A stretch of 64,000 nucleotides of DNA from Comamonas sp. (GTDB taxonomy: Bacteria; Pseudomonadota; Gammaproteobacteria; Burkholderiales; Burkholderiaceae_C), in contig JAITLR010000027.1 of NCBI GenBank assembly GCA_031277805.1, positions 186,001-250,000 of the forward strand, given 5' to 3'. Within the stretch, counting starts at the first letter, position 1, and every line of letters begins with the position of its first letter. Position numbers and translations under genes: made by a program. The notes below the pieces were generated by a model. That model made no database searches. It was not told where the DNA came from and saw only the letters and a program-made list of their open reading frames with translations. This document shows, one piece after another, positions 1 to 64,000 of the stretch.

Positions 1-314
1 CCTGCGTCTTGACCCAGAGAGCCGGTCTGCGCGGTGCTCTGGACCTGAGCCAGGGTGTCGGCCACAGCGTCCGCCATGGGGCGAACCAGACCTTGGGTAT
101 CGAGGGCCTGCACACGGGCCTGAGCCTGAGGCAGGTCAGGCATCTGCCAGAAGGCGTCCATGGCGCGGGGGACGCTGCGGTGCGCCCCGGCCATGAACCA
201 GAGCTTGTAGAGGATGACGATCCAGCTGAGCACGGACATGAGCAGCATCACCGCCGCCGTGCTGCGTGTGACGGTATCGCCCTGTGCCAGCCACTGCCAG
301 GTTGCTGTGGACAT
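1..314 (-). CDS. MotA/TolQ/ExbB proton channel family protein (partial, N-terminus only)
   Basis: A reading frame starts at the ATG complementary to 312-314 and runs off the left edge, giving about 104 residues. It begins MSTATWQWLAQGD, followed by one hydrophobic segment at about residues 19-41, then an Ala/Gln-rich helical stretch. This is the usual N-terminal layout of ExbB/TolQ channel proteins, which use proton flow across the inner membrane to energise outer-membrane transport. A GAGG ribosome binding site lies 6 bases upstream. The gene lies just downstream of dapB and its terminator, as I recall for related Comamonadaceae. The catalytic transmembrane helices 2 and 3 are outside the window, so ExbB cannot be told from TolQ. 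Confidence 0.72.
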   Translation of the reverse strand, partial: MSTATWQWLAQGDTVTRSTAAVMLLMSVLSWIVILYKLWFMAGAHRSVPRAMDAFWQMPDLPQAQARVQALDTQGLVRPMADAVADTLAQVQSTAQTGSLGQDA

Positions 315-330
315 TGACCACCTCGCTCAA

Positions 331-364
331 AAAACAAAAAGGGCCGGTTGCGGCCCTTTTGCAG
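331..364 (-). terminator. Rho-independent terminator after dapB
   Basis: Read on the minus strand, GGGCCG-CAAC-CGGCCC forms a 6-bp GC stem flanked by AAAA and followed by a T-rich tract (TTTTTGTTTTTT). It begins about 10 bases after the dapB stop codon and lies just before the next gene on the same strand. Confidence 0.8.
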
Positions 365-372
365 TCAGCGCA

Positions 373-1203
373 TCAGCGCAGGTTCAGCACATCGTACATA
401 TCGTACTGGCCGGTTTTCTTGTCGGCCAGGTAGCCCACGGCACGCAGGCTGCCGTTGGCATAGCCGGCGCGGCTGCTGGACTTGTGCGAGATCTCGATGC
501 GCTCGCCCGTGCCGGCAAACAGCACGGTGTGGTCGCCCACGATATCGCCGCCGCGCACGGTGGCAAAGCCGATGCTGTCGGCCTTGCGCTCGCCGGTGTG
601 GCCGTAGCGCTCATACACGGCACGGTCGGCCAGATTGGTGCCCTGGGCTTCGGCGATGACTTCGCCCATCTTCAGCGCCGTGCCAGAGGGGGCATCCACC
701 TTGTGCTTGTGGTGGGCTTCGACGATTTCGATGTCGTAGCCGCCTTCCTTCAGCGCCTTGGCTGCCATCTCCAGCAGCTTGAAGGTCACGTTCACGCCGG
801 CACTCATATTGGCCGACAGCACGACGGAGGTCTTCTTCGCATATTCGGCGATCTGCGCCTTCTGTGCATCGCTGAAACCGGTGGTGCCGATGACCACGCC
901 CACGCCCAGCTCGGCCGCCACGGCCAGATGCTCCATCGTGCCTTCGGGGCGGGTGAAGTCGATCAGGCAATCGGCCTTGGACAGCGCGGAGCGCACATCG
1001 CTTTCAATCTGCAGGCCGCTGGGCTTGCCCAGAAAGGCGGAAGGATCGGAGCCGATGGATGGGCTGTCCGCACGGTCCAGTGCCGCAGCCAGCACGCAGT
1101 CGCTGCTGTTCAGGATGGCCTCGATCAGCATATGACCCATACGGCCAGAGGCACCGGCGACGGCAACGCGCTGACGGGGTGTGGAGGAGGGGGATGCGGT
1201 CAT
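373..1203 (-). CDS. dapB: 4-hydroxy-tetrahydrodipicolinate reductase
   Basis: Reduces 4-hydroxy-tetrahydrodipicolinate with NAD(P)H in the diaminopimelate branch, giving lysine and peptidoglycan precursors; cytoplasmic. The 276-residue product has the nucleotide-binding motif GASGRMG (residues 17-23), the [11 protein letters not shown] segment, GTTGFS, and the family signature [15 protein letters not shown] carrying the catalytic His and Lys. Length matches the family (about 270). It lies downstream of bamE on the same strand with a 127-base spacer holding a stem-loop, and is followed by a strong terminator. Confidence 0.97.
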
Positions 1204-1293
1204 GGCGCTATCACTTGATCTGGGAAAACAGTGCAGTGACCGGCAGACGCGCAGTCACAACGAAAAGAGGAGCATGCTTCGCTGGTTGCAAGC

Positions 1294-1323
1294 GGGGTTC
1301 AGCGTGTTTTCATGCTGAACCCC
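1294..1323 (-). other. Stem-loop in the bamE-dapB spacer
   Basis: GGGGTTCAGC and GCTGAACCCC form a perfect 10-bp inverted repeat around a 10-base A/T-rich loop, 7 bases past the bamE stop. There is no T-run after it on the minus strand. It could act as an attenuator, an mRNA-stabilising hairpin or a Rho-dependent pause rather than a classic terminator. Confidence 0.6.
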
Positions 1324-1330
1324 ACCGCGC

Positions 1331-1888
1331 TTAGCGGGATTCCAGCGGAGGGTAGCTGGCCGCCGCAGGCGCGGTGTTGACGGAGGTATCCGCGCCATCA
1401 TCCGTCTGGCGTGCGGGGTACTTGGCCAGTTGCGCTTCGGTGGCTTCGAGCTGAGGGACCTTGGGCTTGCCCTTCATGCCCTGCAGGCTGGCCACGAAGT
1501 CGGATTCGGAAGGCATCTCGTCACCTTCGGCGCGGGCAAAGCTGTCGCCATTGAAGAAGACGGTCAGCTTGCGCACCTGCGGATCCACACCGGGGCGCTT
1601 GATGGTGAACACGTATTCCCAGCGGTCGGAGTGAAAGACACTGGTGACCAGTGGTGTGCCGAGGATGTCGCGGATCTGCTGGCGGCTCATGCCGGGCTGC
1701 AGTGCTTCGACCTGCTCCTTGGAGACGAAGTTGCCCTGCACGACTTCCACTTTGTAGGGGGTGACGGCATTGGCGACACGGTGTGCCGCACCATCGAGAC
1801 TGTTGCAGCCGGCCAGTGCCGCTGCGATTGCCAACGTCAGGGCCAGACCTGCGCGGCTACGGGCTTGAACATGCATGGGTAATGGCAT
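1331..1888 (-). CDS. bamE: Outer membrane assembly lipoprotein BamE (SmpA/OmlA family)
   Basis: Small lipoprotein subunit of the BAM complex, which folds beta-barrel proteins into the outer membrane. The 185-residue product has a signal peptide ending in the lipobox LAGC (Cys at about residue 28). It also carries the family motifs VVQGN and GMSRQQIRDILGTPL, followed by the YVF and LTVFF strands of the SmpA/OmlA fold. A Pro/Ala-rich C-terminal tail makes it longer than E. coli BamE (113 residues), as is usual in betaproteobacteria. It is divergent from fur. An in-frame ATG at residue 5 is an alternative start. Confidence 0.93.
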   Translation of the reverse strand: MPLPMHVQARSRAGLALTLAIAAALAGCNSLDGAAHRVANAVTPYKVEVVQGNFVSKEQVEALQPGMSRQQIRDILGTPLVTSVFHSDRWEYVFTIKRPGVDPQVRKLTVFFNGDSFARAEGDEMPSESDFVASLQGMKGKPKVPQLEATEAQLAKYPARQTDDGADTSVNTAPAAASYPPLESR

Positions 1889-2025
1889 AGGGATATGATC
1901 AGGTTCATTGTAGCGGCAGGCTCTGTCGGACCCCGGAGATTCCCTCGCACCAAGGTGTAAAGCTCACTGGGTTCTGTCTGAACAGGCCTTGCGCATGTGC
2001 CCTGAGTCCACCAAGAGATACCGAC

Positions 2026-2451
2026 ATGAAAAATATTGATGAACTGAAAAGCACAGGCCTCAAGGCCACGCTGCCGCGCCTGAAGATTCTGGAAATCTTC
2101 CAGACAGGCGCTCAACGCCACATGACGGCTGAAGATGTGTTTCGCGTGCTGCTGGACGAGCGCTCGGACATCGGTCTGGCCACGGTCTATCGCGTGCTCA
2201 CGCAGTTCGAGCAGGCAGGCATCCTGATTCGCAGCAACTTCGAAAGCGGCAAGGCCGTCTACGAACTCAACGAAGGCCAGCACCACGATCACCTGGTCTG
2301 CACCAGCTGCGGCAAGGTGGAAGAGTTCTACGACGCCGAGATTGAAAAGCGCCAGAACCTGATCGCCAAGGACAAGGGCTGGGTGATTCAGGATCACTCC
2401 ATGGCCCTGTACGGCCAATGTGCGGAATGCGTGGCGCGCGCGGCCAAATAA
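2026..2451 (+). CDS. fur: Ferric uptake regulator Fur
   Basis: Iron-responsive DNA-binding repressor of iron uptake genes. The 141-residue product has the N-terminal winged helix (residues 1-82, with the recognition-helix segment [13 protein letters not shown]). The dimerisation domain carries HHDH at 86-89, the zinc pairs CTSC (C92/C95) and CAEC (C132/C135), and a His at 124. These are hallmarks of Fur rather than Zur or PerR. It is divergent from bamE across a 137-base spacer, an arrangement conserved in betaproteobacteria. I saw no obvious Fur box in the spacer by eye. Confidence 0.96.
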
Positions 2452-2471
2452 ACCACAGGGTTTGACATTTC

Positions 2472-2506
2472 AAGGGGCGAGGCATGTTGAGTGCCTCGCC
2501 CCTTTT
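2472..2506 (+). terminator. Rho-independent terminator after fur
   Basis: AAGGGGCGAGGCA and TGCCTCGCCCCTT form a perfect 13-bp stem around a 7-base loop, followed by TTTT. It begins 21 bases after the fur stop codon. Confidence 0.9.
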
Positions 2507-2599
2507 ACGTTTTGCAGAGCATTGTTACGCGAACACTCACTGCGTTAAGCCGATGTTCAGCGCGGCGGCCTATGCTGGGTGCTCATGGAGGCATGACTT

Positions 2600-4189
2600 A
2601 TGCAATTGCGGCGTGTTTTGAGCATTGAAGCTCTGGCCTGTCTGAGTGCGGTATTGCTGACGGCTTGCGCACCGCTGGCGCCATCCAGGCTCAGTGCCCA
2701 GGCAGAGCAGACGCTGCGGGCCAGCCCGCTGCCGGAACGCTTGACCGATCTGCAGCGTCAACAGTGGCTGGACCGCGTGAGCTGGGGAGCCACCGATCAT
2801 GAGGCAGCCCAGTTGCAGCAGCAGGGTCTGAAGCGATGGCTGGGTGCGCAACTCACTGCCTCGGCCCAGCCCATGCCGACCGAGGTGCAGCAGCGCATCG
2901 ATGCGCTGAGCATCAGCCAAAAGCCCATGGTCCAGATTCAGCGTGAGGTGGCCGATCTGCGTCAGCAGATTCGTGCCGAGCAAGACCCCGACGAGGCAGC
3001 CAAACTGCGCCAGCAGGTGCAGCGCCAGCTGAACCAGCTGAGCACCGAGGCCCAGCAGCGCCATATCTGGCGCGCCCTGTACTCGCCCCGTCAGCTGCAG
3101 GAGCAGATGACCTGGTTCTGGATGAACCACTTCAATGTCAGTACCCGCAAAGGTGATGTGCGGCTGTGGGTGGGCGACTATGAAGAGCAGGCCATACGCC
3201 CCCATGCTCTGGGCAATTTCCGCGATCTGCTGACCGCCAGCATGCGCCACCCGGCCATGCTGCTGTATCTGGACAACGCCAGCAATGCGGCAGGGCATAT
3301 CAACGAGAACTATGCGCGCGAGCTGCTGGAACTGCACACCATGGGCGTGGGCAGCGGCTACACCCAGGCCGATGTACAGGCCATGGCCCATGCGCTGACG
3401 GGTGTGGGCTTCACCACGCGCGATGCCGATGCTCCGCCGCCCAAGCTGAGGCCCGAGCGCCAGGGCGACTATCTGCGTCAGGGGTTTTTCGAATTCAACC
3501 CCAATCGCCATGACTATGCACCCCAGACTTTTCTGGGCAAGCCCTTGCAGAAAACCGGTTATGCCCAGGTCAATGAGGCGCTGGACCGCATCGTGGCTGC
3601 ACCAGCCACAGCTCATTTCATAGCACGCAAGCTCGCCATCTACTTTCTGGGCGACAACCCGCAACCAGCCTTGGTGGAGCGCACGGCCCAGGCCTTTGCG
3701 CGCAGTCATGGCGATATCGCGGCCACACTGGCCCAGTTGTTGTGCGACCCGCAGGCCCAGCAGTTCGGCCAGCGCTTCAAGGACCCCATGCACTATGTGC
3801 TGGGCGCCGTGCGCCTGGCTTATGACCAGCGTGTGGCCAGCGATGTGGGACCGGTGCAGAGCTGGATCAATCAGCTGGGACAGCCGCTTTACGGCTATGA
3901 AACACCCAACGGCTATCCGCAGGCGCAGTCGGACTGGTCCAGTTCCGGCCAGATGATGACCCGCTTTGCGGTGGCCCAGCAGATAGGCTCGCGCGGCGCC
4001 TTGCTGTTCCGTAGCGAGCCCAAGGCGCCGCTGGAAAAGCCGCCATACCCCGACCTTGCCGGGCACGCCAGCGTCAAGGCCCGCTTGCCAATGCTGAGTC
4101 CGTCCACTCAGACCACGCTGGCCCAGGCCAAGAATCCGGCAGACTGGAACAGCTTTGTCCTGGCAGCGCCCGAGATGATGTTCCGTTGA
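2600..4189 (+). CDS. DUF1800 family lipoprotein
   Basis: Function unknown. The 529-residue product begins with a lipoprotein signal ending in LTAC, so it is probably lipid-anchored. The body carries the DUF1800 hallmark ENYARELLELHTMGV followed by GYTQADVQAMAHALTG, and an N-terminal helical region rich in Gln/Arg. The next gene, 10 bases downstream on the same strand, encodes a DUF1501 protein. The two families are typically neighbours and are thought to work together, possibly in handling secreted or cell-surface material. That role is inference; only the family assignment and pairing are seen here. Confidence 0.85.
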   Translation: MQLRRVLSIEALACLSAVLLTACAPLAPSRLSAQAEQTLRASPLPERLTDLQRQQWLDRVSWGATDHEAAQLQQQGLKRWLGAQLTASAQPMPTEVQQRIDALSISQKPMVQIQREVADLRQQIRAEQDPDEAAKLRQQVQRQLNQLSTEAQQRHIWRALYSPRQLQEQMTWFWMNHFNVSTRKGDVRLWVGDYEEQAIRPHALGNFRDLLTASMRHPAMLLYLDNASNAAGHINENYARELLELHTMGVGSGYTQADVQAMAHALTGVGFTTRDADAPPPKLRPERQGDYLRQGFFEFNPNRHDYAPQTFLGKPLQKTGYAQVNEALDRIVAAPATAHFIARKLAIYFLGDNPQPALVERTAQAFARSHGDIAATLAQLLCDPQAQQFGQRFKDPMHYVLGAVRLAYDQRVASDVGPVQSWINQLGQPLYGYETPNGYPQAQSDWSSSGQMMTRFAVAQQIGSRGALLFRSEPKAPLEKPPYPDLAGHASVKARLPMLSPSTQTTLAQAKNPADWNSFVLAAPEMMFR

Positions 4190-4199
4190 GGAGAGTTGC

Positions 4200-5420
4200 A
4201 TGCAAAGACGCCAATTCCTGAGCCTCGGTGCTACCCTGCCGCTGGCCTTTCATCTGCACAAGGCGCTGGCCGGACCGCTGCAAAGTGACTCGCCACGTTT
4301 TTTGCTGGTGTTTCTGCGCGGTGCCTATGACTGCAACAGCTTGCTCGTGCCCACGCACAGCGACTTTTATTACAAGGCCAGACCCACGATTGCGATTGCC
4401 CGGCCTGGAGAAGCCAATGGTGCACTGGCCTTGAACGGACAATGGGGACTGCATCCGGTGCTGCAGGATAGTCTGCTGCCGTTGTTCGAGCAAAAGCAGG
4501 CCTGCTTTGTGCCGTTTGCGGGCACCAATGATTTGTCGCGCAGTCACTTTGAGACCCAGGACTCGATCGAGCTGGGCCAGCCGCTGGATGGCCGCAGCAG
4601 CGACCCATCGGGCTTTCTCAATCGCTTGGCCCAAGTTCTGCAGAAAAACAGCCGCGCACCTGTGCAGACATTGCCCATGGCCTTCACGGCCCAGCTGCCG
4701 CTGTCCCTGCGCGGCAGTGCCCAGGTGGCCAATATGGCGCTGACCTCGGGACGATTCGCTGCGATGGATGGCAAGCGCAGTCAGCTCATCAGCGCCATGT
4801 ATCAAGGCACGAATCTGAATGCCGCCGTGCGCGAAGGCTTTGCCACGCAAAGCGCGGTGCAGCGCAGCATTCAGGAAGAAATGGACAACGCGGGCCGCGA
4901 TGCCATCAGCGCCAAGGGCTTCAGTCTGGTGGCCCAGCGCATGGCGCATCTGATGCGTGAGCAGTACGACCTGGGTTTTGTCGATGTGGGCGGCTGGGAC
5001 ACCCATGTGAACCAGGGCGGCGCCAGCGGTAACCTGGCCAACCGGCTGGCCGATTTGAGCCAGGGGTTGGCCACGTTTGCCCAGGCCATGGAGCCCGAAG
5101 CCTGGCGCCACACGGTGGTAGCCGTGATCAGCGAGTTCGGCCGCACCTTCCGCGAGAACGGCAACAAGGGCACGGACCACGGCCATGGCACGGTGTACTG
5201 GTTTCTGGGTGGCGGCCTGTCGGCTCAGGCGGGCGGCCATGTGCTGGGCGAGCAGCAGGAGGTCAGCGAGAAAACACTGTTCCAGAATCGCGACTACCCG
5301 GTGCTCAACGAGTACCGTTCGGTGCTTGGCGGGCTGTTTGCCCGCATGTATGGCCTGAGCGGCCAGCAGCTACAGCAGGTCTTTCCGGCTGCAGTGCCAG
5401 GAAAGCTGCAGCTGGTTTAG
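4200..5420 (+). CDS. DUF1501 family (sulfatase-fold) exported protein
   Basis: Function unknown. The 406-residue product starts MQRRQFLSLGATLPLAF, which fits a twin-arginine-type export signal, so it is probably periplasmic. Family features include LLVFLRGAYDCNSLLVP, FVPFAGTNDLSRSHFETQDS, VGGWDTHVNQG and SEFGRTFREN. The last two carry the Asp, His and Arg residues that recall alkaline phosphatase/sulfatase metal sites. It forms an operon with the upstream DUF1800 lipoprotein and has its own ribosome binding site (GAGGAGAG). Confidence 0.87.
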   Translation: MQRRQFLSLGATLPLAFHLHKALAGPLQSDSPRFLLVFLRGAYDCNSLLVPTHSDFYYKARPTIAIARPGEANGALALNGQWGLHPVLQDSLLPLFEQKQACFVPFAGTNDLSRSHFETQDSIELGQPLDGRSSDPSGFLNRLAQVLQKNSRAPVQTLPMAFTAQLPLSLRGSAQVANMALTSGRFAAMDGKRSQLISAMYQGTNLNAAVREGFATQSAVQRSIQEEMDNAGRDAISAKGFSLVAQRMAHLMREQYDLGFVDVGGWDTHVNQGGASGNLANRLADLSQGLATFAQAMEPEAWRHTVVAVISEFGRTFRENGNKGTDHGHGTVYWFLGGGLSAQAGGHVLGEQQEVSEKTLFQNRDYPVLNEYRSVLGGLFARMYGLSGQQLQQVFPAAVPGKLQLV

Positions 5421-5429
5421 AGCTGCCAA

Positions 5430-5459
5430 CACAACCCTTGATTGATTGGCTGGGTTGTG
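5430..5459. terminator. Stem-loop between convergent DUF1501 and hprK genes
   Basis: CACAACCC and GGGTTGTG form an 8-bp inverted repeat with a 14-base loop, placed between two converging genes. There is no T-tract on either strand, so it is only a weak or bidirectional terminator candidate. Confidence 0.45.
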
Positions 5460-5469
5460 CTGGGCGCTC

Positions 5470-6429
5470 TCAGAACGACTCGCCGCTTTCCATGGCGCGG
5501 CGGTGGCGCAGCACGAACTCCTGATAGGTGTCGATACCGCGCAGTTGCAGGATGGCATTGCGTACGGCGGCTTCCACCAGTACGGCAATGTTTCGGCCGG
5601 CGACCACCTGGATGACCACCTTGCGCACCGGCACGCCCAGCACGTCCTGGGTCAGCGGTTCGGCTGGTAGACGCTCGTATTCGCGCTCCATGGTTTCCTT
5701 GCGCACAAGGTGCACGATGAGCTTGAGCCGCATCTTGCGGCGCACGGCGGTTTCGCCAAAGATGGCCCGTACATCGAGCAGGCCGATACCGCGCACCTCA
5801 AGCAGGTTCTGCAGCAGTTCGGGGCATTTGCCTTCAATGGTGGTTTGGTTGATGCGGTACAGATCCACCGCATCGTCGGCTACCAGACCGTTGCCGCGCG
5901 TGACCAGTTCCAGCCCCAGCTCGCTTTTTCCCAGGCCGGATTCACCCGTCAGCAGCACGCCCATCCCAAGAATGTCCATGAAGACGCCATGCATGGTGAG
6001 ACGGTCGGCGAAATGCTTGGACAGATAGGCGCGCAGCACGTCGATGACGAAAGCCGACTGCTCCTTGGTGGCAAACAGCGGGATGTGCGAACGCTCGCAC
6101 ATGGAAATCAGCTCGTCCGGGGCTTCCTGACCATCGGCCAGCACCAGCACGGGAGGCTCCAGCGTGACGATGCGCGCGATGCGGCGCAGGCAATCCTGCG
6201 AGGTGGCATTGGTCAGATAGGCGATTTCACGCTCGCCCAGGACCTGCAGGCGGTAGGGGTGGATGTAGTTGAGATAACCCACCAGGTCGGCGCCTGAGCG
6301 GGCCGAGCGCACGGCCATCTCGTCAAAGCGGCGCTCTGAAGCGCCCAGGCCCGCAACCCATTGCCAGCGCAGGCTGGAGTTGCGAAAGGCCTCAAACAAT
6401 ACGTCGGCACTGATGGCGCTGGGTCTCAT
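5470..6429 (-). CDS. hprK: HPr kinase/phosphorylase
   Basis: Phosphorylates and dephosphorylates a serine of HPr-type phosphocarriers. In proteobacteria it sits with the nitrogen-related PTS. The start [13 protein letters not shown] gives 319 residues, the normal family length; an upstream ATG at 6492 only adds a non-conserved tail. Visible motifs are His147 in HGVFMDI, the Walker A GESGLGKS (162-169), the double Asp at 185-186, and the C-terminal signature [16 protein letters not shown]. It follows ptsN on the same strand after a 122-base spacer. Confidence 0.96.
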
Positions 6430-6551
6430 GGCGGGCCTCTTGTGGCACAAACAAGGAAAAGGCCTCTGGCCGGCACCGGAGGTACCGGGCAAAGGCCCTT
6501 GCAGGAAATACGGCCCGGAGCGCTGATTCAGTGTCCGGGGATGCTGTCATC

Positions 6552-7025
6552 TCAGACCGCCGGAGCGGCGGAGGACTGCCAGGTGGCAATCATGCTGTAG
6601 AGCTGCTGTGCGTCGCTGGAGGATTTCAGGCGCTCGCGCAGCTGACTGTCGCTGAGCAGCTCGGCAATCTCGGAGAGGATCTCCAGATGCTTTTGGGTGG
6701 CCGCTTCGGGCACCAGCAGGAAGATCAGCAGATTGACGGGCTGTTCATCCGGGGCGTCAAAACCGATGGGAGTACCCAGTTGGAACACTGCAGCCATGGG
6801 GGCTGTCAGACCTTTGATGCGGCCATGCGGAATGGCAACTCCGTGCCCCAGACCCGTGGAGCCCAGGCGCTCGCGCGCGAACAGGCTATCGGTAATCAGG
6901 GCACGTGACAGACCATGCAAGCTCTCAAAGAGCAAACCCGCTTCCTCAAAAGCGCGTTTCTTGCTGGTGACATCAACGCTCACAAGCACTTGAGCGGCGG
7001 GAAGGATAGAAGCTAGGCGATTCAT
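6552..7025 (-). CDS. ptsN: PTS system nitrogen-regulatory EIIA component
   Basis: Phospho-acceptor protein of the PTS-Ntr regulatory chain; cytoplasmic and probably controlling potassium and nitrogen/carbon balance. The start at 7025 gives MNRLASILPAAQV and 157 residues, typical for EIIA-Ntr. His67 in GVAIPHGRI is the predicted phosphorylation site, followed by the FLLVPE segment and the HLEILSEIAELL helix. The gene order hpf-ptsN-hprK is classic. A terminator-like hairpin after hpf suggests that ptsN-hprK may also have a separate promoter. Confidence 0.96.
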   Translation of the reverse strand: MNRLASILPAAQVLVSVDVTSKKRAFEEAGLLFESLHGLSRALITDSLFARERLGSTGLGHGVAIPHGRIKGLTAPMAAVFQLGTPIGFDAPDEQPVNLLIFLLVPEAATQKHLEILSEIAELLSDSQLRERLKSSSDAQQLYSMIATWQSSAAPAV

Positions 7026-7085
7026 GGTGTGATCAACAATTATGCACCGCAGCGCTGAAAACCGTGGGGAAACCCTGATCACCAT

Positions 7086-7110
7086 CAAAAACCGCCCCGT
7101 AGGGCGGCGC
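7086..7110 (-). terminator. Terminator-like hairpin after hpf
   Basis: On the minus strand GCCGCCC-TACG-GGGCGG is followed by TTTTT, in the spacer between hpf and ptsN. It would reduce readthrough into ptsN-hprK. Confidence 0.65.
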
Positions 7111-7181
7111 TTTTGGCGTTGTAACAAGGCGACAGCCTCGCAACAAACCGGCGCAAACGCTTGGCTTGCGCTTCGCTGTCA

Positions 7182-7541
7182 TCAAACTGACACTGCTGCC
7201 AGTTGTGCCTCCGCCGCGGTCAAGCGCTTGGCAACAGAGCGACCGCCCTGCTGCCGGGTCTTGTAGCGGAGCACCACACGGTCGAGCTTGTCTGCCAGTG
7301 CATCCACGGCGGCATAGAGGTCGAAGTGCTGAGTTTCAACGAACAAGTCTTGCCCTTTTACGCGCACGGTGCAACCGGCACGTTGTCGTTTGTCTTTTTC
7401 CTTTTGCTTGTGGACTGTCAGCAGGACCTTCACATCCACGACCTGATCGAAGTGCCTGAGAATGCGGTCCAGTTTGGCCATGACGTAACTGCGCAGCGAG
7501 GGAGTGACCTCCAGATGGTGACCGCTAATCGTCAAATTCAT
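7182..7541 (-). CDS. hpf: Ribosome hibernation promoting factor, short HPF/YfiA type
   Basis: Binds the 30S decoding site in stationary phase and stores ribosomes in an inactive form. The start [20 protein letters not shown] follows an AGGAG ribosome binding site with good spacing and gives 119 residues. The sigma-54 modulation fold is seen in [15 protein letters not shown] and the [16 protein letters not shown] helix. It lacks the C-terminal dimerisation domain of long HPF. The usual upstream gene rpoN is absent; instead a divergent purC follows after 447 bases. Confidence 0.93.
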
Positions 7542-7988
7542 AACAAAACACTCCTTGGCTTTCGGTGAAATCACTGTGGCTTCACAGCGGTTTGGCGCTG
7601 TGCCACAGCCTTGCAGTTCGGAATGCGCATTCGTCTTTGCCTGTGAATTCACTATGCGCCCGGCCTGGGACAAAGGCAATGAAAGCCAGTGATAGCGCAG
7701 GCTCGCCAGGGGCCTTGTTTGTCAGTTTGATGACCAGCTGTTTTGGCTCCACAATGAGCGGCTTTGGGTGGTCTGGGCAGGTTTCGCCTTGTCGCCCGAA
7801 TGAGCTCTCCATTGCAGCGCCAGCAGGCAGTCAAAGACCGTGACGGTCCAAACCCATGCCTGCACCATTAAAATCGCGTTTTTACGCAGCCGCTTCTCGA
7901 GCCTGCGACGCGCTGGCAGCCTTCTGTGGCTTTCAGGCGCCTGCTGACCGACTGCACGCCTGAATTGCCTGACAGCCCCTATCTCGAT
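7542..7988. other. Divergent hpf / purC regulatory spacer (447 bases)
   Basis: No convincing gene is seen here. Short open frames lack family features. The spacer should hold promoters for hpf (minus) and purC (plus). Apart from the hpf promoter candidate I recognise no operator or riboswitch. In particular I see no purine-riboswitch-like structure. Confidence 0.5.
7651..7679 (-). promoter_or_regulatory. Possible sigma-70 promoter for hpf
   Basis: On the minus strand TTGCCT and CATAGT are separated by 17 bases, about 110 bases upstream of the hpf start. Each box has two mismatches to consensus. Found by eye only. Confidence 0.35.
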
Positions 7989-8906
7989 ATGACCACCCAG
8001 CCTTCTGCCCTGCACACTTCCAACATTGCTTCGCTGCCCCTGCTCGCGCGTGGCAAGGTCCGCGACAACTACGCCGTGGGCGATGACCGCATCCTGATGG
8101 TGGCGTCCGACCGCCTGTCCGCCTTTGACGTGATCATGGGTGAGCCCATCCCCGGCAAGGGCGTGCTGCTGACGCAGATGGCGCTGTTCTGGTTCGACAA
8201 GCTCGGTCATATCTGCCCCAACCACCTGACCGGCGAGGCGCCCGAATCCGTGGTCAAGCCCGAGGAAGTCAAGCAGGTCGAAGGCCGCTCCATGCTGGTC
8301 AAGCGCCTGAAGCCCGTGCTGATCGAGGCCGTGGTGCGCGGCTACCTGGCCGGCAGCGGCTGGAAGGAGTACCAGGAGTCGCAGGCCGTCTGTGGCGTGA
8401 AGCTGCCCGCCGGCCTGACCAATGCGGCCAAGCTGCCCGAGCCCATCTACACCCCCGCCGCCAAAGCCGAAATGGGTGATCACGACGAGAACATCACTTA
8501 CGAGCGCACCGTGGAAATGGTGGGCGAGAAGCTGGCGGCCCAGATCCGCGACACCGCCATCCGCATCTACAAGGAAGCCGCCGAGATCGCTCTGACCAAG
8601 GGCATGATCATTGCCGACACCAAGTTCGAGTTCGGCCTGACCGAAGATGGCACCCTGGTGCTGATGGACGAGGTACTGACCCCCGACAGCTCGCGCTACT
8701 GGCCCGTGGAAGGCTATGAGGACGCGCTGGCCAAGGGCGAGAACCCTCCCAGCTACGACAAGCAGTTCGTGCGCGACTGGCTGGAGCAGGCCCAGGTCAA
8801 CGGCAAGGCCTGGGACAAGAAGGCTCCCGCACCGCGCCTGCCCAAGGATGTGATCGACAAGACCGCGGCCAAGTACCGTGAAGCGCTGGACCGCCTGACC
8901 GCCTGA
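7989..8906 (+). CDS. purC: Phosphoribosylaminoimidazole-succinocarboxamide synthase
   Basis: Joins CAIR and aspartate with ATP in purine biosynthesis; cytoplasmic. The start [13 protein letters not shown] gives 305 residues, the longer form common in betaproteobacteria and fungi (E. coli has 237). Family motifs include [15 protein letters not shown] at the ATP site, [43 protein letters not shown] and [14 protein letters not shown]. It is a single-gene unit closed by a strong terminator. An ATG 63 bases upstream is in frame but adds no conserved residues. Confidence 0.97.
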
Positions 8907-8928
8907 GCGAGTCACCTCTGAAAACAGA

Positions 8929-8964
8929 AGGCCCCTGGACAAAAAATCCAGGGGCCTTTGTTTT
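8929..8964 (+). terminator. Rho-independent terminator after purC
   Basis: AGGCCCCTGGA and TCCAGGGGCCT form a perfect 11-bp stem around CAAAAAA, followed by TTGTTTT. Confidence 0.92.
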
Positions 8965-9050
8965 GATAGCAGCTTGCGCCTGCTGTCAAAGGAATTCAGC
9001 TTGAAATAATACTGAAATCCTTTATGAGCATGCGCTAGCAGCTATGTTTT
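8961..9050. repeat. Dispersed intergenic element, TTTTGATAGC type (copy 1)
   Basis: The arms GATAGCAGCTTGCGC (8965-8979) and GCGCTAGCAGCTATG (9032-9046) are inverted with 12 of 15 positions matching. The right arm runs up to the slyD-like stop codon. The same TTTTGATAGC(T/A)GC start recurs near 30984, 46799 and 54084, and a TTTTGATAGC tail follows the hairpin at 41292. Confidence 0.6.
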
Positions 9051-9535
9051 TAGTGGTGGTGGCCGTGGCCGCCGTGCACATGCTTGTGGGCAATTTCTTC
9101 TTCCGAAGCCGCACGCACCTCGTTGACCACCGCGCTGAAGCGCAGCGCAAAACCGGCCAGAGGGTGGTTGCCGTCCAGCAGCACCACAGGGCCCTTGATC
9201 TTCACCACGTTGTAGATCTGGGGCAGGCCCTGGTCGTTGGTGCCGCGCAGCTGGCCGCCTACCTTGACGCCTGCGGGGAACTCGCCCTTGGGGATGGTGC
9301 GCTTGAGGCTTTCGTCGCGCTCGCCGAAGGCATCTGCCACGGCCAGGTCCACGGTCACGGTATCGCCTTTTTGCTTGCCGTCCAGCGCGGCTTCGACCTT
9401 GGCGAAGATGTTGTCATAGCCGCCGTGCAAATAGGCCACGTCGCCCTTGTCCAGCAGTTTGACGGCCACGCCGCCCGCGAGCAGTTCGTGAATCTTGTAA
9501 TTGATGGTGACGGCAGTGTCTTTGGTGATGTTCAT
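9050..9535 (-). CDS. slyD: SlyD-type FKBP peptidyl-prolyl cis-trans isomerase
   Basis: Folding helper and metal-binding isomerase of the cytoplasm. The 161-residue product starts MNITKDTAVTINYKI. It carries the SlyD insert-in-flap arrangement (VAYLHGGYDNIF, then NHPLAGFALRFSAVV near residues 126-140) and ends in a His-rich tail, HKHVHGGHGHHH, typical of nickel-binding SlyD. The tail is shorter than in E. coli (161 against 196 residues). An upstream ATG at 9571 only adds non-conserved sequence. Confidence 0.92.
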   Translation of the reverse strand: MNITKDTAVTINYKIHELLAGGVAVKLLDKGDVAYLHGGYDNIFAKVEAALDGKQKGDTVTVDLAVADAFGERDESLKRTIPKGEFPAGVKVGGQLRGTNDQGLPQIYNVVKIKGPVVLLDGNHPLAGFALRFSAVVNEVRAASEEEIAHKHVHGGHGHHH

Positions 9536-9604
9536 GACAGTTTGGAGATTCCGCGAGCGACTCACACCCATAGGCCCATCGCAGGCTGTGGTTTGAGCGG
9601 CTCC

Positions 9605-9641
9605 AAAACAAAGCCGCCACGGCCCGCATGGGTCGTGGCGG
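9605..9641 (-). terminator. Rho-independent terminator after the pirin gene
   Basis: On the minus strand CCGCCACG and CGTGGCGG arms enclose a short loop and are followed by CTTTGTTTT, about 50 bases past the pirin stop codon. Confidence 0.75.
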
Positions 9642-9693
9642 TCAGGCGCACATTGTGGCAGCGTTTGAACAACCGCCGTCAGCAGCGCTATTT

Positions 9694-10746
9694 TCAGGCG
9701 GTAGCCGTTACCGGGGGCAGATCGTCCACGGCCGCGCCGGGGTAGCGTGCAAAGCGCCGGTTCTCGGCACCGTGCACCGGGTCGTTGTCCTTCCAGGGCC
9801 AGCCGCCGAACTGGGTGCGGCGATAGTCCTGCATGGCCTGCATGATTTCCTGCTGCGTATTCATGACGAACGGGCCGTACTGAGCCACGGTCTCACCGAT
9901 CGGCTTGCCCTGCAGCAGCAGCAGCTCCACGGTGTCGTCACCGGTGTTGACCAGTTCCAGATCGCGTTGCGCGGCTATATGCATGGCCAGATGTTCGGTC
10001 ACGGCTTCGCCACCCACAGTCATGCTCTTGCCGACAAAGAAGTAGAGCATGCGGTGCGTTTCGGCTCCTACGGCCCTGGGCATGGTCCAGCGGGCACCGG
10101 GCTCCAGTGCCAGAGTCCAGATGGCCACATCGCTGCCAGCCTGGGAGGCCCAGGATTCGGGCGGCGGCGGCAAGGCCTTGTCCGCACCATCCAGCGAGCC
10201 TGCCACCACGGTAACGGTGGTTTTCCTGCCCGCAGCATCGCTGAAGCTCAGGCGCGGAATCTGCTCGTTCCAGAACATGGTGAAGTGGGGCTCCACCATC
10301 TTGTTCCTGGCGGGCAGGTTCAGCCAGATCTGGAACAGCTCCAGCGGATTGGGCTGGTCGCTGTTCAGCAGCGGAAACATCTCCGAGTGCTGGATGCCTT
10401 TGCCAGCCGTCAGCCACTGCACATCGCCGCCGCCGAAGCGTGCGGCCGCGCCCAGAGAATCGGCATGGTCGATGCGGCCCTTGCGCACCAAAGTCACGGT
10501 CTCGAAGCCGCGATGGGGGTGGCCGGGAAAGCCGGGGATCTGCTCGCCGTGGTACATGGAAAAGCCATTCTTGGCGCTGAAGTCGCTGCCCATTTCCCGG
10601 CCTTCGAACTCCACGGCCTGCACGCCCATCTTGCCGTCGCTGGCAGGATAGCTGTCATCGTGGTGAGCGCAGAATAGAAAAGGGTCCAGGCAGGGCCAGC
10701 GTGGGCCCAGAGGGGCGCTTTCCAGAATCGGATTGGTCGTGGTCAT
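9694..10746 (-). CDS. Pirin family protein (bicupin)
   Basis: Iron-binding bicupin. Some family members are quercetinases, others act in transcription or redox sensing; which applies here is unknown. The start MTTTNPILESAP is supported by an AAGGAG site 6 bases upstream and gives 350 residues. The N-terminal cupin carries HPHRGFETVTLV and GKGIQHSEMFP, which provide the metal ligands (three His and one Glu) of active pirins. It lies upstream of a terminator on the same strand and downstream of a glutathione transferase gene. A second, different pirin gene lies at 25.7 kb. Confidence 0.88.
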   Translation of the reverse strand: MTTTNPILESAPLGPRWPCLDPFLFCAHHDDSYPASDGKMGVQAVEFEGREMGSDFSAKNGFSMYHGEQIPGFPGHPHRGFETVTLVRKGRIDHADSLGAAARFGGGDVQWLTAGKGIQHSEMFPLLNSDQPNPLELFQIWLNLPARNKMVEPHFTMFWNEQIPRLSFSDAAGRKTTVTVVAGSLDGADKALPPPPESWASQAGSDVAIWTLALEPGARWTMPRAVGAETHRMLYFFVGKSMTVGGEAVTEHLAMHIAAQRDLELVNTGDDTVELLLLQGKPIGETVAQYGPFVMNTQQEIMQAMQDYRRTQFGGWPWKDNDPVHGAENRRFARYPGAAVDDLPPVTATA

Positions 10747-10888
10747 GGTGATCTCCTTGTGGGCTATTGCCATCCGCAAAGCCTGACCCCAAGAAGATAA
10801 GGCCAGGCACGCCCGTTGAAAGACACCATCGGTGGGACAGTGCCAGCCGCTTCTGCAACAGTTGGCGGCCGTCCCGGGGCGCTGCCGG

Positions 10889-11611
10889 TTAGCCGCGTGG
10901 CGGAATGTTCAGGCCTTTTTGCACGCCGGGCCGCGCCACAAAAGAGGCCAGCACGCGCTGCAGCTGCGGGAAGTTCTTCCAGCCCACCAGCTCGCCAGCG
11001 TCGTAGCCGCTTTCGTCCACGATATTGCGCACCCAGGGCCAGATGGCGATGTCGGCAATCGTGAACTGTTCGCCCATGATCCACTGGCGGCCCAGCATGC
11101 GCTGCTCCAGCACGCCCAGCAGACGCTTGGATTCGTTGATGTAGCGGTCGCGCGGGCGCTTGTCCTCGAAGTCCTTGCCGCCGTATTTGTGGAAGAAACC
11201 TACCTGGCCAAACATGGGACCCACGCCGCCCATCTGGAACATCAGCCACTGCAGCGTTTCGTAGCGCGCCGCAGGTGCTGCAGGCAGCAGGGGACTGCCG
11301 GATTTTTCGGCCAGATAGATCAGGATGGCGCCCGACTCGAAAAGGGCCAGCGGCAGGCCGCCCGGGCCTTGCGGGTCGATGATGGCGGGAATCTTGTTGT
11401 TGGGGAAGGTGCCCACAAACTCGGGCGTGAGCTGGTCGTTGGTCTGGAAACTGACCAGATGTGCCTCGTACGGCAGTTGCATTTCCTCCAGTGCAATCGA
11501 CACCTTCACGCCATTGGGCGTGGGCAGCGAGTACAGCTGGATGCGTTCGGGGTGCTGCGCAGGCCATTTACGGGTCACGGAAAATTCGGCGAGTACTTGG
11601 GGTTGCGTCAT
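10889..11611 (-). CDS. Glutathione S-transferase, YghU-like
   Basis: Likely glutathione- or glutathione-disulfide-dependent oxidoreductase; cytoplasmic. The true start is MTQPQVLAEFSVTRKW, giving 240 residues. The thioredoxin-like N-domain carries LYSLPTPNGVKVSIALEEM (Thr/Asn pair as in YghU/Ure2p types), FPNNKIPAIIDPQG and LFESGAILIYLAEK. The helical C-domain carries QWIMGEQFTIADIAIWPWV. The frame is open for another 150 codons upstream, but the conserved family begins here. The pirin gene follows on the same strand. Confidence 0.9.
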   Translation of the reverse strand: MTQPQVLAEFSVTRKWPAQHPERIQLYSLPTPNGVKVSIALEEMQLPYEAHLVSFQTNDQLTPEFVGTFPNNKIPAIIDPQGPGGLPLALFESGAILIYLAEKSGSPLLPAAPAARYETLQWLMFQMGGVGPMFGQVGFFHKYGGKDFEDKRPRDRYINESKRLLGVLEQRMLGRQWIMGEQFTIADIAIWPWVRNIVDESGYDAGELVGWKNFPQLQRVLASFVARPGVQKGLNIPPRG

Positions 11612-11846
11612 GAGTTTCCTTCGGAGCGTGTTGGCAATTTCTTGCCCCCACAGGGGCAGTTGGCGTGGGCTGGCAGGCCGCAGCGCAAAGCTCTCAATCA
11701 TCCTACCTGTTGTCATGCGGGCTTGCAGGCAGCGATGCCAATTGGAGATGGGGGTCAGATGCGGGTACGCAGATTCCCTCATCAGGGGCAGCACTCCACT
11801 GGGTGATATTGGGTGCTTCATAAGAAGTGAATCACGGAGACATGAC

Positions 11847-12875
11847 ATGCACCAGCTTCCCCGCAGCTCCCGTTCTTTCCTCATAGGCGCAAAGACTTCT
11901 CTTTCCGCTTTGCTGAACCGGCGACAAGCCTTGGGAGTGGGCGCGGGACTGGTGCTGGCCAGCGGTGCTGCAGTTGCTGCTGGCTTTCCGGAGCGTGCCG
12001 TGACGGTCGTCGTGCCGTATTCGCCAGCCGGTGGCGTGGACATCGTGACCAGGCTGGTCACCACGCCCATGGCGGAGTTTTTGGGTCAATCCATGGTGGT
12101 GGAGAACAAGCCCGGAGGCGGCACGAATATCGGCATGGCGGCGGTGGCGCGCTCCACGCCCAACGGCTATACGCTGTTGACGGCCTCGAATACGCTGACC
12201 ACCAACAAGGCGCTGTACTCCAAGCTCAACTTCGACCCAAGCACCGACCTGATTCCGGTGGGACGCATCGGAGAGGCGCCGCTGGTCGTCGTGGTCAACG
12301 CCAAATCGCCGTATAAAAGCCTGGCCGAGCTCATCACGGCGGGCAAGGTCAAACCCGGCGCTCTTTCCTATGGAACGGCAGGTGTGGGCAGTTCAGGCCA
12401 CATGGCGAGTGCCTTGCTGGAAAGGGCAGGGCAGTTCAAAGGCGTCCATGTTCCCTACAAAGGAGGCTCCACGGCTGTCACGGATCTGCTGGGCGGTCGC
12501 CTGGACTTCATGGCGATCAACCCGCTGGAAGTGGCGGGCCATGTGAGCAGCGGCAGCCTGCGGGCATTGGCGGTGCTCAACAAGAGTGGATCGCGCCTGC
12601 TGCCCCAGGTGCCTACCGCGCGCTCCCTGGGTGTGGATGTACAGGCCACCGTATGGTGGGGCCTGGTGGCGCCCAAGGGAACGCCCGAGGCAGTGATCCA
12701 GACGCTGAACGCCGCACTCAACAAGGCGCTGACCACGCCTGCCGTGACCCAGACGCTGGCCGATATGGGGGCCACGCCCCTGGGTGGAACACCCGCTCAG
12801 TTCGGCAGCTTCATCCAGGCCGAAACCCGGGAACTCAGCGAAGTCATCCGAGCCGCCGATATTCGCGCGGACTGA
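11847..12875 (+). CDS. Bug/TctC-family periplasmic substrate-binding protein
   Basis: Extracytoplasmic receptor of the tripartite tricarboxylate transporter type, binding an unknown carboxylate. The 342-residue product has a long N-terminus with RRQALGVGAGLVLASGAAVAA, which fits a Tat-like or Sec signal. The mature region starts FPERAVTVVVPYSPAGGVD. Family features include the pyroglutamate-loop motif PYSPAGG, VENKPGGGTNIG, YKGGSTAVTDLLGG and WWGLVAPKGTP. GGAG lies upstream of the chosen ATG. No TctA/TctB membrane genes are adjacent, so it is an orphan receptor. It converges with a LysR gene. Confidence 0.88.
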   Translation: MHQLPRSSRSFLIGAKTSLSALLNRRQALGVGAGLVLASGAAVAAGFPERAVTVVVPYSPAGGVDIVTRLVTTPMAEFLGQSMVVENKPGGGTNIGMAAVARSTPNGYTLLTASNTLTTNKALYSKLNFDPSTDLIPVGRIGEAPLVVVVNAKSPYKSLAELITAGKVKPGALSYGTAGVGSSGHMASALLERAGQFKGVHVPYKGGSTAVTDLLGGRLDFMAINPLEVAGHVSSGSLRALAVLNKSGSRLLPQVPTARSLGVDVQATVWWGLVAPKGTPEAVIQTLNAALNKALTTPAVTQTLADMGATPLGGTPAQFGSFIQAETRELSEVIRAADIRAD

Positions 12876-12881
12876 GGCTGT

Positions 12882-13766
12882 CTAGCGCAGCAACTGCCAG
12901 AACATCTGCACGCAGGGCGATGGCGCCTGCTGCATGCTGACCAGCGCAATGCGTGAGTGGCGTGCAGCATCGGCCAGCGGTCGCAGCACCACGCCGGGTG
13001 GGCAGATGCGCTCATAGACGCTGGGAATGATGGACAGGCCCAGGCCGGCTGCCACCAGCGCCAGCATGGTCGAGGTCTCACGCGCCGGCTGGGCGATGCG
13101 GGGCACAAAACCGGCCTCGCTGCACAGCGCCAGAATATGTTCGTGCAGGCCTCCGCCCAGCACGGCAGGATGCAGCACAAAAGGCTGATCGGCCAGGCTG
13201 CTCAGAGCCAGTGCTTCGCCCGTCGCTGCCATGGCATGCGCCGCAGGCAGGGCCAGCATCAGCTCGTCGCGCCACAGTGTCTGTTCCCGGATCGGCATGG
13301 GAATGCGAAATGTCGGCGAGGGGCGCATGAAACCGATGTCGATCTGCCCGGCCGTCAGCGCTGCGATCTGCTCGCCCGTGGTCATATGCTGCAGATCCAG
13401 CTCCACCTGCGGGTGACGGCTGCGAAAGTCGCGCAGCATGGTGGAGAACTCGTCAAACAGCGGCACCGATGCCGTGAAGGCGATGCGCAGCCGCCCTGCC
13501 AGGCCATGGGCCGCCATGCGAACCAGCTCGCCGGCCTGCTGGTGCAGCTCCACGATCTGCCGCGCCTTGTCCTGCAACAGCAGGCCTGCCGGCGTCAGTG
13601 CCACGGCGCGACGCGAGCGCTCGAACAGTTGCGCTCCCATCTCCTGCTCCAGCAGGCGGATCTGCTGGCTCAGCGGGGGCTGGCTCATATGCAGGCGCTG
13701 GGCTGCCCGGCTGAAATTCAGCTCCTCGGCCACAGCCAGAAAACAGGTAAGGCGACGCAAATCCAT
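12882..13766 (-). CDS. LysR family transcriptional regulator
   Basis: DNA-binding regulator of 294 residues. Residues 1-62 form the winged helix-turn-helix (FLAVAEELNFSRAAQRLHMSQPPLSQQI). The remainder is the two-lobed effector domain (LRIAFTASVPLFDEFS, then the ITTGEQ-type lobe and GLGLSIIPSVYERI). It is divergent from the ModA-like lipoprotein gene across 162 bases and convergent with a Bug receptor gene, either of which could be its target. The effector is unknown. Divergence favours the ModA-like gene. Confidence 0.93.
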   Translation of the reverse strand: MDLRRLTCFLAVAEELNFSRAAQRLHMSQPPLSQQIRLLEQEMGAQLFERSRRAVALTPAGLLLQDKARQIVELHQQAGELVRMAAHGLAGRLRIAFTASVPLFDEFSTMLRDFRSRHPQVELDLQHMTTGEQIAALTAGQIDIGFMRPSPTFRIPMPIREQTLWRDELMLALPAAHAMAATGEALALSSLADQPFVLHPAVLGGGLHEHILALCSEAGFVPRIAQPARETSTMLALVAAGLGLSIIPSVYERICPPGVVLRPLADAARHSRIALVSMQQAPSPCVQMFWQLLR

Positions 13767-13928
13767 AGGACGATTTTCGTATCAAGTCCAGACGCAAACG
13801 GTATTGGACGGACTGGCCATGGATTTTCACAATGTGCTTCGTCTAGAAGCTATGACAAACATAGCTGCTTGCATTTGCCACGCAATGGTCTGACGCCATT
13901 TCGATCTAAAAAATACGGAGACATATCG

Positions 13929-14744
13929 ATGAACAAGCCCTTTCCCCTCATGGCTGCCCGCCGTGCACTGCTGATCAGCGCGGTGGCCCTGGCCGCTGGC
14001 TGTGCCCAGCAGGCCCCGAAGCAGCCAGCGCCAGAACCTGTGCGCCTCATGACCTCGGGCGGCTTTACCGCAGCGCACAAGTTGCTGGCACCCCAGTTCA
14101 CGGCCCAGACCGGCATCGCGGTCGAGTCGGCCTACGGCTCGTCCATGGGCGCATCGCCGACCTCGATTCCCAACCGTCTGAGCCAGGGTGAAAAGGCCGA
14201 TGTGGTCATCCTCGCGCGTGGCGCACTGGACCAACTGGCCGCCAAAGGTCTGGTGGTGCCTGGAACCCAGGTCGACCTGGTGCGCTCTGCCGTAGGCGTG
14301 GCGGTGAAAAAGGGCGCTCCCATCCCCGACATCAGCAGCGAGGACAAGCTGCGTCAGGTGCTGCTGAACGCCAAGAGCATTGCCTACTCGGCCAGTGCCA
14401 GCGGCACCTACTACGAAACCCAGATGCTCAGGAAGCTCGGCATTCACGACCAGGTCATGCCCAAGAGCAGGAAGATCGTGACCGAGCGCGTGGGCACCAT
14501 CGTGGCGCGGGGCGAGGCCGAAATCGGTCTGCAGCAGGTCAGCGAGCTGCTGCCCATCGAGGGCATCAGCTATGTCGGCACCCTGCCCGATTCGGTGCAG
14601 CACTACACCTTCTTTTCGGCCGGTACGGCCAGCACCTCGACCAACCCCCGGGGGCTGGAGCAATTGCTCAAGTTCTATACCTCGCCCGCTGCCGCCAAGG
14701 CGATTCGCGACACGGGGCTGGAACCTGTCGCCAAGCCGCGCTGA
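13929..14744 (+). CDS. ModA-like periplasmic binding lipoprotein
   Basis: A 271-residue lipoprotein with signal peptide and lipobox AAGC (Cys at about 25). The body resembles molybdate/tungstate-binding ModA proteins: VRLMTSGGFTAAHKLL, an SMGASPTSIPNRL loop, GEKADVVILARGALDQLA and QQVSELLPIEGI near the end. No ModB/ModC genes are nearby. Many such solo proteins are not molybdate receptors but bind other small anions or organic acids, so the ligand is left open. It is divergent from a LysR gene and followed by a terminator. Confidence 0.82.
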   Translation: MNKPFPLMAARRALLISAVALAAGCAQQAPKQPAPEPVRLMTSGGFTAAHKLLAPQFTAQTGIAVESAYGSSMGASPTSIPNRLSQGEKADVVILARGALDQLAAKGLVVPGTQVDLVRSAVGVAVKKGAPIPDISSEDKLRQVLLNAKSIAYSASASGTYYETQMLRKLGIHDQVMPKSRKIVTERVGTIVARGEAEIGLQQVSELLPIEGISYVGTLPDSVQHYTFFSAGTASTSTNPRGLEQLLKFYTSPAAAKAIRDTGLEPVAKPR

Positions 14745-14761
14745 GCAGGGTTTCCACAATA

Positions 14762-14796
14762 AAAAAGCCCGCAAGGCTGCAGCTTGCGGGCTTTTT
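14762..14796. terminator. Bidirectional Rho-independent terminator
   Basis: GCCCGCAAG and CTTGCGGGC form a 9-bp stem with an A-run on the left and T-run on the right. It serves both the converging ModA-like gene (plus) and the DUF1439 gene (minus). Confidence 0.9.
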
Positions 14797-14809
14797 GCAG
14801 GGCGGCTGC

Positions 14810-15385
14810 TCAGCGCTTGGCGTCCTGCGGGGTCTTTTGCAGCAGCTGCACGGTCAGCCCTTGCTGCGTGACGGTGATGGCGCCGGGTTCCATGGCCATG
14901 GCTTCCACCAGGGCCAGTTCCTTGTCCTGCAGCTGATACAGCACGACCTGGCCCATGGCCTGCTCCGCCAGAGCCGTGGAGTAGGTGGCCAGCATATCGC
15001 TGAGAGCCGGGGCCAAACCGTCCATGGTCAGACTGTTGACCTTGATCTGATAGGCGCGCAGCGTGCGATCCGTGGGTTCGTAGCGCAGGGAAAAATCCAC
15101 ATTGAGCAGGCCGTTGTATTTTTCCTTGAGCACCTTGCCAGTGAGTTCGGCTGGAATCTGGGCATTGATGGCATTGCGCTCGGGGACCATGGCCAGCTGC
15201 GGAGCGCTCAGATTGAGATGCAGCAGCCCTGCGACGGGGAACTGCCGGGGAAAGCGGGAGGAAACCATTTCCTGCAGCTTTTGCTGGCTCACGCTTACGC
15301 TACCGGGCATGGATTTGCCAGAACAACCTGTGGCGGCCAAGCCTGTGCCGACCACTGCCAATACCAACCATGAGCGCCTATTCAT
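14810..15385 (-). CDS. DUF1439 (YceB-like) lipoprotein
   Basis: Function unknown. The start at MNRRSWLVLAVVG gives 191 residues with a lipoprotein signal ending ATGC. The mature part matches the YceB/DUF1439 layout: VSVSQQKLQEMVSSRFPRQFP, LSAPQLAMVPERNAI, LNVDFSLRYEPTDRTL and a C-terminal VLYQLQDKELA segment. The fold is related to lipid-binding TULIP-like proteins, so a role at the outer membrane is possible but not shown. An ATG 57 bases upstream is in frame but would place the signal too far from the N-terminus. Confidence 0.82.
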   Translation of the reverse strand: MNRRSWLVLAVVGTGLAATGCSGKSMPGSVSVSQQKLQEMVSSRFPRQFPVAGLLHLNLSAPQLAMVPERNAINAQIPAELTGKVLKEKYNGLLNVDFSLRYEPTDRTLRAYQIKVNSLTMDGLAPALSDMLATYSTALAEQAMGQVVLYQLQDKELALVEAMAMEPGAITVTQQGLTVQLLQKTPQDAKR

Positions 15386-15684
15386 CACAACAGCTGACTC
15401 CGCAAACAAATAAACCCAACGCCTTGAAACCTGTTGAAACATCAGCGCATGGCGCTATGTTTTTTGAGTCGATCATTCTCTCTCCTGACTCTAATCCCCT
15501 GAGTCTCAGTGGATGATTGAAGTTCCTGGCTTTTGTGCCAATCCGGCATCAGGGGGGCGTTTTCTAACGTCCTGGACGTCAATTCGTTGACATGGCTGAA
15601 GCTGGGCTGACAACTAGGTCTGCGGGCAAGGCTGGCCCGGCCCTGATTGGCCGAGGTATGGACGCTTGAAGTCACAATGCCTGC
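15386..15684. other. Intergenic spacer between DUF1439 lipoprotein and DUF924 genes
   Basis: About 299 bases of divergent promoter region. An 89-codon open frame on the minus strand has no recognisable features and lacks a good ribosome binding site. I see no clear operator or terminator. Confidence 0.5.
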
Positions 15685-16347
15685 ATGACTGACAATGCAA
15701 ACCCCACCCACCTCCAGGCACTGAGCGCGGTTGTTGCGGATGCGACGCTGCCCGATCAGGTGCTGACCCAGTGGCTAGGCAGTGCCCGGCCCAATAACAG
15801 CGAAGCCCTGCGACACAAGGTGCAGTGGTTCACCAAATCGCCTGCTTTTGACGAACAGCTGCGTGAGCGCTTTGGCCTGGCCGTGGAAGCCGCTCTGGGT
15901 GGCGCACTGCAGCATTGGAAGAACGAGGGGCCCTGGGGGTATCTGGCCCTGGTGCTGCTGCTTGATCAGTTCACCCGCAACATCTACCGCAGCACGCCCA
16001 AGAGCTTTGCTGGCGATCCCCAGGCCTTGACGCTGGCGCTGGAAGCATTGGACAGCGGGGCCGATATGGCGCTGCCCGAAGTGGTGCGCGTGTTCATGTA
16101 TCTGCCGCTGGAGCATGCCGAAGATCCCGCCATGCAGCAGCGCAGTGTGGAGGCGTTCGAGGCCCTGGCGCAAACGGCCCCGGATGAAGAGACTCGCGAA
16201 TATCTGGCAGGCACCTTGGACTATGCCCACCGCCATCAGGATGTGATTGCCCGTTTTGGACGCTTTCCGCACCGCAACCCCATACTGGGCCGCGTCAATA
16301 CCGCCCAGGAGGAGGAGTATCTGGCCCAGCCGGGATCGGGGTTTTAA
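15685..16347 (+). CDS. DUF924 family protein
   Basis: Function unknown; an all-helical cytoplasmic family with TPR-like topology. The 220-residue product shows the family signatures VLTQWLGSARP, KVQWFTKSPAFDEQLRERFG, LLLDQFTRNIYRSTPKSFAGDPQAL, FMYLPLEHAE and GRFPHRNPILGR. Its stop codon overlaps that of the converging acyltransferase gene by two bases. Confidence 0.9.
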   Translation: MTDNANPTHLQALSAVVADATLPDQVLTQWLGSARPNNSEALRHKVQWFTKSPAFDEQLRERFGLAVEAALGGALQHWKNEGPWGYLALVLLLDQFTRNIYRSTPKSFAGDPQALTLALEALDSGADMALPEVVRVFMYLPLEHAEDPAMQQRSVEAFEALAQTAPDEETREYLAGTLDYAHRHQDVIARFGRFPHRNPILGRVNTAQEEEYLAQPGSGF

Positions 16348-17537
16348 GACCCGCGCGTGGCTTCACGCAGTCCCGGCTCCTGCCGGGGCTTGGGAGCGGG
16401 GCGCTGACCGGCATCGCGGCGGCGCAGCGCCCAGCGCTCGACCGTGTAGAAGGACAGGGCGGACAGCGCGGTGGAGATCAACAGGCCCGCAATCACGGTC
16501 ACCTGCCAAGAGTAGTCGGCACGCAGATAGCGCACCACGGGGTAATGCCAGAGGTAGACGCCATAGGACAGCTTGCCCAGGCGCACCAGCAGCGGTGCAG
16601 TCAGCATTTCGTAGACCAGGCCCGAAGGCTTCTGCACTGCCAGCAGTACCACGATGGCCGCGCACTCGACCACGGTGATGCCCCAGACCATGGCGTGCTG
16701 GTCATCCCATTTCAGTTCCATGATCAGCGGTACGGCCAGCACCAGCCACATGGTGTAGCTGCGCAGCGACTGCAGGCGTTCTATCCACTGGGGCTTTTCG
16801 GTCATCAGCGCGGCCAGCAGGGCACCGGCAATCAGGCCCGAGGCCCGGGTGTCGAAGCGAAAGAAGATTTCATAGAACTGCTGGCCCTGTGCCACCCAGA
16901 AGAAGCGCCATAGCGTGCTCAGCACCCACAGTGCCAGCAGTGGAGCCCAGACACGCCCAGGCATGGTTTTGCGCAGTACCAGCACCAGCAGCGGTGGCCA
17001 GATCAGGTAGAAGTGCTCCTCCACCGACAGCGACCACATGTGCAGCAAGGTATCGGGGCTGTCGAAGAAGGCGATGCCGTAGTCCGCGAGGTAGAGGATG
17101 GAGACCAGGGCGTCCGAATAGATGTCGGTGAGGTCTGGCCAGATGAAGGGGGCGAAGATGCAATAGGCGCCCAGGAAGAGCGCCAGCGCAGGCATGAGCC
17201 GGAAAAAGCGTCGGCGGTAAAAGCGCCAGTAATCCAGCTTGCCATGCTGCTGATATTCCATCAGCAGCAGCGAGGTGATCAGATAGCCACTGAGCACGAA
17301 GAACAGATCGACGCCGAAGAACGCGCCATCGAACAGCGGCGCATGGGCATGCGAGAGGATTACCAGCAGAATGGCCACGCCTCGCAACCCGTCGAGCGCA
17401 GGGTTGTAACGCAGCTTGTACACGGACTCCACCAAAACCGGACACCTTTCCTTTCGCCCGGGCACGGGCCGGGCTTGCAATGGGCAAAGCAGCCGGACGG
17501 CTCGTCCGACCACGACAGTATTCAGAAATTTGCGCAA
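16344..17537 (-). CDS. Acyltransferase family 3 (OafA/YrhL-like) membrane protein
   Basis: Probably moves an acyl group from the cytoplasm onto a cell-surface polysaccharide or lipid. The 397-residue product has about ten hydrophobic segments. Family motifs are YNPALDGLRGVAILLVILSH (catalytic-type His at its end), GVDLFFVLSGYLIT, RRRFFRLMPAL and SLSVEEHFYLIWP. A SGNH domain is absent, so it is the minimal form. The first 40 residues are not conserved, and a later start near the KLRYNPALDG segment is possible. No polysaccharide genes are adjacent. Confidence 0.86.
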   Translation of the reverse strand: MRKFLNTVVVGRAVRLLCPLQARPVPGRKERCPVLVESVYKLRYNPALDGLRGVAILLVILSHAHAPLFDGAFFGVDLFFVLSGYLITSLLLMEYQQHGKLDYWRFYRRRFFRLMPALALFLGAYCIFAPFIWPDLTDIYSDALVSILYLADYGIAFFDSPDTLLHMWSLSVEEHFYLIWPPLLVLVLRKTMPGRVWAPLLALWVLSTLWRFFWVAQGQQFYEIFFRFDTRASGLIAGALLAALMTEKPQWIERLQSLRSYTMWLVLAVPLIMELKWDDQHAMVWGITVVECAAIVVLLAVQKPSGLVYEMLTAPLLVRLGKLSYGVYLWHYPVVRYLRADYSWQVTVIAGLLISTALSALSFYTVERWALRRRDAGQRPAPKPRQEPGLREATRGS

Positions 17538-17859
17538 GAAGCTGGTAACAGCGCTTTGCAGTGGCCACAGGGCCTGGATGCATGTGCGGCGAGCGCGACA
17601 GGCGGTGGCTTGGCAGGCAGACTATGAGCGTCGCGGGGGCACGACATTTGTGTGGCGTCAGGGCCAAGCCGAGGGTGCTACCCGAGAGAGATCAGGCAGA
17701 CGCGGGCGATTTGAACAGATTTTTTCCGGCAGCCCAAGCCTTGAACTGCGCTTGGCAAGGGCAATACCCGGGATTGGAGCGCAGGTTCGGCACGGTTTTA
17801 ACAATTAAGTACAAAAACAGTGGGTTTCGCTACAACCATCTGCGCTGTTTGCTATCAAT
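17538..17859. other. Intergenic spacer between acyltransferase and fatty acid hydroxylase genes
   Basis: About 322 bases with no supported gene. A plus-strand frame at 17416-17808 has basic, low-complexity coding and overlaps the acyltransferase start. Near 17838-17862 there is GCTATCAATTTAGC-like sequence, possibly a decayed end of the dispersed TTTTGATAGC element. Confidence 0.4.
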
Positions 17860-18639
17860 TTAGCGGGTGTTGGGCGACTTCTTGCGGCCGCAGACCGGGC
17901 TGCTCAGGTGTACATCGCGCCACAGCAGCATTTCGGCCACGCGCTCGGACTTGTCTTCGTCAAAGCCCAGCTTCTGCGCACGCTCTGCCGGGTTGGTCCA
18001 GGTGCCGAACAACATGTCCCACAGCGGCAGGCCATAGTTCTGCGCATGGTGACCATGCTGATGGTGCACGGTATGCATCTCGGGGCGCTGCAGCATATAG
18101 CCCAGCCAGCGCGGTGTGCGGATGTCGGCGTGGGTGAACAGATCGAAGGCCGCCGTCAGCCCCAGGGCCACAGCTGCCGCCGCCGGGCTGGCGCCCAGCA
18201 CCCAGTAGCTGGAGATCACGCTCAGCAGCATGGCGGCGGCAGAATCCAGCGGATGGGCGTAGAACGAGGTCAGTACCTCGATGCGCCGCGCGCTGTGATG
18301 CAACTGGTGAAATACGCGCCACAGCAGATCGGATGCATGGGTGGCGCGGTGCCACCAGTAAAAGACAAAGCTGGTGATGAAAAAGCTCAGCAGCCCGACC
18401 AGCAGCGGATTCCAGCGCGTGCCTGCGTCGAACAGTGCATGCTGGCGAATACGGCTTTCGAGTACATAGCCCAGCGCAAGCGTGCACACCAGCGTCAGCC
18501 CGCCCAGAGCACTGCTGTAGATCAGCCAGCGCCGGTCGCAGAGATTGCGTGATGCGGGCGCAATGACTTCGCGCGTGAACGCCGCCACAAACATCAGCGC
18601 AATCAGCGGATAGACCAGATACTCCAGCACGGCAATCAT
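17860..18639 (-). CDS. Sterol desaturase / fatty acid hydroxylase superfamily protein
   Basis: Integral-membrane di-iron oxygenase of 259 residues. The His clusters that bind iron are visible as HRATH, HQLHHS and HTVHHQHGHH, separated by two hydrophobic hairpins. Such proteins hydroxylate or desaturate lipid chains or hopanoid/carotenoid-like substrates; the substrate cannot be predicted here. It is a lone gene, followed downstream on the same strand by the acyltransferase. Confidence 0.88.
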   Translation of the reverse strand: MIAVLEYLVYPLIALMFVAAFTREVIAPASRNLCDRRWLIYSSALGGLTLVCTLALGYVLESRIRQHALFDAGTRWNPLLVGLLSFFITSFVFYWWHRATHASDLLWRVFHQLHHSARRIEVLTSFYAHPLDSAAAMLLSVISSYWVLGASPAAAAVALGLTAAFDLFTHADIRTPRWLGYMLQRPEMHTVHHQHGHHAQNYGLPLWDMLFGTWTNPAERAQKLGFDEDKSERVAEMLLWRDVHLSSPVCGRKKSPNTR

Positions 18640-18689
18640 TCCCCTTTGAGGTTTGCCTTGAGTCTATCGACTGCTGGTGCAGCCACGGC

Positions 18690-19655
18690 TTACTGGGGCA
18701 ATACAAACTGCTCCAGCGGCGTGTCGTTGGGCGCGGCCAGCTGCTTCTTCAGCACCTCGCCCATGGGCAGGTTCAGGTTCACGTTCTTGGGTGGAATGGG
18801 CTGCATGAACCATTTGCTGTAGAGCTTGTGCAGCTCGCCCGAGCGGATCATCTGCAAGATGGCTCCATCCACGGCCTTCTTGATCTGTGGGTCGTTCTTG
18901 CTGAACTGGATGGCAATCGGCTCGGCACCGATCACCTCGCCCACGATCTTGTAGCCCTTGGGATTCTTGCTCTGGCCAATCACGCCGGCCAGCATGTTGT
19001 CGTCGAGCACAAAGGCGTCGACGCGACCCGACTCCAGCAGCAGAAAGCTCTCGAACTGGTCCTTGCTCATCAGCGTCTTGAAGTTCAGATCGTTGTCGCT
19101 GGCGTACTTGCGCAGAATCTGCACCGCTGTCGTGCCCGTGATGGCGCCCACATTGCGCCCCTGCAGCTGCTTGAAGGAGGTGATGTCCGAGTCCGCGCGT
19201 ACGGCCATGCGCACCTCGCTGACATAGGTGGTCAGGCCAAAAGCGACCTGCTTCTGACGCGTGAGGTTGTTGGTCATGCTCGCGCAGTTGAAGTCGGCCG
19301 TGCCGTTGTTGATCAGCGGCATGGTGTTCTGAGGCGTCAGCACCATGTATTTGAGCTGGGCCTTGGGCGCAATCGCATGCACCACGCGCTCGCACAGCTC
19401 CAGGTGATAGCCGACGAATTTCTCGTTGGCACCCAGCGCATAAACCATGGGTGGGGCCGCTTCACGCGTGCCCAGCACCACCGTGCCGCCAGCCTGCCAG
19501 CGCTGCAGAGTGGGAGAGGCCGAGACGTCGAATGCCGTATCGATGTTGGCGCCGATCTGGGCGGCATCAGCCTTGCCCGACTTGCCAGCAGCCATGACCG
19601 AACCCGCGCACACCAGTGCTGCCGCCAGCCAACCCCATTTCAACGACTTGCCCAT
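18690..19655 (-). CDS. Amino-acid-type ABC transporter periplasmic binding protein
   Basis: A solute-binding protein family 3 member of 321 residues, starting MGKSLKWGWLAAALVCAGSV with a cleavable signal ending near AMA-AG. Family features are GTREAAPPMVYALG, FVGYHLELCERVVHAI, DFNCASMTNNLTRQKQVAFG (the SBP_bac_3 signature region), GRNVGAITGTTAVQIL and FVLDDNMLAGVIG. It resembles glutamate/aspartate receptors. No permease or ATPase genes are adjacent. It lies about 50 bases upstream of the fatty acid hydroxylase gene on the same strand. Confidence 0.88.
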   Translation of the reverse strand: MGKSLKWGWLAAALVCAGSVMAAGKSGKADAAQIGANIDTAFDVSASPTLQRWQAGGTVVLGTREAAPPMVYALGANEKFVGYHLELCERVVHAIAPKAQLKYMVLTPQNTMPLINNGTADFNCASMTNNLTRQKQVAFGLTTYVSEVRMAVRADSDITSFKQLQGRNVGAITGTTAVQILRKYASDNDLNFKTLMSKDQFESFLLLESGRVDAFVLDDNMLAGVIGQSKNPKGYKIVGEVIGAEPIAIQFSKNDPQIKKAVDGAILQMIRSGELHKLYSKWFMQPIPPKNVNLNLPMGEVLKKQLAAPNDTPLEQFVLPQ

Positions 19656-19824
19656 CACCCACTCCAGAAAACAAAAGCGCCGAGACCCATGGTCATCGGC
19701 GCTCATTCACCAACCCCGTCCGGCACGGGCCTCATTCAGAGTGAGGCCCTGAGCCGCATTGTCGTTGCTGGCTTATCGCTTTGAGTGGAATGCTTATTCC
19801 TGCAGCAGACGCATGCCTCGCGTT

Positions 19825-20679
19825 TCACGAGGTGGCGCCCATCCGCTCGCGCAGCCGCTGGTGAGCTTCGCTCTGTGCATCGGCGCTTTGCTGGTTCTTG
19901 GCCTGCAGATAGCGCTCAGTGAACACGCCCAGGTAGGACTCCAGCACCTGACCCGCGCGCATGTCGCTGGCGTCGCCCACCAACTCCAGGCAAAGGGCCG
20001 CGACTTCGCTGGTGCAGAAATGGTCGTCGCGCTTGGATCTGCGCAACTGATAGCGCGAAAGCTGGTCTGGATGCAGGCTCAGCACCGGAAAGCGGTCAAG
20101 GTAGGGGCTTTTGCGAAACATCTTGCGGGCCTCGGACCAGGTGGCATCCAGCAGCACGAACAACGGCCGCTTGCCGGGCTGCAGTGCAGCTTGGCCCTCA
20201 TGGAGCGCATGCACCACGCGCTCGGGCCGGTCTGCGTATTCGCCGGGAAACACCACGAAGGGTTGCCATTGCGGGTCGTTCAGCAAGGCCAGCAGTTGGG
20301 GATCGACCTCGGTGCGTGACCAGCCGTACGCGAAGCAGTGCTGGACCACATCGGCAATCAGCCAGCCGGTGTTGCTGGGCTTGAGCGGCTCGGCATCATG
20401 CATCAGCAGGCAAAAGCCGGCGCGCGTGGCCAGTTCGGGCCGCAACTGGCACATGCAATGCGTGGGGCGCAGACGGCAGCCTTCACAGCGTTCACCGCGC
20501 GGGCCGCCGCGGGCCAGAAAAGGCCGCGTGCTGCGTGCCAGCCGAGCCTGGCGCAGGCGCGAGACCGCGTGCGGCGCCAGGCTGGAGCCTATGGTCTGCA
20601 GCTGGCTCAGCAAAATGGGCGCACCCGGCGTATCGGACGAAGGCAAAAGCGTGGGGACAGGCACAGTGGATAGCGGCAA
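19825..20679 (-). CDS. DTW-domain tRNA-uridine aminocarboxypropyltransferase
   Basis: Members of this family transfer the 3-amino-3-carboxypropyl group of S-adenosylmethionine to uridine in the tRNA variable or D loop (TapT/TuaA type). The 284-residue product carries a probable zinc cluster C65-x2-C68 and C75-x-C77 (CEGCRLRPTHCMC), the Asp-x-Thr-Trp motif DATWSEARKM at 178-187 and RRSKRDDHFCTSE. The N-terminal 55 residues are not conserved, so a later start is possible. It is a single gene. Confidence 0.85.
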   Translation of the reverse strand: MPLSTVPVPTLLPSSDTPGAPILLSQLQTIGSSLAPHAVSRLRQARLARSTRPFLARGGPRGERCEGCRLRPTHCMCQLRPELATRAGFCLLMHDAEPLKPSNTGWLIADVVQHCFAYGWSRTEVDPQLLALLNDPQWQPFVVFPGEYADRPERVVHALHEGQAALQPGKRPLFVLLDATWSEARKMFRKSPYLDRFPVLSLHPDQLSRYQLRRSKRDDHFCTSEVAALCLELVGDASDMRAGQVLESYLGVFTERYLQAKNQQSADAQSEAHQRLRERMGATS

Positions 20680-20734
20680 GTTCAGGAACAGGAGCGCGGA
20701 TTGTCCGCCTTTGCCAAAGCCAATGCTGGCGGGC

Positions 20735-21520
20735 TTAGTTGCAGTCGCCCTGCTCGAACTTCAGGCCACGACCGAAACTGAAGACCGTGGGCTTGGCGTT
20801 CTTGAGACCTGACGCAATCACGTCCTTGAAGCGCTGGGGCTCGCAGTTGAAACGGGTGTCGAGCACGTAGTCCTCGGATTCGGCCTTGGTCATGGCGTCG
20901 CGCCAGGCGCTGGTGGCATCAAGCACCGTGTCTTCGACCATGGGGGCCTGCACAGCGAAATCCATGAAGCCCGTGGCGCGTGAGCCTTCGGCCTGCAGGT
21001 AGACCACGGGGTCTGCTGCGTTGCCGCAAAGGGTCAGACAGTCGGCGTAGTAGTTGCCTCCCAGCATTTGCTCGAAGCGACCAAAGCTCAACTCTCCCAG
21101 TCTGGTGGCGGGCTCGCCAGCTGTGGAGCCCAGCACAGGCTCCAGCGACAGATTGCAACTAGGGCTGATGCTCACTTCCATGGAGTTGATGACCTTGTCC
21201 GCATCATCGCTGACCAGCGTGACTTCGCAGCCATCGGTGCGGAACTGGTGACGGTGCGACTCGGAGCGCATGGCCGGGCCGGCAATCTTTTCCACATAGG
21301 CCAGGTTCATGCCTATGGTTTCGGTGTCAAACAGCTGGTCGATTACGCGCTTGGTTTCCGGCGCAGCGGCGGCTGGAGCCGGGGCTGGTGTCGCTGTGGC
21401 TGCGGCTGCGGGCGCTTCGTTCTTGGAGTCCGAGCAGCCCGCCATCAGGGCTGCCGCAGCGATGGCCACCATCGCCGCACCCATCTTCAGCCCGCTACAT
21501 GGCAACCAGCTGTTTTGCAT
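20735..21520 (-). CDS. Hypothetical lipoprotein with Ala/Pro-rich linker
   Basis: Not recognised. The 261-residue product has a signal peptide ending MAGC (Cys at about 29), then an Ala/Pro/Thr linker (about 33-55). The globular part has seven Cys residues in its C-terminal two thirds, including DGCEVTL, SPSCNLSLEP, ADCLTLCGNA and FNCEPQRF, suggesting disulfides in the periplasm. The pattern DQLFDTETIGMNLAYVEKIAG recalls BamE-like small periplasmic domains, but this is weak. No operon partner is apparent. Confidence 0.7.
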   Translation of the reverse strand: MQNSWLPCSGLKMGAAMVAIAAAALMAGCSDSKNEAPAAAATATPAPAPAAAAPETKRVIDQLFDTETIGMNLAYVEKIAGPAMRSESHRHQFRTDGCEVTLVSDDADKVINSMEVSISPSCNLSLEPVLGSTAGEPATRLGELSFGRFEQMLGGNYYADCLTLCGNAADPVVYLQAEGSRATGFMDFAVQAPMVEDTVLDATSAWRDAMTKAESEDYVLDTRFNCEPQRFKDVIASGLKNAKPTVFSFGRGLKFEQGDCN

Positions 21521-21604
21521 ACCTTCACCTTTTTTATTCTGAAAAGCCTCGCAATATAGGGGCAGGTCTGCAAAACGCCAAGCGGTCTGCGGCCGATGGG
21601 CTTT

Positions 21605-21658
21605 AGAACGTGCTCACGATCTCTACGCCGCGGCGCGAGGAGATCATGAACACGTTCT
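21605..21658. repeat. Palindromic REP-like element at the end of the methyltransferase gene
   Basis: AGAACGTGCTCACGATCTCT (21605-21624) and GGAGATCATGAACACGTTCT (21639-21658) are inverted with 18 of 20 positions matching. They enclose a GC-rich core that itself contains CGCCGCGGCG. The right arm abuts the stop codon of the methyltransferase gene. It may act as terminator or mRNA stabiliser; its size and symmetry suggest a dispersed palindrome. Confidence 0.7.
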
Positions 21659-22269
21659 TAGCCGCCCACGCACTCCAGCTCGAACAGCGGCAGCTCGGCC
21701 TTGCGGCTCAGCCACACGCCGCCGCCCAGTTCCTTGAAACAGGGCTGCAGGCCGCGACGGTAAAGCTCGGCGCGGTGGCGGTACAGGCGTGCATCGGTCA
21801 GGTCTTCGTCGATGATGTCGCGCTCATAGTCCTCGCGGGCCACGGCTTCGATATACAGGCCGCCGCGTGAGAGCGAACCCAGATTGGCCAGCGCCTTCTT
21901 CAGATCGGCAGGGCTCAGATAGGGCAGCACACCCTGGCAGATCACCAGGTCGAAAGGCTGGCCATCCTGAGGCTGCCAGTCCACCACCGAACCCTGCGCC
22001 CAGCCATAGCGTTCGCACAGATAAGGGCTGAACTCCACGCCCTGGTAATGCACGCCGGAGAAATGCTGCTCCACCGCCTCGCGCCACAGTCCGATGCCGC
22101 AGCCCATGTCGAGCACACGCCGCACGGGAACGCGCAGATAGGACAGATAGGAGCAGACAAACAGGCCCAGGCGACGGGCATGTTCAGGGTCGATCACGCT
22201 GGTCTTCTTGTCAAAGTAAAAGCGCTGGTAATACGCTTCATCAAACCATTCATTGCTTGCGGATTGCAT
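21658..22269 (-). CDS. Class I SAM-dependent methyltransferase
   Basis: A 203-residue methyltransferase starting MQSASNEWFDEAYYQRFYF, with an AAGGAG site 6 bases upstream. Motif I is VLDMGCGIGLW, followed by YQGVEFSPYLCERYG (acidic loop for the ribose), DLVICQGVLPYLSPADL (motif for catalysis) and a C-terminal domain. It fits the broad Methyltransf_11/25 group; the substrate is unknown. A zinc-ribbon gene ends 70 bases upstream of its start on the same strand, with a terminator between. Confidence 0.86.
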   Translation of the reverse strand: MQSASNEWFDEAYYQRFYFDKKTSVIDPEHARRLGLFVCSYLSYLRVPVRRVLDMGCGIGLWREAVEQHFSGVHYQGVEFSPYLCERYGWAQGSVVDWQPQDGQPFDLVICQGVLPYLSPADLKKALANLGSLSRGGLYIEAVAREDYERDIIDEDLTDARLYRHRAELYRRGLQPCFKELGGGVWLSRKAELPLFELECVGG

Positions 22270-22296
22270 CTGATCTCCTTGGGTCCGAAAAAACAA

Positions 22297-22320
22297 AACG
22301 GCGCCGCAAAGGCGCCGTCG
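22297..22320 (-). terminator. Rho-independent terminator after the zinc-ribbon gene
   Basis: ACGGCGCC and GGCGCCGT form an 8-bp stem; on the minus strand it is followed by TTGTTTTTT. Confidence 0.85.
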
Positions 22321-22339
22321 CAGTCAGAGGGATGCGTGC

Positions 22340-22582
22340 TCAGACGCGGCCGATGACGGACCAGCCCGCCTTCTGGTTCTGCTTGTTGTTCTCATAGTCC
22401 CAGACCGTACCGCAGCGCTCGCAGACATAGCGGGTCACCGTCACGGTGCTGGAGCCGCGCTCTTCCTTGCGGTTGCCGCGTTGCATCAGTTCGGCATGGC
22501 CGGGGGCCTTGCGCCAGTTGCGCTGAATGCCGGCACAGGCGTCGCACAGATGTTCTTCGGCGGGGTTGGTGGTCTGGGTCAT
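22340..22582 (-). CDS. Small zinc-ribbon protein
   Basis: Not assigned to a named family. The 80-residue product has two cysteine pairs, LCDACAG at about 12-16 and YVCERCGTVWDYE at about 53-63, spaced as in zinc ribbons. A basic middle segment (RNWRKAPGHAELMQRGNRKEER) is shortened here as RKAPGHAELMQRGNRK. It could bind nucleic acid or act as a small adaptor. Its own terminator follows. Confidence 0.75.
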   Translation of the reverse strand: MTQTTNPAEEHLCDACAGIQRNWRKAPGHAELMQRGNRKEERGSSTVTVTRYVCERCGTVWDYENNKQNQKAGWSVIGRV

Positions 22583-22796
22583 GACAAAAACAATCTAAAA
22601 GCCTGGGCCGCAAAGTTGCCGCCCAGCCTGCATTGTGCTGTGCGGCTTCCATCTGCGTGCAGTCCGTCCGATTAGTGCAGCCGGGTTGCCGGGATAAGAT
22701 TTCAGTGAAATCTGCCTCAAGCACTGACTGGAGAAGCGCCATGTGCTCATGTTTTCGCATGACTGGCCGTGGCCAGTCCAGGCAATGCGCTGGCGT

Positions 22797-23180
22797 TCAG
22801 GCCTTGGGCGGACGGTACAGCAGGCAGATCTTGTTGCCGTCCGGGTCGCGCAGATAGGCCAGATACAGTGCGCCTGGGCCCTCGCCACGCCAGCCCGGCA
22901 GGTCTTCAATCGAGACGCCGCCAGCGGCCAGGCCTGCAGCATGCGAGGCATTGACCTGCTCTATGGATTGCGCCGCAAAACCCGTGGTCGCACCATTGCC
23001 CGCAGTGGCAGGCTCGCCGTTGATGGGGGTGGAGATGGCAAACGTGCCCGTGGGGCTGCGGTAGAAGAAACGGTTGCGGTTGGCAATGCCGGGGGCAATG
23101 CCCAACTGGCCCAGCAGCGCATCGTAAAAATGCTTGCCGCGTTCCAGATCATTCACACCCAGCATGATGTGGCTAAACAT
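22797..23180 (-). CDS. VOC / glyoxalase-family protein
   Basis: A single-domain vicinal-oxygen-chelate protein of 127 residues, starting MFSHIMLGVNDLERGKHFYD. Features are the beta-alpha-beta-beta-beta repeats, FFYRSPTGTFAISTPING and the C-terminal LAYLRDPDGNKICLLYR, where a metal-binding Glu would usually be; here Lys/Ile occupy that stretch. It may be a lyase-like or resistance-like VOC protein. It is divergent from the flavin reductase-like gene. Confidence 0.85.
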   Translation of the reverse strand: MFSHIMLGVNDLERGKHFYDALLGQLGIAPGIANRNRFFYRSPTGTFAISTPINGEPATAGNGATTGFAAQSIEQVNASHAAGLAAGGVSIEDLPGWRGEGPGALYLAYLRDPDGNKICLLYRPPKA

Positions 23181-23271
23181 GGTGCTCTCCTTGAGGTTTG
23201 TCGGTTCAGGTGAAGATGCGATGCATCGTAGCGGCTTCATGCCTGCATCTCTGTCACACGCATTCTTCGCC

Positions 23272-23847
23272 ATGTCCTTTGAACACTTCACACCCGTCCC
23301 GCTGGACAAAGCCTACCGCTTGCTCAACCACGGACCCACGGTGCTGGTCTCCGCCCAGCATGAGGGCGAGCGCAATGTCATGGCCGCAGCCTGGGCTTGC
23401 GCACTGGACTTTGCGCCGCCCAAGGTGACCGTGGTGCTCGACAAAGCCACGCGCACCCGTGTGCTGGTTGAAGGCAGCGGCCTGCTGGCACTGCAACTGC
23501 CTACCGCAGGCCAGGCCGTCATGACGGTGGCCCTGGGCTCGGACAGCGCGGTCACCATGCCCGACAAGCTGCTCCGTCACCAGGTGGCGCTGTTTGAGGC
23601 GCCTGGCTTTGAGCTGCCGCTGGTGGAGGGCTGCGCTGCCTGGCTGGTCTGCAAGCTGATTCCCGAGCCGCACAACCAGCAGACCTATGACCTTTTCATT
23701 GCGGAAGTGGTGGCCGCATGGGCGGACGAGCGCGTGTTTCGCGACGGTCACTGGGAATTCGACAGCGCACCCGCCGAGCTGCGCACGTTGCACTATGTGG
23801 CGGGCGGTCAGTTCTTTGCCATTGGCGAATCGATCTCGGTGAAATAA
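23272..23847 (+). CDS. Flavin reductase-like (FMN-binding split barrel) protein
   Basis: A 191-residue FMN-binding flavoprotein of the flavin reductase family, starting MSFEHFTPVPLDKAYRLLNH. It has the fold-typical PTVLVSAQHEGERNVMAAAW, VLDKATRTRVLVEGSGLLAL and FIAEVVAAWADERVF segments. Members supply reduced flavin or act as small oxidoreductases. It is divergent from a VOC gene over a 91-base spacer. The partner is unknown. Confidence 0.85.
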   Translation: MSFEHFTPVPLDKAYRLLNHGPTVLVSAQHEGERNVMAAAWACALDFAPPKVTVVLDKATRTRVLVEGSGLLALQLPTAGQAVMTVALGSDSAVTMPDKLLRHQVALFEAPGFELPLVEGCAAWLVCKLIPEPHNQQTYDLFIAEVVAAWADERVFRDGHWEFDSAPAELRTLHYVAGGQFFAIGESISVK

Positions 23848-23911
23848 ACGTGTTTTTGGGCTGCAGCGCTTGATGAGAAAGCGGTGACAGCTATCTTTTT
23901 TAATATTGATG

Positions 23912-23946
23912 GAAAGAAAAAGGACATGTCCGTGAAGAACATGCCC
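23912..23946 (-). terminator. Probable terminator after aspA
   Basis: On the minus strand GGGCATGT and ACATGTCC arms (one G-U pair) are followed by TTTTTCTTT. It is 45 bases past the aspA stop. A second hairpin, GAGCCGC-AA-GCGGCTC (about 23965-23980), lies closer to the stop. Confidence 0.65.
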
Positions 23947-23990
23947 TTGAGCTCGTCAAAGCCCGAGCCGCAAGCGGCTCAGTCAGTGCA

Positions 23991-25391
23991 TCAGGCGGCG
24001 GTCAGCGCACCGGCCTGGGTCAGCTTGTCGGCCACCAGCAGCTTTTTCATGTCTGCGGCGCTCATGATGCCCAGCTCTTCGGCCACCACGGCAATCTGCT
24101 TGCCGTTGGCAATCGCGGTCTTGGCGATCTTGGCGGCTTTTTCGTAGCCGATCAGCGGGTTCAGCGCCGTCACCAGTGTCACCGACTCGGCAATGCGGGC
24201 GTCCAGCAGCGCTTCGTTGGCCACGATGCCTTCCACACAGTTGAGCTGCAATGTCTTGCAGGCCTTGCTCAGGTGCGTCAGGCTCTTGTGCAAAGCCCAG
24301 GCCATCAGGGGCTCGAAGGCGTTGAGCTGCAGCTGGCCGGCCTCCACGGCCATGGTGATGGCGGCGTCGTTGCCGATCACTTCAAAGCAGACCTGGTTCA
24401 TCACCTCGGGGATCACGGGGTTGACCTTGCCGGGCATGATGGAAGAGCCAGCCTGGCGTGCGGGCAGCTTGATGTCGCCCACGCCAGCCTGAGGGCCGGA
24501 GGACAGCAGGCGCAGGTCGTTGCTGATCTTGGACAGCTTGACGGCCACGCGCTTGAGGATGCCGGAGATGTCGGCAAACGCACCGGTGTCGCCGGTAGCT
24601 GCGATCAGGTCGGCAGCCTTGACCACGGGCACACCCGAGATTTCGGCCAGCGCCTTGACCACGGCATCGGCATAGCCCACGGGGGCATTGATGCCGGTGC
24701 CGATGGCGGTGCCGCCCATGTTCACTTCGGTCATCAGATAGGCAGATTCACGCAGACGCTTCTCATCGTCGGCGATCATGGCGGCAAAAGCGGCGAATTC
24801 CTGGCCCAGCGTCATGGGAACGGCATCTTGTAATTGTGTGCGGCCGATCTTCAGGATGTGGGCAAATTCGCCAGCCTTGGCTTCAAATGCAGCGCGCAAC
24901 TCGGCCAGGGCGATCAGCAGCTTCTGGATGCCAGCATAGGTGGCGAGCTTGACGGCCGTGGGATAGGAGTCGTTGGTGGACTGCGAAGCGTTGACGTGGT
25001 CATTCGGGTGGATCACGTCGTAGCTGCCTTTGGGCAATCCCAAGTGCTCAAGGGCACAGTTGGCGATCACCTCATTGGCGTTCATATTCGTGGAGGTGCC
25101 AGCGCCGCCTTGAATGACGTCAACCACAAACTGCTCGTGCAGCTTGCCGGCGATCAGGTCGTCACAGGCTTGGGAAATCGCGGTGGCTTGAGTGATATTG
25201 ATGGCGCCCAACTGCAGATTGGCTTGGGCTGCGGCCTTTTTGACAAAGGCAAAAGCGCGGATCAGCTCGGGCATGTGAGCCACCGAGTGACCGGTGATGG
25301 GGAAGTTCTCCACTGCGCGTGCGGAATGAACGCCCCAGTAGGCGTCGGGAGGGATGGTTTTGATACCGATGAAGTCGTGTTCTTGACGCAT
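23991..25391 (-). CDS. aspA: Aspartate ammonia-lyase (aspartase)
   Basis: Reversibly splits L-aspartate into fumarate and ammonia. The start MRQEHDFIGIKTIPPDAYWG gives 466 residues, close to E. coli AspA (478). The GGAGTSTNMNANEV motif (96-108) and the fumarase/aspartase signature GSSIMPGKVNP (315-325) with the catalytic Ser are present. HPNDHVNASQSTNDSYPTA matches aspartases better than fumarase C. The upstream 316-base spacer should hold its promoter. The aspartate-dehydrogenase-like gene at 51.2 kb is a separate aspartate-type enzyme. Confidence 0.93.
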   Translation of the reverse strand: MRQEHDFIGIKTIPPDAYWGVHSARAVENFPITGHSVAHMPELIRAFAFVKKAAAQANLQLGAINITQATAISQACDDLIAGKLHEQFVVDVIQGGAGTSTNMNANEVIANCALEHLGLPKGSYDVIHPNDHVNASQSTNDSYPTAVKLATYAGIQKLLIALAELRAAFEAKAGEFAHILKIGRTQLQDAVPMTLGQEFAAFAAMIADDEKRLRESAYLMTEVNMGGTAIGTGINAPVGYADAVVKALAEISGVPVVKAADLIAATGDTGAFADISGILKRVAVKLSKISNDLRLLSSGPQAGVGDIKLPARQAGSSIMPGKVNPVIPEVMNQVCFEVIGNDAAITMAVEAGQLQLNAFEPLMAWALHKSLTHLSKACKTLQLNCVEGIVANEALLDARIAESVTLVTALNPLIGYEKAAKIAKTAIANGKQIAVVAEELGIMSAADMKKLLVADKLTQAGALTAA

Positions 25392-25707
25392 GGATCTGCT
25401 TTCTTGAGGTCGATGAAATGTGGCCCGCGTCTGACACAGCGCAAACGTGGCAACGCCCCGGACAGAGAAGGCGGCGGTCGCGTTCTCGTGGCCAGGGCGT
25501 TGGGCTGAATTATGAAAGCAAGATATGCATGGGTCCAAACGTTTCATGCATAACGTTGGGAGGGATGCTTGTGTTTGCCTGATGTGTTTTTAAAAGTGCT
25601 CAAGTAGTATTAAAAGCCGTCAAAGAATACGCATTGCATTTGATTTGTCGTTTCATTTCGCACTGTTTTGGTGCGAAATGAAACGAGGTCTTCATCCGGC
25701 TGCGCGT
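25392..25707. other. aspA upstream spacer (316 bases)
   Basis: No gene seen. The spacer is AT-richer than the surroundings and holds a perfect 15-bp inverted repeat at 25649-25685 close to the pirin gene end. The aspA promoter probably lies between 25430 and 25560 but no consensus pair stands out. Confidence 0.5.
25649..25685. repeat. Perfect 15-bp inverted repeat with 7-base loop
   Basis: CGTTTCATTTCGCAC (25649-25663) and GTGCGAAATGAAACG (25671-25685) are exact inverse complements around TGTTTTG. It lies 22 bases past the stop of the minus-strand pirin gene. There is no T-run, so it is either an unusual transcript hairpin or a protein-binding palindrome. Confidence 0.8.
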
Positions 25708-26640
25708 TTATTTGGACGCACGCAGCGCCATGCCATCCAGAGAAGGTGCATGCAAAGGCTTGAGTGGCGATGCCACGGGTGGGCCAAAGCGGCGTGGGGC
25801 TCCGTCAATCGTGGGGGCGTCGGTGACGGCTTCCGCTTCCCACTGTGCGCGTGCCTGCTGCATGTCCTCGGTGGTACGGGCCACAAAGTTCCACCACAGC
25901 AGGATGGCCTCGTCCATGGGTTCCCCGCCAATGATGAGCAAACGGCTGTCTGGAGCGCATTCGAGTTCCACGGATTCGATGCCGGCGGGCAGATAGAACA
26001 GCTCCTGCTCGGGCAGGGGCTGGCCTTCTACCGTGACATGGCCGGACAGGCTCATGACCGCGTGTTCAAAGTCCGTTCGCAGGGGAAAGCTGGCGCGTGC
26101 AGGCTGGGCATTGGCCGAGGCATGCAGATCCACGGCCATGAGCGGCGAGTGCACCTCGGCGGGTGCGGTCAAGCCCAGCGACTCACCAGCCAGCACGGTG
26201 GCCTGGTAGTCGCCGATTGGCGCACCAGGCAGGTCGGGGTAATGCTGAAAGCGTGGCGGGATATGACGGTGGCTGTCGGGTAGGGCAATCCACAGCTGGG
26301 CCGCATGCACATGGGTGGTCTGGCTTTCCTCCGAATGGGCAATGCCGTGACCGGCGGTCATCAGATTGACCTGGCCGGGGCGAATGATCTGTTCGCTGCC
26401 CAGGCTGTCACGGTGCAGGACTTCGCCGCGAATCATCCAGGTGAAGGTCTGCAGTCCGATATGGGGATGAGGGCCTACCTGCATGCCAGGCGGTGGCGGC
26501 TCGGCAGGACCGGCGTGGTCGAGAAAGCACCAGGCACCGACTTTGCGCAGGGCGCGCTGGGGAATGGCGCGGTGAATGGGGATGCCTCCGACATCGGCAA
26601 TGCGGGTCGGAAGACGTTGTAAGTTCTTTGATTCACTCAT
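25708..26640 (-). CDS. Pirin family protein, second copy type (YhhW-like)
   Basis: A 310-residue bicupin starting MSESKNLQRLPTRIADVGG. Metal-site motifs are PHPHIGLQTFTWMIRGEV and GHGIAHSEES. C-terminal pirin domain features (LLIIGGEPMDEAILLWWNFV) are present. It shares family but little sequence with the pirin at 9.7 kb, so they are not recent duplicates. Activity is unknown; quercetinase or regulatory roles are the family options. It is divergent from a small hypothetical gene. Confidence 0.88.
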   Translation of the reverse strand: MSESKNLQRLPTRIADVGGIPIHRAIPQRALRKVGAWCFLDHAGPAEPPPPGMQVGPHPHIGLQTFTWMIRGEVLHRDSLGSEQIIRPGQVNLMTAGHGIAHSEESQTTHVHAAQLWIALPDSHRHIPPRFQHYPDLPGAPIGDYQATVLAGESLGLTAPAEVHSPLMAVDLHASANAQPARASFPLRTDFEHAVMSLSGHVTVEGQPLPEQELFYLPAGIESVELECAPDSRLLIIGGEPMDEAILLWWNFVARTTEDMQQARAQWEAEAVTDAPTIDGAPRRFGPPVASPLKPLHAPSLDGMALRASK

Positions 26641-26874
26641 GACAAATCCTGACGGCAAGGGCTTTGAGTGTGCAGGGAAATGCGGTTTTTGCGCAATCAG
26701 GCGGCAGAATCAGCCAGCGCTTTGCACGCAGTTACATACGCAGGGCGATTCAGCCGCCTGGCTGACAGCGGCTCGGCACAGAGCCGGTTACTTTGAAAGC
26801 ACGAGCCCGCCCAGGGGCTCTTCGACAAGCGCCAGTCGTGCGCTGTGAACCCAATATTGGCAGGAGGAATAGAG

Positions 26875-27156
26875 ATGAGCGAACAAACAACCCAAGGCAA
26901 CCAGATCTCTGCCGTCGAAGTCCAGCAATACCCTGAGCACTTTGAAGCTCGCGTGACCGGCAAGGTGGAACACCGTGTGGGCGATGGTCCCTCCGAGGAA
27001 ATTCCGGTCGGCACGGCGATGAAGGTAGACACCGCCATCGCCAGCTATGTGCTGTCCTGGGTGGACCCCGAAGACCAGCAACCCGAGACCGCCTACCTGG
27101 CCAAACGCGAGTTCGAGCACTATGTGGAAGTCGGTGCTCTGGAGGTGACGGTGTAA
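26875..27156 (+). CDS. Small conserved-looking hypothetical protein
   Basis: Not recognised. The 93-residue acidic product starts MSEQTTQGNQISAVEVQQYP behind a strong AGGAGG site 8 bases upstream and ends in FEHYVEVGALEVTV. It has no signal peptide, membrane segment or Cys pairs. A clean terminator follows. The strong translation signal and own terminator argue that it is expressed. Predicted beta-rich (alternating Val/Glu). Confidence 0.75.
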   Translation: MSEQTTQGNQISAVEVQQYPEHFEARVTGKVEHRVGDGPSEEIPVGTAMKVDTAIASYVLSWVDPEDQQPETAYLAKREFEHYVEVGALEVTV

Positions 27157-27175
27157 TCTGGTTACACCATCTGGC

Positions 27176-27208
27176 AAAAAGCCCTGCAATGCCTTGCAGG
27201 GCTTTTTT
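27176..27208. terminator. Bidirectional Rho-independent terminator
   Basis: AAAAAGCCCTGCAA and TTGCAGGGCTTTTTT form a long stem around a 4-base loop. It serves the small hypothetical gene (plus) and the converging OsmC-type gene (minus). Confidence 0.92.
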
Positions 27209-27235
27209 ATGAGCCCTGATGAGCTCCCGGGGACT

Positions 27236-27637
27236 TCAAGCCAGGGCGGTGGGGATCTCCATCTTGCCTTCGAGCAGCTTGTGCACGGGGCAGGCGTTGG
27301 CAATCTGCAGCAGACGATGGCGCTGCTCTTCATCCAGATCGCCATGCAGTGTGATGCTGCGCGTGATCTGGTTGCCGTCGGCCGGTTTGCCTTCGGGGTT
27401 AAGCCGGAGGTCTACCTCTATGTAGCTCAGCGGCCATTGCTTGCGGGTGGCATACATCTGCAGCGTGATGGCGGTGCAGGCTCCTAGGCCCGAGAGCACA
27501 AGCTGCATGGGCGTTGGTGCGGTATCGGCACCCCCATCGGCCACGGGTTCGTCGGCATGCCAGGTATGGCCTTGTTCGTCTGTCAGGGTGACGCGGTAGG
27601 GCTGGTCGCCGCTTTTTGCGTGCGCGTTATGAATCAT
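27236..27637 (-). CDS. OsmC/Ohr family protein
   Basis: A 133-residue member of the OsmC-like family, often a peroxidase for organic hydroperoxides. The two redox Cys contexts are seen as SGLGACTAITLQMYA (about 55-69) and NACPVHKLLEGK near the C-terminus. The start MIHNAHAKSGDQPYRV follows GGAG; two ATGs a few codons upstream are possible. It belongs to the YhfA/general OsmC subgroup rather than Ohr proper. Confidence 0.86.
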   Translation of the reverse strand: MIHNAHAKSGDQPYRVTLTDEQGHTWHADEPVADGGADTAPTPMQLVLSGLGACTAITLQMYATRKQWPLSYIEVDLRLNPEGKPADGNQITRSITLHGDLDEEQRHRLLQIANACPVHKLLEGKMEIPTALA

Positions 27638-27890
27638 TGGTTTTATCTCCATCAAACAGCGAACACTTTACGTGCTGCATGCTTTGCCTGCAGTCTTCCA
27701 AGGTAATGCGGCAGATGGAGTTTGATTTCTCTGAATCAATATCGAAATATCTGACGGGGCTGCGGCTGCGAAAATCCATAAACCTGATGATTCACGGTGA
27801 TTTCCGAAACATCTGGTGGGTTCGTGATTCAAAATTCGAGCAAAGCCATTTCTGCGGTATTGAGGGTTTGAGGATTGGGCCGGCAGGCAT

Positions 27891-29264
27891 ATGGCGAAAT
27901 CGTTAAGAAAAAATGGGGAGCAGGCATTGAATTCCATACGCGACGCCAGGCAGGCGCAAGATTCCTCTGAATGGAAAATCCCGCCTTTCTGGCAGAAGAT
28001 CAACAGCTTCTTTCTTTTTCCGCTGCAGACAGAGCCGCTGATTTTTGCTCTGGTGCTGTCGGTGTGCAGCTACGGCCTGACCTTTGGCCTGCTTGGTGCA
28101 ATTGCCGTGGGACTGGGTTTGATGCTGGCCATCAGCCGCTATGCCTTCAAGGTGTCTGCATTCGCTTCGCGAGGCATTACCCACAGCTCTGATTTCAGGC
28201 GTGATCAGGAGGACCCTGGTTGGAAATGGCTGCCGTGGAAATTTTTTGGCGTGCTGTTTGTCTTCGGCCTGTTGATTGGTTTTCTGGCGAGCCGCAGTTT
28301 GACGCTGGGCGTGATTGCCAATCTGGTCGTGGCATTTCTGATTCCGGCGACGTGGATGGTATTGATCAATACTCATAGTCTGAGTTCGGCAATCAATCCC
28401 TTCGAGTTGCTGGCCACGATTTTCGGTATCGGCAAATCCTATTTGCTGCTGTGCTTTTTCCTGTTTCTGCTGCAGCAGGGCTCGCCCATGGTGGTGGAGA
28501 TGCTGCTCAAGGTCGGCCAGCCTGCAATCGTCCTGCCTTTGGTGTGCTTTGCGTTGATTTACTTCACCTGGGTCATGGCGGCCATGATTGGCTATGTCAT
28601 GTACCAGCACCATGCGGCATTGGATATCGACCCTGTGCAGGCCCCCGAGGGTGCTGTCACGATCCTGATTGACCCCAGGGAGCAGGAAGCCAAACGGCGC
28701 GATAGCGCAATCGCCCGGCTGGTACAGGACAACAAGATGGATGAGGCCGTGAGTCAGGCGCGTGAATGGCTGCGTGAGGACCGGGAGAGCCTGCCCGATC
28801 AGCGCCGTTATTTTCGCGTGCTCAAGCTCACGGAGAAGGGCGATGCGCTGGCCGATCTTGGACAAAGCTTCATTCCGATGCTGGTGGCCCAGCAGCGAAC
28901 CAGCGAGGCACTGGAGGCCTGGGTCAGCTGCGTCAAGCGCAAGCCGGATTTTCAGCTGGCCTCGGCCCAGGCCAGCTATGAGCTGGCACAGCAGGCGTGG
29001 CGGGCGGGCAAGCCCAAATATGTGCTGATTCTGGGCAAGAACTTTGACAAGCGCTTTGCAGGCAGTGCACTGCTTCCATCCATGCTGGAGCTGGTGGTGA
29101 GAGCCTACAAGCAAGGCCTAGACCAGCCCATGCAGGGTGTCCATGTCTATATGCGCATGAAGCAGCTCTTTCCCGAGCATGCCTCCACCCAGGAGGCGGA
29201 ATGGGTGTTGCGTGACGAGCTGGAACAGCTGGGGGCAAAGACTGGCGGAGGGGCCAGCGCGTAG
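27891..29264 (+). CDS. Multi-pass membrane protein with TPR-like C-terminal domain
   Basis: Not assigned to a characterised family. The 457-residue product has about six hydrophobic segments between residues 40 and 240, then a soluble helical region (about 265-457). That region has repeated Ala/Leu helices (SAIARLVQDNKMDEAVSQAREWL, LVAQQRTSEALEAWVSCVKR) typical of tetratricopeptide-like repeats. It converges with a rhomboid protease gene that also has a TPR-like tail; their stop codons are only two bases apart. The upstream 250 bases are noticeably AT-rich. Confidence 0.78.
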   Translation: MAKSLRKNGEQALNSIRDARQAQDSSEWKIPPFWQKINSFFLFPLQTEPLIFALVLSVCSYGLTFGLLGAIAVGLGLMLAISRYAFKVSAFASRGITHSSDFRRDQEDPGWKWLPWKFFGVLFVFGLLIGFLASRSLTLGVIANLVVAFLIPATWMVLINTHSLSSAINPFELLATIFGIGKSYLLLCFFLFLLQQGSPMVVEMLLKVGQPAIVLPLVCFALIYFTWVMAAMIGYVMYQHHAALDIDPVQAPEGAVTILIDPREQEAKRRDSAIARLVQDNKMDEAVSQAREWLREDRESLPDQRRYFRVLKLTEKGDALADLGQSFIPMLVAQQRTSEALEAWVSCVKRKPDFQLASAQASYELAQQAWRAGKPKYVLILGKNFDKRFAGSALLPSMLELVVRAYKQGLDQPMQGVHVYMRMKQLFPEHASTQEAEWVLRDELEQLGAKTGGGASA

Positions 29265-29266
29265 TT

Positions 29267-30769
29267 TCAACTCTGCAGGGCCAGCCACCGGGTCACCGGG
29301 TCCTGTGGTGCTATTTGCTGCAATGTCGGCAGCCAGGCCCGGGCCTGCTGCGTCTGACCAGACTGGGCCATGCCATTGACCAGCAGCAGCAAGGTCGCAG
29401 GCCAATGTGGATGCTCCGAAGCCTGCTGCAGTGACTGGCACAGCTTCTCGGCTTCGGGCAAGGCGCCTATGCGTACAAAGCTGCGCACCAGACCATGCAT
29501 GGTGTCCGTACTGATGCGCATACCGGGCTTGGCGCGCTGGCGGTAGCTGCGGTAGCTGGAGAGCTGCAACTGCCGTTCGGTATCGGTGGCGGCGGGCAGT
29601 TTGAAGATCAGCCGCGCCGCGCCATGAAAGTCTTCGCTGCCAGGGTGATGGCGTGCGCTTTCAAACCAGGCTTTCAGAATGGCTGGGTCCCTGGGGGCCA
29701 GCCGCGCCGCCTCGCGCCAGGCCGGCGCGGCGCGGCCGAACTCCAGCGCATCGGTATAGCGTTGTGCACGGGCCACGGCATCGGTCAGGGGCTTTGCGGC
29801 GACCCTGGCCTGCTCCTCCTCGTCGATGGGCGCTTCCACCGTCTGCAAACGCATATAGACCCACATCAGCATCGCCCCCGTCAGCAGGCCACCAAAGTGA
29901 GCCATATAGGCTACCTGCTTGCCGCCCCACAGGTGCTGGAACAGCTCCACCCCCATCCATACCGGCAGCATGACCAGCGCGGGCCAGGTGGCGTAGTTGA
30001 AGTAGAACAGCAGCATGTAGAAAAAGCGGATGCGCCGCATGCGGTACATCACCGCATACATGGCCATCAGTGCCGAAATGGCACCCGAGGCGCCCAGGCC
30101 GTAGCCGCCCATGCCGGCATAGAACATCAGCGCAAACAGTGATGCACCCACACCGCCGACCACGTAAAAAGCCAGATAGGTGAACGAGCCCAGGGCGAGC
30201 TCCAGCGTGAAGCCGAACAGGAACAGAAACACCATATTGCCCAGCAGATGGCTGGTGCTGCCATGCAGGAAGATGGAGGTGAAGGCCTGCAGCGGTTGCC
30301 AGCCCGCGCCTGGCTCATAGCTCATGGACCAGCGCTCGGTAAAGCTGCTGCGCGGCTCCAGCGGTGCGAAGTGCTGGCGTGCGGTCTGCCACTCGGCATG
30401 TCGAGGGTGGCTGGCCGTAATGACCTGGCCAGCCAGCAGGCGCTGGCGAAACCTCTTTTCCTGCCACATCAGCGCATAAAGCTGGGCATAGGCCTTGTGC
30501 TTGTACAGCGCCTCGGCGGCCTGCACCGTATTGCGCTCATAACGCGCACTGCCTTGCGCCACCTGTTCCTTGAGGTGGCTTAGAAACAGCGGCAATTCAA
30601 TCGCTGGCAAATCCGTTTTGATATAGACCTGCGCCGCGCGCTCCACTACTTTTTCCTCAGGTGCTTGCCAGCCCCAGAAGATCAGGCAGTTGATGACGAT
30701 GAGCAGCACCGTCATCCAGGGCGGACTGCGCCATGAAGGCTTGTTCTCGAGAGGAATGGCAAGAAACAT
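29267..30769 (-). CDS. Rhomboid family intramembrane serine protease with TPR-like tail
   Basis: A 500-residue membrane protease. The rhomboid core has HGSTSHLLGNMVFLF (His169, His174, Asn178), the catalytic Ser228 in GLGASGAISAL, and His291 in AHFGGLLTG, so the Ser-His dyad is intact. It differs from E. coli GlpG in a long insertion (about residues 40-155) between the first helix and the core, and in a soluble 190-residue helical C-terminal domain. Substrate and biological role are unknown. Confidence 0.9.
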   Translation of the reverse strand: MFLAIPLENKPSWRSPPWMTVLLIVINCLIFWGWQAPEEKVVERAAQVYIKTDLPAIELPLFLSHLKEQVAQGSARYERNTVQAAEALYKHKAYAQLYALMWQEKRFRQRLLAGQVITASHPRHAEWQTARQHFAPLEPRSSFTERWSMSYEPGAGWQPLQAFTSIFLHGSTSHLLGNMVFLFLFGFTLELALGSFTYLAFYVVGGVGASLFALMFYAGMGGYGLGASGAISALMAMYAVMYRMRRIRFFYMLLFYFNYATWPALVMLPVWMGVELFQHLWGGKQVAYMAHFGGLLTGAMLMWVYMRLQTVEAPIDEEEQARVAAKPLTDAVARAQRYTDALEFGRAAPAWREAARLAPRDPAILKAWFESARHHPGSEDFHGAARLIFKLPAATDTERQLQLSSYRSYRQRAKPGMRISTDTMHGLVRSFVRIGALPEAEKLCQSLQQASEHPHWPATLLLLVNGMAQSGQTQQARAWLPTLQQIAPQDPVTRWLALQS

Positions 30770-30952
30770 GGATGGGCAGCAAAAATCGACGCACGAGAAG
30801 TTGAGGACCTAGGCAAACAGGGGTGCACCAAGGACTGCAGCCCTGAGGCGAAGCTCTTGCCTGGACCTGATTGGTGTAAGTCGTGAAATTGTTGCCGACT
30901 GTAGCGCAGCCCCCATTTTTTGCCTTTGACGCCAGCCGAAGGGCGGGCAACA

Positions 30953-30986
30953 AAAAAGCCAGCATCGTTGCCGATGCTGGCTTTTT
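30953..30986. terminator. Terminator after gap
   Basis: AAAAAGCCAGCATCG and CGATGCTGGCTTTTT form a 15-bp stem around TTGC, with A and T runs at both ends. It lies about 60 bases past the minus-strand gap stop codon. Confidence 0.88.
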
Positions 30987-31040
30987 GATAGCTGCTGGTG
31001 CTTATCAGATAAGCGCTAGAGCCTATTTAGGCTTGTAATC
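30984..31040. repeat. Dispersed intergenic element, TTTTGATAGC type (copy 2)
   Basis: It begins TTTTGATAGCTGCTGGTGCT immediately at the gap terminator and continues with ATAAGCGCTAGAGCC and the small hairpin GCCTATTTAGGC. It shares its first 12 bases and the AAGCG core with the copy at 46799. Confidence 0.6.
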
Positions 31041-31048
31041 TGCGAGGG

Positions 31049-32152
<1,104 letters not shown>

Positions 32153-32160
32153 TCAGCTGG

Positions 32161-32184
32161 AAAAAAGGGGCACTAGGCCCCTTT
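32161..32184 (-). terminator. Terminator after tkt
   Basis: On the minus strand AAAAGGGGCC and GCCCC arms enclose a short loop and are followed by TTTTTT, just past the transketolase stop codon. Confidence 0.75.
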
Positions 32185-32187
32185 TGC

Positions 32188-34233
32188 TTACTTGGCAGCG
32201 TTCTGCAGGGCGACCTGCACGGTGTCGGCCACGTTCTCGGCGGTGAAGCCGAAGTGCTTGAACAGCACGCCTGCGGGAGCGGACTCACCGTAGGTGTCGA
32301 TGCCGACCACGGCATCGCAACCGTACTTCCACCAGAAGTCGGTCACACCCATTTCCACGGCCACGCGGGGCAGGCCTGCGGGCAGCACGGCCTTCTTGTA
32401 CTTCACATCCTGCTTGTCGAAGGTCGTGGTGCTGGGCATGGAAACCACGCGCACGGCGATCTTGCGCTCGGCCAGCAGCTTCTGCGCGGCCATGGCCAGT
32501 TGCACTTCGGAGCCGGTGGCGATGATGACAGCCTGAGCCTTCTTCTTGAAGCCGATGTCCTTGGGCTCGCTCAGCACGTAGGCGCCGCAGGCGATGTCGT
32601 CCAGCGCGTCTTCGCTCTTGGGCGAGTAAGCCAGGTTCTGGCGGCTCAGCAGCATGGCTGTGGGCTTGTTCTTCTGGCTCAGGGCCACGGTCCAGGCCAC
32701 GGCGGTTTCGGTGGTATCCGCGGGACGCCAGACATCCAGGCCAGGGATCAGGCGCAGCGAAGCAGCGTGCTCGATGGACTGGTGGGTGGGGCCGTCTTCG
32801 CCCAGACCGATGGAGTCGTGCGTGAACACATGGATCACGCGCTGCTTCATCAGAGCCGCCATGCGGATGGCGTTGCGGCTGTAGTCGGAGAAGGTCAGGA
32901 AGGTGCCGCCGTAGGGGATGAAGCCGCCGTGCAGCGCCACGCCGTTCATGATGGCGGCCATGCCGAACTCGCGCACACCGTAGTTGATGTGGCGGCCGAT
33001 CTTGCCGTCTTCGGTCTTGACCACGGCACCCTTGGCGTCCACACGGAAAGCGGGAGTGCTCTTGGTGTTGGTCAGGTTGGAGCCTGTCAGGTCGGCGGAG
33101 CCACCCAGCAGCTCGGGCAGAGCGGCTGTCAGGCCTTCCAGGGCCAGCTGGCTGGCCTTGCGGCTGGCCACGGTGGCGCCGGCGTCATGGGCGTCGGAAG
33201 CGATCTTGGCGGCGATTTCACCGAAGTTGGCTGGCAGCTCGCCAGCCATGCGACGTGTGAAGTCGGCAGCTTGTTCGGGGAAAGCCTTGGCGTAGGCCGC
33301 GAACTTGTCGTTCCATGCGGATTCGATCTTGGCGCCCTGCTCCTTGGCGTTCCAGTCGGCGTAGACCTCGGCGGGGATCTCGAAAGGCGCAGCGGTCCAG
33401 CCCAGAGCCGCGCGGGTCAGTGCGATTTCTTCGGCGCCCAGGGGTTCGCCGTGAGCCTTGGAGGTGTCCTGGCGGTTGGGCGAGCCCTTGCCGATATGGG
33501 TCTTGCAGCAGATCAGCGTGGGCTTGTCGGCACTCTTCTTGGCAGCAGCGATGGCAGCATCCACGGCGTCCACGTTGTGGCCGTCCACGCCCTTGATCAC
33601 GTTCCAGCCGTAGGCTTCAAAGCGGGCAGGTGTGTTGTCGCTGAACCAGGGAGCGACCTGACCGTCGATGGAGATGCCGTTGTCGTCCCATAGGGCGATC
33701 AGTTTGTTCAGCTTCCAGGCACCCGCCAGGGCCGCGGCTTCGTGCGAGATGCCTTCCATCAGGCAGCCATCGCCCATGAACACGAAGGTGTGGTGGTCCA
33801 CGATCTCGTGCTTGGGCTGGTTGAACTCGGCAGCCAGCAGCTTTTCAGCCAGCGCAAAGCCCACGGCATTGGTAATGCCCTGGCCCAGCGGGCCGGTGGT
33901 GGTTTCCACGCCCGGGGTCACGCCCACTTCGGGGTGGCCGGCAGTCTTGCTGTGCAGCTGGCGGAAGTTCTTCAGTTCGTCGATGGACAGGTCGTAGCCG
34001 CTGAGGTGCAGCAGACCGTAAATCAGCATGGAGCCGTGGCCGTTCGACAGGATGAAGCGGTCGCGGTTGGCCCAGTGAGGGTTCACGGGGTTGTGCTGCA
34101 GATGGCGGCTCCACAGCGCCACGGCCATGTCAGCCATGCCCATGGGGGCACCGGGGTGACCGGAATTGGCTTGTTGAACGGCATCCATTGCGAGTGCGCG
34201 GATCGCATTCGCCATTTGTTGAGTGTTGGCCAT
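32188..34233 (-). CDS. tkt: Transketolase
   Basis: Thiamine-diphosphate enzyme moving two-carbon ketol units in the pentose phosphate and Calvin cycles. The 681-residue product has all the usual motifs: [74 protein letters not shown] (ThDP motif), [14 protein letters not shown] and a C-terminal [12 protein letters not shown] lies 8 bases upstream of the ATG. The gap gene follows. No other Calvin-cycle gene is nearby. Confidence 0.97.
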
Positions 34234-34388
34234 CAGGGCGCTCCGTAAAGGAGGGTGTTATTCGGGGGAAGCCCATCATTTTAAAGGAGGGGAAATTTTC
34301 GCAGGTGCAGTACGGGTCAATGCTCTACAGTGCAACCCCAGAAACTGGTGTCTGCCGCACCTCAAACCGTGTTGAAAAACTGATTGCA

Positions 34389-35162
34389 ATGACTGTCGAA
34401 AACGCTGCATCCCCCTTTGTTCAACCCGCTGCAATGCTACTGGCTGCAGGCCGTGGCGAGCGTATGCGGCCGCTGACCGATATCACGCCCAAGCCCTTGC
34501 TCAAGGTGCAGGATGTGCCGCTGCTGCAGCACCATCTGCAGTTGCTGATCGCCGCGGGTGTTGAGCATGCGGTCATCAATACCGGCTGGCTGGGCGAACA
34601 GATCCCTGCATACTTTGGCAATGTTTTTGCGTTCGACCCCAATGCGCAAAAGCGTCAGCAGCTATCGCTTTCATACTCGCAAGAGCCTGCGCAGGCCTTC
34701 GAGACCGCAGGCGGCATCAGCCGTGCATTGCCGCAGCTTGGCCAGGTGTTCTGGCTGGCCGCCGGTGACGTCTATGCGCCGGACTTTCAGTTCCCCGCCG
34801 AGGCGGCCCGAGCCTTTGCTGAAAGCGATGAGCTGGCCCACCTGTGGCTGGTACCCAACCCCGCTCACAATCCGCGCGGCGACTTCGGTCTTGCCGATGG
34901 CAAGGCACTGGACCTGCCCGCCGATGACGAACGCCCACGCTACACCTACAGCACCATCGCGTTATTGAAAAAAACGCTGTTTGCGCAGCCCTGGTTTGAG
35001 ATCGATCCCGGCAACCCCCAAGGCCTGCGCGCTCCGCTGGCCCCGCTGCTGCGCCGCGCCATGGCCGATGGTCTGGTGGGCGCATCGCTTTACACCGGCC
35101 GCTGGGTCGATGTGGGCACGCCCGAGCGGCTGGCCCAGCTCAATAAGCCCGAACACGCATGA
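34389..35162 (+). CDS. Sugar-1-phosphate nucleotidyltransferase, MurU-like
   Basis: Likely transfers UMP or another nucleotide to a sugar 1-phosphate; the MurU subgroup makes UDP-MurNAc in peptidoglycan recycling. The 257-residue product starts MTVENAASPFVQ. The signature AAMLLAAGRGERMRPLTDITPKPLLKV (shown here as LLAAGRGERMRPLTD and TPKPLLKV) is followed by VFWLAAGDVYAPDF and the C-terminal RWVDVGTPERL. The usual MurU partner kinase gene amgK is absent here. The next gene overlaps its stop codon (ATGA). Confidence 0.85.
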   Translation: MTVENAASPFVQPAAMLLAAGRGERMRPLTDITPKPLLKVQDVPLLQHHLQLLIAAGVEHAVINTGWLGEQIPAYFGNVFAFDPNAQKRQQLSLSYSQEPAQAFETAGGISRALPQLGQVFWLAAGDVYAPDFQFPAEAARAFAESDELAHLWLVPNPAHNPRGDFGLADGKALDLPADDERPRYTYSTIALLKKTLFAQPWFEIDPGNPQGLRAPLAPLLRRAMADGLVGASLYTGRWVDVGTPERLAQLNKPEHA

Positions 35163-36199
35163 GCCTGCGCAGCATTGACTGGCCAGGCTCGCCCATCGTC
35201 CATGCCTGCACCGCGCAGGCCAGCTGGGGCCAGTTGCTGCTGCTGACCAAGGATGGCGCTCTGCATGGCCTGGATCTGGACAACGGCCAGAGCCGGCAAT
35301 TGGCAAAGCTGGAACTGTCCGAGCCTACGGCTCCCACTCCGTACTGGCCGCATGGCTTCAAAGTGCATTGCGCACTCAGTGGCGACCATGCGGTGATTGC
35401 CGATGATGGCGGCACGTTTGGCGTGCTGGTGAACCTGCGTACGGGCGAGCGCGCCGCGCAGCTTTTTGGTGGCGACTACCACCCGAGGACTGTGCCTTTT
35501 TCCATTGCCTTCAGCCGGCATCAGGGGGGCGATGTGCTGATCCATCGCACGGACTGGAACCGGCTCGATGCGATGGACTGCGTCACGGGTCAGAGCCTGA
35601 GCGCGCGCGGTGAACTGGAGTTTGAGCAGCCGCACTATCTGGACTATTTTCATGGGCGTCTGCTGCCCAGCCCTTCGCATGAGTGGCTGCTGGATGATGG
35701 TTGGGTCTGGGCGCCCGTGGGCATTCCCACCGTCTGGTCGCTGCCAGCATGGCTGGAGGGCAATCGCTGGGAGTCCGAAGACGGCCCCACGCGCCGCCAT
35801 ATCGCGCAGGGCGAGGGCTGGAACCAGCCCTGTGTGTGGCTGGACGATGCCCGCATCGCCATCTGGAACGTGGGCAACTGGGATGACGATGGATTTGCCG
35901 ACTGCATGTACGCACCGGGCGTGGTGATTTTCGATATTCACGTGCCCAGACCCGATGAAGGTCACAGCGGACAGGTCTGGCCCATGCCTGACTTGCCTCG
36001 CGCCCAGCATCTGCATTGCGTGAATGGACGGCTGCTGGTGGTGGGTGAGGGGCAGAGCTGGCTGTGGGATGTGAGTGCGCGTAGGCAGCTCGCCCGCTGG
36101 CCTGATTTCGCGCCCCAAGGCTGGTGCGAACAGCACCAGCAACTGCTGGAGTGGTCGGCGCAGCAGATCAAGGTGATGGATGCAAGGAATGCGCTCTGA
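35159..36199 (+). CDS. Hypothetical protein, translationally coupled to the nucleotidyltransferase gene
   Basis: Not recognised. The 346-residue cytoplasmic-looking product has repeated beta-strand patterns with Trp and Asp (LLLLTKDGALHGLDLDNGQS, TFGVLVNLRTGERA, VWAPVGIPTVWSLP, IAIWNVGNWDD, SWLWDVSARRQLARW) that suggest a beta-propeller. Its ATG overlaps the TGA of the upstream gene, so the two are probably co-translated. No signal peptide is seen. Confidence 0.75.
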   Translation: MSLRSIDWPGSPIVHACTAQASWGQLLLLTKDGALHGLDLDNGQSRQLAKLELSEPTAPTPYWPHGFKVHCALSGDHAVIADDGGTFGVLVNLRTGERAAQLFGGDYHPRTVPFSIAFSRHQGGDVLIHRTDWNRLDAMDCVTGQSLSARGELEFEQPHYLDYFHGRLLPSPSHEWLLDDGWVWAPVGIPTVWSLPAWLEGNRWESEDGPTRRHIAQGEGWNQPCVWLDDARIAIWNVGNWDDDGFADCMYAPGVVIFDIHVPRPDEGHSGQVWPMPDLPRAQHLHCVNGRLLVVGEGQSWLWDVSARRQLARWPDFAPQGWCEQHQQLLEWSAQQIKVMDARNAL

Positions 36200-36358
36200 C
36201 GCTTTTCCATGGAGTGTTGCCAGCTACTGATGCGGGAGTTTTTTGTGGATTGCACGGATGCTTGTTATGGCAAGCATCGACTATGCTTTTTCTTTTTCTG
36301 ACTGGCGCAACCGGGTGCAAATCCACAGTTCCTTTTGTGGCCGTCATCAGGTGAGTGC

Positions 36359-37165
36359 ATGCAAATTGTTTTCTTTGTGGCGCTGGTTGCTCTGGCCAGC
36401 TTCTGCCAGAACCTCACGGGTTTTGCCTTTGGCCTGATCTTTGTCGGCGTGGCCGGTGCCACCCATCTGATGGGCATCGCCGATGCGGCCAACGTGGCCT
36501 GCCTGTTGTCCATCATCAACGGTGCCAGCTATATGCGGGCCTACCGCTTCGAAGCCGACTGGGGCTTGCTCAAACCCATGCTCATCAGCAGCGTGCTGGG
36601 GGTGGTTGCAGGCGTGCTTTTGCTGCACTGGCTCAGCGGCAATGCACTCAGTGGCCTGCGCATGCTGCTGGGTGTGGTCATCGTGCTGTGCGCTCTCTTG
36701 CTGTTGACGCAGAAGAAGGCGCTGGCGCAGCCTTCGGGCCCAGGCGCGCTGTGGTTTGCCGGCGTGTCATCGGGCGTGCTGGGCGGGTTGTTTGCCACGC
36801 CCGGCCCGCCCATGGTCTATCACCTCTACCGCCAGCCCATGGACCGCATGCTGGTGCGTCACTGCCTGTTCGCCATGTTCGTGACCTGCTCGGTGCTGCG
36901 TGCCGTGATGGTGGCGGTGGAGGGGCAACTGAACTGGACCGTCTTTGGGTGGACGGCCCTGGCTTTTCCGGTGGTTACCGGCGTGACCTGGTGGAGTGCG
37001 AGGCATCCGCCAGCCTTGCCCAAGAAGCTGGTCGAGTGGCTGGTCTGCGGCTTGCTGGTGCTGTCGGGGCTGAGCCTGCTGTGGTCGGGCTTCAAGGCCG
37101 GTCAGCCCGAGCCTGTGGTGCCGGACGACACCATGGCCCTGGCGCCCTTCGCGATCCGCTCCTGA
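36359..37165 (+). CDS. TauE/SafE family sulfite/organosulfonate exporter-like protein
   Basis: A 268-residue membrane protein with about eight hydrophobic segments. It carries the family features FCQNLTGFAFGLIFVGV at the N-terminus and the second-half repeat GVSSGVLGGLFATPGPPMVYHLY. Members export sulfite, sulfoacetate or other anions, or act in metal/sulfur handling. The substrate is unknown here and no sulfonate genes are adjacent. Confidence 0.87.
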   Translation: MQIVFFVALVALASFCQNLTGFAFGLIFVGVAGATHLMGIADAANVACLLSIINGASYMRAYRFEADWGLLKPMLISSVLGVVAGVLLLHWLSGNALSGLRMLLGVVIVLCALLLLTQKKALAQPSGPGALWFAGVSSGVLGGLFATPGPPMVYHLYRQPMDRMLVRHCLFAMFVTCSVLRAVMVAVEGQLNWTVFGWTALAFPVVTGVTWWSARHPPALPKKLVEWLVCGLLVLSGLSLLWSGFKAGQPEPVVPDDTMALAPFAIRS

Positions 37166-37233
37166 CCTGCGATTGCTGACTGCAACGATGGCGCAGCCCT
37201 GCGAGGCAGCGCATCCAGCAGTACGATAGCAGG

Positions 37234-38616
37234 ATGACTTCTGTATACGCCCAACGCCGCGCACGCTTGGCCGCCCAGTTGGGCGACGGCGGTGTCGCCA
37301 TCATTCCCACGGCTCCCGAGCTGCATCGCAATCGCGATACCGAGTATCTGTATCGCCATGACAGCTATTTCTACTACCTCACGGGGTTCAGCGAGCCCAA
37401 TGCCTGTCTGGTGCTGACCAGCGATGGCCGTAGCGTGCTGTTCTGCCAGCCCAAGGACATCGAGCGCGAGGTCTGGACCGGTATTCGCCTCGGGCCGGAT
37501 GCGGCCTTGAGCAAGCTGGGGGTGGACAAGGCCTATTCCAGCGATGAGATCAACACCCGCCTGCCGCGCCTGCTGGAAAACCGCGAGCGTGTCTGGTTCC
37601 CGTTTGCCACCCCCAAGGGTCTGGCCGAGCAGGTCGAAGGCTGGCTGGGTCAGGTGCGCGCCCGCTCGCGCTTTGGCGTGCTCTGCCCCACGCAGCAGGG
37701 CGATGCCTGCGCGTTGCTGGACGAGATGCGACTGATCAAGGACGTCCATGAGCAGGACATCATGCGCCGCGCTGCCCAGATCAGCGCCCAGGCCCATGTG
37801 CGTGCCATGCAGCGCTCGGCCCGCATGATCCGCAATGGTGAAGAGGTGCGCGAATACCATCTGGACGCTGAGCTGCTGCACGAGTTCCGCCAGCATGGTT
37901 CGCAATATGTGGCCTACGGCTCCATCGTGGCAGCCGGCGCCAACGCCTGCGTGCTCCACTATCAGGCGGACAAGGCCCCGGTGCGCCCCGGCGAGCTGGT
38001 GCTGATTGACGCGGGCTGCGAACTCGACGGCTATGCCAGCGATATCACGCGTACCTTCCCGGCGGACGGCAAGTTCTCCGGCCCGCAGCGTGCGCTGTAC
38101 GACCTGGTGCATGCCAGCCAGGAGGCCGCCATCGCCGTGACCAAGGCCGGAAATCGTTTCAACGATCCGCATGACGCCACGGTGGCCGTGCTGGCCCAGG
38201 GCATGCTGGATCTGGGGCTGCTGGACAAGACCCAATACGGTACGGCCCAGGACGTGATCGAGTCGCGTGCCTACTTCCAGTTCTATATGCACCGCACCGG
38301 CCACTGGCTGGGCATGGACGTGCATGACTGCGGCAGCTATGTGGAGCCTACCGAGCTGAATGTGGTCAGCGAGCGCAAGGACCCGATCTCCGGCGAGACC
38401 ATTGCCAACCGCCCCAGCCGTATCCTGCGACCCGGCATGGTCACGACGGTTGAGCCCGGTATCTACGTGCGCCCGGCCCCCGGTGTGCCCGAGCAGTTCC
38501 ACAACATCGGCATTCGCATCGAGGATGACGCCATCGTCACCGAGACCGGCTGCGAACTCATCACCCGCGGCGTGCCCGTGAAGGCCGACGAGATCGAAGC
38601 GCTGATGCGCGGCTGA
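37234..38616 (+). CDS. pepP: Xaa-Pro aminopeptidase (aminopeptidase P)
   Basis: Removes the N-terminal residue from peptides with Pro in second position; a dinuclear manganese enzyme of the cytoplasm. The 460-residue product has the N-terminal domain (FYYLTGFSEPNACLVLT) and the pita-bread catalytic domain. Metal-ligand contexts are LIDAGCELDGYASDITRTFP (two Asp), HRTGHWLGMDVHD (His), TVEPGIYV (Glu) and GIRIEDD (Glu). In E. coli pepP sits with ubiH; here a CPBP-type membrane protein gene follows 20 bases downstream. Confidence 0.95.
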   Translation: MTSVYAQRRARLAAQLGDGGVAIIPTAPELHRNRDTEYLYRHDSYFYYLTGFSEPNACLVLTSDGRSVLFCQPKDIEREVWTGIRLGPDAALSKLGVDKAYSSDEINTRLPRLLENRERVWFPFATPKGLAEQVEGWLGQVRARSRFGVLCPTQQGDACALLDEMRLIKDVHEQDIMRRAAQISAQAHVRAMQRSARMIRNGEEVREYHLDAELLHEFRQHGSQYVAYGSIVAAGANACVLHYQADKAPVRPGELVLIDAGCELDGYASDITRTFPADGKFSGPQRALYDLVHASQEAAIAVTKAGNRFNDPHDATVAVLAQGMLDLGLLDKTQYGTAQDVIESRAYFQFYMHRTGHWLGMDVHDCGSYVEPTELNVVSERKDPISGETIANRPSRILRPGMVTTVEPGIYVRPAPGVPEQFHNIGIRIEDDAIVTETGCELITRGVPVKADEIEALMRG

Positions 38617-38636
38617 GCGCTAGGGACAGCCCGCCC

Positions 38637-39416
38637 ATGAGCGCACCACCTGACCCGAGGAGAAGCCCCAGGCCCGCTCACGCCAGTCAAGGGTGGTGGC
38701 TGGGCCTGGTGCTATGGCTGCTGGGCATGCCCGGTGTGGTGTCGCTGGCGTTTTCGGTGCAGACCGAATGGCTGATGCGACTGGCGGCCTTTTTCTCCTT
38801 TCCCACGGTGCGCTGGATGGTGGGGCTGGGGATGGCCTTGGTGCTGGCGTTGGCGGTGGCCATTGGTGTGACGCTGGGGCGGCGCGTGGGACTGGGCTCT
38901 GCGTTGATCGATATTGCGCTGCAGGGGCGCTCGCCCTGGCGCGGCATCCGCTTTCTGAGCCTGCCAAGTCTGGCGGGCGGTGTCATCGGTGCCGCCTGGC
39001 TGGTGACGTTGGTCATGTTCTGGCCCGAGAGCCTTTCGGTCGTGGACCCGGTGTACAGCCTGCCGCTGCTGCCCAAGCTGCTGTACGGCGGCATTACCAG
39101 CGAGCTGCTGTTGCGCTACGGCGTGATGTCGCTGGTGATGTGGCTGCTGTGGCGGCTGTTCGGTCAGGAGCAGCGTCGTCCGGGCTGGCTGATGGGGTGG
39201 TCGGCGGTGGTCCTGACGGCCTTGCTTGCGGGTACGGTGCCTGTGTATCTGACCTGGTCCTTGTCGGCAACCTTGCCCAGCACGGTGCTGGCGCAGTTGC
39301 TGCTGTGCGAGATCGTCTATGGTCTGCTGGCCGGGCAACTGTTCTGGCGTTATGGGCTGGAGGTCGCCATCCTGGCCCATCTGGTGGCCTATCTGCTGTC
39401 CCACGGTCTGGTGTGA
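38637..39416 (+). CDS. CPBP-type intramembrane metalloprotease-like protein
   Basis: A 259-residue protein with about eight hydrophobic segments. ITSELLLRYGVMSLVMWLLW resembles motif 1 of CPBP/CAAX prenyl proteases, and FWRYGLEVAILAHLVAYLL resembles the motif 2 region with the His. Motif 1 has a single Glu where the classic form has two, so protease activity is uncertain. It probably forms an operon with pepP. Confidence 0.72.
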   Translation: MSAPPDPRRSPRPAHASQGWWLGLVLWLLGMPGVVSLAFSVQTEWLMRLAAFFSFPTVRWMVGLGMALVLALAVAIGVTLGRRVGLGSALIDIALQGRSPWRGIRFLSLPSLAGGVIGAAWLVTLVMFWPESLSVVDPVYSLPLLPKLLYGGITSELLLRYGVMSLVMWLLWRLFGQEQRRPGWLMGWSAVVLTALLAGTVPVYLTWSLSATLPSTVLAQLLLCEIVYGLLAGQLFWRYGLEVAILAHLVAYLLSHGLV

Positions 39417-39729
39417 GGCCGCGCATTAGAACCTGCCGGGTAAAACTGTTTCAACGCCTCGCTTGATGCAGTGCACCAGAGGGCATGGACAAGCACTGTT
39501 TATCTCTGTGAGTGCTCTTTTATTGGTAGCGAATTGCGCATGTGCTACGTTGGTTTTAATAAGTATTTCCTAGAAGTATCAAGCCAGAGCTGCGTAAACA
39601 GCTACTGTTTGAGGGGTACGGCGGCGGGTGGCAGCGATGTTGTCGCCACGCTGAAGATGCAGTCATGTAACCGCTTCCGTGCAAGAATTGAAACCCGATT
39701 ACATCATTCCATCGCGAGAGAGACATTTC
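39417..39729. other. pyk upstream spacer (313 bases)
   Basis: No gene is supported; the open frames here lack ribosome binding sites and family features. The middle (39490-39580) is AT-rich and carries a promoter candidate (39534-39562). Confidence 0.5.
39534..39562 (+). promoter_or_regulatory. Possible promoter for pyk
   Basis: TTGCGC and TAATAA are 17 bases apart in an AT-rich stretch about 170 bases upstream of pyk. Found by eye; moderate match to sigma-70 consensus. Confidence 0.35.
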
Positions 39730-41166
39730 ATGCAAGTGAGTCGTGCAACCAAGATCGTCGCCACATTGGGCCCCGCTTCCAGCGATCCGCAACTGCTTGA
39801 GCAAATGGTGCGCGACGGCGTGAACGTCGTGCGCCTGAACTTCAGCCATGGCAAGGCGCAGGACCATATCGACCGCGCCACCATGGTGCGTGAAGCCGCC
39901 CAGCGCGCAGGCCGTGAGGTCGCCATCATGGCCGACCTGCAAGGTCCCAAGATCCGCGTCGGCAAGTTCGCCGAAGGCAAGGTCTGGCTGGAGCCCGGCA
40001 TGCGCTTTGTGCTGGATGCATCGCGTACCGAATTGGGCGATATCAATGGCGTGGGCCTCGATTACAAGGAGCTGCCCCGTGATGTGAAGGCCGGCGATGT
40101 GCTGCTGCTCAACGACGGTCTGATCGTGATGACCGTGGAAGCCGTGCGTGGCGATGCCGTGCACACCATCGTCAAGCTGGGTGGCGAACTGTCCAACAAC
40201 AAGGGCATCAACAAGCAAGGCGGCGGTCTGACCGCTCCCGCGCTGACCGCCAAGGACATGGAAGACATCAAGACCGCAATGTCCTTCCAGGCCGACTACG
40301 TGGCTGTGAGCTTCCCCAAGAACGCCACCGACATGGAAATGGCCCGCCAGCTGTGCAATGTGGCAGCCGCCCAGTACGGCCACAAGCCCGGCCTGATCGC
40401 CAAGATCGAGCGCGCCGAAGCCATTCCCCGCCTGGAAGAGATCCTCAAGGTCTCCGACGGCATCATGGTCGCCCGTGGCGACCTGGCCGTGGAAGTGGGC
40501 CACGCTGCCGTGCCCGCACTGCAAAAGAAGATGATCCGCATGGCGCGCGACATGGACAAGGTGGTGATCACCGCGACCCAGATGATGGAGTCCATGATCA
40601 CCAACCCCGTGCCTACCCGCGCCGAAGTCAGCGATGTGGCCAATGCCGTGCTGGACGGCACCGATGCCGTGATGCTGAGCGCCGAAACCGCTGCCGGCAA
40701 GTTCCCGCTGGAAACCGTGCAGGAAATGGCCGCCATCTGCGCCGCTGCGGAAGCTGCCGAAGACCGTGTCAAGGATGCCGACTTCAGCAACAGCCCCTTC
40801 AAGCGTACCGACCAGGCCATCGCCATTGGCGCGCTGTTCACCGCTCACCACCTGGGTGCCAAGGCCATCGTGGCCATGACGGATTCCGGCTCCACCGCCC
40901 TGTGGATGAGCCGCCACCGCATCCACATCCCCATCTACGCTCTGACGCCTCGTCTGGCGACCCAGCGCAAGATGGCCCTGTACCGCAATGTGCGTCCTCT
41001 GCTGATGGACACCAGCGCAGACCGCGATACGGCTCTGGACCAGGCCAAGACCCATCTGCTGATGCGCGGCATCGTGCAGTCCGGCGATGTGTACGCCATC
41101 ACCTGCGGCGAGCCCATGGGCCAGCCCGGTGGTACGAACATGCTGAAGATTTGCAGGGTTGAGTGA
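39730..41166 (+). CDS. pyk: Pyruvate kinase
   Basis: Converts phosphoenolpyruvate and ADP to pyruvate and ATP. The 478-residue product starts MQVSRATKIVATLGPASSD, placed by homology; an upstream ATG adds 17 unconserved residues. Visible features are NVVRLNFSHG, ADLQGPKIRVG, the active-site region GLIAKIERAEAIPRLEEIL and MVARGDLAVEVG, ITATQMMESMI, and the C-terminal allosteric domain (MTDSGSTALWMSRHRIHIPI). It is a single-gene unit. Confidence 0.97.
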   Translation: MQVSRATKIVATLGPASSDPQLLEQMVRDGVNVVRLNFSHGKAQDHIDRATMVREAAQRAGREVAIMADLQGPKIRVGKFAEGKVWLEPGMRFVLDASRTELGDINGVGLDYKELPRDVKAGDVLLLNDGLIVMTVEAVRGDAVHTIVKLGGELSNNKGINKQGGGLTAPALTAKDMEDIKTAMSFQADYVAVSFPKNATDMEMARQLCNVAAAQYGHKPGLIAKIERAEAIPRLEEILKVSDGIMVARGDLAVEVGHAAVPALQKKMIRMARDMDKVVITATQMMESMITNPVPTRAEVSDVANAVLDGTDAVMLSAETAAGKFPLETVQEMAAICAAAEAAEDRVKDADFSNSPFKRTDQAIAIGALFTAHHLGAKAIVAMTDSGSTALWMSRHRIHIPIYALTPRLATQRKMALYRNVRPLLMDTSADRDTALDQAKTHLLMRGIVQSGDVYAITCGEPMGQPGGTNMLKICRVE

Positions 41167-41275
41167 TCTCCCCCTGAGGCGCTGTGCGCCTTCCCCCTCT
41201 CTCTACGCGCTTCGCGCTAAGGGAGGGGGACAACAGCCTCGCTGCGGGGCGGCCCTTGCTCGCTGTTCCGCGGTT
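41167..41275. repeat. C-rich/G-rich intergenic element
   Basis: The region after pyk contains the arms CCCCCTCTCTC and GGGAGGGGG around TACGCGCTTCGCGCTAA, flanked by CTGAGGCGCTGTGCGCC and CAGCCTCGCTGCGGGGCGG. From memory, sequences of this design recur between genes in Comamonadaceae; only one copy occurs in this window, so the repeat status cannot be shown here. Confidence 0.45.
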
Positions 41276-41291
41276 AGGGCGTGCTTCATCA

Positions 41292-41335
41292 AAAAAGCTG
41301 CCAGCGCTTATGAATCAAGCGCTGGCAGCTTTTGT
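41292..41335. terminator. Bidirectional terminator between pyk and PAP2 gene, with TTTTGATAGC tail
   Basis: AAAAGCTGCCAGCGCTT and AAGCGCTGGCAGCTTTT form a perfect 17-bp stem around ATGAATC, followed by GTTTTGATAGC. The AGCGCTT core and TTTTGATAGC link it to the dispersed element seen elsewhere. Confidence 0.88.
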
Positions 41336-41349
41336 TTTGATAGCGTTGT

Positions 41350-41925
41350 TTAACTGATTTGCGGGTGCAGGCCTTGTTTCAGGCGCCTGCGGCGCCGGGC
41401 TTGTTGGACCTTGAGGGCACAGCGCCAGACCAGGATGGCGCTGGCTGCGCCGGTCAGCATGCCGGCCAGCACGTCGGACGGGAAATGCACGCCCAGCACC
41501 ACGCGGCTCAGGGCAACGCTGCAGGCCAGAACCCAGGCGCTGATGATCAGCCAGCGCCGGTGTCGGCCCACGCCGAGGTTGATGCCCAGGGCCAGGGCAA
41601 AGGCCCCGGCGGCATGCATGCTGGGAAAGCTGGCGCTGGCGCCATGCGCTATCCATTGCTGGCCCATGCCCAGCTGTGCAGGCCTGGGCATGGGAAATCC
41701 CCAGCGTATCAAGCGGCAGGCCACCCAGGCCACGGCCATGGACAGCAACGCCAGCTGCATGCTGCGTCGCCAGCCCTTGCCCAGGGCCAGCATGGCTGCG
41801 ATTACAGGCAAGGCGCACAGGCCGGGAAGCCAGTTGGACGCAAGGCGCGAGGCCTCTATCCACCACAAAGGACTCTGGGTGTTGGCATTGAGGAAGTGAA
41901 AGACGGGTGGATCAAAAAACAGCAT
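41350..41925 (-). CDS. PAP2-family membrane phosphatase (copy A)
   Basis: Probably dephosphorylates an isoprenoid or lipid phosphate at the outer face of the inner membrane (undecaprenyl-diphosphatase or PgpB-like). The 191-residue product has about five membrane segments and the three phosphatase motifs: RWGFPMPRP, ASFPSMHAAGAF and SRVVLGVHFPSDVLAG. It closely resembles copy C (42775-43365) and lies last in a three-gene minus-strand unit, 20 bases after the middle gene. The C-terminus is very basic (ARRRRRLKQG). Confidence 0.87.
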   Translation of the reverse strand: MLFFDPPVFHFLNANTQSPLWWIEASRLASNWLPGLCALPVIAAMLALGKGWRRSMQLALLSMAVAWVACRLIRWGFPMPRPAQLGMGQQWIAHGASASFPSMHAAGAFALALGINLGVGRHRRWLIISAWVLACSVALSRVVLGVHFPSDVLAGMLTGAASAILVWRCALKVQQARRRRRLKQGLHPQIS

Positions 41926-41945
41926 GAGAGTCTTTCTGACGACGT

Positions 41946-42704
41946 TCAGTCGTTGGGAATCACGGTATCGGGTAGATGGTTCGCTGCGCTGGTCAGGCGT
42001 CTGACCTGCATCTGCGTGGTCACCAGGTCACAGATCCAGCAGCAGGTCCAGGACAACCAGGCCGTCCAGAACGTGTGACTCATGAAGTGGGCGCCGCGCA
42101 TCTGTTGTGCGAGGCCCAGGGCAAAGCCGGCGAGCAGCGCGGCCGCCAGCCAGATGCGTGCCGCGCGGGGCAGGGTGTGGCGCAGTGCAAAGTAGCCGCT
42201 GATGAAGGCAAAGCCCGCCGAAGCATGGCCTGCCGGGAAACAATGCCCGCCTCCGCCATCCGTCACGCCCCAGGCCCAGTGAGAGACATAGTGGCCCACG
42301 CCGCCAAAATCGCTGATGTCCCAGGGGCAGCTGGTGGCGCTGATGCGTTTCATGATGGCCATGACGATCAGCGAAAGCAGCGAGCCAAGCACCAGTTGCA
42401 CGCGTCGTGAATAGGGTACTTGTCGCAGCAGGCCCATGGGCCACCAGATCATCAGGCTCAGGCTCAGCACAATGACCCAGGCCAGCTTGCGCGCGCCTTC
42501 ATGGGCGATATTGACCATGAACCAGTCGTTTTGCAGGGGAAACCCCAGGCTGTTGCCGAACCAGTGCGCCATGGGCATGTCCAGGCCGCTCATGTCCCAG
42601 GCCAGGACACCGGCCAGGGCAATGCAGGTCCAGCTCAGCAGCCTGAGTGGCGAGGCTTCTTGGGGGAATGTGAGAGGCGGGACGGACGAACGCATGTCCG
42701 CCAC
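41946..42704 (-). CDS. PAP2-family membrane phosphatase, CPWD type (copy B)
   Basis: A 252-residue membrane phosphatase, distinct from its two neighbours. Motifs are KRISATSCPWDISDFGG (motif 1 region with CPWD), GGHCFPAGHASAGFAF (motif 2) and RGAHFMSHTFWTAW (motif 3). This CPWD form is, as I recall, the one often found beside phosphoethanolamine transferases (eptA/mcr-type). No such transferase gene is in the window. It lies in the middle of the three-gene unit. The second Met (residue 4) is an alternative start. Confidence 0.87.
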   Translation of the reverse strand: MADMRSSVPPLTFPQEASPLRLLSWTCIALAGVLAWDMSGLDMPMAHWFGNSLGFPLQNDWFMVNIAHEGARKLAWVIVLSLSLMIWWPMGLLRQVPYSRRVQLVLGSLLSLIVMAIMKRISATSCPWDISDFGGVGHYVSHWAWGVTDGGGGHCFPAGHASAGFAFISGYFALRHTLPRAARIWLAAALLAGFALGLAQQMRGAHFMSHTFWTAWLSWTCCWICDLVTTQMQVRRLTSAANHLPDTVIPND

Positions 42705-42774
42705 GATAGAAAGCCCTGCTTAATAGGGGCTTAAGAACATCGGCGTTTTGGCGGGGCGGTCTTCCCTGAGGCTC

Positions 42775-43365
42775 TTATGCCTGCCTGGCCCAGCGCAGGC
42801 GCAGCTGTTTGATATGTGGCATCAAACGCAGGTAACCACGTCGGCGTAGCTGAAAAGCGAGGTGCCAGACCAGCCAGGCACTGCCGATGCCGACCAGGGC
42901 TCCGGCCAGCACATCGGAGGGAAAGTGCACGCCCAGGTGCACACGGCTCCAGCAAACGCCGATGGCTGCCGCCCAGGCCAGAGCCACCAGCCATTTGCGG
43001 TGGCGTGTCACTCCAAGACGAATGGCCATGGCCAGGGCAAAGGCGCCGCTGGCATGCTGGCTGGGAAAGCTGGAGCGCCCTCCGTGTTGGACCCACAGCG
43101 TGCCCATGTCGAGCTGGAAAGGGCGCTGGGTGGGAAAGCCCCAGCGGATGAGCCTGACCGCGACCCAGGCCGTCGCCATGGACAGCAGCAGCATCAGCAT
43201 GGTGCGGCGCGCGGCGGGGGAGCCGAAGACCAGTGTGCCCAGAACCAGGACGGCGCTGATATTGGGGATCCAGCTGGAGAGCACGCGCGCCAGCTGGATG
43301 CTGAGCCAGGGAGTGTTCTCGTCGGCGTTGAATAGCGCAAACAAAAAAGGATCGAAGAAGAACAT
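42775..43365 (-). CDS. PAP2-family membrane phosphatase (copy C)
   Basis: A 196-residue phosphatase and paralogue of copy A: shared blocks include VRLIRWGFP, SSFPSQHASGAFALAMAI against SFPSMHAAGAFALALGI, and LGVHFPSDVLAG. The start is MFFFDPFLFALF. It is the first gene of the unit and is divergent from the response-regulator gene over 174 bases, so the regulator may control it. Confidence 0.87.
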   Translation of the reverse strand: MFFFDPFLFALFNADENTPWLSIQLARVLSSWIPNISAVLVLGTLVFGSPAARRTMLMLLLSMATAWVAVRLIRWGFPTQRPFQLDMGTLWVQHGGRSSFPSQHASGAFALAMAIRLGVTRHRKWLVALAWAAAIGVCWSRVHLGVHFPSDVLAGALVGIGSAWLVWHLAFQLRRRGYLRLMPHIKQLRLRWARQA

Positions 43366-43539
43366 GAATGCGCTGCGAGGGTGGGAGTGGGCAGATGCTA
43401 AGGGGAAAAGGTGCTGACTGGATGTCAATTTCTGATTCAAACGTTCGCAAAAAGCAGACTTTCCTGTCGGTGCGGTGGCACTGTTTGTCAGCTGCGGAGG
43501 TGAATGGGCAAAGACCGGATTGCCCCGCACAATGCAGGC

Positions 43540-44235
43540 ATGCGAATTCTGGTGGTTGAAGACAATGAAGGTATTGCGGCGGGCCTGCGTACCAATCTCA
43601 TGCAGCGAGGCTATGCGGTGGATGTCTGTGCGTCCGTGGCCCAGGCCTGGAACGCTTTGTGCGTCGAGCGCTTTGATGCCGTGCTGCTGGATCTGGGCCT
43701 GCCTGATGGCGATGGCAGCGAGGTGGTGCGGCGCTTGCGCGGCCAATTGCCCCGGCCAGGTTTGCCACAGCTGCCCGAGGCCGCCACGCCCGTGCTGATC
43801 CTGACGGCTCGTGATCAGGTGCAAGACCGGGTGGCCGGGCTAAATCTGGGAGCTGACGACTATCTGGTCAAACCGTTTGACATGGATGAACTCGAAGCCC
43901 GGCTGCGAGCCATGATGCGTCGCGCTGCCGGTCAGGCCTCGCCCGTGATTCGCCATGGCGATCTGGAGGTCGATCCGGCTTCCCGAACTCTCAAGCAGGC
44001 AGGGCGCAAGGTAGAGGTTTCGCCGCGTGAGTTCGCCGTGCTCTGGGCCTTGCTGCAGGTACGGGGCAGAGTGCTGTCACGGCCACAGATCGAAGAGCAT
44101 CTGTACAGCTGGGGCGACACGGTGGAGAGCAATGCGGTGGAGGTCTATGTGCACCATCTGCGCAAAAAACTGGGTCAGAAAATCATCGTCACCATGCGGG
44201 GCGTGGGTTACTTCATGCCGCAGGAACAGGAATGA
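43540..44235 (+). CDS. OmpR/PhoB-type response regulator (PmrA/QseB-like)
   Basis: DNA-binding response regulator of 231 residues. The receiver domain has Glu-Asp at 7-8, phospho-acceptor Asp51 in VLLDLGLPDGDG, a Thr in LILTARD and Lys in DDYLVKPFDMDELEAR. The DNA-binding winged helix covers the last 95 residues (SPREFAVLWALLQVRGRVLSR, VEVYVHHLRKKLG). A 14-residue Pro-rich extension precedes the fourth strand of the receiver. It overlaps the kinase gene by four bases. Confidence 0.93.
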   Translation: MRILVVEDNEGIAAGLRTNLMQRGYAVDVCASVAQAWNALCVERFDAVLLDLGLPDGDGSEVVRRLRGQLPRPGLPQLPEAATPVLILTARDQVQDRVAGLNLGADDYLVKPFDMDELEARLRAMMRRAAGQASPVIRHGDLEVDPASRTLKQAGRKVEVSPREFAVLWALLQVRGRVLSRPQIEEHLYSWGDTVESNAVEVYVHHLRKKLGQKIIVTMRGVGYFMPQEQE

Positions 44236-45596
44236 AAGATCAAAGGTCCAGGGCCGGGCGGCGTAGCTCGCTGCAATTGACGCTGCTGGCCTGGATGCTG
44301 GCCGCATTGGCGGCGGTCTGGGCCAGTTTTGTCATCTGGGGCTACCAGACGGGTGTGAACGAGGCCGATGAGCTGACGGACGGGCATCTGGCCGGCGTTG
44401 CCACGCTGGCCCTGAACTGGCATGTGCAGGACGATGTGCCGCTCAGGGAGAGCACTCCTGTGCAGCCGCCGCCGGGGTTGCATGCGCATGACTATCAGGA
44501 GTCGCTCAGCGTGGTGCTATGGAATGCCAGCGGAGCCGTGATCTCCCGCACCGGCCAGGCGCCGCTGCCGGATTTCGATATCGAGCAGGGCTTCGCCACG
44601 ATTGGTGCCGATCCGCGCAAGGCCTGGCGCAGCTACACGCAGTGGAGCGTGGATCGCAAGGCCAAGGTCACGGTGATGGTGTCGCTGGCCGAGCGTGACA
44701 GCCTGGCCGACGATATTGCCATGCAGATGGTCGAGCCCGGTTTCTGGCTGCTGCCCATGATCGTGGTGGCACTGGGCATGGCCATGCGCCGTGGCTTGCG
44801 TCCTCTGAACCAGATCACCCAACGGGTACAGGCCCTGGATCTGAGCCAGGACCAGCGTGTTTCCGATGCGCATGTGCCGCGTGAGCTGTCGCCCATGGTG
44901 GGTGCCATCAACACCTTGCTGGACAGGCAGCAGGCGGCTCTGAAGCGGGAGCGCAATCTCGCCAATGAAGTCGCTCATGAGCTGCGCACGCCACTGGCCT
45001 CCATCGTGCTGCAGGCCCAGGCGCTGGAATCTGCACAGGGCGGGCTGGGTGAAGATGCTGTCATGCGTGCCGCTCTGCAGCGCATTGGGCAGGACGCCTT
45101 GCATGCAGGTCATGTGCTGGATCAGTTGCTGACGCTGGCCAGAGCCGGGCGTGGCATGCAGGATGCGCCGCTGCAACGAGTCAACTGGGCTGCATTGGCG
45201 CGCAATGTGGCAGCAGCCCAGGCGCAAAGCGCGTGGCAGCGCCAGGATGTGCTGGCGGTGGATGCGCCTGAATCCCTGCCCGTACGCGGCAATGCACTGC
45301 TGCTGGAATCGGCGCTGCGCAACCTGATTGAAAACGCGGTACGCCATACACCCATGGGCACGCAGATCGAGGTACAAGCCGGTCTGGATGCCGATCGTGG
45401 CCTGGCCTGGATTCAGATCTGTGACGATGGGCGGCGCGATGCGGCCCCCGAGCATGCGCCCCCTGTGGATAGTCTGCATCTGGGTCATGAAATCGTCGGA
45501 CGCGTCATGCAGGCCCACGGCGGACGCTTTGAACAGGCTGATGCCCCACCGGGCTTCACCACCTGCTATCGCATGGAAATGCCGACTGCCGGTTAA
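44232..45596 (+). CDS. Sensor histidine kinase (PmrB/QseC-like) with shortened ATP lid
   Basis: Membrane sensor of 454 residues. Helix 1 is at about 17-37, a periplasmic domain at 38-168, helix 2 at 170-188, then HAMP-like DHp with His249 in NEVAHELRTPLAS. The N box is ALRNLIENAVRHTP (362-375). The G1 box is DDGRRD (398-403) instead of D-x-G-x-G, and only about 17 residues separate it from the LGHEIV G2 segment, so the ATP lid and F box are reduced. Gene order with the regulator and the PAP2 unit suggests envelope-stress sensing. Confidence 0.9.
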   Translation: MKDQRSRAGRRSSLQLTLLAWMLAALAAVWASFVIWGYQTGVNEADELTDGHLAGVATLALNWHVQDDVPLRESTPVQPPPGLHAHDYQESLSVVLWNASGAVISRTGQAPLPDFDIEQGFATIGADPRKAWRSYTQWSVDRKAKVTVMVSLAERDSLADDIAMQMVEPGFWLLPMIVVALGMAMRRGLRPLNQITQRVQALDLSQDQRVSDAHVPRELSPMVGAINTLLDRQQAALKRERNLANEVAHELRTPLASIVLQAQALESAQGGLGEDAVMRAALQRIGQDALHAGHVLDQLLTLARAGRGMQDAPLQRVNWAALARNVAAAQAQSAWQRQDVLAVDAPESLPVRGNALLLESALRNLIENAVRHTPMGTQIEVQAGLDADRGLAWIQICDDGRRDAAPEHAPPVDSLHLGHEIVGRVMQAHGGRFEQADAPPGFTTCYRMEMPTAG

Positions 45597-45601
45597 AATA
45601 G

Positions 45602-45620
45602 GCGGTTACTAAGCGGTTAC
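45602..45620. promoter_or_regulatory. Tandem GCGGTTAC repeat upstream of fba
   Basis: GCGGTTAC occurs twice with an 11-base period (45602-45609 and 45613-45620), just past the kinase stop and about 107 bases upstream of fba. One helical turn spacing fits a regulator site; no regulator is identified. Confidence 0.3.
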
Positions 45621-45726
45621 CGGAAGGTGTCGCTGGTCTATCCCCAGGCCACAGCTGTCGTGCGGCGCACTGCAGTCATTCATTGCCGGGGGGCGTTACC
45701 TCTCAAAACTTTGAACGGAACCCACC

Positions 45727-46791
45727 ATGCCTTTGATTTCGATGCGCGAAATGCTGGACCATGCCGCTGAAAACGGCTATGGCATCCCCGCCTTCAACGT
45801 GAACAACCTGGAACAGGTCCAGGCCGTGATGTCGGCGGCTGACGAAGTCGGCGCGCCCGTCATCCTGCAGGCCAGCGCCGGTGCCCGCAAGTACGCAGGT
45901 GAGCCTTTCATCAAGCACCTGATCCAGGCCGCTGCCGAAATGTATCCCCACATTCCCCTGGTCATGCACCAGGACCACGGCACCACGCCCGAAGTCTGCC
46001 AGGGCGCGCTGAACCTGGGCTTTGGCTCGGTGATGATGGACGGCTCGCTGATGAGCGACGGCAAGACGCCTTCGTCCTTCGAATACAACGTGGATGTGAC
46101 CAAGCAGGTCGTGGCCATGGCCCACAAGATTGGTGCCACCGTGGAAGGCGAGCTGGGCTGCCTGGGCAACCTGGAAACCGGTGAAGCCGGCGAGGAAGAC
46201 GGCATTGGCGCCGAAGGCAAGCTGGACCACAGCCAGATGCTGACCGACCCTGAAGAAGCGGCACAGTTCGTGCAGGCCACGCAGCTGGACGCTCTGGCCA
46301 TCGCCATCGGCACCAGCCATGGCGCCTACAAGTTCAGCCGTCCCCCTACAGGCGACATCCTGGCGATTTCCCGCGTCAAGGAAATCCACGCCCGCATCCC
46401 CAACACCCATCTGGTGATGCACGGCTCCTCCTCCGTGCCCCAGGAACTGCTGGCCATCATCAACCAGTACGGCGGCAAGATGAAGGAAACCTACGGCGTG
46501 CCCGTCAAGGAAATCCAGGAAGCCATCAAGTACGGCGTGCGCAAGATCAATATCGACACCGATATCCGCCTGGCCATGACCGGCGCGGTGCGCAAGTTCC
46601 TGGCCGAGAACCCCGACAAGTTCGACGCGCGCGAGTGGCTCAAGCCTGCCCGCGAAGCCGCCAAGCTGGTCTGCAAGGCCCGCTACATGGAGTTCGGCTG
46701 CGAAGGCCAGGGCGCCAAGATCAAGGGCTACAGCCTGGATCAGATGGCCAAGAAGTACGCCGCCGGCGATCTGGCTCAGCTGGTCAAGTAA
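45727..46791 (+). CDS. fba: Class II fructose-bisphosphate aldolase
   Basis: Zinc-dependent aldolase of glycolysis, gluconeogenesis and the Calvin cycle. The 354-residue product starts [20 protein letters not shown]. Zinc ligand His84 and catalytic Asp83 lie in HQDHG (81-85), with [17 protein letters not shown] and HGSSSVPQE as further family motifs, and [11 protein letters not shown] near the end. It is of the Calvin-cycle-type class II group common in betaproteobacteria. A terminator follows. Confidence 0.97.
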
Positions 46792-46798
46792 GTCCCAG

Positions 46799-46845
46799 TT
46801 TTGATAGCTGCAGGCGCTTGCGTGACAAGCGTTTGAGGCTTGAAA
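46799..46845. repeat. Dispersed intergenic element, TTTTGATAGC type (copy 3)
   Basis: TTTTGATAGCTGCAGGCGCT starts eight bases after the fba stop codon and continues with TGCGTGACAAGCG, GCTTG.. and CAAGC arms forming a small hairpin. Confidence 0.6.
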
Positions 46846-46850
46846 GACTT

Positions 46851-46882
46851 AAAACCCGCATGGTGCGCCCTGCGGGTTTTTT
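46851..46882 (+). terminator. Rho-independent terminator after fba
   Basis: AAAACCCGCA and TGCGGGTTTTTTT form a stem around a 10-base loop, with the T-run on the plus strand. Confidence 0.88.
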
Positions 46883-47006
46883 TGTGACTGTGATCTGGCA
46901 GGGGCCTGGAGACTAGAGATTTGCCCTAGGGTTACTACAGTATCGAACGATCGTGCTTTTTATGAGAATGGTCGGATCAGTCAATAAGACCGCGGAGACG
47001 AAAAGA

Positions 47007-48683
47007 ATGAGTGACCGTCCTTGGCTCAGCGCCTATCCAGAGGGAGTTCCGACCGATATCGACCCATCGCAGTACCCATCGCTGGTAGCGCTGATGGAAG
47101 AGGCATTCACCAAGCATGCGAACAAGGTTGCCTATTCCTTCATGGGCAAGGAGCTGACCTTTGCCCAGGTCGATGCCCAGAGCAGGGTCTTTGCCGCCTA
47201 TCTGCAGAGCCTGGGCCTGCAGCGCGGCGACCGTGTGGCGCTGATGATGCCCAATGTGCCCCAGTACCCGGTGGCCGTGGCCGCCGTGTTGCGCGCGGGC
47301 TATGTGGTGGTCAACGTCAACCCGCTCTACACTGCGCGCGAGCTCGAACATCAGCTCAAGGATTCGGGTGCCAAGGCCATTGTCATCATCGAGAATTTTG
47401 CCAAGACGCTGCAGGACGGCATGCAGGGCAGTGCGATCCAGCACATCGTGCTGTGTGCCATGGGCGACGAGCTGGGCCTGATCAAAGGCGCTATCGTCAA
47501 TTTCGTGGTGCGCTCCGTCAAGAAGATGGTGCCGGCCTTCAACCTGCCGGGCGCCGTACGCTTCAACGAGGCTCTTGCCAAGGGGCGCGGCGCCCCGTTC
47601 GCGGCGCCTGCCATCAAGCCCGACGACATGGCACTGCTGCAATACACAGGCGGCACCACGGGCGTGAGCAAGGGCGCGGTGCTGCTGCACAAAAACATCA
47701 TTGCCAATGTTCTGCAGTCCGAGGCATGGAACCAGCCCGCCATGGGCAAGGTGCCCGCTGGAGAGCAGCCCACCAGCATCTGCGCGCTGCCGCTCTATCA
47801 CATCTTCGCCTTCACGGTGAACATGATGCTGTCCATGCGCACGGGCGGTAAAACCGTACTCATCCCCAATCCGCGCGATCTGCCGGCCACGCTCAAGGAG
47901 CTGTCCAAACACCGCTTCCACAGCTTCCCGGCGGTGAATACGCTGTTCAACGGCCTGGCCAACCACCCGGACTTCAATACCGTGGACTGGAGTCACCTCA
48001 AGGTCTCGGTAGGCGGCGGCATGGCCGTGCAAAGTGCCGTGGCCGAGCTGTGGCTCAAGAAGACCGGCTGCCCCATCTGCGAAGGCTATGGCCTCTCGGA
48101 AACCAGCCCTTCGGTGACCTGCAACCCCGTCACCACCACGACGTACTCGGGCACCATAGGCGTGCCCTTGCCCAGCACCCGTATCAAGCTGGTGGCCGAT
48201 GGCGGAAGCACTGTCACCGAGCTCGGCCAGCCAGGTGAAATTGCCGTGCTGGGCCCTCAGGTCATGGCCGGCTACTGGCAGCGGCCCGATGAGACGGCCA
48301 AGGTCATGACGGACGATGGTTATTTCCTGACCGGCGACATCGGCACCATGGATGAACGTGGCTTCGTCAAGATCGTGGACCGCAAGAAGGACATGGTCAT
48401 AGTCAGCGGCTTCAACGTCTATCCGAACGAGGTGGAAGACGTGGTCTCCAACTGCCCTGGCGTGCTGGAATGCGCAGTGGTCGGTGTGCCCGACGACAAG
48501 ACGGGCGAGGCCGTCAAGCTCATTGTCGTGAAAAAGGATCCAGCGCTGACCGAGCAGGCCCTGCGCGACTATTGCCACGCCAATCTGACGGGCTACAAGC
48601 GTCCACGTCATATTGTTTTCCGTACCGAGCTGCCCAAGACCCCCGTGGGCAAGATCCTGCGCAGGGAATTGCGCGACGCCTGA
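47007..48683 (+). CDS. fadD: Long-chain-fatty-acid-CoA ligase (FadD-like)
   Basis: Activates fatty acids with ATP and coenzyme A. The start MSDRPWLSAYPEGVP gives 558 residues behind a GGAG site, matching FadD; an upstream ATG at 46953 adds 18 unconserved residues. AMP-binding motifs are YTGGTTGVSKGA (P-loop), EGYGLSETSPSV, and FLTGDIGTMDERGFVKIVDR. The C-terminal Lys is in PKTPVGKILRREL. A terminator follows. Substrate range could also include aryl or medium-chain acids; proximity to the catabolic cluster is noted but not proof of a link. Confidence 0.92.
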   Translation: MSDRPWLSAYPEGVPTDIDPSQYPSLVALMEEAFTKHANKVAYSFMGKELTFAQVDAQSRVFAAYLQSLGLQRGDRVALMMPNVPQYPVAVAAVLRAGYVVVNVNPLYTARELEHQLKDSGAKAIVIIENFAKTLQDGMQGSAIQHIVLCAMGDELGLIKGAIVNFVVRSVKKMVPAFNLPGAVRFNEALAKGRGAPFAAPAIKPDDMALLQYTGGTTGVSKGAVLLHKNIIANVLQSEAWNQPAMGKVPAGEQPTSICALPLYHIFAFTVNMMLSMRTGGKTVLIPNPRDLPATLKELSKHRFHSFPAVNTLFNGLANHPDFNTVDWSHLKVSVGGGMAVQSAVAELWLKKTGCPICEGYGLSETSPSVTCNPVTTTTYSGTIGVPLPSTRIKLVADGGSTVTELGQPGEIAVLGPQVMAGYWQRPDETAKVMTDDGYFLTGDIGTMDERGFVKIVDRKKDMVIVSGFNVYPNEVEDVVSNCPGVLECAVVGVPDDKTGEAVKLIVVKKDPALTEQALRDYCHANLTGYKRPRHIVFRTELPKTPVGKILRRELRDA

Positions 48684-48713
48684 TTTTCATCTTGTCTTCC
48701 AAGGCAATTTCAC

Positions 48714-48738
48714 TGGGTGCTTCGGCACCCTTTTTTTG
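48714..48738 (+). terminator. Rho-independent terminator after fadD
   Basis: GGGTGC and GCACCC form a 6-bp stem around TTCG, a stable tetraloop, followed by seven T. Confidence 0.9.
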
Positions 48739-48785
48739 TTGCCGGGCCGGGCAAAGGGATTCTCGTCATAGGTGACTTCCCGTAC

Positions 48786-48815
48786 TTGTGGAGTGCCTCG
48801 CTGTTTTCCTATAAT
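48786..48815 (+). promoter_or_regulatory. Promoter of catabolic cluster part A
   Basis: TTGTGG and a perfect TATAAT (48810-48815) are 18 bases apart, about 85 bases upstream of the cupin gene. This is the best -10 box seen in the window. Confidence 0.65.
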
Positions 48816-48818
48816 CGT

Positions 48819-48848
48819 TTCACTAAATGAACTGTGTTTCATTAGAAA
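48819..48848 (+). promoter_or_regulatory. Probable operator pair just downstream of the -10 box (IclR-type candidate)
   Basis: Two palindromes lie right after the TATAAT: TTCACTAAATGAA (48819-48831) and TTTCATTAGAAA (48837-48848). Blocks of the same sequence (CACTAAA, ACTG-TGTTTCA, GAAAAA) recur upstream of the part B operon at 54333-54367. Position after the promoter suggests repression. The two IclR regulators encoded in the cluster are the natural candidates. Confidence 0.5.
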
Positions 48849-48898
48849 AACAAAAGCCTTGGGCTTTTGCCATGTGTCAGCGGTTACAGGAGAGATAA

Positions 48899-49429
48899 AT
48901 GACGGACTCCACACAGAACACCCCCCGCAGCTGGGACCAGCCCGAAGGCACCAGCTTTGAAGACTGGATGACTTCGCGCGTCGCGCGCTTTTCCACGCGC
49001 AAGTACGACTTCGACGCGCTGAAGTTCCAGGCCGATTTCGACCCCAAGTACCGCCGCGGCCAGATGCGCTACATCGGTACTGGCGGCACGGGCGTGGCTG
49101 CTGACAGCAACACCATCCCCTCGGAAAACTTCACTTTCTCCACCATGGTGATCCCTGCCGGGCATGAAGGTCCGTCGCACCTGCACACCGACGTCGAGGA
49201 AGTGTTCTTCGTGATGCGCGGCAAGCTCAAGCTGGTGCTCGAGAAGGATGGCCAGCGCTTCGAAACCATCCTGACCGACCGCGACGTGGTTTCCGTGCCG
49301 CCCGGCGTATACCGCGAAGAGATCAATATCGGCGACGAAGACGCGCTGATGTGCGTGATGCTGGGCGCCAAGAAGCCCGTCACCCCGACCTATCCGCCCG
49401 AGCACCCTCTGGCCAAGATCAAGCGCTGA
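48899..49429 (+). CDS. Cupin-domain protein, first gene of catabolic cluster part A
   Basis: Function unknown; cupins in catabolic operons include dioxygenases, isomerases and hydrolases. The 176-residue product has cupin motif 1 as GHEGPSHLHTDVEEVFFVMRG (His94, His96, Glu100/101; written in part as PSHLHTDVEEVFFVMRG). Motif 2 is VSVPPGVYREEIN, in which Arg139 takes the place of the usual metal-binding His. A clean GGAGAG site precedes the ATG. The alpha/beta hydrolase gene begins 8 bases after its stop, so the two are an operon. Confidence 0.85.
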   Translation: MTDSTQNTPRSWDQPEGTSFEDWMTSRVARFSTRKYDFDALKFQADFDPKYRRGQMRYIGTGGTGVAADSNTIPSENFTFSTMVIPAGHEGPSHLHTDVEEVFFVMRGKLKLVLEKDGQRFETILTDRDVVSVPPGVYREEINIGDEDALMCVMLGAKKPVTPTYPPEHPLAKIKR

Positions 49430-49437
49430 GCCAGGCC

Positions 49438-50301
49438 ATGACACAGGACACGCTGTCCCTCAAGGTGCAGCAGCTGGAGAGCGCATTTCCCGAGCGGCTG
49501 GTGCAGTTGCCGGATGGCTCCCAGGTCGCCTGGCGCGAGGCTGGTGACACAGATGCCGAGTTTGCCGTCGTGCTGCTGCACGGCATCAGCTCCGGCTCGG
49601 CATCGTGGCTGGATGTGGCGCGGCCGCTGAGCGACAAGGTGCGCGTGCTGGCCTGGGACGCCCCGGGCTACGGCATATCCACGCCGCTGGCGCAGCCTGC
49701 ACCTCTTGACGCCGACTATGCCCGGTCGCTGGCCCGGTCCCTGAGCGTTCTGGGCGTGCGCCGCTGCATTCTGGTCGGCCACTCGCTGGGTGCGCTGATG
49801 GCGGCCAAACTGGCCTGCACGGACGCGTCCGGTCTGGTTGCGCAACTGGTGCTCATCAGCCCGGCAGGCGGCTATGGCGCGCCGGCCAAGGCCGAGCAGC
49901 AGGCCAAGGTACGCCAGGGGCGCCTGGCTTCGCTGGCCGAGAAAGGCGTTGCCGGTTTGGCCGCCGTGATCGACCAGCGGCTGGTATCGGCGGCAGCACC
50001 TGAGACGGTGCGTGAATGGGTGCGCTGGAACACGGCCCGCATGCAGTCGCCAGGCTATGCGCAGGCGGTGGAGCTGCTGTGCGGCAGCGATCTGGGGCAG
50101 GCGACCGGAAGGCTGTCCATGCCGGTGCAGGTCTGGGTGGGCGAGCATGACGTGGTCACGCCTCCTGCGGCTTGCAAGGCCTGGGCCGAGCTGCTGGGCG
50201 CCCACTACGGTACGCTAGCGGCCGCCGGCCATGCTTCACCCGTGGAACAACCAGGGGAGATTGTGCAGAGGCTGGCGTTCCTGCTGGACCACAGCGCCTG
50301 A
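49438..50301 (+). CDS. Alpha/beta-fold hydrolase
   Basis: A 287-residue hydrolase with intact triad: Ser116 in LVGHSLGALMA, Asp238 in GEHDVVTPP and His265 in AAGHASPVEQP. The oxyanion-loop motif is LLHGISSGSASW. It resembles meta-cleavage product hydrolases and esterases of aromatic pathways (MhpC/BphD-like fold group); the exact substrate cannot be told. It sits between the cupin and IclR genes with gaps of 8 and 20 bases, in the same operon. Confidence 0.86.
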   Translation: MTQDTLSLKVQQLESAFPERLVQLPDGSQVAWREAGDTDAEFAVVLLHGISSGSASWLDVARPLSDKVRVLAWDAPGYGISTPLAQPAPLDADYARSLARSLSVLGVRRCILVGHSLGALMAAKLACTDASGLVAQLVLISPAGGYGAPAKAEQQAKVRQGRLASLAEKGVAGLAAVIDQRLVSAAAPETVREWVRWNTARMQSPGYAQAVELLCGSDLGQATGRLSMPVQVWVGEHDVVTPPAACKAWAELLGAHYGTLAAAGHASPVEQPGEIVQRLAFLLDHSA

Positions 50302-50321
50302 TTCTTCACCTGCCGATAGCC

Positions 50322-51128
50322 ATGACCGACTCCGCCGAGATTTCGACCAACGACAACGACCGCTACACCGTGCCCGCGCTGGAACGCGGGCTGCGCCTGC
50401 TGGCTTGCTTCAGCCCGGCACAGCCCGTGTGGAGCGCTCCGGAACTGGCCCGCAGCCTGGAGCTACCACGCTCCACGGTGTTCCGTATGTTGACCACGCT
50501 CGAAAACTCGGGGTATCTGCAGCGCAGCGGCACCGAATACCGCCTCGGCCTGGCCGTGCTGCGCCTAGGCTACGACTATCTGTCGACCCAGCCGCTGGCG
50601 CAACTGGCCGAGCCGGTGCTGCAGGACCTGTGCGACGCGCTGGGCATGACCAGCAATCTGGCGCTGCGCGACGGTACTTCGATTGTCTATGTGGCGCGCA
50701 TCGCGCCGGCAGGTGCTTTTCAGGGCGCGGTGCGTGTGGGCTCGCGCTTGCCGGCCCATGCCACGGTGCTGGGGCGTGCCTTGCTGCAGGACATGGATGC
50801 TGTGCAATTGAGCGAGGTGTTCGGGGGGGATGAGCTGCCCCAGTTTTCCGAAAGCACGCCGCACAACGTCGATGAACTGCAGCGCCTGCTGGCCCAGGAC
50901 CGCGAGCGCGGCTATGCCATGGGCGAGGGCTTTTACGAACCCGGCGTCTCCAGCATTGCTGCGCCGGTGCGCGGCGGTGGCGGGAGAGTGGTGGCCGGTC
51001 TGGCCGTGGCCATTCCGTTCACGGAGCTGATGCCCGAAAAAACCCAGTTCTGGGTGCAACAGGTGCGCGAGGCGGCCGAGACTCTGTCCGGCCATCTGCG
51101 CCGGCAGCACCCGGATCTTTTGCGCTGA
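50322..51128 (+). CDS. IclR family transcriptional regulator (part A)
   Basis: Regulator of 268 residues. Winged helix-turn-helix: VPALERGLRLLACFSP, then LARSLELPRSTVFRMLTTLE and a wing ending EYRLGLAVLRLGYDYL. The effector domain (about 90-265) has SIVYVARIAP, VGSRLPAHATVLGRALL and GEGFYEPGVSSIAAPVRGG, a layout typical of IclR proteins that sense aromatic or short organic acids. It is a paralogue of the regulator at 55.2 kb. Start chosen at MTDSAEISTNDNDRY. Confidence 0.92.
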   Translation: MTDSAEISTNDNDRYTVPALERGLRLLACFSPAQPVWSAPELARSLELPRSTVFRMLTTLENSGYLQRSGTEYRLGLAVLRLGYDYLSTQPLAQLAEPVLQDLCDALGMTSNLALRDGTSIVYVARIAPAGAFQGAVRVGSRLPAHATVLGRALLQDMDAVQLSEVFGGDELPQFSESTPHNVDELQRLLAQDRERGYAMGEGFYEPGVSSIAAPVRGGGGRVVAGLAVAIPFTELMPEKTQFWVQQVREAAETLSGHLRRQHPDLLR

Positions 51129-51213
51129 CCTGTCATCGCGTCCTCATGGCTGCTGCAAGGCAATCATGAATGCGCTTTCACGCCGGGCCAGCGCATTTCT
51201 CAGGAAGTGTGAA

Positions 51214-52014
51214 ATGAAAAATATTGCATTGATTGGTTGCGGCGCGATTGGCTCCAGCGTTCTGGAGCTGCTGAGCGGTGATGCCCGGCTGCAGGTGCGC
51301 TGGGTGCTGGTGCCCGAGGCCAGCGCTGCGATTCAGGAAACCGTGGTGCGCCTTGCGCCGCAGGCGCAGATCCTGCCGGCGCTGCCCGCCGATGCCCGAC
51401 CCGACCTGGTGGTGGAGTGCGCGGGCCATGGCGCCATCGAGGAACATGTGCTGCCCGCGCTGGCACGCGGCATTCCCTCCGTGGTAGCGTCGATAGGCGC
51501 TCTGAGTGCACCCGGCATGGCCGAGCGCGTTCAGGCGGCGGCCGAGGCCGGCCAGACCCAGGTGCAGCTGCTGTCCGGCGCCATCGGTGGCATCGACGCA
51601 CTGGCCGCGGCCCGCGTGGGCGGGCTGGATGCTGTGGTCTACACGGGCCGCAAACCGCCCAAGGCCTGGAGCGGCACGCCGGCCGAGCAGGCCTGCGATC
51701 TGGCCAGCCTGACCGAGGCCTTCTGCATCTTCGAAGGCACGGCGCGTGAGGCGGCCCAGCTCTATCCCAAGAATGCCAATGTGGCGGCCACGCTGTCGCT
51801 GGCGGGCCTGGGCCTGGACAAGACCATGGTGCGTCTGTTCGCAGACCCGGCCGTTGACGAGAACGTGCACCACGTCGAGGCACGCGGCGCCTTCGGCTCC
51901 ATGGAGCTGACCATGCGTGGCAAGCCTTTGGCGGCCAACCCCAAGACCTCGGCGCTGACCGTGTACAGCGTGGTGCGCGCCGTGCTCAACAACGTGGCTT
52001 CGCTGGCCATCTGA
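51214..52014 (+). CDS. Aspartate dehydrogenase-like (NadX/DUF108) oxidoreductase
   Basis: Two-domain NAD(P)-dependent dehydrogenase of 266 residues, starting MKNIALIGCGAIGSSVLELL (Rossmann GxGxxG). The aspartate dehydrogenase family segment YPKNANVAATLSLAGLGLD is present, as are EARGAFGSMELTMRGKPLAANPKTS and LTVYSVVRAVLNNV near the C-terminus. Known members oxidise L-aspartate to iminoaspartate. In a catabolic cluster it may act on another amino or imino acid. An AGGAA site lies 7 bases upstream. Confidence 0.85.
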   Translation: MKNIALIGCGAIGSSVLELLSGDARLQVRWVLVPEASAAIQETVVRLAPQAQILPALPADARPDLVVECAGHGAIEEHVLPALARGIPSVVASIGALSAPGMAERVQAAAEAGQTQVQLLSGAIGGIDALAAARVGGLDAVVYTGRKPPKAWSGTPAEQACDLASLTEAFCIFEGTAREAAQLYPKNANVAATLSLAGLGLDKTMVRLFADPAVDENVHHVEARGAFGSMELTMRGKPLAANPKTSALTVYSVVRAVLNNVASLAI

Positions 52015-52227
52015 TCCATCCCTGACAGGCCTACACCATGTGTCGTGCCTTGGGCATGCATCTTGCTGTGTTCTGGCAAAAATGCACACGGACATGTGTC
52101 CATTTGAGCATGGCATCCATGGTGGCATGCCGCCGCCCGCCGGCCTTTGCGCTGCATCAAGCCTGATGTGCAGAGGCTCCTGGGTTCTTTAGAAATTTCC
52201 GCTCTCGTTTTCCGAGGAGACAACACC
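52015..52227. promoter_or_regulatory. Spacer between aspartate dehydrogenase-like and Bug genes
   Basis: 213 bases without a gene. It holds the palindrome GGACATGTGTCC (52090-52101) and further ATGC/GCAT arms around it. An internal promoter for the Bug gene is plausible; none is clear. Confidence 0.35.
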
Positions 52228-53226
52228 ATGCAACGTTCCGCATTCCTCAAGTCCTGCCTGGCGCTGGCTTGCACGGCCGTGCTGCCTGCCGCCATGTCAC
52301 CGGCGTTGGCAGCCGGTGCTGCCGAGCAGCTGTCCAGCGGCCAGTTCACCATCATTGCGCCGTTCCCCGCCGGCGGTGCGGTGGACATCCTTTCCCGCAT
52401 CCTGGCCACGGGTCTGACCGAGGAGTACAAGCAGGCCGCCATCGTGGACAACCGTCCCGGCGCCAACGGCAACATCGGCATCGACATGGTCAAGCGTGCC
52501 AAGCCCGACGGCCACACGCTGTTGGTCGTGCCCCAGGGCAATCTGACCATCAACCCCACGCTGATGCCCAAGCTGCCCTACAACGTGTTCGGCGATTTCG
52601 TGCCCGTGGCTTCCATGGGCCGTGCGGCCAATGTGATCGCCGTCAATCCCCAGGTGCCGGCCAAGACCATCCAGGAGCTGGTGGCACTGTCCAAGTCCAA
52701 GCCCGATTCGATCAGCTATGCCTCGCCCGGCGTGGGCTCCAGCCTGCATCTGGCCGGCGAGCTGTTCAAGGACAAGTCGGGCGCCGACATCATGCATGTG
52801 GCCTACAAGGGCTCGGGCCAGGGCCTGAACGATGCCCTGGGCGGCAGCATTCCCATGCTGATTGCCAACATGCCCACCGTGCTGCCCCATGTGCAGTCGG
52901 GCAAGCTGCGCGCCCTGGCCGTGACCGATGCCGCGCGCTCGAGCTTCCTGCCCAATGTGCCGACCCTGGCCGAAGCCGGCATCCCTGGCATTGCCGTTTC
53001 CTCCTGGTATGGCGTGCTGGCGCCCAAGAACACACCGCCCGAAGTGGTCAGGCAGCTGGCCGAGGACATCGACAAGGTCATGAAGACCCAGGCCGCGCAG
53101 AACCAGCTCAAGGCACAGGGCATGACGCCCTGGGTGGTCAAGGGCGATGCCTTTGGCGAGCTGATTCGCAAGGAGACGGTGTTGTGGGCGCCCGTGGTCA
53201 AGAGTCACCACATCGTGGCGCAGTAA
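52228..53226 (+). CDS. Bug/TctC-family receptor in catabolic cluster part A
   Basis: Periplasmic substrate receptor of 332 residues with a Sec signal ending SPALA-AGA. Family motifs are IIAPFPAGGAVDILSRIL, VDNRPGANGNIGIDMVK, YASPGVGSSLHLAGELFKD, AYKGSGQGLNDALGG and WYGVLAPKNTPPEVV. GAGGAG lies upstream. Tripartite transporter membrane genes are absent, so it may sense or deliver the cluster's substrate to a transporter encoded elsewhere. A second Bug gene lies in part B. Confidence 0.9.
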   Translation: MQRSAFLKSCLALACTAVLPAAMSPALAAGAAEQLSSGQFTIIAPFPAGGAVDILSRILATGLTEEYKQAAIVDNRPGANGNIGIDMVKRAKPDGHTLLVVPQGNLTINPTLMPKLPYNVFGDFVPVASMGRAANVIAVNPQVPAKTIQELVALSKSKPDSISYASPGVGSSLHLAGELFKDKSGADIMHVAYKGSGQGLNDALGGSIPMLIANMPTVLPHVQSGKLRALAVTDAARSSFLPNVPTLAEAGIPGIAVSSWYGVLAPKNTPPEVVRQLAEDIDKVMKTQAAQNQLKAQGMTPWVVKGDAFGELIRKETVLWAPVVKSHHIVAQ

Positions 53227-53322
53227 AGCGCCATGCTCTAATCGCGCTCTTGCGCTACGAACCAAAGCGGCCCGGTGCCGCTTTTGTCTTTTCTTTCCGA
53301 CCTGTTTCAGAACGCCACGCTC

Positions 53323-54060
53323 ATGACCATCGCCATTCTCAGTGCTCTTGCCGAAGAACAACACGGCCTGGTGGACGCCATGGAGGACATGCAAAGCCAG
53401 CGCCACGCGGGGCGCGACTTCTGGCTGGGCCGGCTGCATGGGCATGAGGTGGTGTGCGCGCTCTCGGGCATCGGCAAGGTGGCCGCGGCCACCACCACGG
53501 CGGCGCTGATCGAGCGCTTTGGCGTGCGCGCCATCGTGTTCACCGGCGTGGCCGGCGGCATAGGGCAGGGCGTGAATGTGGGCGACGTGGTGATCGCGCG
53601 CCAGTTCCTGCAGCACGACATGGACGCTTCGCCGATCTTTCCGCGTTGGGAAATACCGGGCTATGGCTGCAGCACGCTGGCCTGCGATGGAGCGATGACG
53701 GATCGCCTGGTGCAGGCGGCAGCCTCCGCAGTCCAGGCCGGCATCGTGGCCTCCCACGCGTCAGCCCGCGTGCATGAAGGGCTGATCGCCAGCGGCGACC
53801 AGTTCGTCAGTTCGCGCCAGGCCAGCGACCGCCTGCGTACCGAGCTGCAGGTCGCGAGCCACCATGTGCTGGCCGTGGAGATGGAAGGAGCCGCCGTGGC
53901 CCAGACCTGCTTCGACTACGGCGTGCCTTTTGCGGCCATGCGCACCATCTCGGACCGCGCCGACGACAGCGCCCATGTCGACTTCTCCGAATTCGTGCGC
54001 ACCGTGGCCAGCCGCTACGCCCAGCTGGTGGTGTCGGACTTTCTGCGCCAGCTGCGCTGA
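53323..54060 (+). CDS. 5'-methylthioadenosine/S-adenosylhomocysteine nucleosidase-like protein
   Basis: A 245-residue PNP/UDP phosphorylase-fold hydrolase starting MTIAILSALAEEQHGLV. MTAN features are GIGKVAAATTTAALIERFG, FTGVAGGIGQGVNVGDVV, the Glu-bearing substrate motif AVEMEGAAVAQ and ISDRADDSAHVDF with the catalytic Asp. Normally it removes adenine from MTA and SAH (mtnN). Its place inside a catabolic operon is unusual, and it may be a diverged member. It is followed by a terminator. Confidence 0.87.
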   Translation: MTIAILSALAEEQHGLVDAMEDMQSQRHAGRDFWLGRLHGHEVVCALSGIGKVAAATTTAALIERFGVRAIVFTGVAGGIGQGVNVGDVVIARQFLQHDMDASPIFPRWEIPGYGCSTLACDGAMTDRLVQAAASAVQAGIVASHASARVHEGLIASGDQFVSSRQASDRLRTELQVASHHVLAVEMEGAAVAQTCFDYGVPFAAMRTISDRADDSAHVDFSEFVRTVASRYAQLVVSDFLRQLR

Positions 54061-54083
54061 AGGTCTGCGCCAACCGATGATTC

Positions 54084-54171
54084 TTTGATAGCTGCTGACG
54101 CAAATCCTGTCTGATTCTTATATAGATTTCTGCGTGTATTCGTGCGTTGACGTGCGCTGCTAGCTATCAAA
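54084..54171. repeat. Dispersed intergenic element, TTTGATAGC type (copy 4, full inverted form)
   Basis: TTTGATAGCTGCTGACGC (54084-54101) and GCGCTGCTAGCTATCAAA (54154-54171) are imperfect inverted arms about 50 bases apart. It is the clearest two-armed copy in the window. Confidence 0.7.
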
Positions 54172-54244
54172 TCGGGACACCTCCAGTCCCCGTCTGACCT
54201 GCAGCCCGATGGCGGGCAGCTACATGAACGCCAATCCTTTTCCC

Positions 54245-54268
54245 AACCGCGCTTGCCGCGGTTTTTTT
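54245..54268 (+). terminator. Rho-independent terminator closing part A
   Basis: AACCGCG and CGCGGTT form a 7-bp stem around CTTGC, followed by TTTTTT. Confidence 0.85.
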
Positions 54269-54332
54269 GCGCCTGTTTGAGCCGTTATTTTTTGTATCGC
54301 CTAGGGGTTTCCCCTTGTTCTGACGCGAAATG

Positions 54333-54387
54333 ATCGTCACTAAACTGCCATCTGTTTCAGGAAAAAAGTGTCATTTCATATTTGAAA
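54333..54387 (+). promoter_or_regulatory. Promoter/operator region of catabolic cluster part B
   Basis: ATCGTCACTAAACTG (54333-54347) and TGTTTCAGGAAAAAA (54353-54367) repeat blocks found after the part A promoter (48814-48850). A perfect palindrome TTTCA-N4-TGAAA (54374-54387) lies 14 bases before the start codon, overlapping the ribosome binding site zone, which fits repression. TTGTTC at 54315-54320 is a possible -35 box. Confidence 0.45.
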
Positions 54388-54401
54388 CAAAATAAGGCAA
54401 G

Positions 54402-55178
54402 ATGACCATGAACACCACGCATCTCACCGGCCAGCTCGCAGGGCGCCGGATTCTCGTGACCGGTGCCGCTCGCGGCCTGGGTTTTGCCTTTGCACAGACG
54501 CTGTGCACGCAGGGAGCACAGGTCGTGCTCGCCGATCTGCGTGAAGAGCTGCTGGCCCAGGCCGTGGAGCAACTGCGCGCCCAGGGCCTGCAAGCCCACG
54601 GCGTGGCTTTCGATGCCTGCAACCCGGCTTCCATCGAGCACTGCGCGCAACGGGCTGTGCAGTGGCTGGGCGGCCTCGACGGTCTGGTCAACAACGCTGC
54701 CGTCACCGACTCGGGCGGCAAGGGCATGGACGACATCGCCATCGAAAAGTGGGACCAGGTGATGAACGTCAACGTGCGCGGCGTCTGGCTGATGACGCGC
54801 GCCTGCCGCGCCGCGCTGCGTGACAGCGGCCGCGGCGCCGTGGTCAACCTGGCCTCCGACACCGCGCTGTGGGGCGCTCCCAACCTGATGGCCTATGTGG
54901 CCAGCAAGGGGGCCGTGATGGCCATGACCCATTCCCTGGCCCGCGAAATGGGCGGCGACAACGTCACCGTCAACGCCGTGGCACCCGGCCTGGTGCTGGT
55001 GGAGGCCACTGAGTACGTGCCCGAGCACCGCCACCGTCTCTACATCGACCAGCGCGCGCTGCAGCGCGAGCAGGGTCCCGAGGATGTCTCGGGCGCCGTG
55101 TCCTATCTGCTGTCGGACGGCGCACGTTTCGTGACGGGCCAGGTGCTGCCCGTCAATGGCGGCTTCGTCATGAACTGA
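54402..55178 (+). CDS. Short-chain dehydrogenase/reductase, classical
   Basis: NAD(P)-dependent oxidoreductase of 258 residues with an intact classical site: TGAARGLG (20-27), NNAA (98-101), Asn125, Ser152, Tyr165 and Lys169 (YVASK). Asp45 after the second strand (LADLR) suggests NAD. Typically it oxidises a secondary alcohol or dihydrodiol-like substrate. It is the first gene of part B, with the IclR gene 13 bases downstream. A Met at residue 3 is an alternative start. Confidence 0.92.
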   Translation: MTMNTTHLTGQLAGRRILVTGAARGLGFAFAQTLCTQGAQVVLADLREELLAQAVEQLRAQGLQAHGVAFDACNPASIEHCAQRAVQWLGGLDGLVNNAAVTDSGGKGMDDIAIEKWDQVMNVNVRGVWLMTRACRAALRDSGRGAVVNLASDTALWGAPNLMAYVASKGAVMAMTHSLAREMGGDNVTVNAVAPGLVLVEATEYVPEHRHRLYIDQRALQREQGPEDVSGAVSYLLSDGARFVTGQVLPVNGGFVMN

Positions 55179-55191
55179 GCGCAGGCCAGCC

Positions 55192-56049
55192 ATGAGCGAC
55201 AACGACAACGTTTCCACCGACAACGGCTCCGACAAGTACATGGTGCCCGCACTGGAGCGCGGCCTACGCCTGCTGCAGGAGTTCGGCCGTGACCATGCCA
55301 CGCTGGGGGCGCCCGAGCTGGCACGCCGCCTGCAGCTGCCGCGCGCCACGGTGTTCCGCATGCTCAACACGCTGGAGAGCATGGGCTTTCTGCAGCGCGC
55401 CGAGGGCGGCAACGACTACCGGCTGGGCCTGTCCGTGCTGCGTCTGGGCTTCGAGTTCCTGTCTTCCATGGACCTGACCGAGCTGGGCCAGCCCGTGATC
55501 GCGCGGCTGTGCGATGAGATCCGCTTTCCCTGCAACATTGTGGTGCGTGACGGCCGCTCCATCGTCTACGTGGCCAAGGTCACGCCGCCGACGCCGCTGA
55601 CCAGCTCGGTGCGCGTGGGCACGCGCCTGCCTGCCCATGCCACGTTGCTGGGCCGCATCCTGCTGGCGGACCTGTCGCTGCCGGAGCTGCGCGCCCTCTA
55701 TCCCGAAGAGCATCTGGAAGGCCATTCGCCCAAGACGCCGGGCACCGTGCTCGACCTGTTCAACTTGGTCCAGGCCGATCGCGAGCGCGGCCATGTCGCA
55801 GGCGCCGGCTTCTACGAAAGCTCGATCTCTACCGTCGCTGCACCCGTGCGCGATCACAGCGGCCGCGTTGTCGCGGCCCTGGGCGTGACCCTGGCCTCGG
55901 CCCAGATCGATCTGGAGCGCCAGGCACAACTGGTGCCGCGCGTATGTGCTGCAGCCGACGAACTGTCGGAACTGCTCAACTACCGGCCGCAGTCCAGCGC
56001 GCAGGTTCTGTCCATCACCTCACGGCGCGCAGGAGGCGGCCATGCATGA
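55192..56049 (+). CDS. IclR family transcriptional regulator (part B)
   Basis: Regulator of 285 residues, similar along its length to the part A regulator: VPALERGLRLLQEFGR against VPALERGLRLLACFSP, LPRATVFRMLNTLES against LPRSTVFRMLTTLEN, VGTRLPAHATLLGRILL against VGSRLPAHATVLGRALL. The wHTH is at about 17-85 with the effector domain after it. Its 3' end overlaps the next gene by eight bases. It probably recognises the sequence blocks shared by both promoter regions. Confidence 0.92.
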   Translation: MSDNDNVSTDNGSDKYMVPALERGLRLLQEFGRDHATLGAPELARRLQLPRATVFRMLNTLESMGFLQRAEGGNDYRLGLSVLRLGFEFLSSMDLTELGQPVIARLCDEIRFPCNIVVRDGRSIVYVAKVTPPTPLTSSVRVGTRLPAHATLLGRILLADLSLPELRALYPEEHLEGHSPKTPGTVLDLFNLVQADRERGHVAGAGFYESSISTVAAPVRDHSGRVVAALGVTLASAQIDLERQAQLVPRVCAAADELSELLNYRPQSSAQVLSITSRRAGGGHA

Positions 56050-56842
56050 CTTCAAACTTGATGCCACGGCCGTCGTCACCGGTGGCTCCTCGGGCATAGG
56101 CCTGGCCACGGTGGAGCTGCTGCTGGCCCAGGGCGCACGCGTGGCCCTGTGCGGCCGCAACCCCGAGCGTCTGGAGCAGGCCGTCAAGCAGTTGCTGGAG
56201 CTTCATCCCGAAGCTGGCGCGCGCCTGTTCGCACAGGCCTGCGACGTGCTCGATGCCGAGCAGGTGCAGCAGTTCGCACGCGCCAGCGAAGCGGCCCTGG
56301 GCCCGGCTTCCATCCTGATCAACAACGCAGGCCAGGGCCGCGTCTCCACCTTCGAGAACACCACGGATGAAGCGTGGACCGAGGAGCTGCACCTGAAGTT
56401 CTTCTCGGTGCTGCATCCCACACGCGCCTTTCTGCCGCAGCTCGAGCGCAACGAAGGCTCGGCCATCGTCTGCGTGAATTCGCTGCTCGCTTCCCAGCCC
56501 GAGCCGCACATGGTCGCCACCTCGGCCGCGCGTGCCGGCCTCAAGAACCTGGTGCGTTCCATGGCCACCGAGTTCGCGCCCAAGGGCATACGCGTCAACG
56601 GCATCCTGGTCGGCCTGATCGAGTCCGGCCAGTGGCGCCGCCGCTTCGAGGCCCGCGAGGACAAGAGCCAGACCTGGGAGCAGTGGAGCGGCGCGCTCGC
56701 AAGCACAAAGCACATCCCCATGGGGCGCCTTGGCAAGCCCGCCGAAGCGGCCCGCGCCATTTTCTTTCTTGCCACGCCACTGTCGTCGTACACGACGGGC
56801 AGCCACATCGACGTTTCCGGAGGCCATTCTCGCCATGCCTAA
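56042..56842 (+). CDS. Atypical SDR-family protein lacking the catalytic Tyr and Lys
   Basis: A 266-residue Rossmann protein with a good cofactor motif TGGSSGIG (13-20), NNAG (94-97) and Ser147. The residues at the classical Tyr and Lys positions are Thr160 and Arg164 (ATSAARAGLKNL); the Ser-to-Tyr spacing of 13 is kept, so the alignment is firm. It may have lost normal redox chemistry or use another mechanism. It is translationally coupled on both sides (8-base overlaps with the IclR and ThDP genes), so it is probably needed in the pathway. Confidence 0.88.
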   Translation: MHDFKLDATAVVTGGSSGIGLATVELLLAQGARVALCGRNPERLEQAVKQLLELHPEAGARLFAQACDVLDAEQVQQFARASEAALGPASILINNAGQGRVSTFENTTDEAWTEELHLKFFSVLHPTRAFLPQLERNEGSAIVCVNSLLASQPEPHMVATSAARAGLKNLVRSMATEFAPKGIRVNGILVGLIESGQWRRRFEAREDKSQTWEQWSGALASTKHIPMGRLGKPAEAARAIFFLATPLSSYTTGSHIDVSGGHSRHA

Positions 56843-58529
56843 GCAAAATCAAATCACCGTGGGCGCTGCCGTCGCCGAATTCCTCGAGCATTGCGATGTG
56901 AAGGCCGCCTTCGGGGTGATCTCCATCCACAACATGCCCATCCTCGATGCCATGTTTGCGCGCGGCAAGGTCCGCTTCGTGATGGCGCGCGGCGAGGCCG
57001 GCGCCGGCAACATGGCCGACGCCTGCGCCCGTTCCACCTCCAGCCTGGGCGTGTGCATCACCAGCACCGGCCCGGCCTCCGGCAACATCGCCGGCAGCCT
57101 GGTCGAGGCCTACACGGCCGGCACGCCGCTGCTGCACATCACGGGCCAGATCGAGACCCAGTACCTGGACAAGAAGCTCTCGTACATCCACGAGGCGCCG
57201 GACCAGCTGACCATGCTGAAGGCCGTCTCCAAGGCCGCCTTCCGCGTGCTGAGCGCCGAGACCTGCCTGTCCACCTTGAAGGCCGCCGTGCAGGCCGCCA
57301 TGACCGCGCCCACGGGCCCGGTGAGCGTGGAGATTCCTATCGACATCCAGCAAAGCGTGATCGACATGCCCACCGACTGGGCACCGCTGCCGCTGGCCGT
57401 GCTGGCCCCGAGCGAGGCCTCGCTGGACGCGCTGGCCGAGCAGTTGGCCCAGGCACGTCGCCCCCTGCTGTGGCTGGGCGGCGGCGCACGCCACGCCGGC
57501 GCGGCCGTGCAGCGCCTCAAGGCCATGGGCTTTGGCATCGTCAGCACCGGCCAGGGCCGAGGCATCGTGCCCGAGGACGATCCTGCCTCGCTGGGCGCCT
57601 ACAACATCCAGAAGCCTGTCGAGGCCTTCTACCAGCGCTGCGACGCCATGCTGGCCGTGGGCACGCGCCTGCGCAGCAACGAAACGCTGAAGTACGAACT
57701 CAAGCTGCCGCGCCCGCTGCTGCGCATCGATGTGGACGCCGCCCAGCAAGGCCGCTGCTATGTGGATGACGGCTTTGTCTGCGGCGACTCGGCCCTGGCC
57801 CTGACCGGCCTGGCCGACCGCCTGGAAGCCCGCGGCTACAAGGCCGACTCCGAGCTGCTGGTTGACCTGCGCCGCACGCACGAGGAAGTCGTCGCCACCA
57901 TGCGCGACGGCCTGGGTCCATACAGCACCCTGGTGCAGCAGCTGCAGCAGGTGGTGGGCCGCAAGTTCAACTGGGTGCGCGACGTGACCGTCTCCAACAG
58001 CACCTGGGGCAACCGCGAGCTGCGCTTCTTCGAGCCCAACGCCGGCGTGCACGCCACGGGCGGCGGCATCGGCATGGGCATGCCCATGGCCATCGGTGCG
58101 GCCATCGGCGCAGCCGAAAGCGGCTCGGGCCGCAAGACCCTGGGCCTGGCCGGCGACGGCGGCTTCATCCTGAACCTGGGCGAACTCGCCACGCTGGTGC
58201 AGGAAGAGTGCGACACCATGATCGTGCTGATGAACGACCAGCGCTACGGCGTGATCCAGAACATTCAGGATGCCTCCTACGGCGGCCGCCGCTGCTATGT
58301 GGAGCTGCACACGCCCGACTACGCCCAGCTGTGTGCCTCCATCAAGCTGCCCCATGCCCGCGTGAGCAACCTCGATGAGCTGCCCGCCGTGCTGGAAGGT
58401 GCCTGGAGCAAGAAGGGCCCCTTCCTGCTGGAGATCGACATGCGCGCCATCGGCAGCTTCAAGACCACGTTCTCCGGCCCTCCGGTGAACAAGCTCGACC
58501 AGATCCCGGCCACCACCAAGGCTCAGTGA
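56835..58529 (+). CDS. Thiamine-diphosphate-dependent enzyme (benzoylformate decarboxylase / acetolactate synthase family)
   Basis: A 564-residue ThDP enzyme: N-terminal PYR domain with the activating Glu54 in MARGEAGAGNMADACAR, a central domain with WLGGGARHAGAA, and the C-terminal PP domain with GDG at 440-442 and Asn467 (26 residues after the Asp, as required). Family members decarboxylate 2-oxoacids or join them. With an aldehyde dehydrogenase gene 11 bases downstream, decarboxylation of a 2-oxoacid to an aldehyde is the most natural reading; the substrate is unknown. Confidence 0.88.
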   Translation: MPKQNQITVGAAVAEFLEHCDVKAAFGVISIHNMPILDAMFARGKVRFVMARGEAGAGNMADACARSTSSLGVCITSTGPASGNIAGSLVEAYTAGTPLLHITGQIETQYLDKKLSYIHEAPDQLTMLKAVSKAAFRVLSAETCLSTLKAAVQAAMTAPTGPVSVEIPIDIQQSVIDMPTDWAPLPLAVLAPSEASLDALAEQLAQARRPLLWLGGGARHAGAAVQRLKAMGFGIVSTGQGRGIVPEDDPASLGAYNIQKPVEAFYQRCDAMLAVGTRLRSNETLKYELKLPRPLLRIDVDAAQQGRCYVDDGFVCGDSALALTGLADRLEARGYKADSELLVDLRRTHEEVVATMRDGLGPYSTLVQQLQQVVGRKFNWVRDVTVSNSTWGNRELRFFEPNAGVHATGGGIGMGMPMAIGAAIGAAESGSGRKTLGLAGDGGFILNLGELATLVQEECDTMIVLMNDQRYGVIQNIQDASYGGRRCYVELHTPDYAQLCASIKLPHARVSNLDELPAVLEGAWSKKGPFLLEIDMRAIGSFKTTFSGPPVNKLDQIPATTKAQ

Positions 58530-58540
58530 GGAGTTGCACC

Positions 58541-60016
58541 ATGGCTAACCTAGAACTGCTCCCTATCAATATCGCCGGCGAATGGCGCCTGGGCGGCGGC
58601 GACGAAACCGCCACGCTCTACCCCGCCAACGGCGAGGTGGTGGGCCGCCTGCGCGCGCCCAGCCTGGCCGATGTGGAAGAGGCCATCCAGAAAGCCGACC
58701 ACGCTTTCCGCACCAGCGGCTGGGCCCAGAAGAAGCCCCATGAGCGCGCCGCCGTGCTGTACCGCATCGCCCAGCTGATCCGCGAGCGCGCCGAGCCCCT
58801 GGCCCAGCTGCAGCGCCTGGACAACGGCAAGCCCATCAAGGAAACGCGTGCGCTGGTGGCCAGCGCCGCCGGCACCTTCCAGTACTTCGCGGCGGCCTGC
58901 GAAACCATGGAAGAGACCCTCACGCCTTCGCGCGGCGACTTCATGACCATGAGCGTCTACGAGCCCATGGGCGTGGTCGCGGCCATAACGCCGTGGAACT
59001 CGCCGATTGCCAGCGAGGCGCAAAAGCTCGCCCCCGCGCTGGCGGCCGGCAACGCCGTGGTCGTCAAGCCCGCCGAAGCCACGCCGCTGCTGGCGCTGGA
59101 GCTGGCCAGGATCTGCGAAGAAGCGGGTGTTCCCAAGGGCATCGTCAGCGTGCTGCCCGGCCGCGGCTCGGTGATTGGCGACGCCATCACCAAGCACCCG
59201 CTGGTCAAGCGCGTGTCGTTTACCGGCGGCACCTCCACCGGCAAGCACATCGCCCGCATCGCGGCCGACAAGATGATGCCGGTCTCGCTGGAGCTGGGCG
59301 GCAAGTCGGCCACCATGGTGCTGGCCGATGCCGACCTGGACCACGCTGTCAACGGCGTGCTCTACGGCATCTTCAGTTCCTCGGGCGAATCCTGCATCGC
59401 GGGCTCGCGTCTATTTGTGGCGCGCAATCTCTACAGCGAGTTCATGCAACGCCTGACGGCCAAGGCCGCCGCGCTGAACGTGGGCGACCCGGCCGACGAG
59501 AACACCCAGATGGGCCCGCTTATCACGGCCAAGCACCGCGAATCCATCGAGAGCTATGTGGCGCTCGGCCTGTCCGAAGGCGGCAAGCTGCTTACCGGCG
59601 GCCACCGCCCCGAAGGCGCAGCGTTTGAGCGCGGCTACTACTACCGCCCGACCATCCTGGATGGCGTGCAGAACGACTGGCAGATCTGCCAGCAGGAAAT
59701 CTTCGGCCCCGTGCTCGTAGCCATGCCCTTCGACAACGAGGACGATCTGCTGGCCCAGGCCAACGACAGCGTCTATGCGCTGGCCGCGGGCATCTGGACG
59801 CGCGACTACAAGAGCGCCTGGCGCATCGGCCGTGCCGTGCAGGCCGGCACCGTGTGGATCAACACCTACAAGCAGTTCTCGATCTCCACGCCGTTCGGCG
59901 GCTGGCGCGACTCGGGCCTCGGCCGCGAGAAGGGCCGCATGGGCATCCAGCAGTACATGGAGCAGAAGAGCCTGTACTGGGGCCTCAACGAGGAGCCGCT
60001 CGCATGGGCTCGCTAG
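58541..60016 (+). CDS. NAD(P)-dependent aldehyde dehydrogenase
   Basis: A 491-residue dehydrogenase with all key residues: Asn153 in TPWNSP, Glu251 in LELGGKS, Cys285 in SSGESCIAGSR, and the FTGGTSTGKHI cofactor loop. The Cys context GESC differs from the usual GQxC. It oxidises an aldehyde, probably the product of the preceding ThDP enzyme, to the acid. A GAGGAG site lies 7 bases upstream. The MFS gene begins inside its last 13 bases. Confidence 0.95.
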   Translation: MANLELLPINIAGEWRLGGGDETATLYPANGEVVGRLRAPSLADVEEAIQKADHAFRTSGWAQKKPHERAAVLYRIAQLIRERAEPLAQLQRLDNGKPIKETRALVASAAGTFQYFAAACETMEETLTPSRGDFMTMSVYEPMGVVAAITPWNSPIASEAQKLAPALAAGNAVVVKPAEATPLLALELARICEEAGVPKGIVSVLPGRGSVIGDAITKHPLVKRVSFTGGTSTGKHIARIAADKMMPVSLELGGKSATMVLADADLDHAVNGVLYGIFSSSGESCIAGSRLFVARNLYSEFMQRLTAKAAALNVGDPADENTQMGPLITAKHRESIESYVALGLSEGGKLLTGGHRPEGAAFERGYYYRPTILDGVQNDWQICQQEIFGPVLVAMPFDNEDDLLAQANDSVYALAAGIWTRDYKSAWRIGRAVQAGTVWINTYKQFSISTPFGGWRDSGLGREKGRMGIQQYMEQKSLYWGLNEEPLAWAR

Positions 60017-61263
60017 AACGCTCTGAGCCAGGCCACAACCCCCGCCGCTGGTGGGGCGTGCTGGCACTGCTGTTCATCGTCACGATCGCCTATGTGGATC
60101 GGGTGAACATCTCGGTGCTGCTGGTCGACAAGGAGTTCCTGCAGGCGTTCGGCCTGGTCGGCGACCGGGTGGGACAGGGCGCGCTGATGACGCTGTTCCT
60201 GCTCGGCTACGGCGCGGCGGCCATGTTTCTGACGCCGTTCTATGAGTCCGTGCTGGGCTATCGCCGCGGCCTGATGGTCAGCCTGTTCGTCTGGGCCTTG
60301 CTGACAGCATTGGCGCCTATGGCCGGCTCGCTGTTCGCGCTGCTGGTGCTGCGCGTCCTGCTGGGTGCCAGCGAAGGGCCGCTGTTCTCGCTCAAGACCA
60401 TGTTCGTCCACGACAATTTTTCCGCGCAGCAGTGGGGCAAGCCCAACGCGGTCAGTTCGATGGGTGTTTCGCTGGGGCTGGCCGTGGGCTTTCCCTTGGT
60501 CAGCTATCTGCTGCGTTCGGGCGGCTGGGCCGAGTCTTTCCATGTGCTGGCTGCCATCAATCTGTTGCTGGGCCTGCCTCTGGTGTACTGGCTGATTCCC
60601 GCGCCACGGGCAGCAGCAACGCATCGTGCCAAGGCGGGTGCGCTGCAGGCTTTCCGTGAGGGACTGCAGACCCGGCATCTGGGGATGCTGCTGGTCATCG
60701 AGGTCTGCACGCTGGCTTATCTCTGGGGCAGCAGCGCCTGGTTGCCCGCATACCTGGTTGACGACAAAGGCTTCTCGGTCAGCACGATGGGCTGGGCTTC
60801 GTCGCTGCCCTTCATCGTGGGCCTGGCTGCGAACTTTTTGGGTGGCGTGCTGGCGGATGTCTTTCCCAAGCGGCTCACACCACTGATCTTCACATTGGGC
60901 GGAGTGTTGTGCGCGCTGTCCGTGCTGTTCCTGATCGGCAGCCGCAGCACGCCGGCGACCATGACTTTCCTGCTGCTGGCCAGTGCGTGCTGGGGCATCC
61001 AGGGTGCCTCCATCCCGACGCTGGTGCAGCGCTTTGCGCCCGCTGGCCGTGTCGGCAGTGCCTACGGCATCGTCAATGGCGTGGGCAATCTGGTTGCGGC
61101 CTTCATGCCGACGGCCATGGGCAGCCTGATGAAGACCCATGTGGCGGGCGGTTTTGCGCTGTTGGTCGTGTCGCAGGTGGGCGTCGCGTTGGGCGGTGCC
61201 TGGTTGAGCTGGAAGCAGTCGGCATCGGTTCTGGTCGAACCCGCCGATGGCGTGGCACGTTGA
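60004..61263 (+). CDS. MFS transporter, anion:cation symporter type
   Basis: Twelve-helix transporter of 419 residues, with IAYVDRVNISVLLVDKEF after the first helix as in the ACS family (transporters of hexuronates, phthalates and other organic acids). The duplicated halves are separated by a cytoplasmic loop (about 200-220). It probably imports the pathway's carboxylated substrate. Overlap with the aldehyde dehydrogenase gene and a 20-base gap to the next gene place it in the operon. Confidence 0.9.
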   Translation: MGSLERSEPGHNPRRWWGVLALLFIVTIAYVDRVNISVLLVDKEFLQAFGLVGDRVGQGALMTLFLLGYGAAAMFLTPFYESVLGYRRGLMVSLFVWALLTALAPMAGSLFALLVLRVLLGASEGPLFSLKTMFVHDNFSAQQWGKPNAVSSMGVSLGLAVGFPLVSYLLRSGGWAESFHVLAAINLLLGLPLVYWLIPAPRAAATHRAKAGALQAFREGLQTRHLGMLLVIEVCTLAYLWGSSAWLPAYLVDDKGFSVSTMGWASSLPFIVGLAANFLGGVLADVFPKRLTPLIFTLGGVLCALSVLFLIGSRSTPATMTFLLLASACWGIQGASIPTLVQRFAPAGRVGSAYGIVNGVGNLVAAFMPTAMGSLMKTHVAGGFALLVVSQVGVALGGAWLSWKQSASVLVEPADGVAR

Positions 61264-61283
61264 ATACAAGGATGGAGTGAAAA

Positions 61284-62258
61284 ATGAGCGTACTGGGTAT
61301 TGACGAAATCAGCTACGGCGCCGACGACCTGCCGGCCTGTCGCCAGTTCTTCCTCGACTGGGGCCTGAGCCTGGTCGACGAGCAGACCGGGCGGCTGGTG
61401 TTCGAGACGCTGAACGGCTGCCGCGTGATCGTGGCCGCCACCGACCATCCCGATCTGCCGCCCGCTATCGAGCCCGGCCCCACGCTGCGCGAGGTGGTCT
61501 GGGGCGTGGAAAGCGAAGCCGACCTGGCGCTGTATGCGGGCCGTATCGCTGAGCTGCCAGGCTTTGTTAAGCAGGGCGGCCCGAACGGCGGACGCATTGG
61601 CTGCACCGACCCCAACGGTCTGGCCGTGCGTCTGCAGCTCACGCAAAAGCGCGACGTGCAGATGCAAAGCGCCGAGTACAACACCTGGGACCGCAAGGGC
61701 CGCATCAACCAGGCCAGCCCGGCCTACGAGCGCGCCCAGCCCATCGAGGTCGGCCATGTGGTGTTCTTCGTCAAGGACGTGCAGGCCTGCGAGCGCTTCT
61801 ATGTCGAGAACTTCGGCTTCGCGGCCTCGGACCGCTACCCCGAGCGCGGCGCCTTCCTGCGCACCGCGCCCGACGGCGGCCACCACGACATCTTTTTGCT
61901 GCAGCGCCCCGACAAGCACGCCGGCCTGAACCATGTGGCCTTCACCGTGCGAGACATTCACGAGGTCTTCGGCGGCGGCATGCACATCTCGCGCTGCGGC
62001 TGGGACACCCAGCTCGGCCCGGGCCGCCACCCCGTGTCCTCGGCCTATTTCTGGTACTTCAAGAATCCGGCCGGTGCCCTGGTCGAGTACTACGCCGACG
62101 AGGACCAGCTGACGGCCGATTGGCAGCCGCGTGAGTTCGAGCCCGGCCCGACCGTGTTCGCCGAATGGGCGATCGACGGCGGCCTGGACGGCAACACCCG
62201 TCGCCAGAAGGGCGCAGGCGCTGCCGACGGCAAGTTCCTGACCGACAAAAAACATTGA
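61284..62258 (+). CDS. Type I extradiol dioxygenase-like (VOC) protein
   Basis: A 324-residue two-domain VOC protein. The C-terminal domain keeps the full 2-His-1-carboxylate site: His158 (VGHVVFFVKD), His217 (LNHVAFTVRD) and Glu268 (ALVEYY). The spacing of 59 and 51 residues is close to BphC (64 and 50). His201, His249 (GRHPVSS) and Tyr258 match second-shell residues of extradiol dioxygenases. So it probably opens a catechol-type ring beside the hydroxyls. The N-terminal domain lacks a metal site, as is usual. Confidence 0.87.
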   Translation: MSVLGIDEISYGADDLPACRQFFLDWGLSLVDEQTGRLVFETLNGCRVIVAATDHPDLPPAIEPGPTLREVVWGVESEADLALYAGRIAELPGFVKQGGPNGGRIGCTDPNGLAVRLQLTQKRDVQMQSAEYNTWDRKGRINQASPAYERAQPIEVGHVVFFVKDVQACERFYVENFGFAASDRYPERGAFLRTAPDGGHHDIFLLQRPDKHAGLNHVAFTVRDIHEVFGGGMHISRCGWDTQLGPGRHPVSSAYFWYFKNPAGALVEYYADEDQLTADWQPREFEPGPTVFAEWAIDGGLDGNTRRQKGAGAADGKFLTDKKH

Positions 62259-62326
62259 GAGACATTGGAAGCGCTGGCTGGCCGGTGCTTTCACCCACAA
62301 CGATTCCACAACCCACGGGCTATTCC

Positions 62327-63304
62327 ATGAAGAACATTCGTCGCCAGGTAGTTATCGCTGCTGCATTGCTGGCTGCAGCCCAGATGTCAGGCTCCGCGCT
62401 GGCGCAAGCCTTTCCTGCCAAGCCCATCACTCTCGTCGTAGCCTATCCGGCCGGCGGCGATACCGATGCCATGGCGCGCCTGTATGCAGAGAAGCTGTCC
62501 CAGCGCCTGGGTCAGCCCGTGGTGGTGGACAACCGGCCCGGTGCCAGCGGCACCATTGGCACCGTGCATGTGGCCAAGGCCGCGCCCGACGGCTACACGC
62601 TGCTGCTGGCGCCCAATACCTTTGCCATCGCCCAGTTCGTGCTCAAGACCAATGCGGGCTCGAGCTACGACGTGCTCAATGGCTTCACGCCTATCGTGCA
62701 GACCAGCGTGCAGCCCATGTTCGTGGCCACCAGCCAGAACTCAGGCATCAAGGACATCAAGGCGCTGGTGAGCCAGGGCAAGGGCGGCAATCTGACCTAT
62801 GCCAGCCCCGGCAGCGGCTCGCCCATGCACATCCTGGGCGAGATGTTCAACAAGGCTGCTGCTACCCGGCTCGGCCACATCCCCTACAAGGGCGTGGCGC
62901 CGGCCGTCAACGACCTGATCGGCGGCCATGTGCCCACGACCTTCATGACCTGGGGCCCGATCGCGCCTTACGCAGGCACCAAGGTCAACGTGCTGGCCGT
63001 GGCCGATGCCCAGCGCAGCACGCTGGCGCCCAACGTGCCCACGCTGGGCGAGCTGGGCATCAAGGACGTGGAAGTGTCGGCCTGGCAAGGCCTGTTCGGT
63101 CCCAAGGGCATGTCGCCCGAGACCGTGAAGCTGCTGAACACCCAGCTCAATGAAATTCTGAAGATGCCGGACGTGGTCTCCAAGATGGCCACCTTCGGCG
63201 CCTTGCCCGCGGGCGGCGAGCCGGCGCGTCTGGCCAAGACCAACGCCGCCGACTACAACCGCTTCGGCAAGCTGATCAAAGATCTCGGCATCCAGGCCGA
63301 CTGA
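62327..63304 (+). CDS. Bug/TctC-family receptor in catabolic cluster part B
   Basis: Periplasmic receptor of 325 residues with a signal peptide ending GSALAQA. Family motifs: LVVAYPAGGDTDAMARL, VDNRPGASGTIGTVHVAK, YASPGSGSPMHILGEMFN, PYKGVAPAVNDLIGG and WQGLFGPKGMSPETV. An Asp follows the PAGG loop (GGDTD), where ligand carboxylates bind in this family. No membrane subunits are adjacent. Compared with the part A receptor it is diverged, so the two may bind different compounds. Confidence 0.9.
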   Translation: MKNIRRQVVIAAALLAAAQMSGSALAQAFPAKPITLVVAYPAGGDTDAMARLYAEKLSQRLGQPVVVDNRPGASGTIGTVHVAKAAPDGYTLLLAPNTFAIAQFVLKTNAGSSYDVLNGFTPIVQTSVQPMFVATSQNSGIKDIKALVSQGKGGNLTYASPGSGSPMHILGEMFNKAAATRLGHIPYKGVAPAVNDLIGGHVPTTFMTWGPIAPYAGTKVNVLAVADAQRSTLAPNVPTLGELGIKDVEVSAWQGLFGPKGMSPETVKLLNTQLNEILKMPDVVSKMATFGALPAGGEPARLAKTNAADYNRFGKLIKDLGIQAD

Positions 63305-63328
63305 ACCGTTTTAGAAGGAGAACCCACC

Positions 63329-63550
63329 ATGGCTGTAGATCGATACCTCGAACCCCACCAGGCCCGCCAGCGTCCCGGCACGCTGTTCGAAGACCTGCTG
63401 GGCGACTCCATCGAGCGCGCCTTCGGCGAGGGCGTGCAGACGCTGCCCGAGCTGGTGGCCTATATCAACCGCAGCGGCCCCTCCGGCGAGAACGGCGAGG
63501 CCTGGACTGAACAGAGCTTCCAGGCGTTGATGGCGCGCCTGGGCCATTGA
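63329..63550 (+). CDS. Small protein resembling the helix-turn-helix segment of serine recombinases
   Basis: A 73-residue protein behind a GGAG site. Its C-terminal half (LPELVAYINRSGP, then GEAWTEQSFQALMARLGH) resembles the short helical domain found in large serine recombinases, where it precedes the DNA-contacting region. I recall such free-standing domains being annotated beside Rieske oxygenase genes; not checked. It carries no catalytic residues. It lies 24-25 bases from the Bug and Rieske genes, so it belongs to the operon. Confidence 0.7.
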   Translation: MAVDRYLEPHQARQRPGTLFEDLLGDSIERAFGEGVQTLPELVAYINRSGPSGENGEAWTEQSFQALMARLGH

Positions 63551-63575
63551 ACCGCGAGCAAGACAGGAGCGCCCC

Positions 63576-64000
63576 ATGAACGTACAAACCATCACCATCG
63601 ATCCGGTGGACCGTCTGCTCAACCAGGGCCTGAAGAACCTTTGGTACGCGGTCTGCCCCTCCGACTTCGTGAAGACCGAGCCCGTCTCGCTGCGCCGCTT
63701 CGGCCGCAAGATCGCGCTGTGGCGCGATGCCTCTGGCCAGGTCCACGCGCTGGAAGACCACTGCCCGCACCGCGGCGCGCCGCTGTCCCAGGGCGTGAAC
63801 CTGGGCGACCGGCTGGCCTGCCCTTACCACGGCGTGGAAGTGCGCTGCGACGGCACCGTGACCAAGGTGCCCGGCAGCCCCGGCTGCAAGCTCGAAGGCT
63901 CGCGCGCCGCGCTGGACTTCCATGTACACGAAGCCCATGGCGCGATCTTCCTCTACAACAGCGACAAGCATGTGGACGAGGCACCGGCCTTCACGCTGCC
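63576..64000 (+). CDS. Rieske non-heme iron oxygenase alpha subunit (partial, N-terminus only)
   Basis: The frame starts MNVQTITIDPVDRLLNQGLK behind AGGAG and runs off the right edge after about 141 residues. The Rieske [2Fe-2S] site is complete: Cys63-x-His65 in CPHRGAPLS and Cys82-x2-His85 in CPYHGVEV. The layout fits phthalate 4,5-dioxygenase/vanillate demethylase-like single-component alpha subunits. The mononuclear iron site lies beyond the window. A reductase gene would be expected downstream. Confidence 0.9.
   Translation, partial: MNVQTITIDPVDRLLNQGLKNLWYAVCPSDFVKTEPVSLRRFGRKIALWRDASGQVHALEDHCPHRGAPLSQGVNLGDRLACPYHGVEVRCDGTVTKVPGSPGCKLEGSRAALDFHVHEAHGAIFLYNSDKHVDEAPAFTL

Follow-up and report, generated by a model that had tools for sequence, protein, structure and literature searches.

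The quinoline (kynurenate) pathway of tryptophan catabolism comprises EC 1.14.99.2, EC 1.3.1.18 and EC 1.13.11.10 and was reportedly studied in Pseudomonas acidovorans, now Delftia. The scheme as far as the 5-(2-carboxyethyl) acid dates from the old literature. Vitamin B6 degradation pathway I (pyridoxal 4-dehydrogenase, MHPCO and AAMS hydrolase) contains no Rieske, extradiol, ThDP or aspartate dehydrogenase (AspDH) step, and Rieske, VOC, ThDP and AspDH enzymes are not part of nicotinate catabolism. In Pseudomonas aeruginosa, PA3504-PA3511 is a gene set that we take to be partly similar to the one described here. According to an excerpt from a review, certain pseudomonads turn kynurenate into glutamate, alanine and organic acids (PMC11354673). 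5-(2'-Carboxyethyl)-4,6-dihydroxypicolinate is named as a tryptophan/kynurenine metabolite in an excerpt from a printed source, and a table from a plant-hormone database lists 7,8-dihydroxykynurenate and 5-(3'-carboxy-3'-oxopropyl)-4,6-dihydroxypicolinate among its compounds. In our literature search, no gene assignment for the steps of the kynurenate 'quinoline' pathway was found.

The window analysed here is a stretch of 64,000 nucleotides from Comamonas sp., and all its genes from 48899 to 64000 lie on the plus strand in the order given in Table 1. An earlier note on this DNA had counted sixteen genes running in one direction; the direction and gene content were correct, and the count is 15, made up of 14 complete genes and the start of the Rieske oxygenase gene. 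As that note had anticipated, reading the contig further to the right brought the oxygenase reductase and the end of the cluster into view: the Rieske and reductase genes were completed, a porin and an MFS gene followed, and the cluster ended at about 68014, after which comes a minus-strand CorA gene. The two IclR regulators and the two Bug receptors it had listed are real. The good promoter it had assumed was not recovered, since a sigma-70 consensus scan of 48600-64000 returned 0 sites against a mean of 1.4 in shuffled sequences. Terminator-like hairpins were located at 48715-48730, 53264-53284 and 54245-54263 (three of 14 hits of this kind, against an expectation of 9.0), and the cluster probably contains at least two transcription units. 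Because the latter two hairpins flank the MTA/SAH nucleosidase gene, which was found in 11/97 loci, this is probably an independent gene, an interloper outside the pathway.

Table 1. Genes of the cluster, with positions in the window or its rightward extension and the matches that define them
Feature	Position	Strand	Basis
Small cupin, 176 aa	48899..49429	+	Pfam Cupin_2; HxHxxxE site H94, H96, E100/E101
Alpha/beta hydrolase	49438..50301	+	Pfam; triad S117-D239-H266
IclR-type regulator 1	50322..51128	+	Profile match; nearest curated model PcaR/PcaU/PobR, below cut-off
L-aspartate dehydrogenase	51214..52014	+	NF009827, 474.7 bits (cut-off 226); PF03447 and PF01958
Bug/TctC periplasmic receptor 1	52228..53226	+	PF03401
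MTA/SAH nucleosidase	53323..54060	+	NF004079, 289.6 bits (cut-off 169)
SDR1 (canonical Ser-Tyr-Lys SDR)	54402..55178	+	Profile and structure matches; S152, Y165, K169 present
IclR-type regulator 2	55192..56049	+	Profile match
SDR2 (atypical SDR)	56042..56842	+	NF005468, 451.5 bits (cut-off 266)
ThDP-dependent enzyme (PRK07064 family)	56835..58529	+	NF005470, 890 bits (cut-off 495)
Aldehyde dehydrogenase (ALDH)	58541..60016	+	PF00171; E251/C285
MFS transporter	60004..61263	+	PF07690
VOC-superfamily extradiol dioxygenase	61284..62258	+	Triad H158-H217-E268 with H201, H249, Y258
Bug/TctC periplasmic receptor 2	62327..63304	+	Profile match
Rieske oxygenase alpha subunit	63576..64000, runs on to 64601 (L003:576-1601)	+	PF00355 and PF19112, over cut-off
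Rieske reductase	L003:1598-2557, ends 65557	+	Directly after the Rieske gene; then porin and MFS to 68014

The enzyme families and their catalytic residues were examined in alignments with the homologues. In the Rieske oxygenase, the cluster site C63, H65, C82, H85 (CxH/CxxH) was kept in 95/96 alignment rows, and N169 with the iron site H175, H180, D296 (2-His-1-Asp) in 96/96; by these residues, it is a predicted Rieske non-haem iron ring oxygenase with a VanA-type C domain. The His-His-Glu facial triad of the VOC enzyme was complete in 93/99 rows; of the other six, L015 was cut by the end of the locus and five had been mis-cut at extraction, the motifs being full in four of these five ORFs and partial in L078. 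Together with the second-sphere His and Tyr residues, this marks the VOC protein as a putative type I extradiol dioxygenase, and it scored far under the curated cut-offs of the HpaD, catechol 2,3-dioxygenase, BphC and HsaC models. SDR2 lacks the classical catalytic Ser-Tyr-Lys set that SDR1 keeps: Thr160 and Arg164 stand in place of the Tyr and Lys, each in 101/103 rows. Its best solved structure was 'Short Chain Oxidoreductase Q9HYA2' (3lf1/3lf2; E 1.5e-122), which we take to be PA3507. The ThDP enzyme exceeded the cut-off of NF005470, an equivalog (PRK07064) that names no reaction, and kept E54 in 103/104 rows; both listed ALDH residues were present in 94/94. The hydrolase triad was found in 96/96 rows, and its model (pLDDT 95.8) has a generic fold of the esterase/enol-lactonase type. 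All four site residues of the cupin were kept in 20/20 aligned sequences, with Arg139 at the position where the fourth metal ligand is usual in the cupin motif; the predicted model was poor (pLDDT 72.1), and the best solved match, QueD quercetinase, was weak. No NCBIfam equivalog with a named aromatic substrate was reached by this set (VOC and Rieske fell short by a wide margin, and ALDH also scored under the cut-offs), in agreement with the earlier view of a catabolic cluster that matches no named aromatic pathway.

The conserved neighbourhoods that had been suggested as a check were then found to recur more often than expected by chance. Among the 72 loci of at least 19 kb (25 shorter ones of the 97 were left out), the eight core genes, namely Rieske, SDR1, VOC, hydrolase, SDR2, ThDP, AspDH and ALDH, occurred together in 66, a gene being scored as present when it gave a tblastn hit with E ≤1e-6 over at least 35% of the query. 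The core hits spanned a median of 11.7 kb, and the loci came from alpha-, beta- and gammaproteobacteria, including Delftia acidovorans NBRC 14950 and D. tsuruhatensis NBRC 16741 (L011 and L019). Comamonas testosteroni ATCC 11996 is another carrier. All eight genes were also present in 8/8 further neighbourhoods read (L135-L142), out of 11 matches in 149 genomes of a genus that we take to be Pseudomonas. Over 77 loci, left after seven others had been set aside for bad or paralogous rows, the pairwise identities of the core families correlated (r 0.83-0.92, to which common descent also contributes). SDR1 adjoined the Rieske gene in 35 of the 67 loci having both when only core genes were counted. 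AspDH was present in 70/72 loci, and 56 of the 70 place it between ThDP and ALDH, which argues for one pathway; the regulators and receptors of the two sub-units proposed earlier stand, and the division into two does not.

The likeness to PA3504-PA3511 that the earlier note had pointed out was borne out by the SDR2 structure match, by the gene order of the eight loci L135-L142 and by two unverified 'phage' records with P. aeruginosa as host, in which segments resembling host DNA carry parts of the set (hydrolase, cupin, SDR1, ABC receptor; reductase, RidA). L135-L142 and PA3504-PA3511 share the core order SDR1-cupin-hydrolase-IclR-SDR2-ThDP-AspDH-ALDH, which in L135-L142 is followed by VOC, Rieske and reductase. 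The window cluster differs from these eight loci in its Bug receptors and two IclR genes and in having neither their RidA nor their NMT1-type ABC receptor. As for vitamin B6 degradation pathway I, SDR1 is close to its pyridoxal 4-dehydrogenase (3ndr, 157 bits), the hydrolase is weakly like AAMS hydrolase (3kxp) and the accessory FAD monooxygenase of other loci more weakly like MHPCO; the latter two matches are distant, and by analogy the two systems may deal with a pyridine ring in a similar way in their final steps.

The strongest hint as to what the pathway acts on comes from AspDH. The earlier designation 'aspartate dehydrogenase-like' gave the right enzyme class, and the qualifier can be dropped, as the protein scores as a full aspartate dehydrogenase with NF009827. 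Such an enzyme requires a C4 diacid bearing an amino or imino group, and a pyridine with a 2-carboxyl group and a 4-oxygen yields exactly iminosuccinate. Assayed AspDHs of Delftia sp. Cs1-4 and Klebsiella pneumoniae preferred oxaloacetate/aspartate and reached 2-4% with pyruvate and 2-oxoglutarate (PMC5554190). AspDH is also present in the Delftia and Klebsiella clusters, and the assayed proteins may be others than these.

While the earlier note described the gene set correctly and named no pathway, we propose one from the enzyme set. The cluster probably serves the catabolism of a benzo-fused, 2-carboxylated, 4-oxygenated N-heteroaromatic compound, most likely kynurenate, and would then encode the classical 'quinoline' pathway; xanthurenate and quinaldate may enter it in some lineages. 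That pathway needs a ring-hydroxylating oxygenase, a dihydrodiol dehydrogenase, an extradiol dioxygenase, a reductase, a 2-oxo acid decarboxylase and an aldehyde dehydrogenase, and candidate families for all six (Rieske, SDR1, VOC, SDR2, ThDP and ALDH) are encoded, in 66/72 loci together with AspDH and the hydrolase. In what follows, the compound attacked, the sequence of reactions and all intermediates are predictions. The Rieske oxygenase and its reductase would convert kynurenate to its 7,8-dihydrodiol, SDR1 would oxidise this to 7,8-dihydroxykynurenate, and the VOC enzyme would carry out 8,8a-extradiol cleavage to 5-(3-carboxy-3-oxopropenyl)-4,6-dihydroxypicolinate. Since cleavage of a fused-ring catechol leaves a 2-oxo acid side chain, a ThDP decarboxylase and an ALDH are needed after the extradiol enzyme. 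SDR2 may reduce the side-chain C=C, an assignment among the least certain; the ThDP enzyme would then decarboxylate the 2-oxo acid to 5-(2-formylethyl)-4,6-dihydroxypicolinate, and ALDH would oxidise the aldehyde to the 5-(2-carboxyethyl) acid. Ring opening and the handling of iminosuccinate are our own extension of the scheme. By atom mapping, the cupin (ring-opening or ring-processing) and the hydrolase (C-C or amide hydrolysis after ring opening) could open and hydrolyse the pyridine ring to iminosuccinate and glutarate, again among the least certain steps, and AspDH would reduce iminosuccinate to L-aspartate. Where present, RidA may hydrolyse an imine, and the NicC-like FAD monooxygenase of some clusters may bring xanthurenate, which has its 8-hydroxyl group from the start, to the same VOC step. 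Genes for use of the predicted glutarate were not linked to the clusters and may lie elsewhere in the genomes; the only CoA-transferase/acyl-CoA dehydrogenase pair, in L099, scored under the curated glutarate and glutaryl-CoA cut-offs and had no close match in other clusters.

Linkage to kynurenine-forming genes was examined in carrier genomes. Tryptophan dioxygenase (TDO) was encoded by 10/15 carriers of the ThDP gene and 98/383 non-carriers in a 398-genome phylum sample (Fisher P = 0.0013, a comparison that lineage confounds), 5/15 carriers being without it, and by 32 of 40 chosen carrier genomes. In the one nearby case, genome G208, TDO lies about 13 kb from the ThDP gene, with unrelated DNA-repair and sugar-kinase genes between them. 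No kynurenine-pathway gene was seen inside any of the clusters examined. In LB, kynurenate is reported to build up to 100 µM in a kynU mutant of P. aeruginosa (PMC4938989), which counts against kynurenate as the substrate, given that this species apparently has some of the genes.

The natural substrate may instead be a different pyridine carboxylate, fused or substituted, such as quinaldate, 8-hydroxyquinaldate or a quinolone acid of plant or microbial origin, and kynurenate would then be no more than an intermediate or an analogue; we consider this unlikely, though sequence alone cannot give the substrate. An FAD monooxygenase, absent from the window cluster, was found in 32/97 loci, its best solved match being 6-hydroxynicotinate 3-monooxygenase (NicC; 3e-74) of nicotinate catabolism, and RidA imine deaminase in 10/97 loci and in seven of the eight loci L135-L142 (absent in L138). 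Mo-hydroxylase genes lie near the core set in two loci, L090 and L029; in a third, L026, one immediately follows VOC and the FAD monooxygenase, and no Rieske gene was found in that draft genome. These accessory genes point to an N-heteroaromatic substrate, as in our main reading, and in favour of the alternative the two hydroxylase types suggest upstream azaarene entry. However, a Mo-hydroxylase match was obtained in only 5/97 loci, two of them at 27% identity, whereas Rieske and SDR1 accompany the rest in 66/72 loci, so that the common substrate probably already has the ring oxygen implied by the AspDH chemistry.

An ordinary benzenoid aromatic-acid pathway, in which meta cleavage is followed by the hydrolase while ThDP, ALDH and AspDH serve unrelated tasks, is improbable. 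Rieske, SDR, VOC extradiol and alpha/beta hydrolase enzymes are common to the cluster and the bph, cat and hpa systems, forming the standard upper and meta-cleavage set, and the VOC protein resembles HpaD and catechol 2,3-dioxygenase. However, no 2-hydroxypentadienoate hydratase or aldolase was seen among the window genes or the annotated plasmid-cluster genes (an incomplete gene table; they may lie elsewhere), the additional ThDP, AspDH and atypical SDR genes set the cluster apart, ThDP, ALDH and AspDH are conserved as much as the oxygenases, and a nitrogen-free ring gives RidA and AspDH no role. It is more doubtful still that AspDH is a passenger serving aspartate/nitrogen or polyhydroxyalkanoate metabolism: a paper on the physiological functions of Ralstonia eutropha AspDH exists, to judge from its title, but the position of the gene described above and its covariation with the other families (r 0.83-0.91) argue against this. 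Least credible of all is a 2-aminomuconate-type pathway for an aminophenol or 3-hydroxyanthranilate, in which the cupin would be the dioxygenase that cleaves the ring and RidA the deaminase. The cupin, ALDH and RidA families fit this in outline, but in Pfam the cupin matched only Cupin_2, Cupin_1 and FdtA, and its solved-structure matches were a quercetinase, an oxalate oxidase and a cupin without a name; a 3-hydroxyanthranilate dioxygenase family was not among its matches. The plasmid clusters read have no annotated ACMS decarboxylase or oxalocrotonate decarboxylase (incomplete gene table), and Rieske, VOC, ThDP and AspDH are left unexplained.

Returning to kynurenate, we regard the chances as evenly balanced that the cluster is a complete, previously unassigned gene set for mineralisation of this compound and xanthurenate, in which the Thr/Arg SDR is the side-chain reductase, AspDH captures iminosuccinate, and the upper steps are carried out either by Rieske and SDR1 or by an FAD monooxygenase of the NicC-like type, which a Mo-hydroxylase may or may not accompany. 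If this is true, these two upper branches would meet at one extradiol enzyme.

A scan seeded with peptide patterns taken from the window's own ThDP enzyme, with one genome per species, yielded 79 loci, and since the seeds came from that enzyme, the sample leans to close relatives. Together with 14 plasmid loci, two further genome loci, a stretch of genome G208 and the window itself, 97 loci were scored. Among the 72 loci of at least 19 kb, the ThDP gene was present in 72, the atypical SDR gene (SDR2) in 71, the VOC, hydrolase, ALDH and aspartate dehydrogenase (AspDH) genes in 70 each, the Rieske gene in 68 and SDR1 in 69, although another SDR could pass as SDR1 in single loci because matches were assigned by best score. 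All eight core genes occurred together in 66 of these 72 loci; the combination of families that the earlier note had singled out recurs as a conserved neighbourhood. The loci without the full set were L026, L053, L068, L090, L091 and L094. The Rieske gene of L068 lies just past the locus end, and its absence reflects a locus cut short. L094 (Variovorax) was rejected as a true member, as it carries a ThDP paralogue and most of the other genes are missing; it was retained in the 97-locus presence counts and omitted from the protein alignments, which contain the window twice. Gene order varies by lineage. Pairwise identities of the eight families correlated with one another at 0.83–0.92 over 77 loci, a figure obtained after setting aside seven loci whose rows were bad or paralogous, and one to which common descent also contributes. 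The eight-gene set is a conserved unit.

Named carriers were Comamonas, Delftia, Caballeronia, Klebsiella, Acinetobacter and marine alphaproteobacterial records; Comamonas testosteroni ATCC 11996 and Delftia acidovorans NBRC 14950 are among the strains with the cluster. The ThDP gene is sporadic, since it was carried by 15 of the 398 genomes of a phylum sample at an E value of 1e-90. In the genus of genome G286, taken to be Pseudomonas, it was present in 11 of 149 genomes, and all 8 neighbourhoods examined hold the full set. The assignment to Pseudomonas rests in part on a DNA match of 79%, covering 30% of one stretch from this genus, to host-like DNA in the record of a P. aeruginosa phage. 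It is one of two unverified 'Pseudomonas phage' records, L144 and L145 (OQ572407.1 and OQ572404.1), of which one contains a hydrolase, a cupin, SDR1 and an ABC receptor, the other a reductase and RidA, in the arrangement seen in the neighbourhoods of the G286 genus. These catabolic stretches are probably host chromosomal genes present as contamination.

The window corresponds to bases 186001–250000 of a 290681-base contig in a genome of 4.16 Mb, and by ThDP protein its closest named relatives, at 94–95% identity, are Comamonas records and a Roseateles-labelled MAG. The gene run comprises, in order, a cupin, an alpha/beta hydrolase, an IclR regulator, AspDH, a Bug receptor, an MTA/SAH nucleosidase, SDR1, a second IclR regulator, SDR2, the ThDP enzyme, ALDH, an MFS protein, the VOC dioxygenase, a second Bug receptor and the start of the Rieske oxygenase. 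The earlier note had expected the oxygenase reductase and the end of the run to the right of the window, and both were found there: the rest of the Rieske gene is followed on the contig by genes for a reductase, a porin and an MFS transporter, and then by a minus-strand CorA gene. With five start codons placed 3 bases off in the computation, neighbouring genes in the part from SDR1 through VOC either overlap or are at most 20 bases apart, and wider gaps of 93 and 341 bases, with a terminator-like hairpin in each, border the MTA/SAH nucleosidase gene. The good promoter claimed ahead of the run was not recovered by a consensus scan, and no Rfam matches were obtained in window positions 43000–64000. 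The nucleosidase was rejected as a pathway gene because it occurs in 11 of the 97 loci and is flanked by the hairpins; its PADLOC matches were weak and seem to reflect a common phosphorylase fold.

Coordinates of the gene run and of individual features in the window and in L093, one of the loci compared
Feature	Sequence	Coordinates	Strand	Remark
Gene run	window	from 48899	+	
MTA/SAH nucleosidase	window	53323-54060	+	
SDR2	window	56042-56842	+	
Small HTH_62 ('recombinase-like helix-turn-helix') protein and homologues	L093	4669-4971		ca. 100 aa; near the cluster head; in 38 of 94 loci searched
Pentapeptide-repeat protein and homologues	L093	17657-18250		encoded with flavodoxin and FAD reductase in many clusters; in 39 of 94 loci searched
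Two-domain cupin and homologues	L093	18440-19387		

In the alignments, the Rieske cluster and iron ligands, the His-His-Glu triad of VOC, the Ser-Asp-His of the hydrolase, the Glu/Cys of ALDH and Glu54 of the ThDP enzyme are all kept. SDR1 has the canonical SDR residues; in SDR2, Thr160 and Arg164 replace the Tyr and Lys of classical SDRs, each in 101 of 103 rows. The best solved relative of SDR2 is 3lf1/3lf2, 'Short Chain Oxidoreductase Q9HYA2', a protein whose catalytic centre was reportedly called atypical in one paper. AspDH is a genuine aspartate dehydrogenase by its curated model score, and VOC fell within none of the four curated extradiol classes that it matches. The redox partner of the Rieske protein differs among clusters, being a PDR-type reductase, a ferredoxin with an FAD reductase, or an FAD protein with flavodoxin, as expected of a true multi-component Rieske oxygenase.

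The small cupin keeps HxHxxxE, and Arg139 stands where the usual cupin motif has its fourth metal ligand, which makes a standard cupin dioxygenase role doubtful. It was present in 35 of the 72 loci and a two-domain cupin of broadly similar type in 21, with both in 0 and neither in 16; the two-domain form seems to replace the small one. Structure models were poor for the cupin and gave a generic fold for the hydrolase, and a Foldseek search with the latter listed AAMS hydrolase, an enzyme of vitamin B6 degradation, at rank 41. The choice of the cupin and hydrolase as ring-opening enzymes is a guess, one of the points against the kynurenate reading set out below.

When an extradiol enzyme cuts the benzo ring of a fused heteroarene, a side chain ending in a 2-oxo acid remains. 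In the Hayaishi-Behrman scheme, this side chain is said to be reduced and decarboxylated to an aldehyde, which is then oxidised. On paper, the cluster is predicted to work like the biochemically described quinoline pathway of kynurenate, in which the ThDP enzyme would decarboxylate the 2-oxo acid side chain and ALDH would oxidise the resulting aldehyde. By atom mapping of the 4,6-dihydroxypicolinate remainder, N1, C2 with its carboxyl, C3 and C4 would become iminosuccinate, and C5 and C6 with the side chain would become glutarate, a mapping that would explain AspDH and RidA. Three intermediates are named in print, one as a tryptophan/kynurenine metabolite and two in a database table only, and certain pseudomonads are stated to turn kynurenate into glutamate, alanine and organic acids (PMC11354673). 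No gene assignment for this pathway was found among the matches listed in the open-licence literature, and one may exist elsewhere, for example in subscription journals.

AspDH is nearly universal in the gene set and, together with accessory genes of some clusters, suggests an N-heteroaromatic substrate. Two AspDHs from Delftia and Klebsiella are specific for oxaloacetate/aspartate (PMC5554190), and clusters of these same genera carry AspDH. RidA, of the imine deaminase family, was present in 10 of the 97 loci, plus 7 of the 8 loci from the G286 genus. An accessory FAD monooxygenase nearest to 6-hydroxynicotinate 3-monooxygenase was found in 32 of the 97 loci. In L026, an FAD monooxygenase and a Mo-hydroxylase directly follow VOC, and its 3.0-Mb draft genome gave no Rieske match; the Vibrio plasmid of L091 has the FAD monooxygenase and likewise gave no Rieske match. 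A simple reading is that the Rieske oxygenase and the FAD monooxygenase would be alternative routes to one catechol. Caballeronia sp. NK8 carries a full cluster on plasmid pNK83 (L097) and, on pNK84 (L090), a partial set of Rieske, ThDP and VOC genes adjoining those for a Mo-hydroxylase with three subunits and for a CoxG-like protein. This Mo-hydroxylase is nearest to 4-hydroxybenzoyl-CoA reductase, and the next ones include 6-hydroxypseudooxynicotine dehydrogenase and quinoline 2-oxidoreductase.

Against the kynurenate reading, no kynurenine-pathway genes were seen inside the clusters. Tryptophan dioxygenase (TDO) occurred in 10 of the 15 ThDP-gene carriers versus 98 of the 383 non-carriers of the phylum sample, an association confounded by lineage. 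A P. aeruginosa kynU mutant builds up kynurenate (PMC4938989). Candidate kynurenine-gene neighbours were rejected: unrelated genes lie between the cluster and a TDO-kynureninase pair in G208, a weak TDO match in the genome of L018 (G405) is on a contig that differs in length from that of the locus, and an aminotransferase near L092 and L063 was considered for the role of kynurenine aminotransferase, yet in L092 it is a PLP enzyme of the Cys/Met type, encoded next to ectoine-type transporters. A glutarate module proposed from L099 scored under the curated cut-offs and had no close matches in the other loci, and no glutarate genes linked to the clusters were found.

The enzymes of the quinoline pathway were described biochemically around 1960. 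If the assignment is true, it would provide genes for enzymes known biochemically since about 1960. Kynurenate is a tryptophan product, an animal signal and a ligand of the aryl hydrocarbon receptor (PMC4938989), and bacteria consuming it would become recognisable from their genomes on the same condition. Aspartate dehydrogenases, until now described mainly by their in vitro activities, might through this cluster gain a function in catabolism, as might the atypical SDR of solved structure (3lf1/3lf2).
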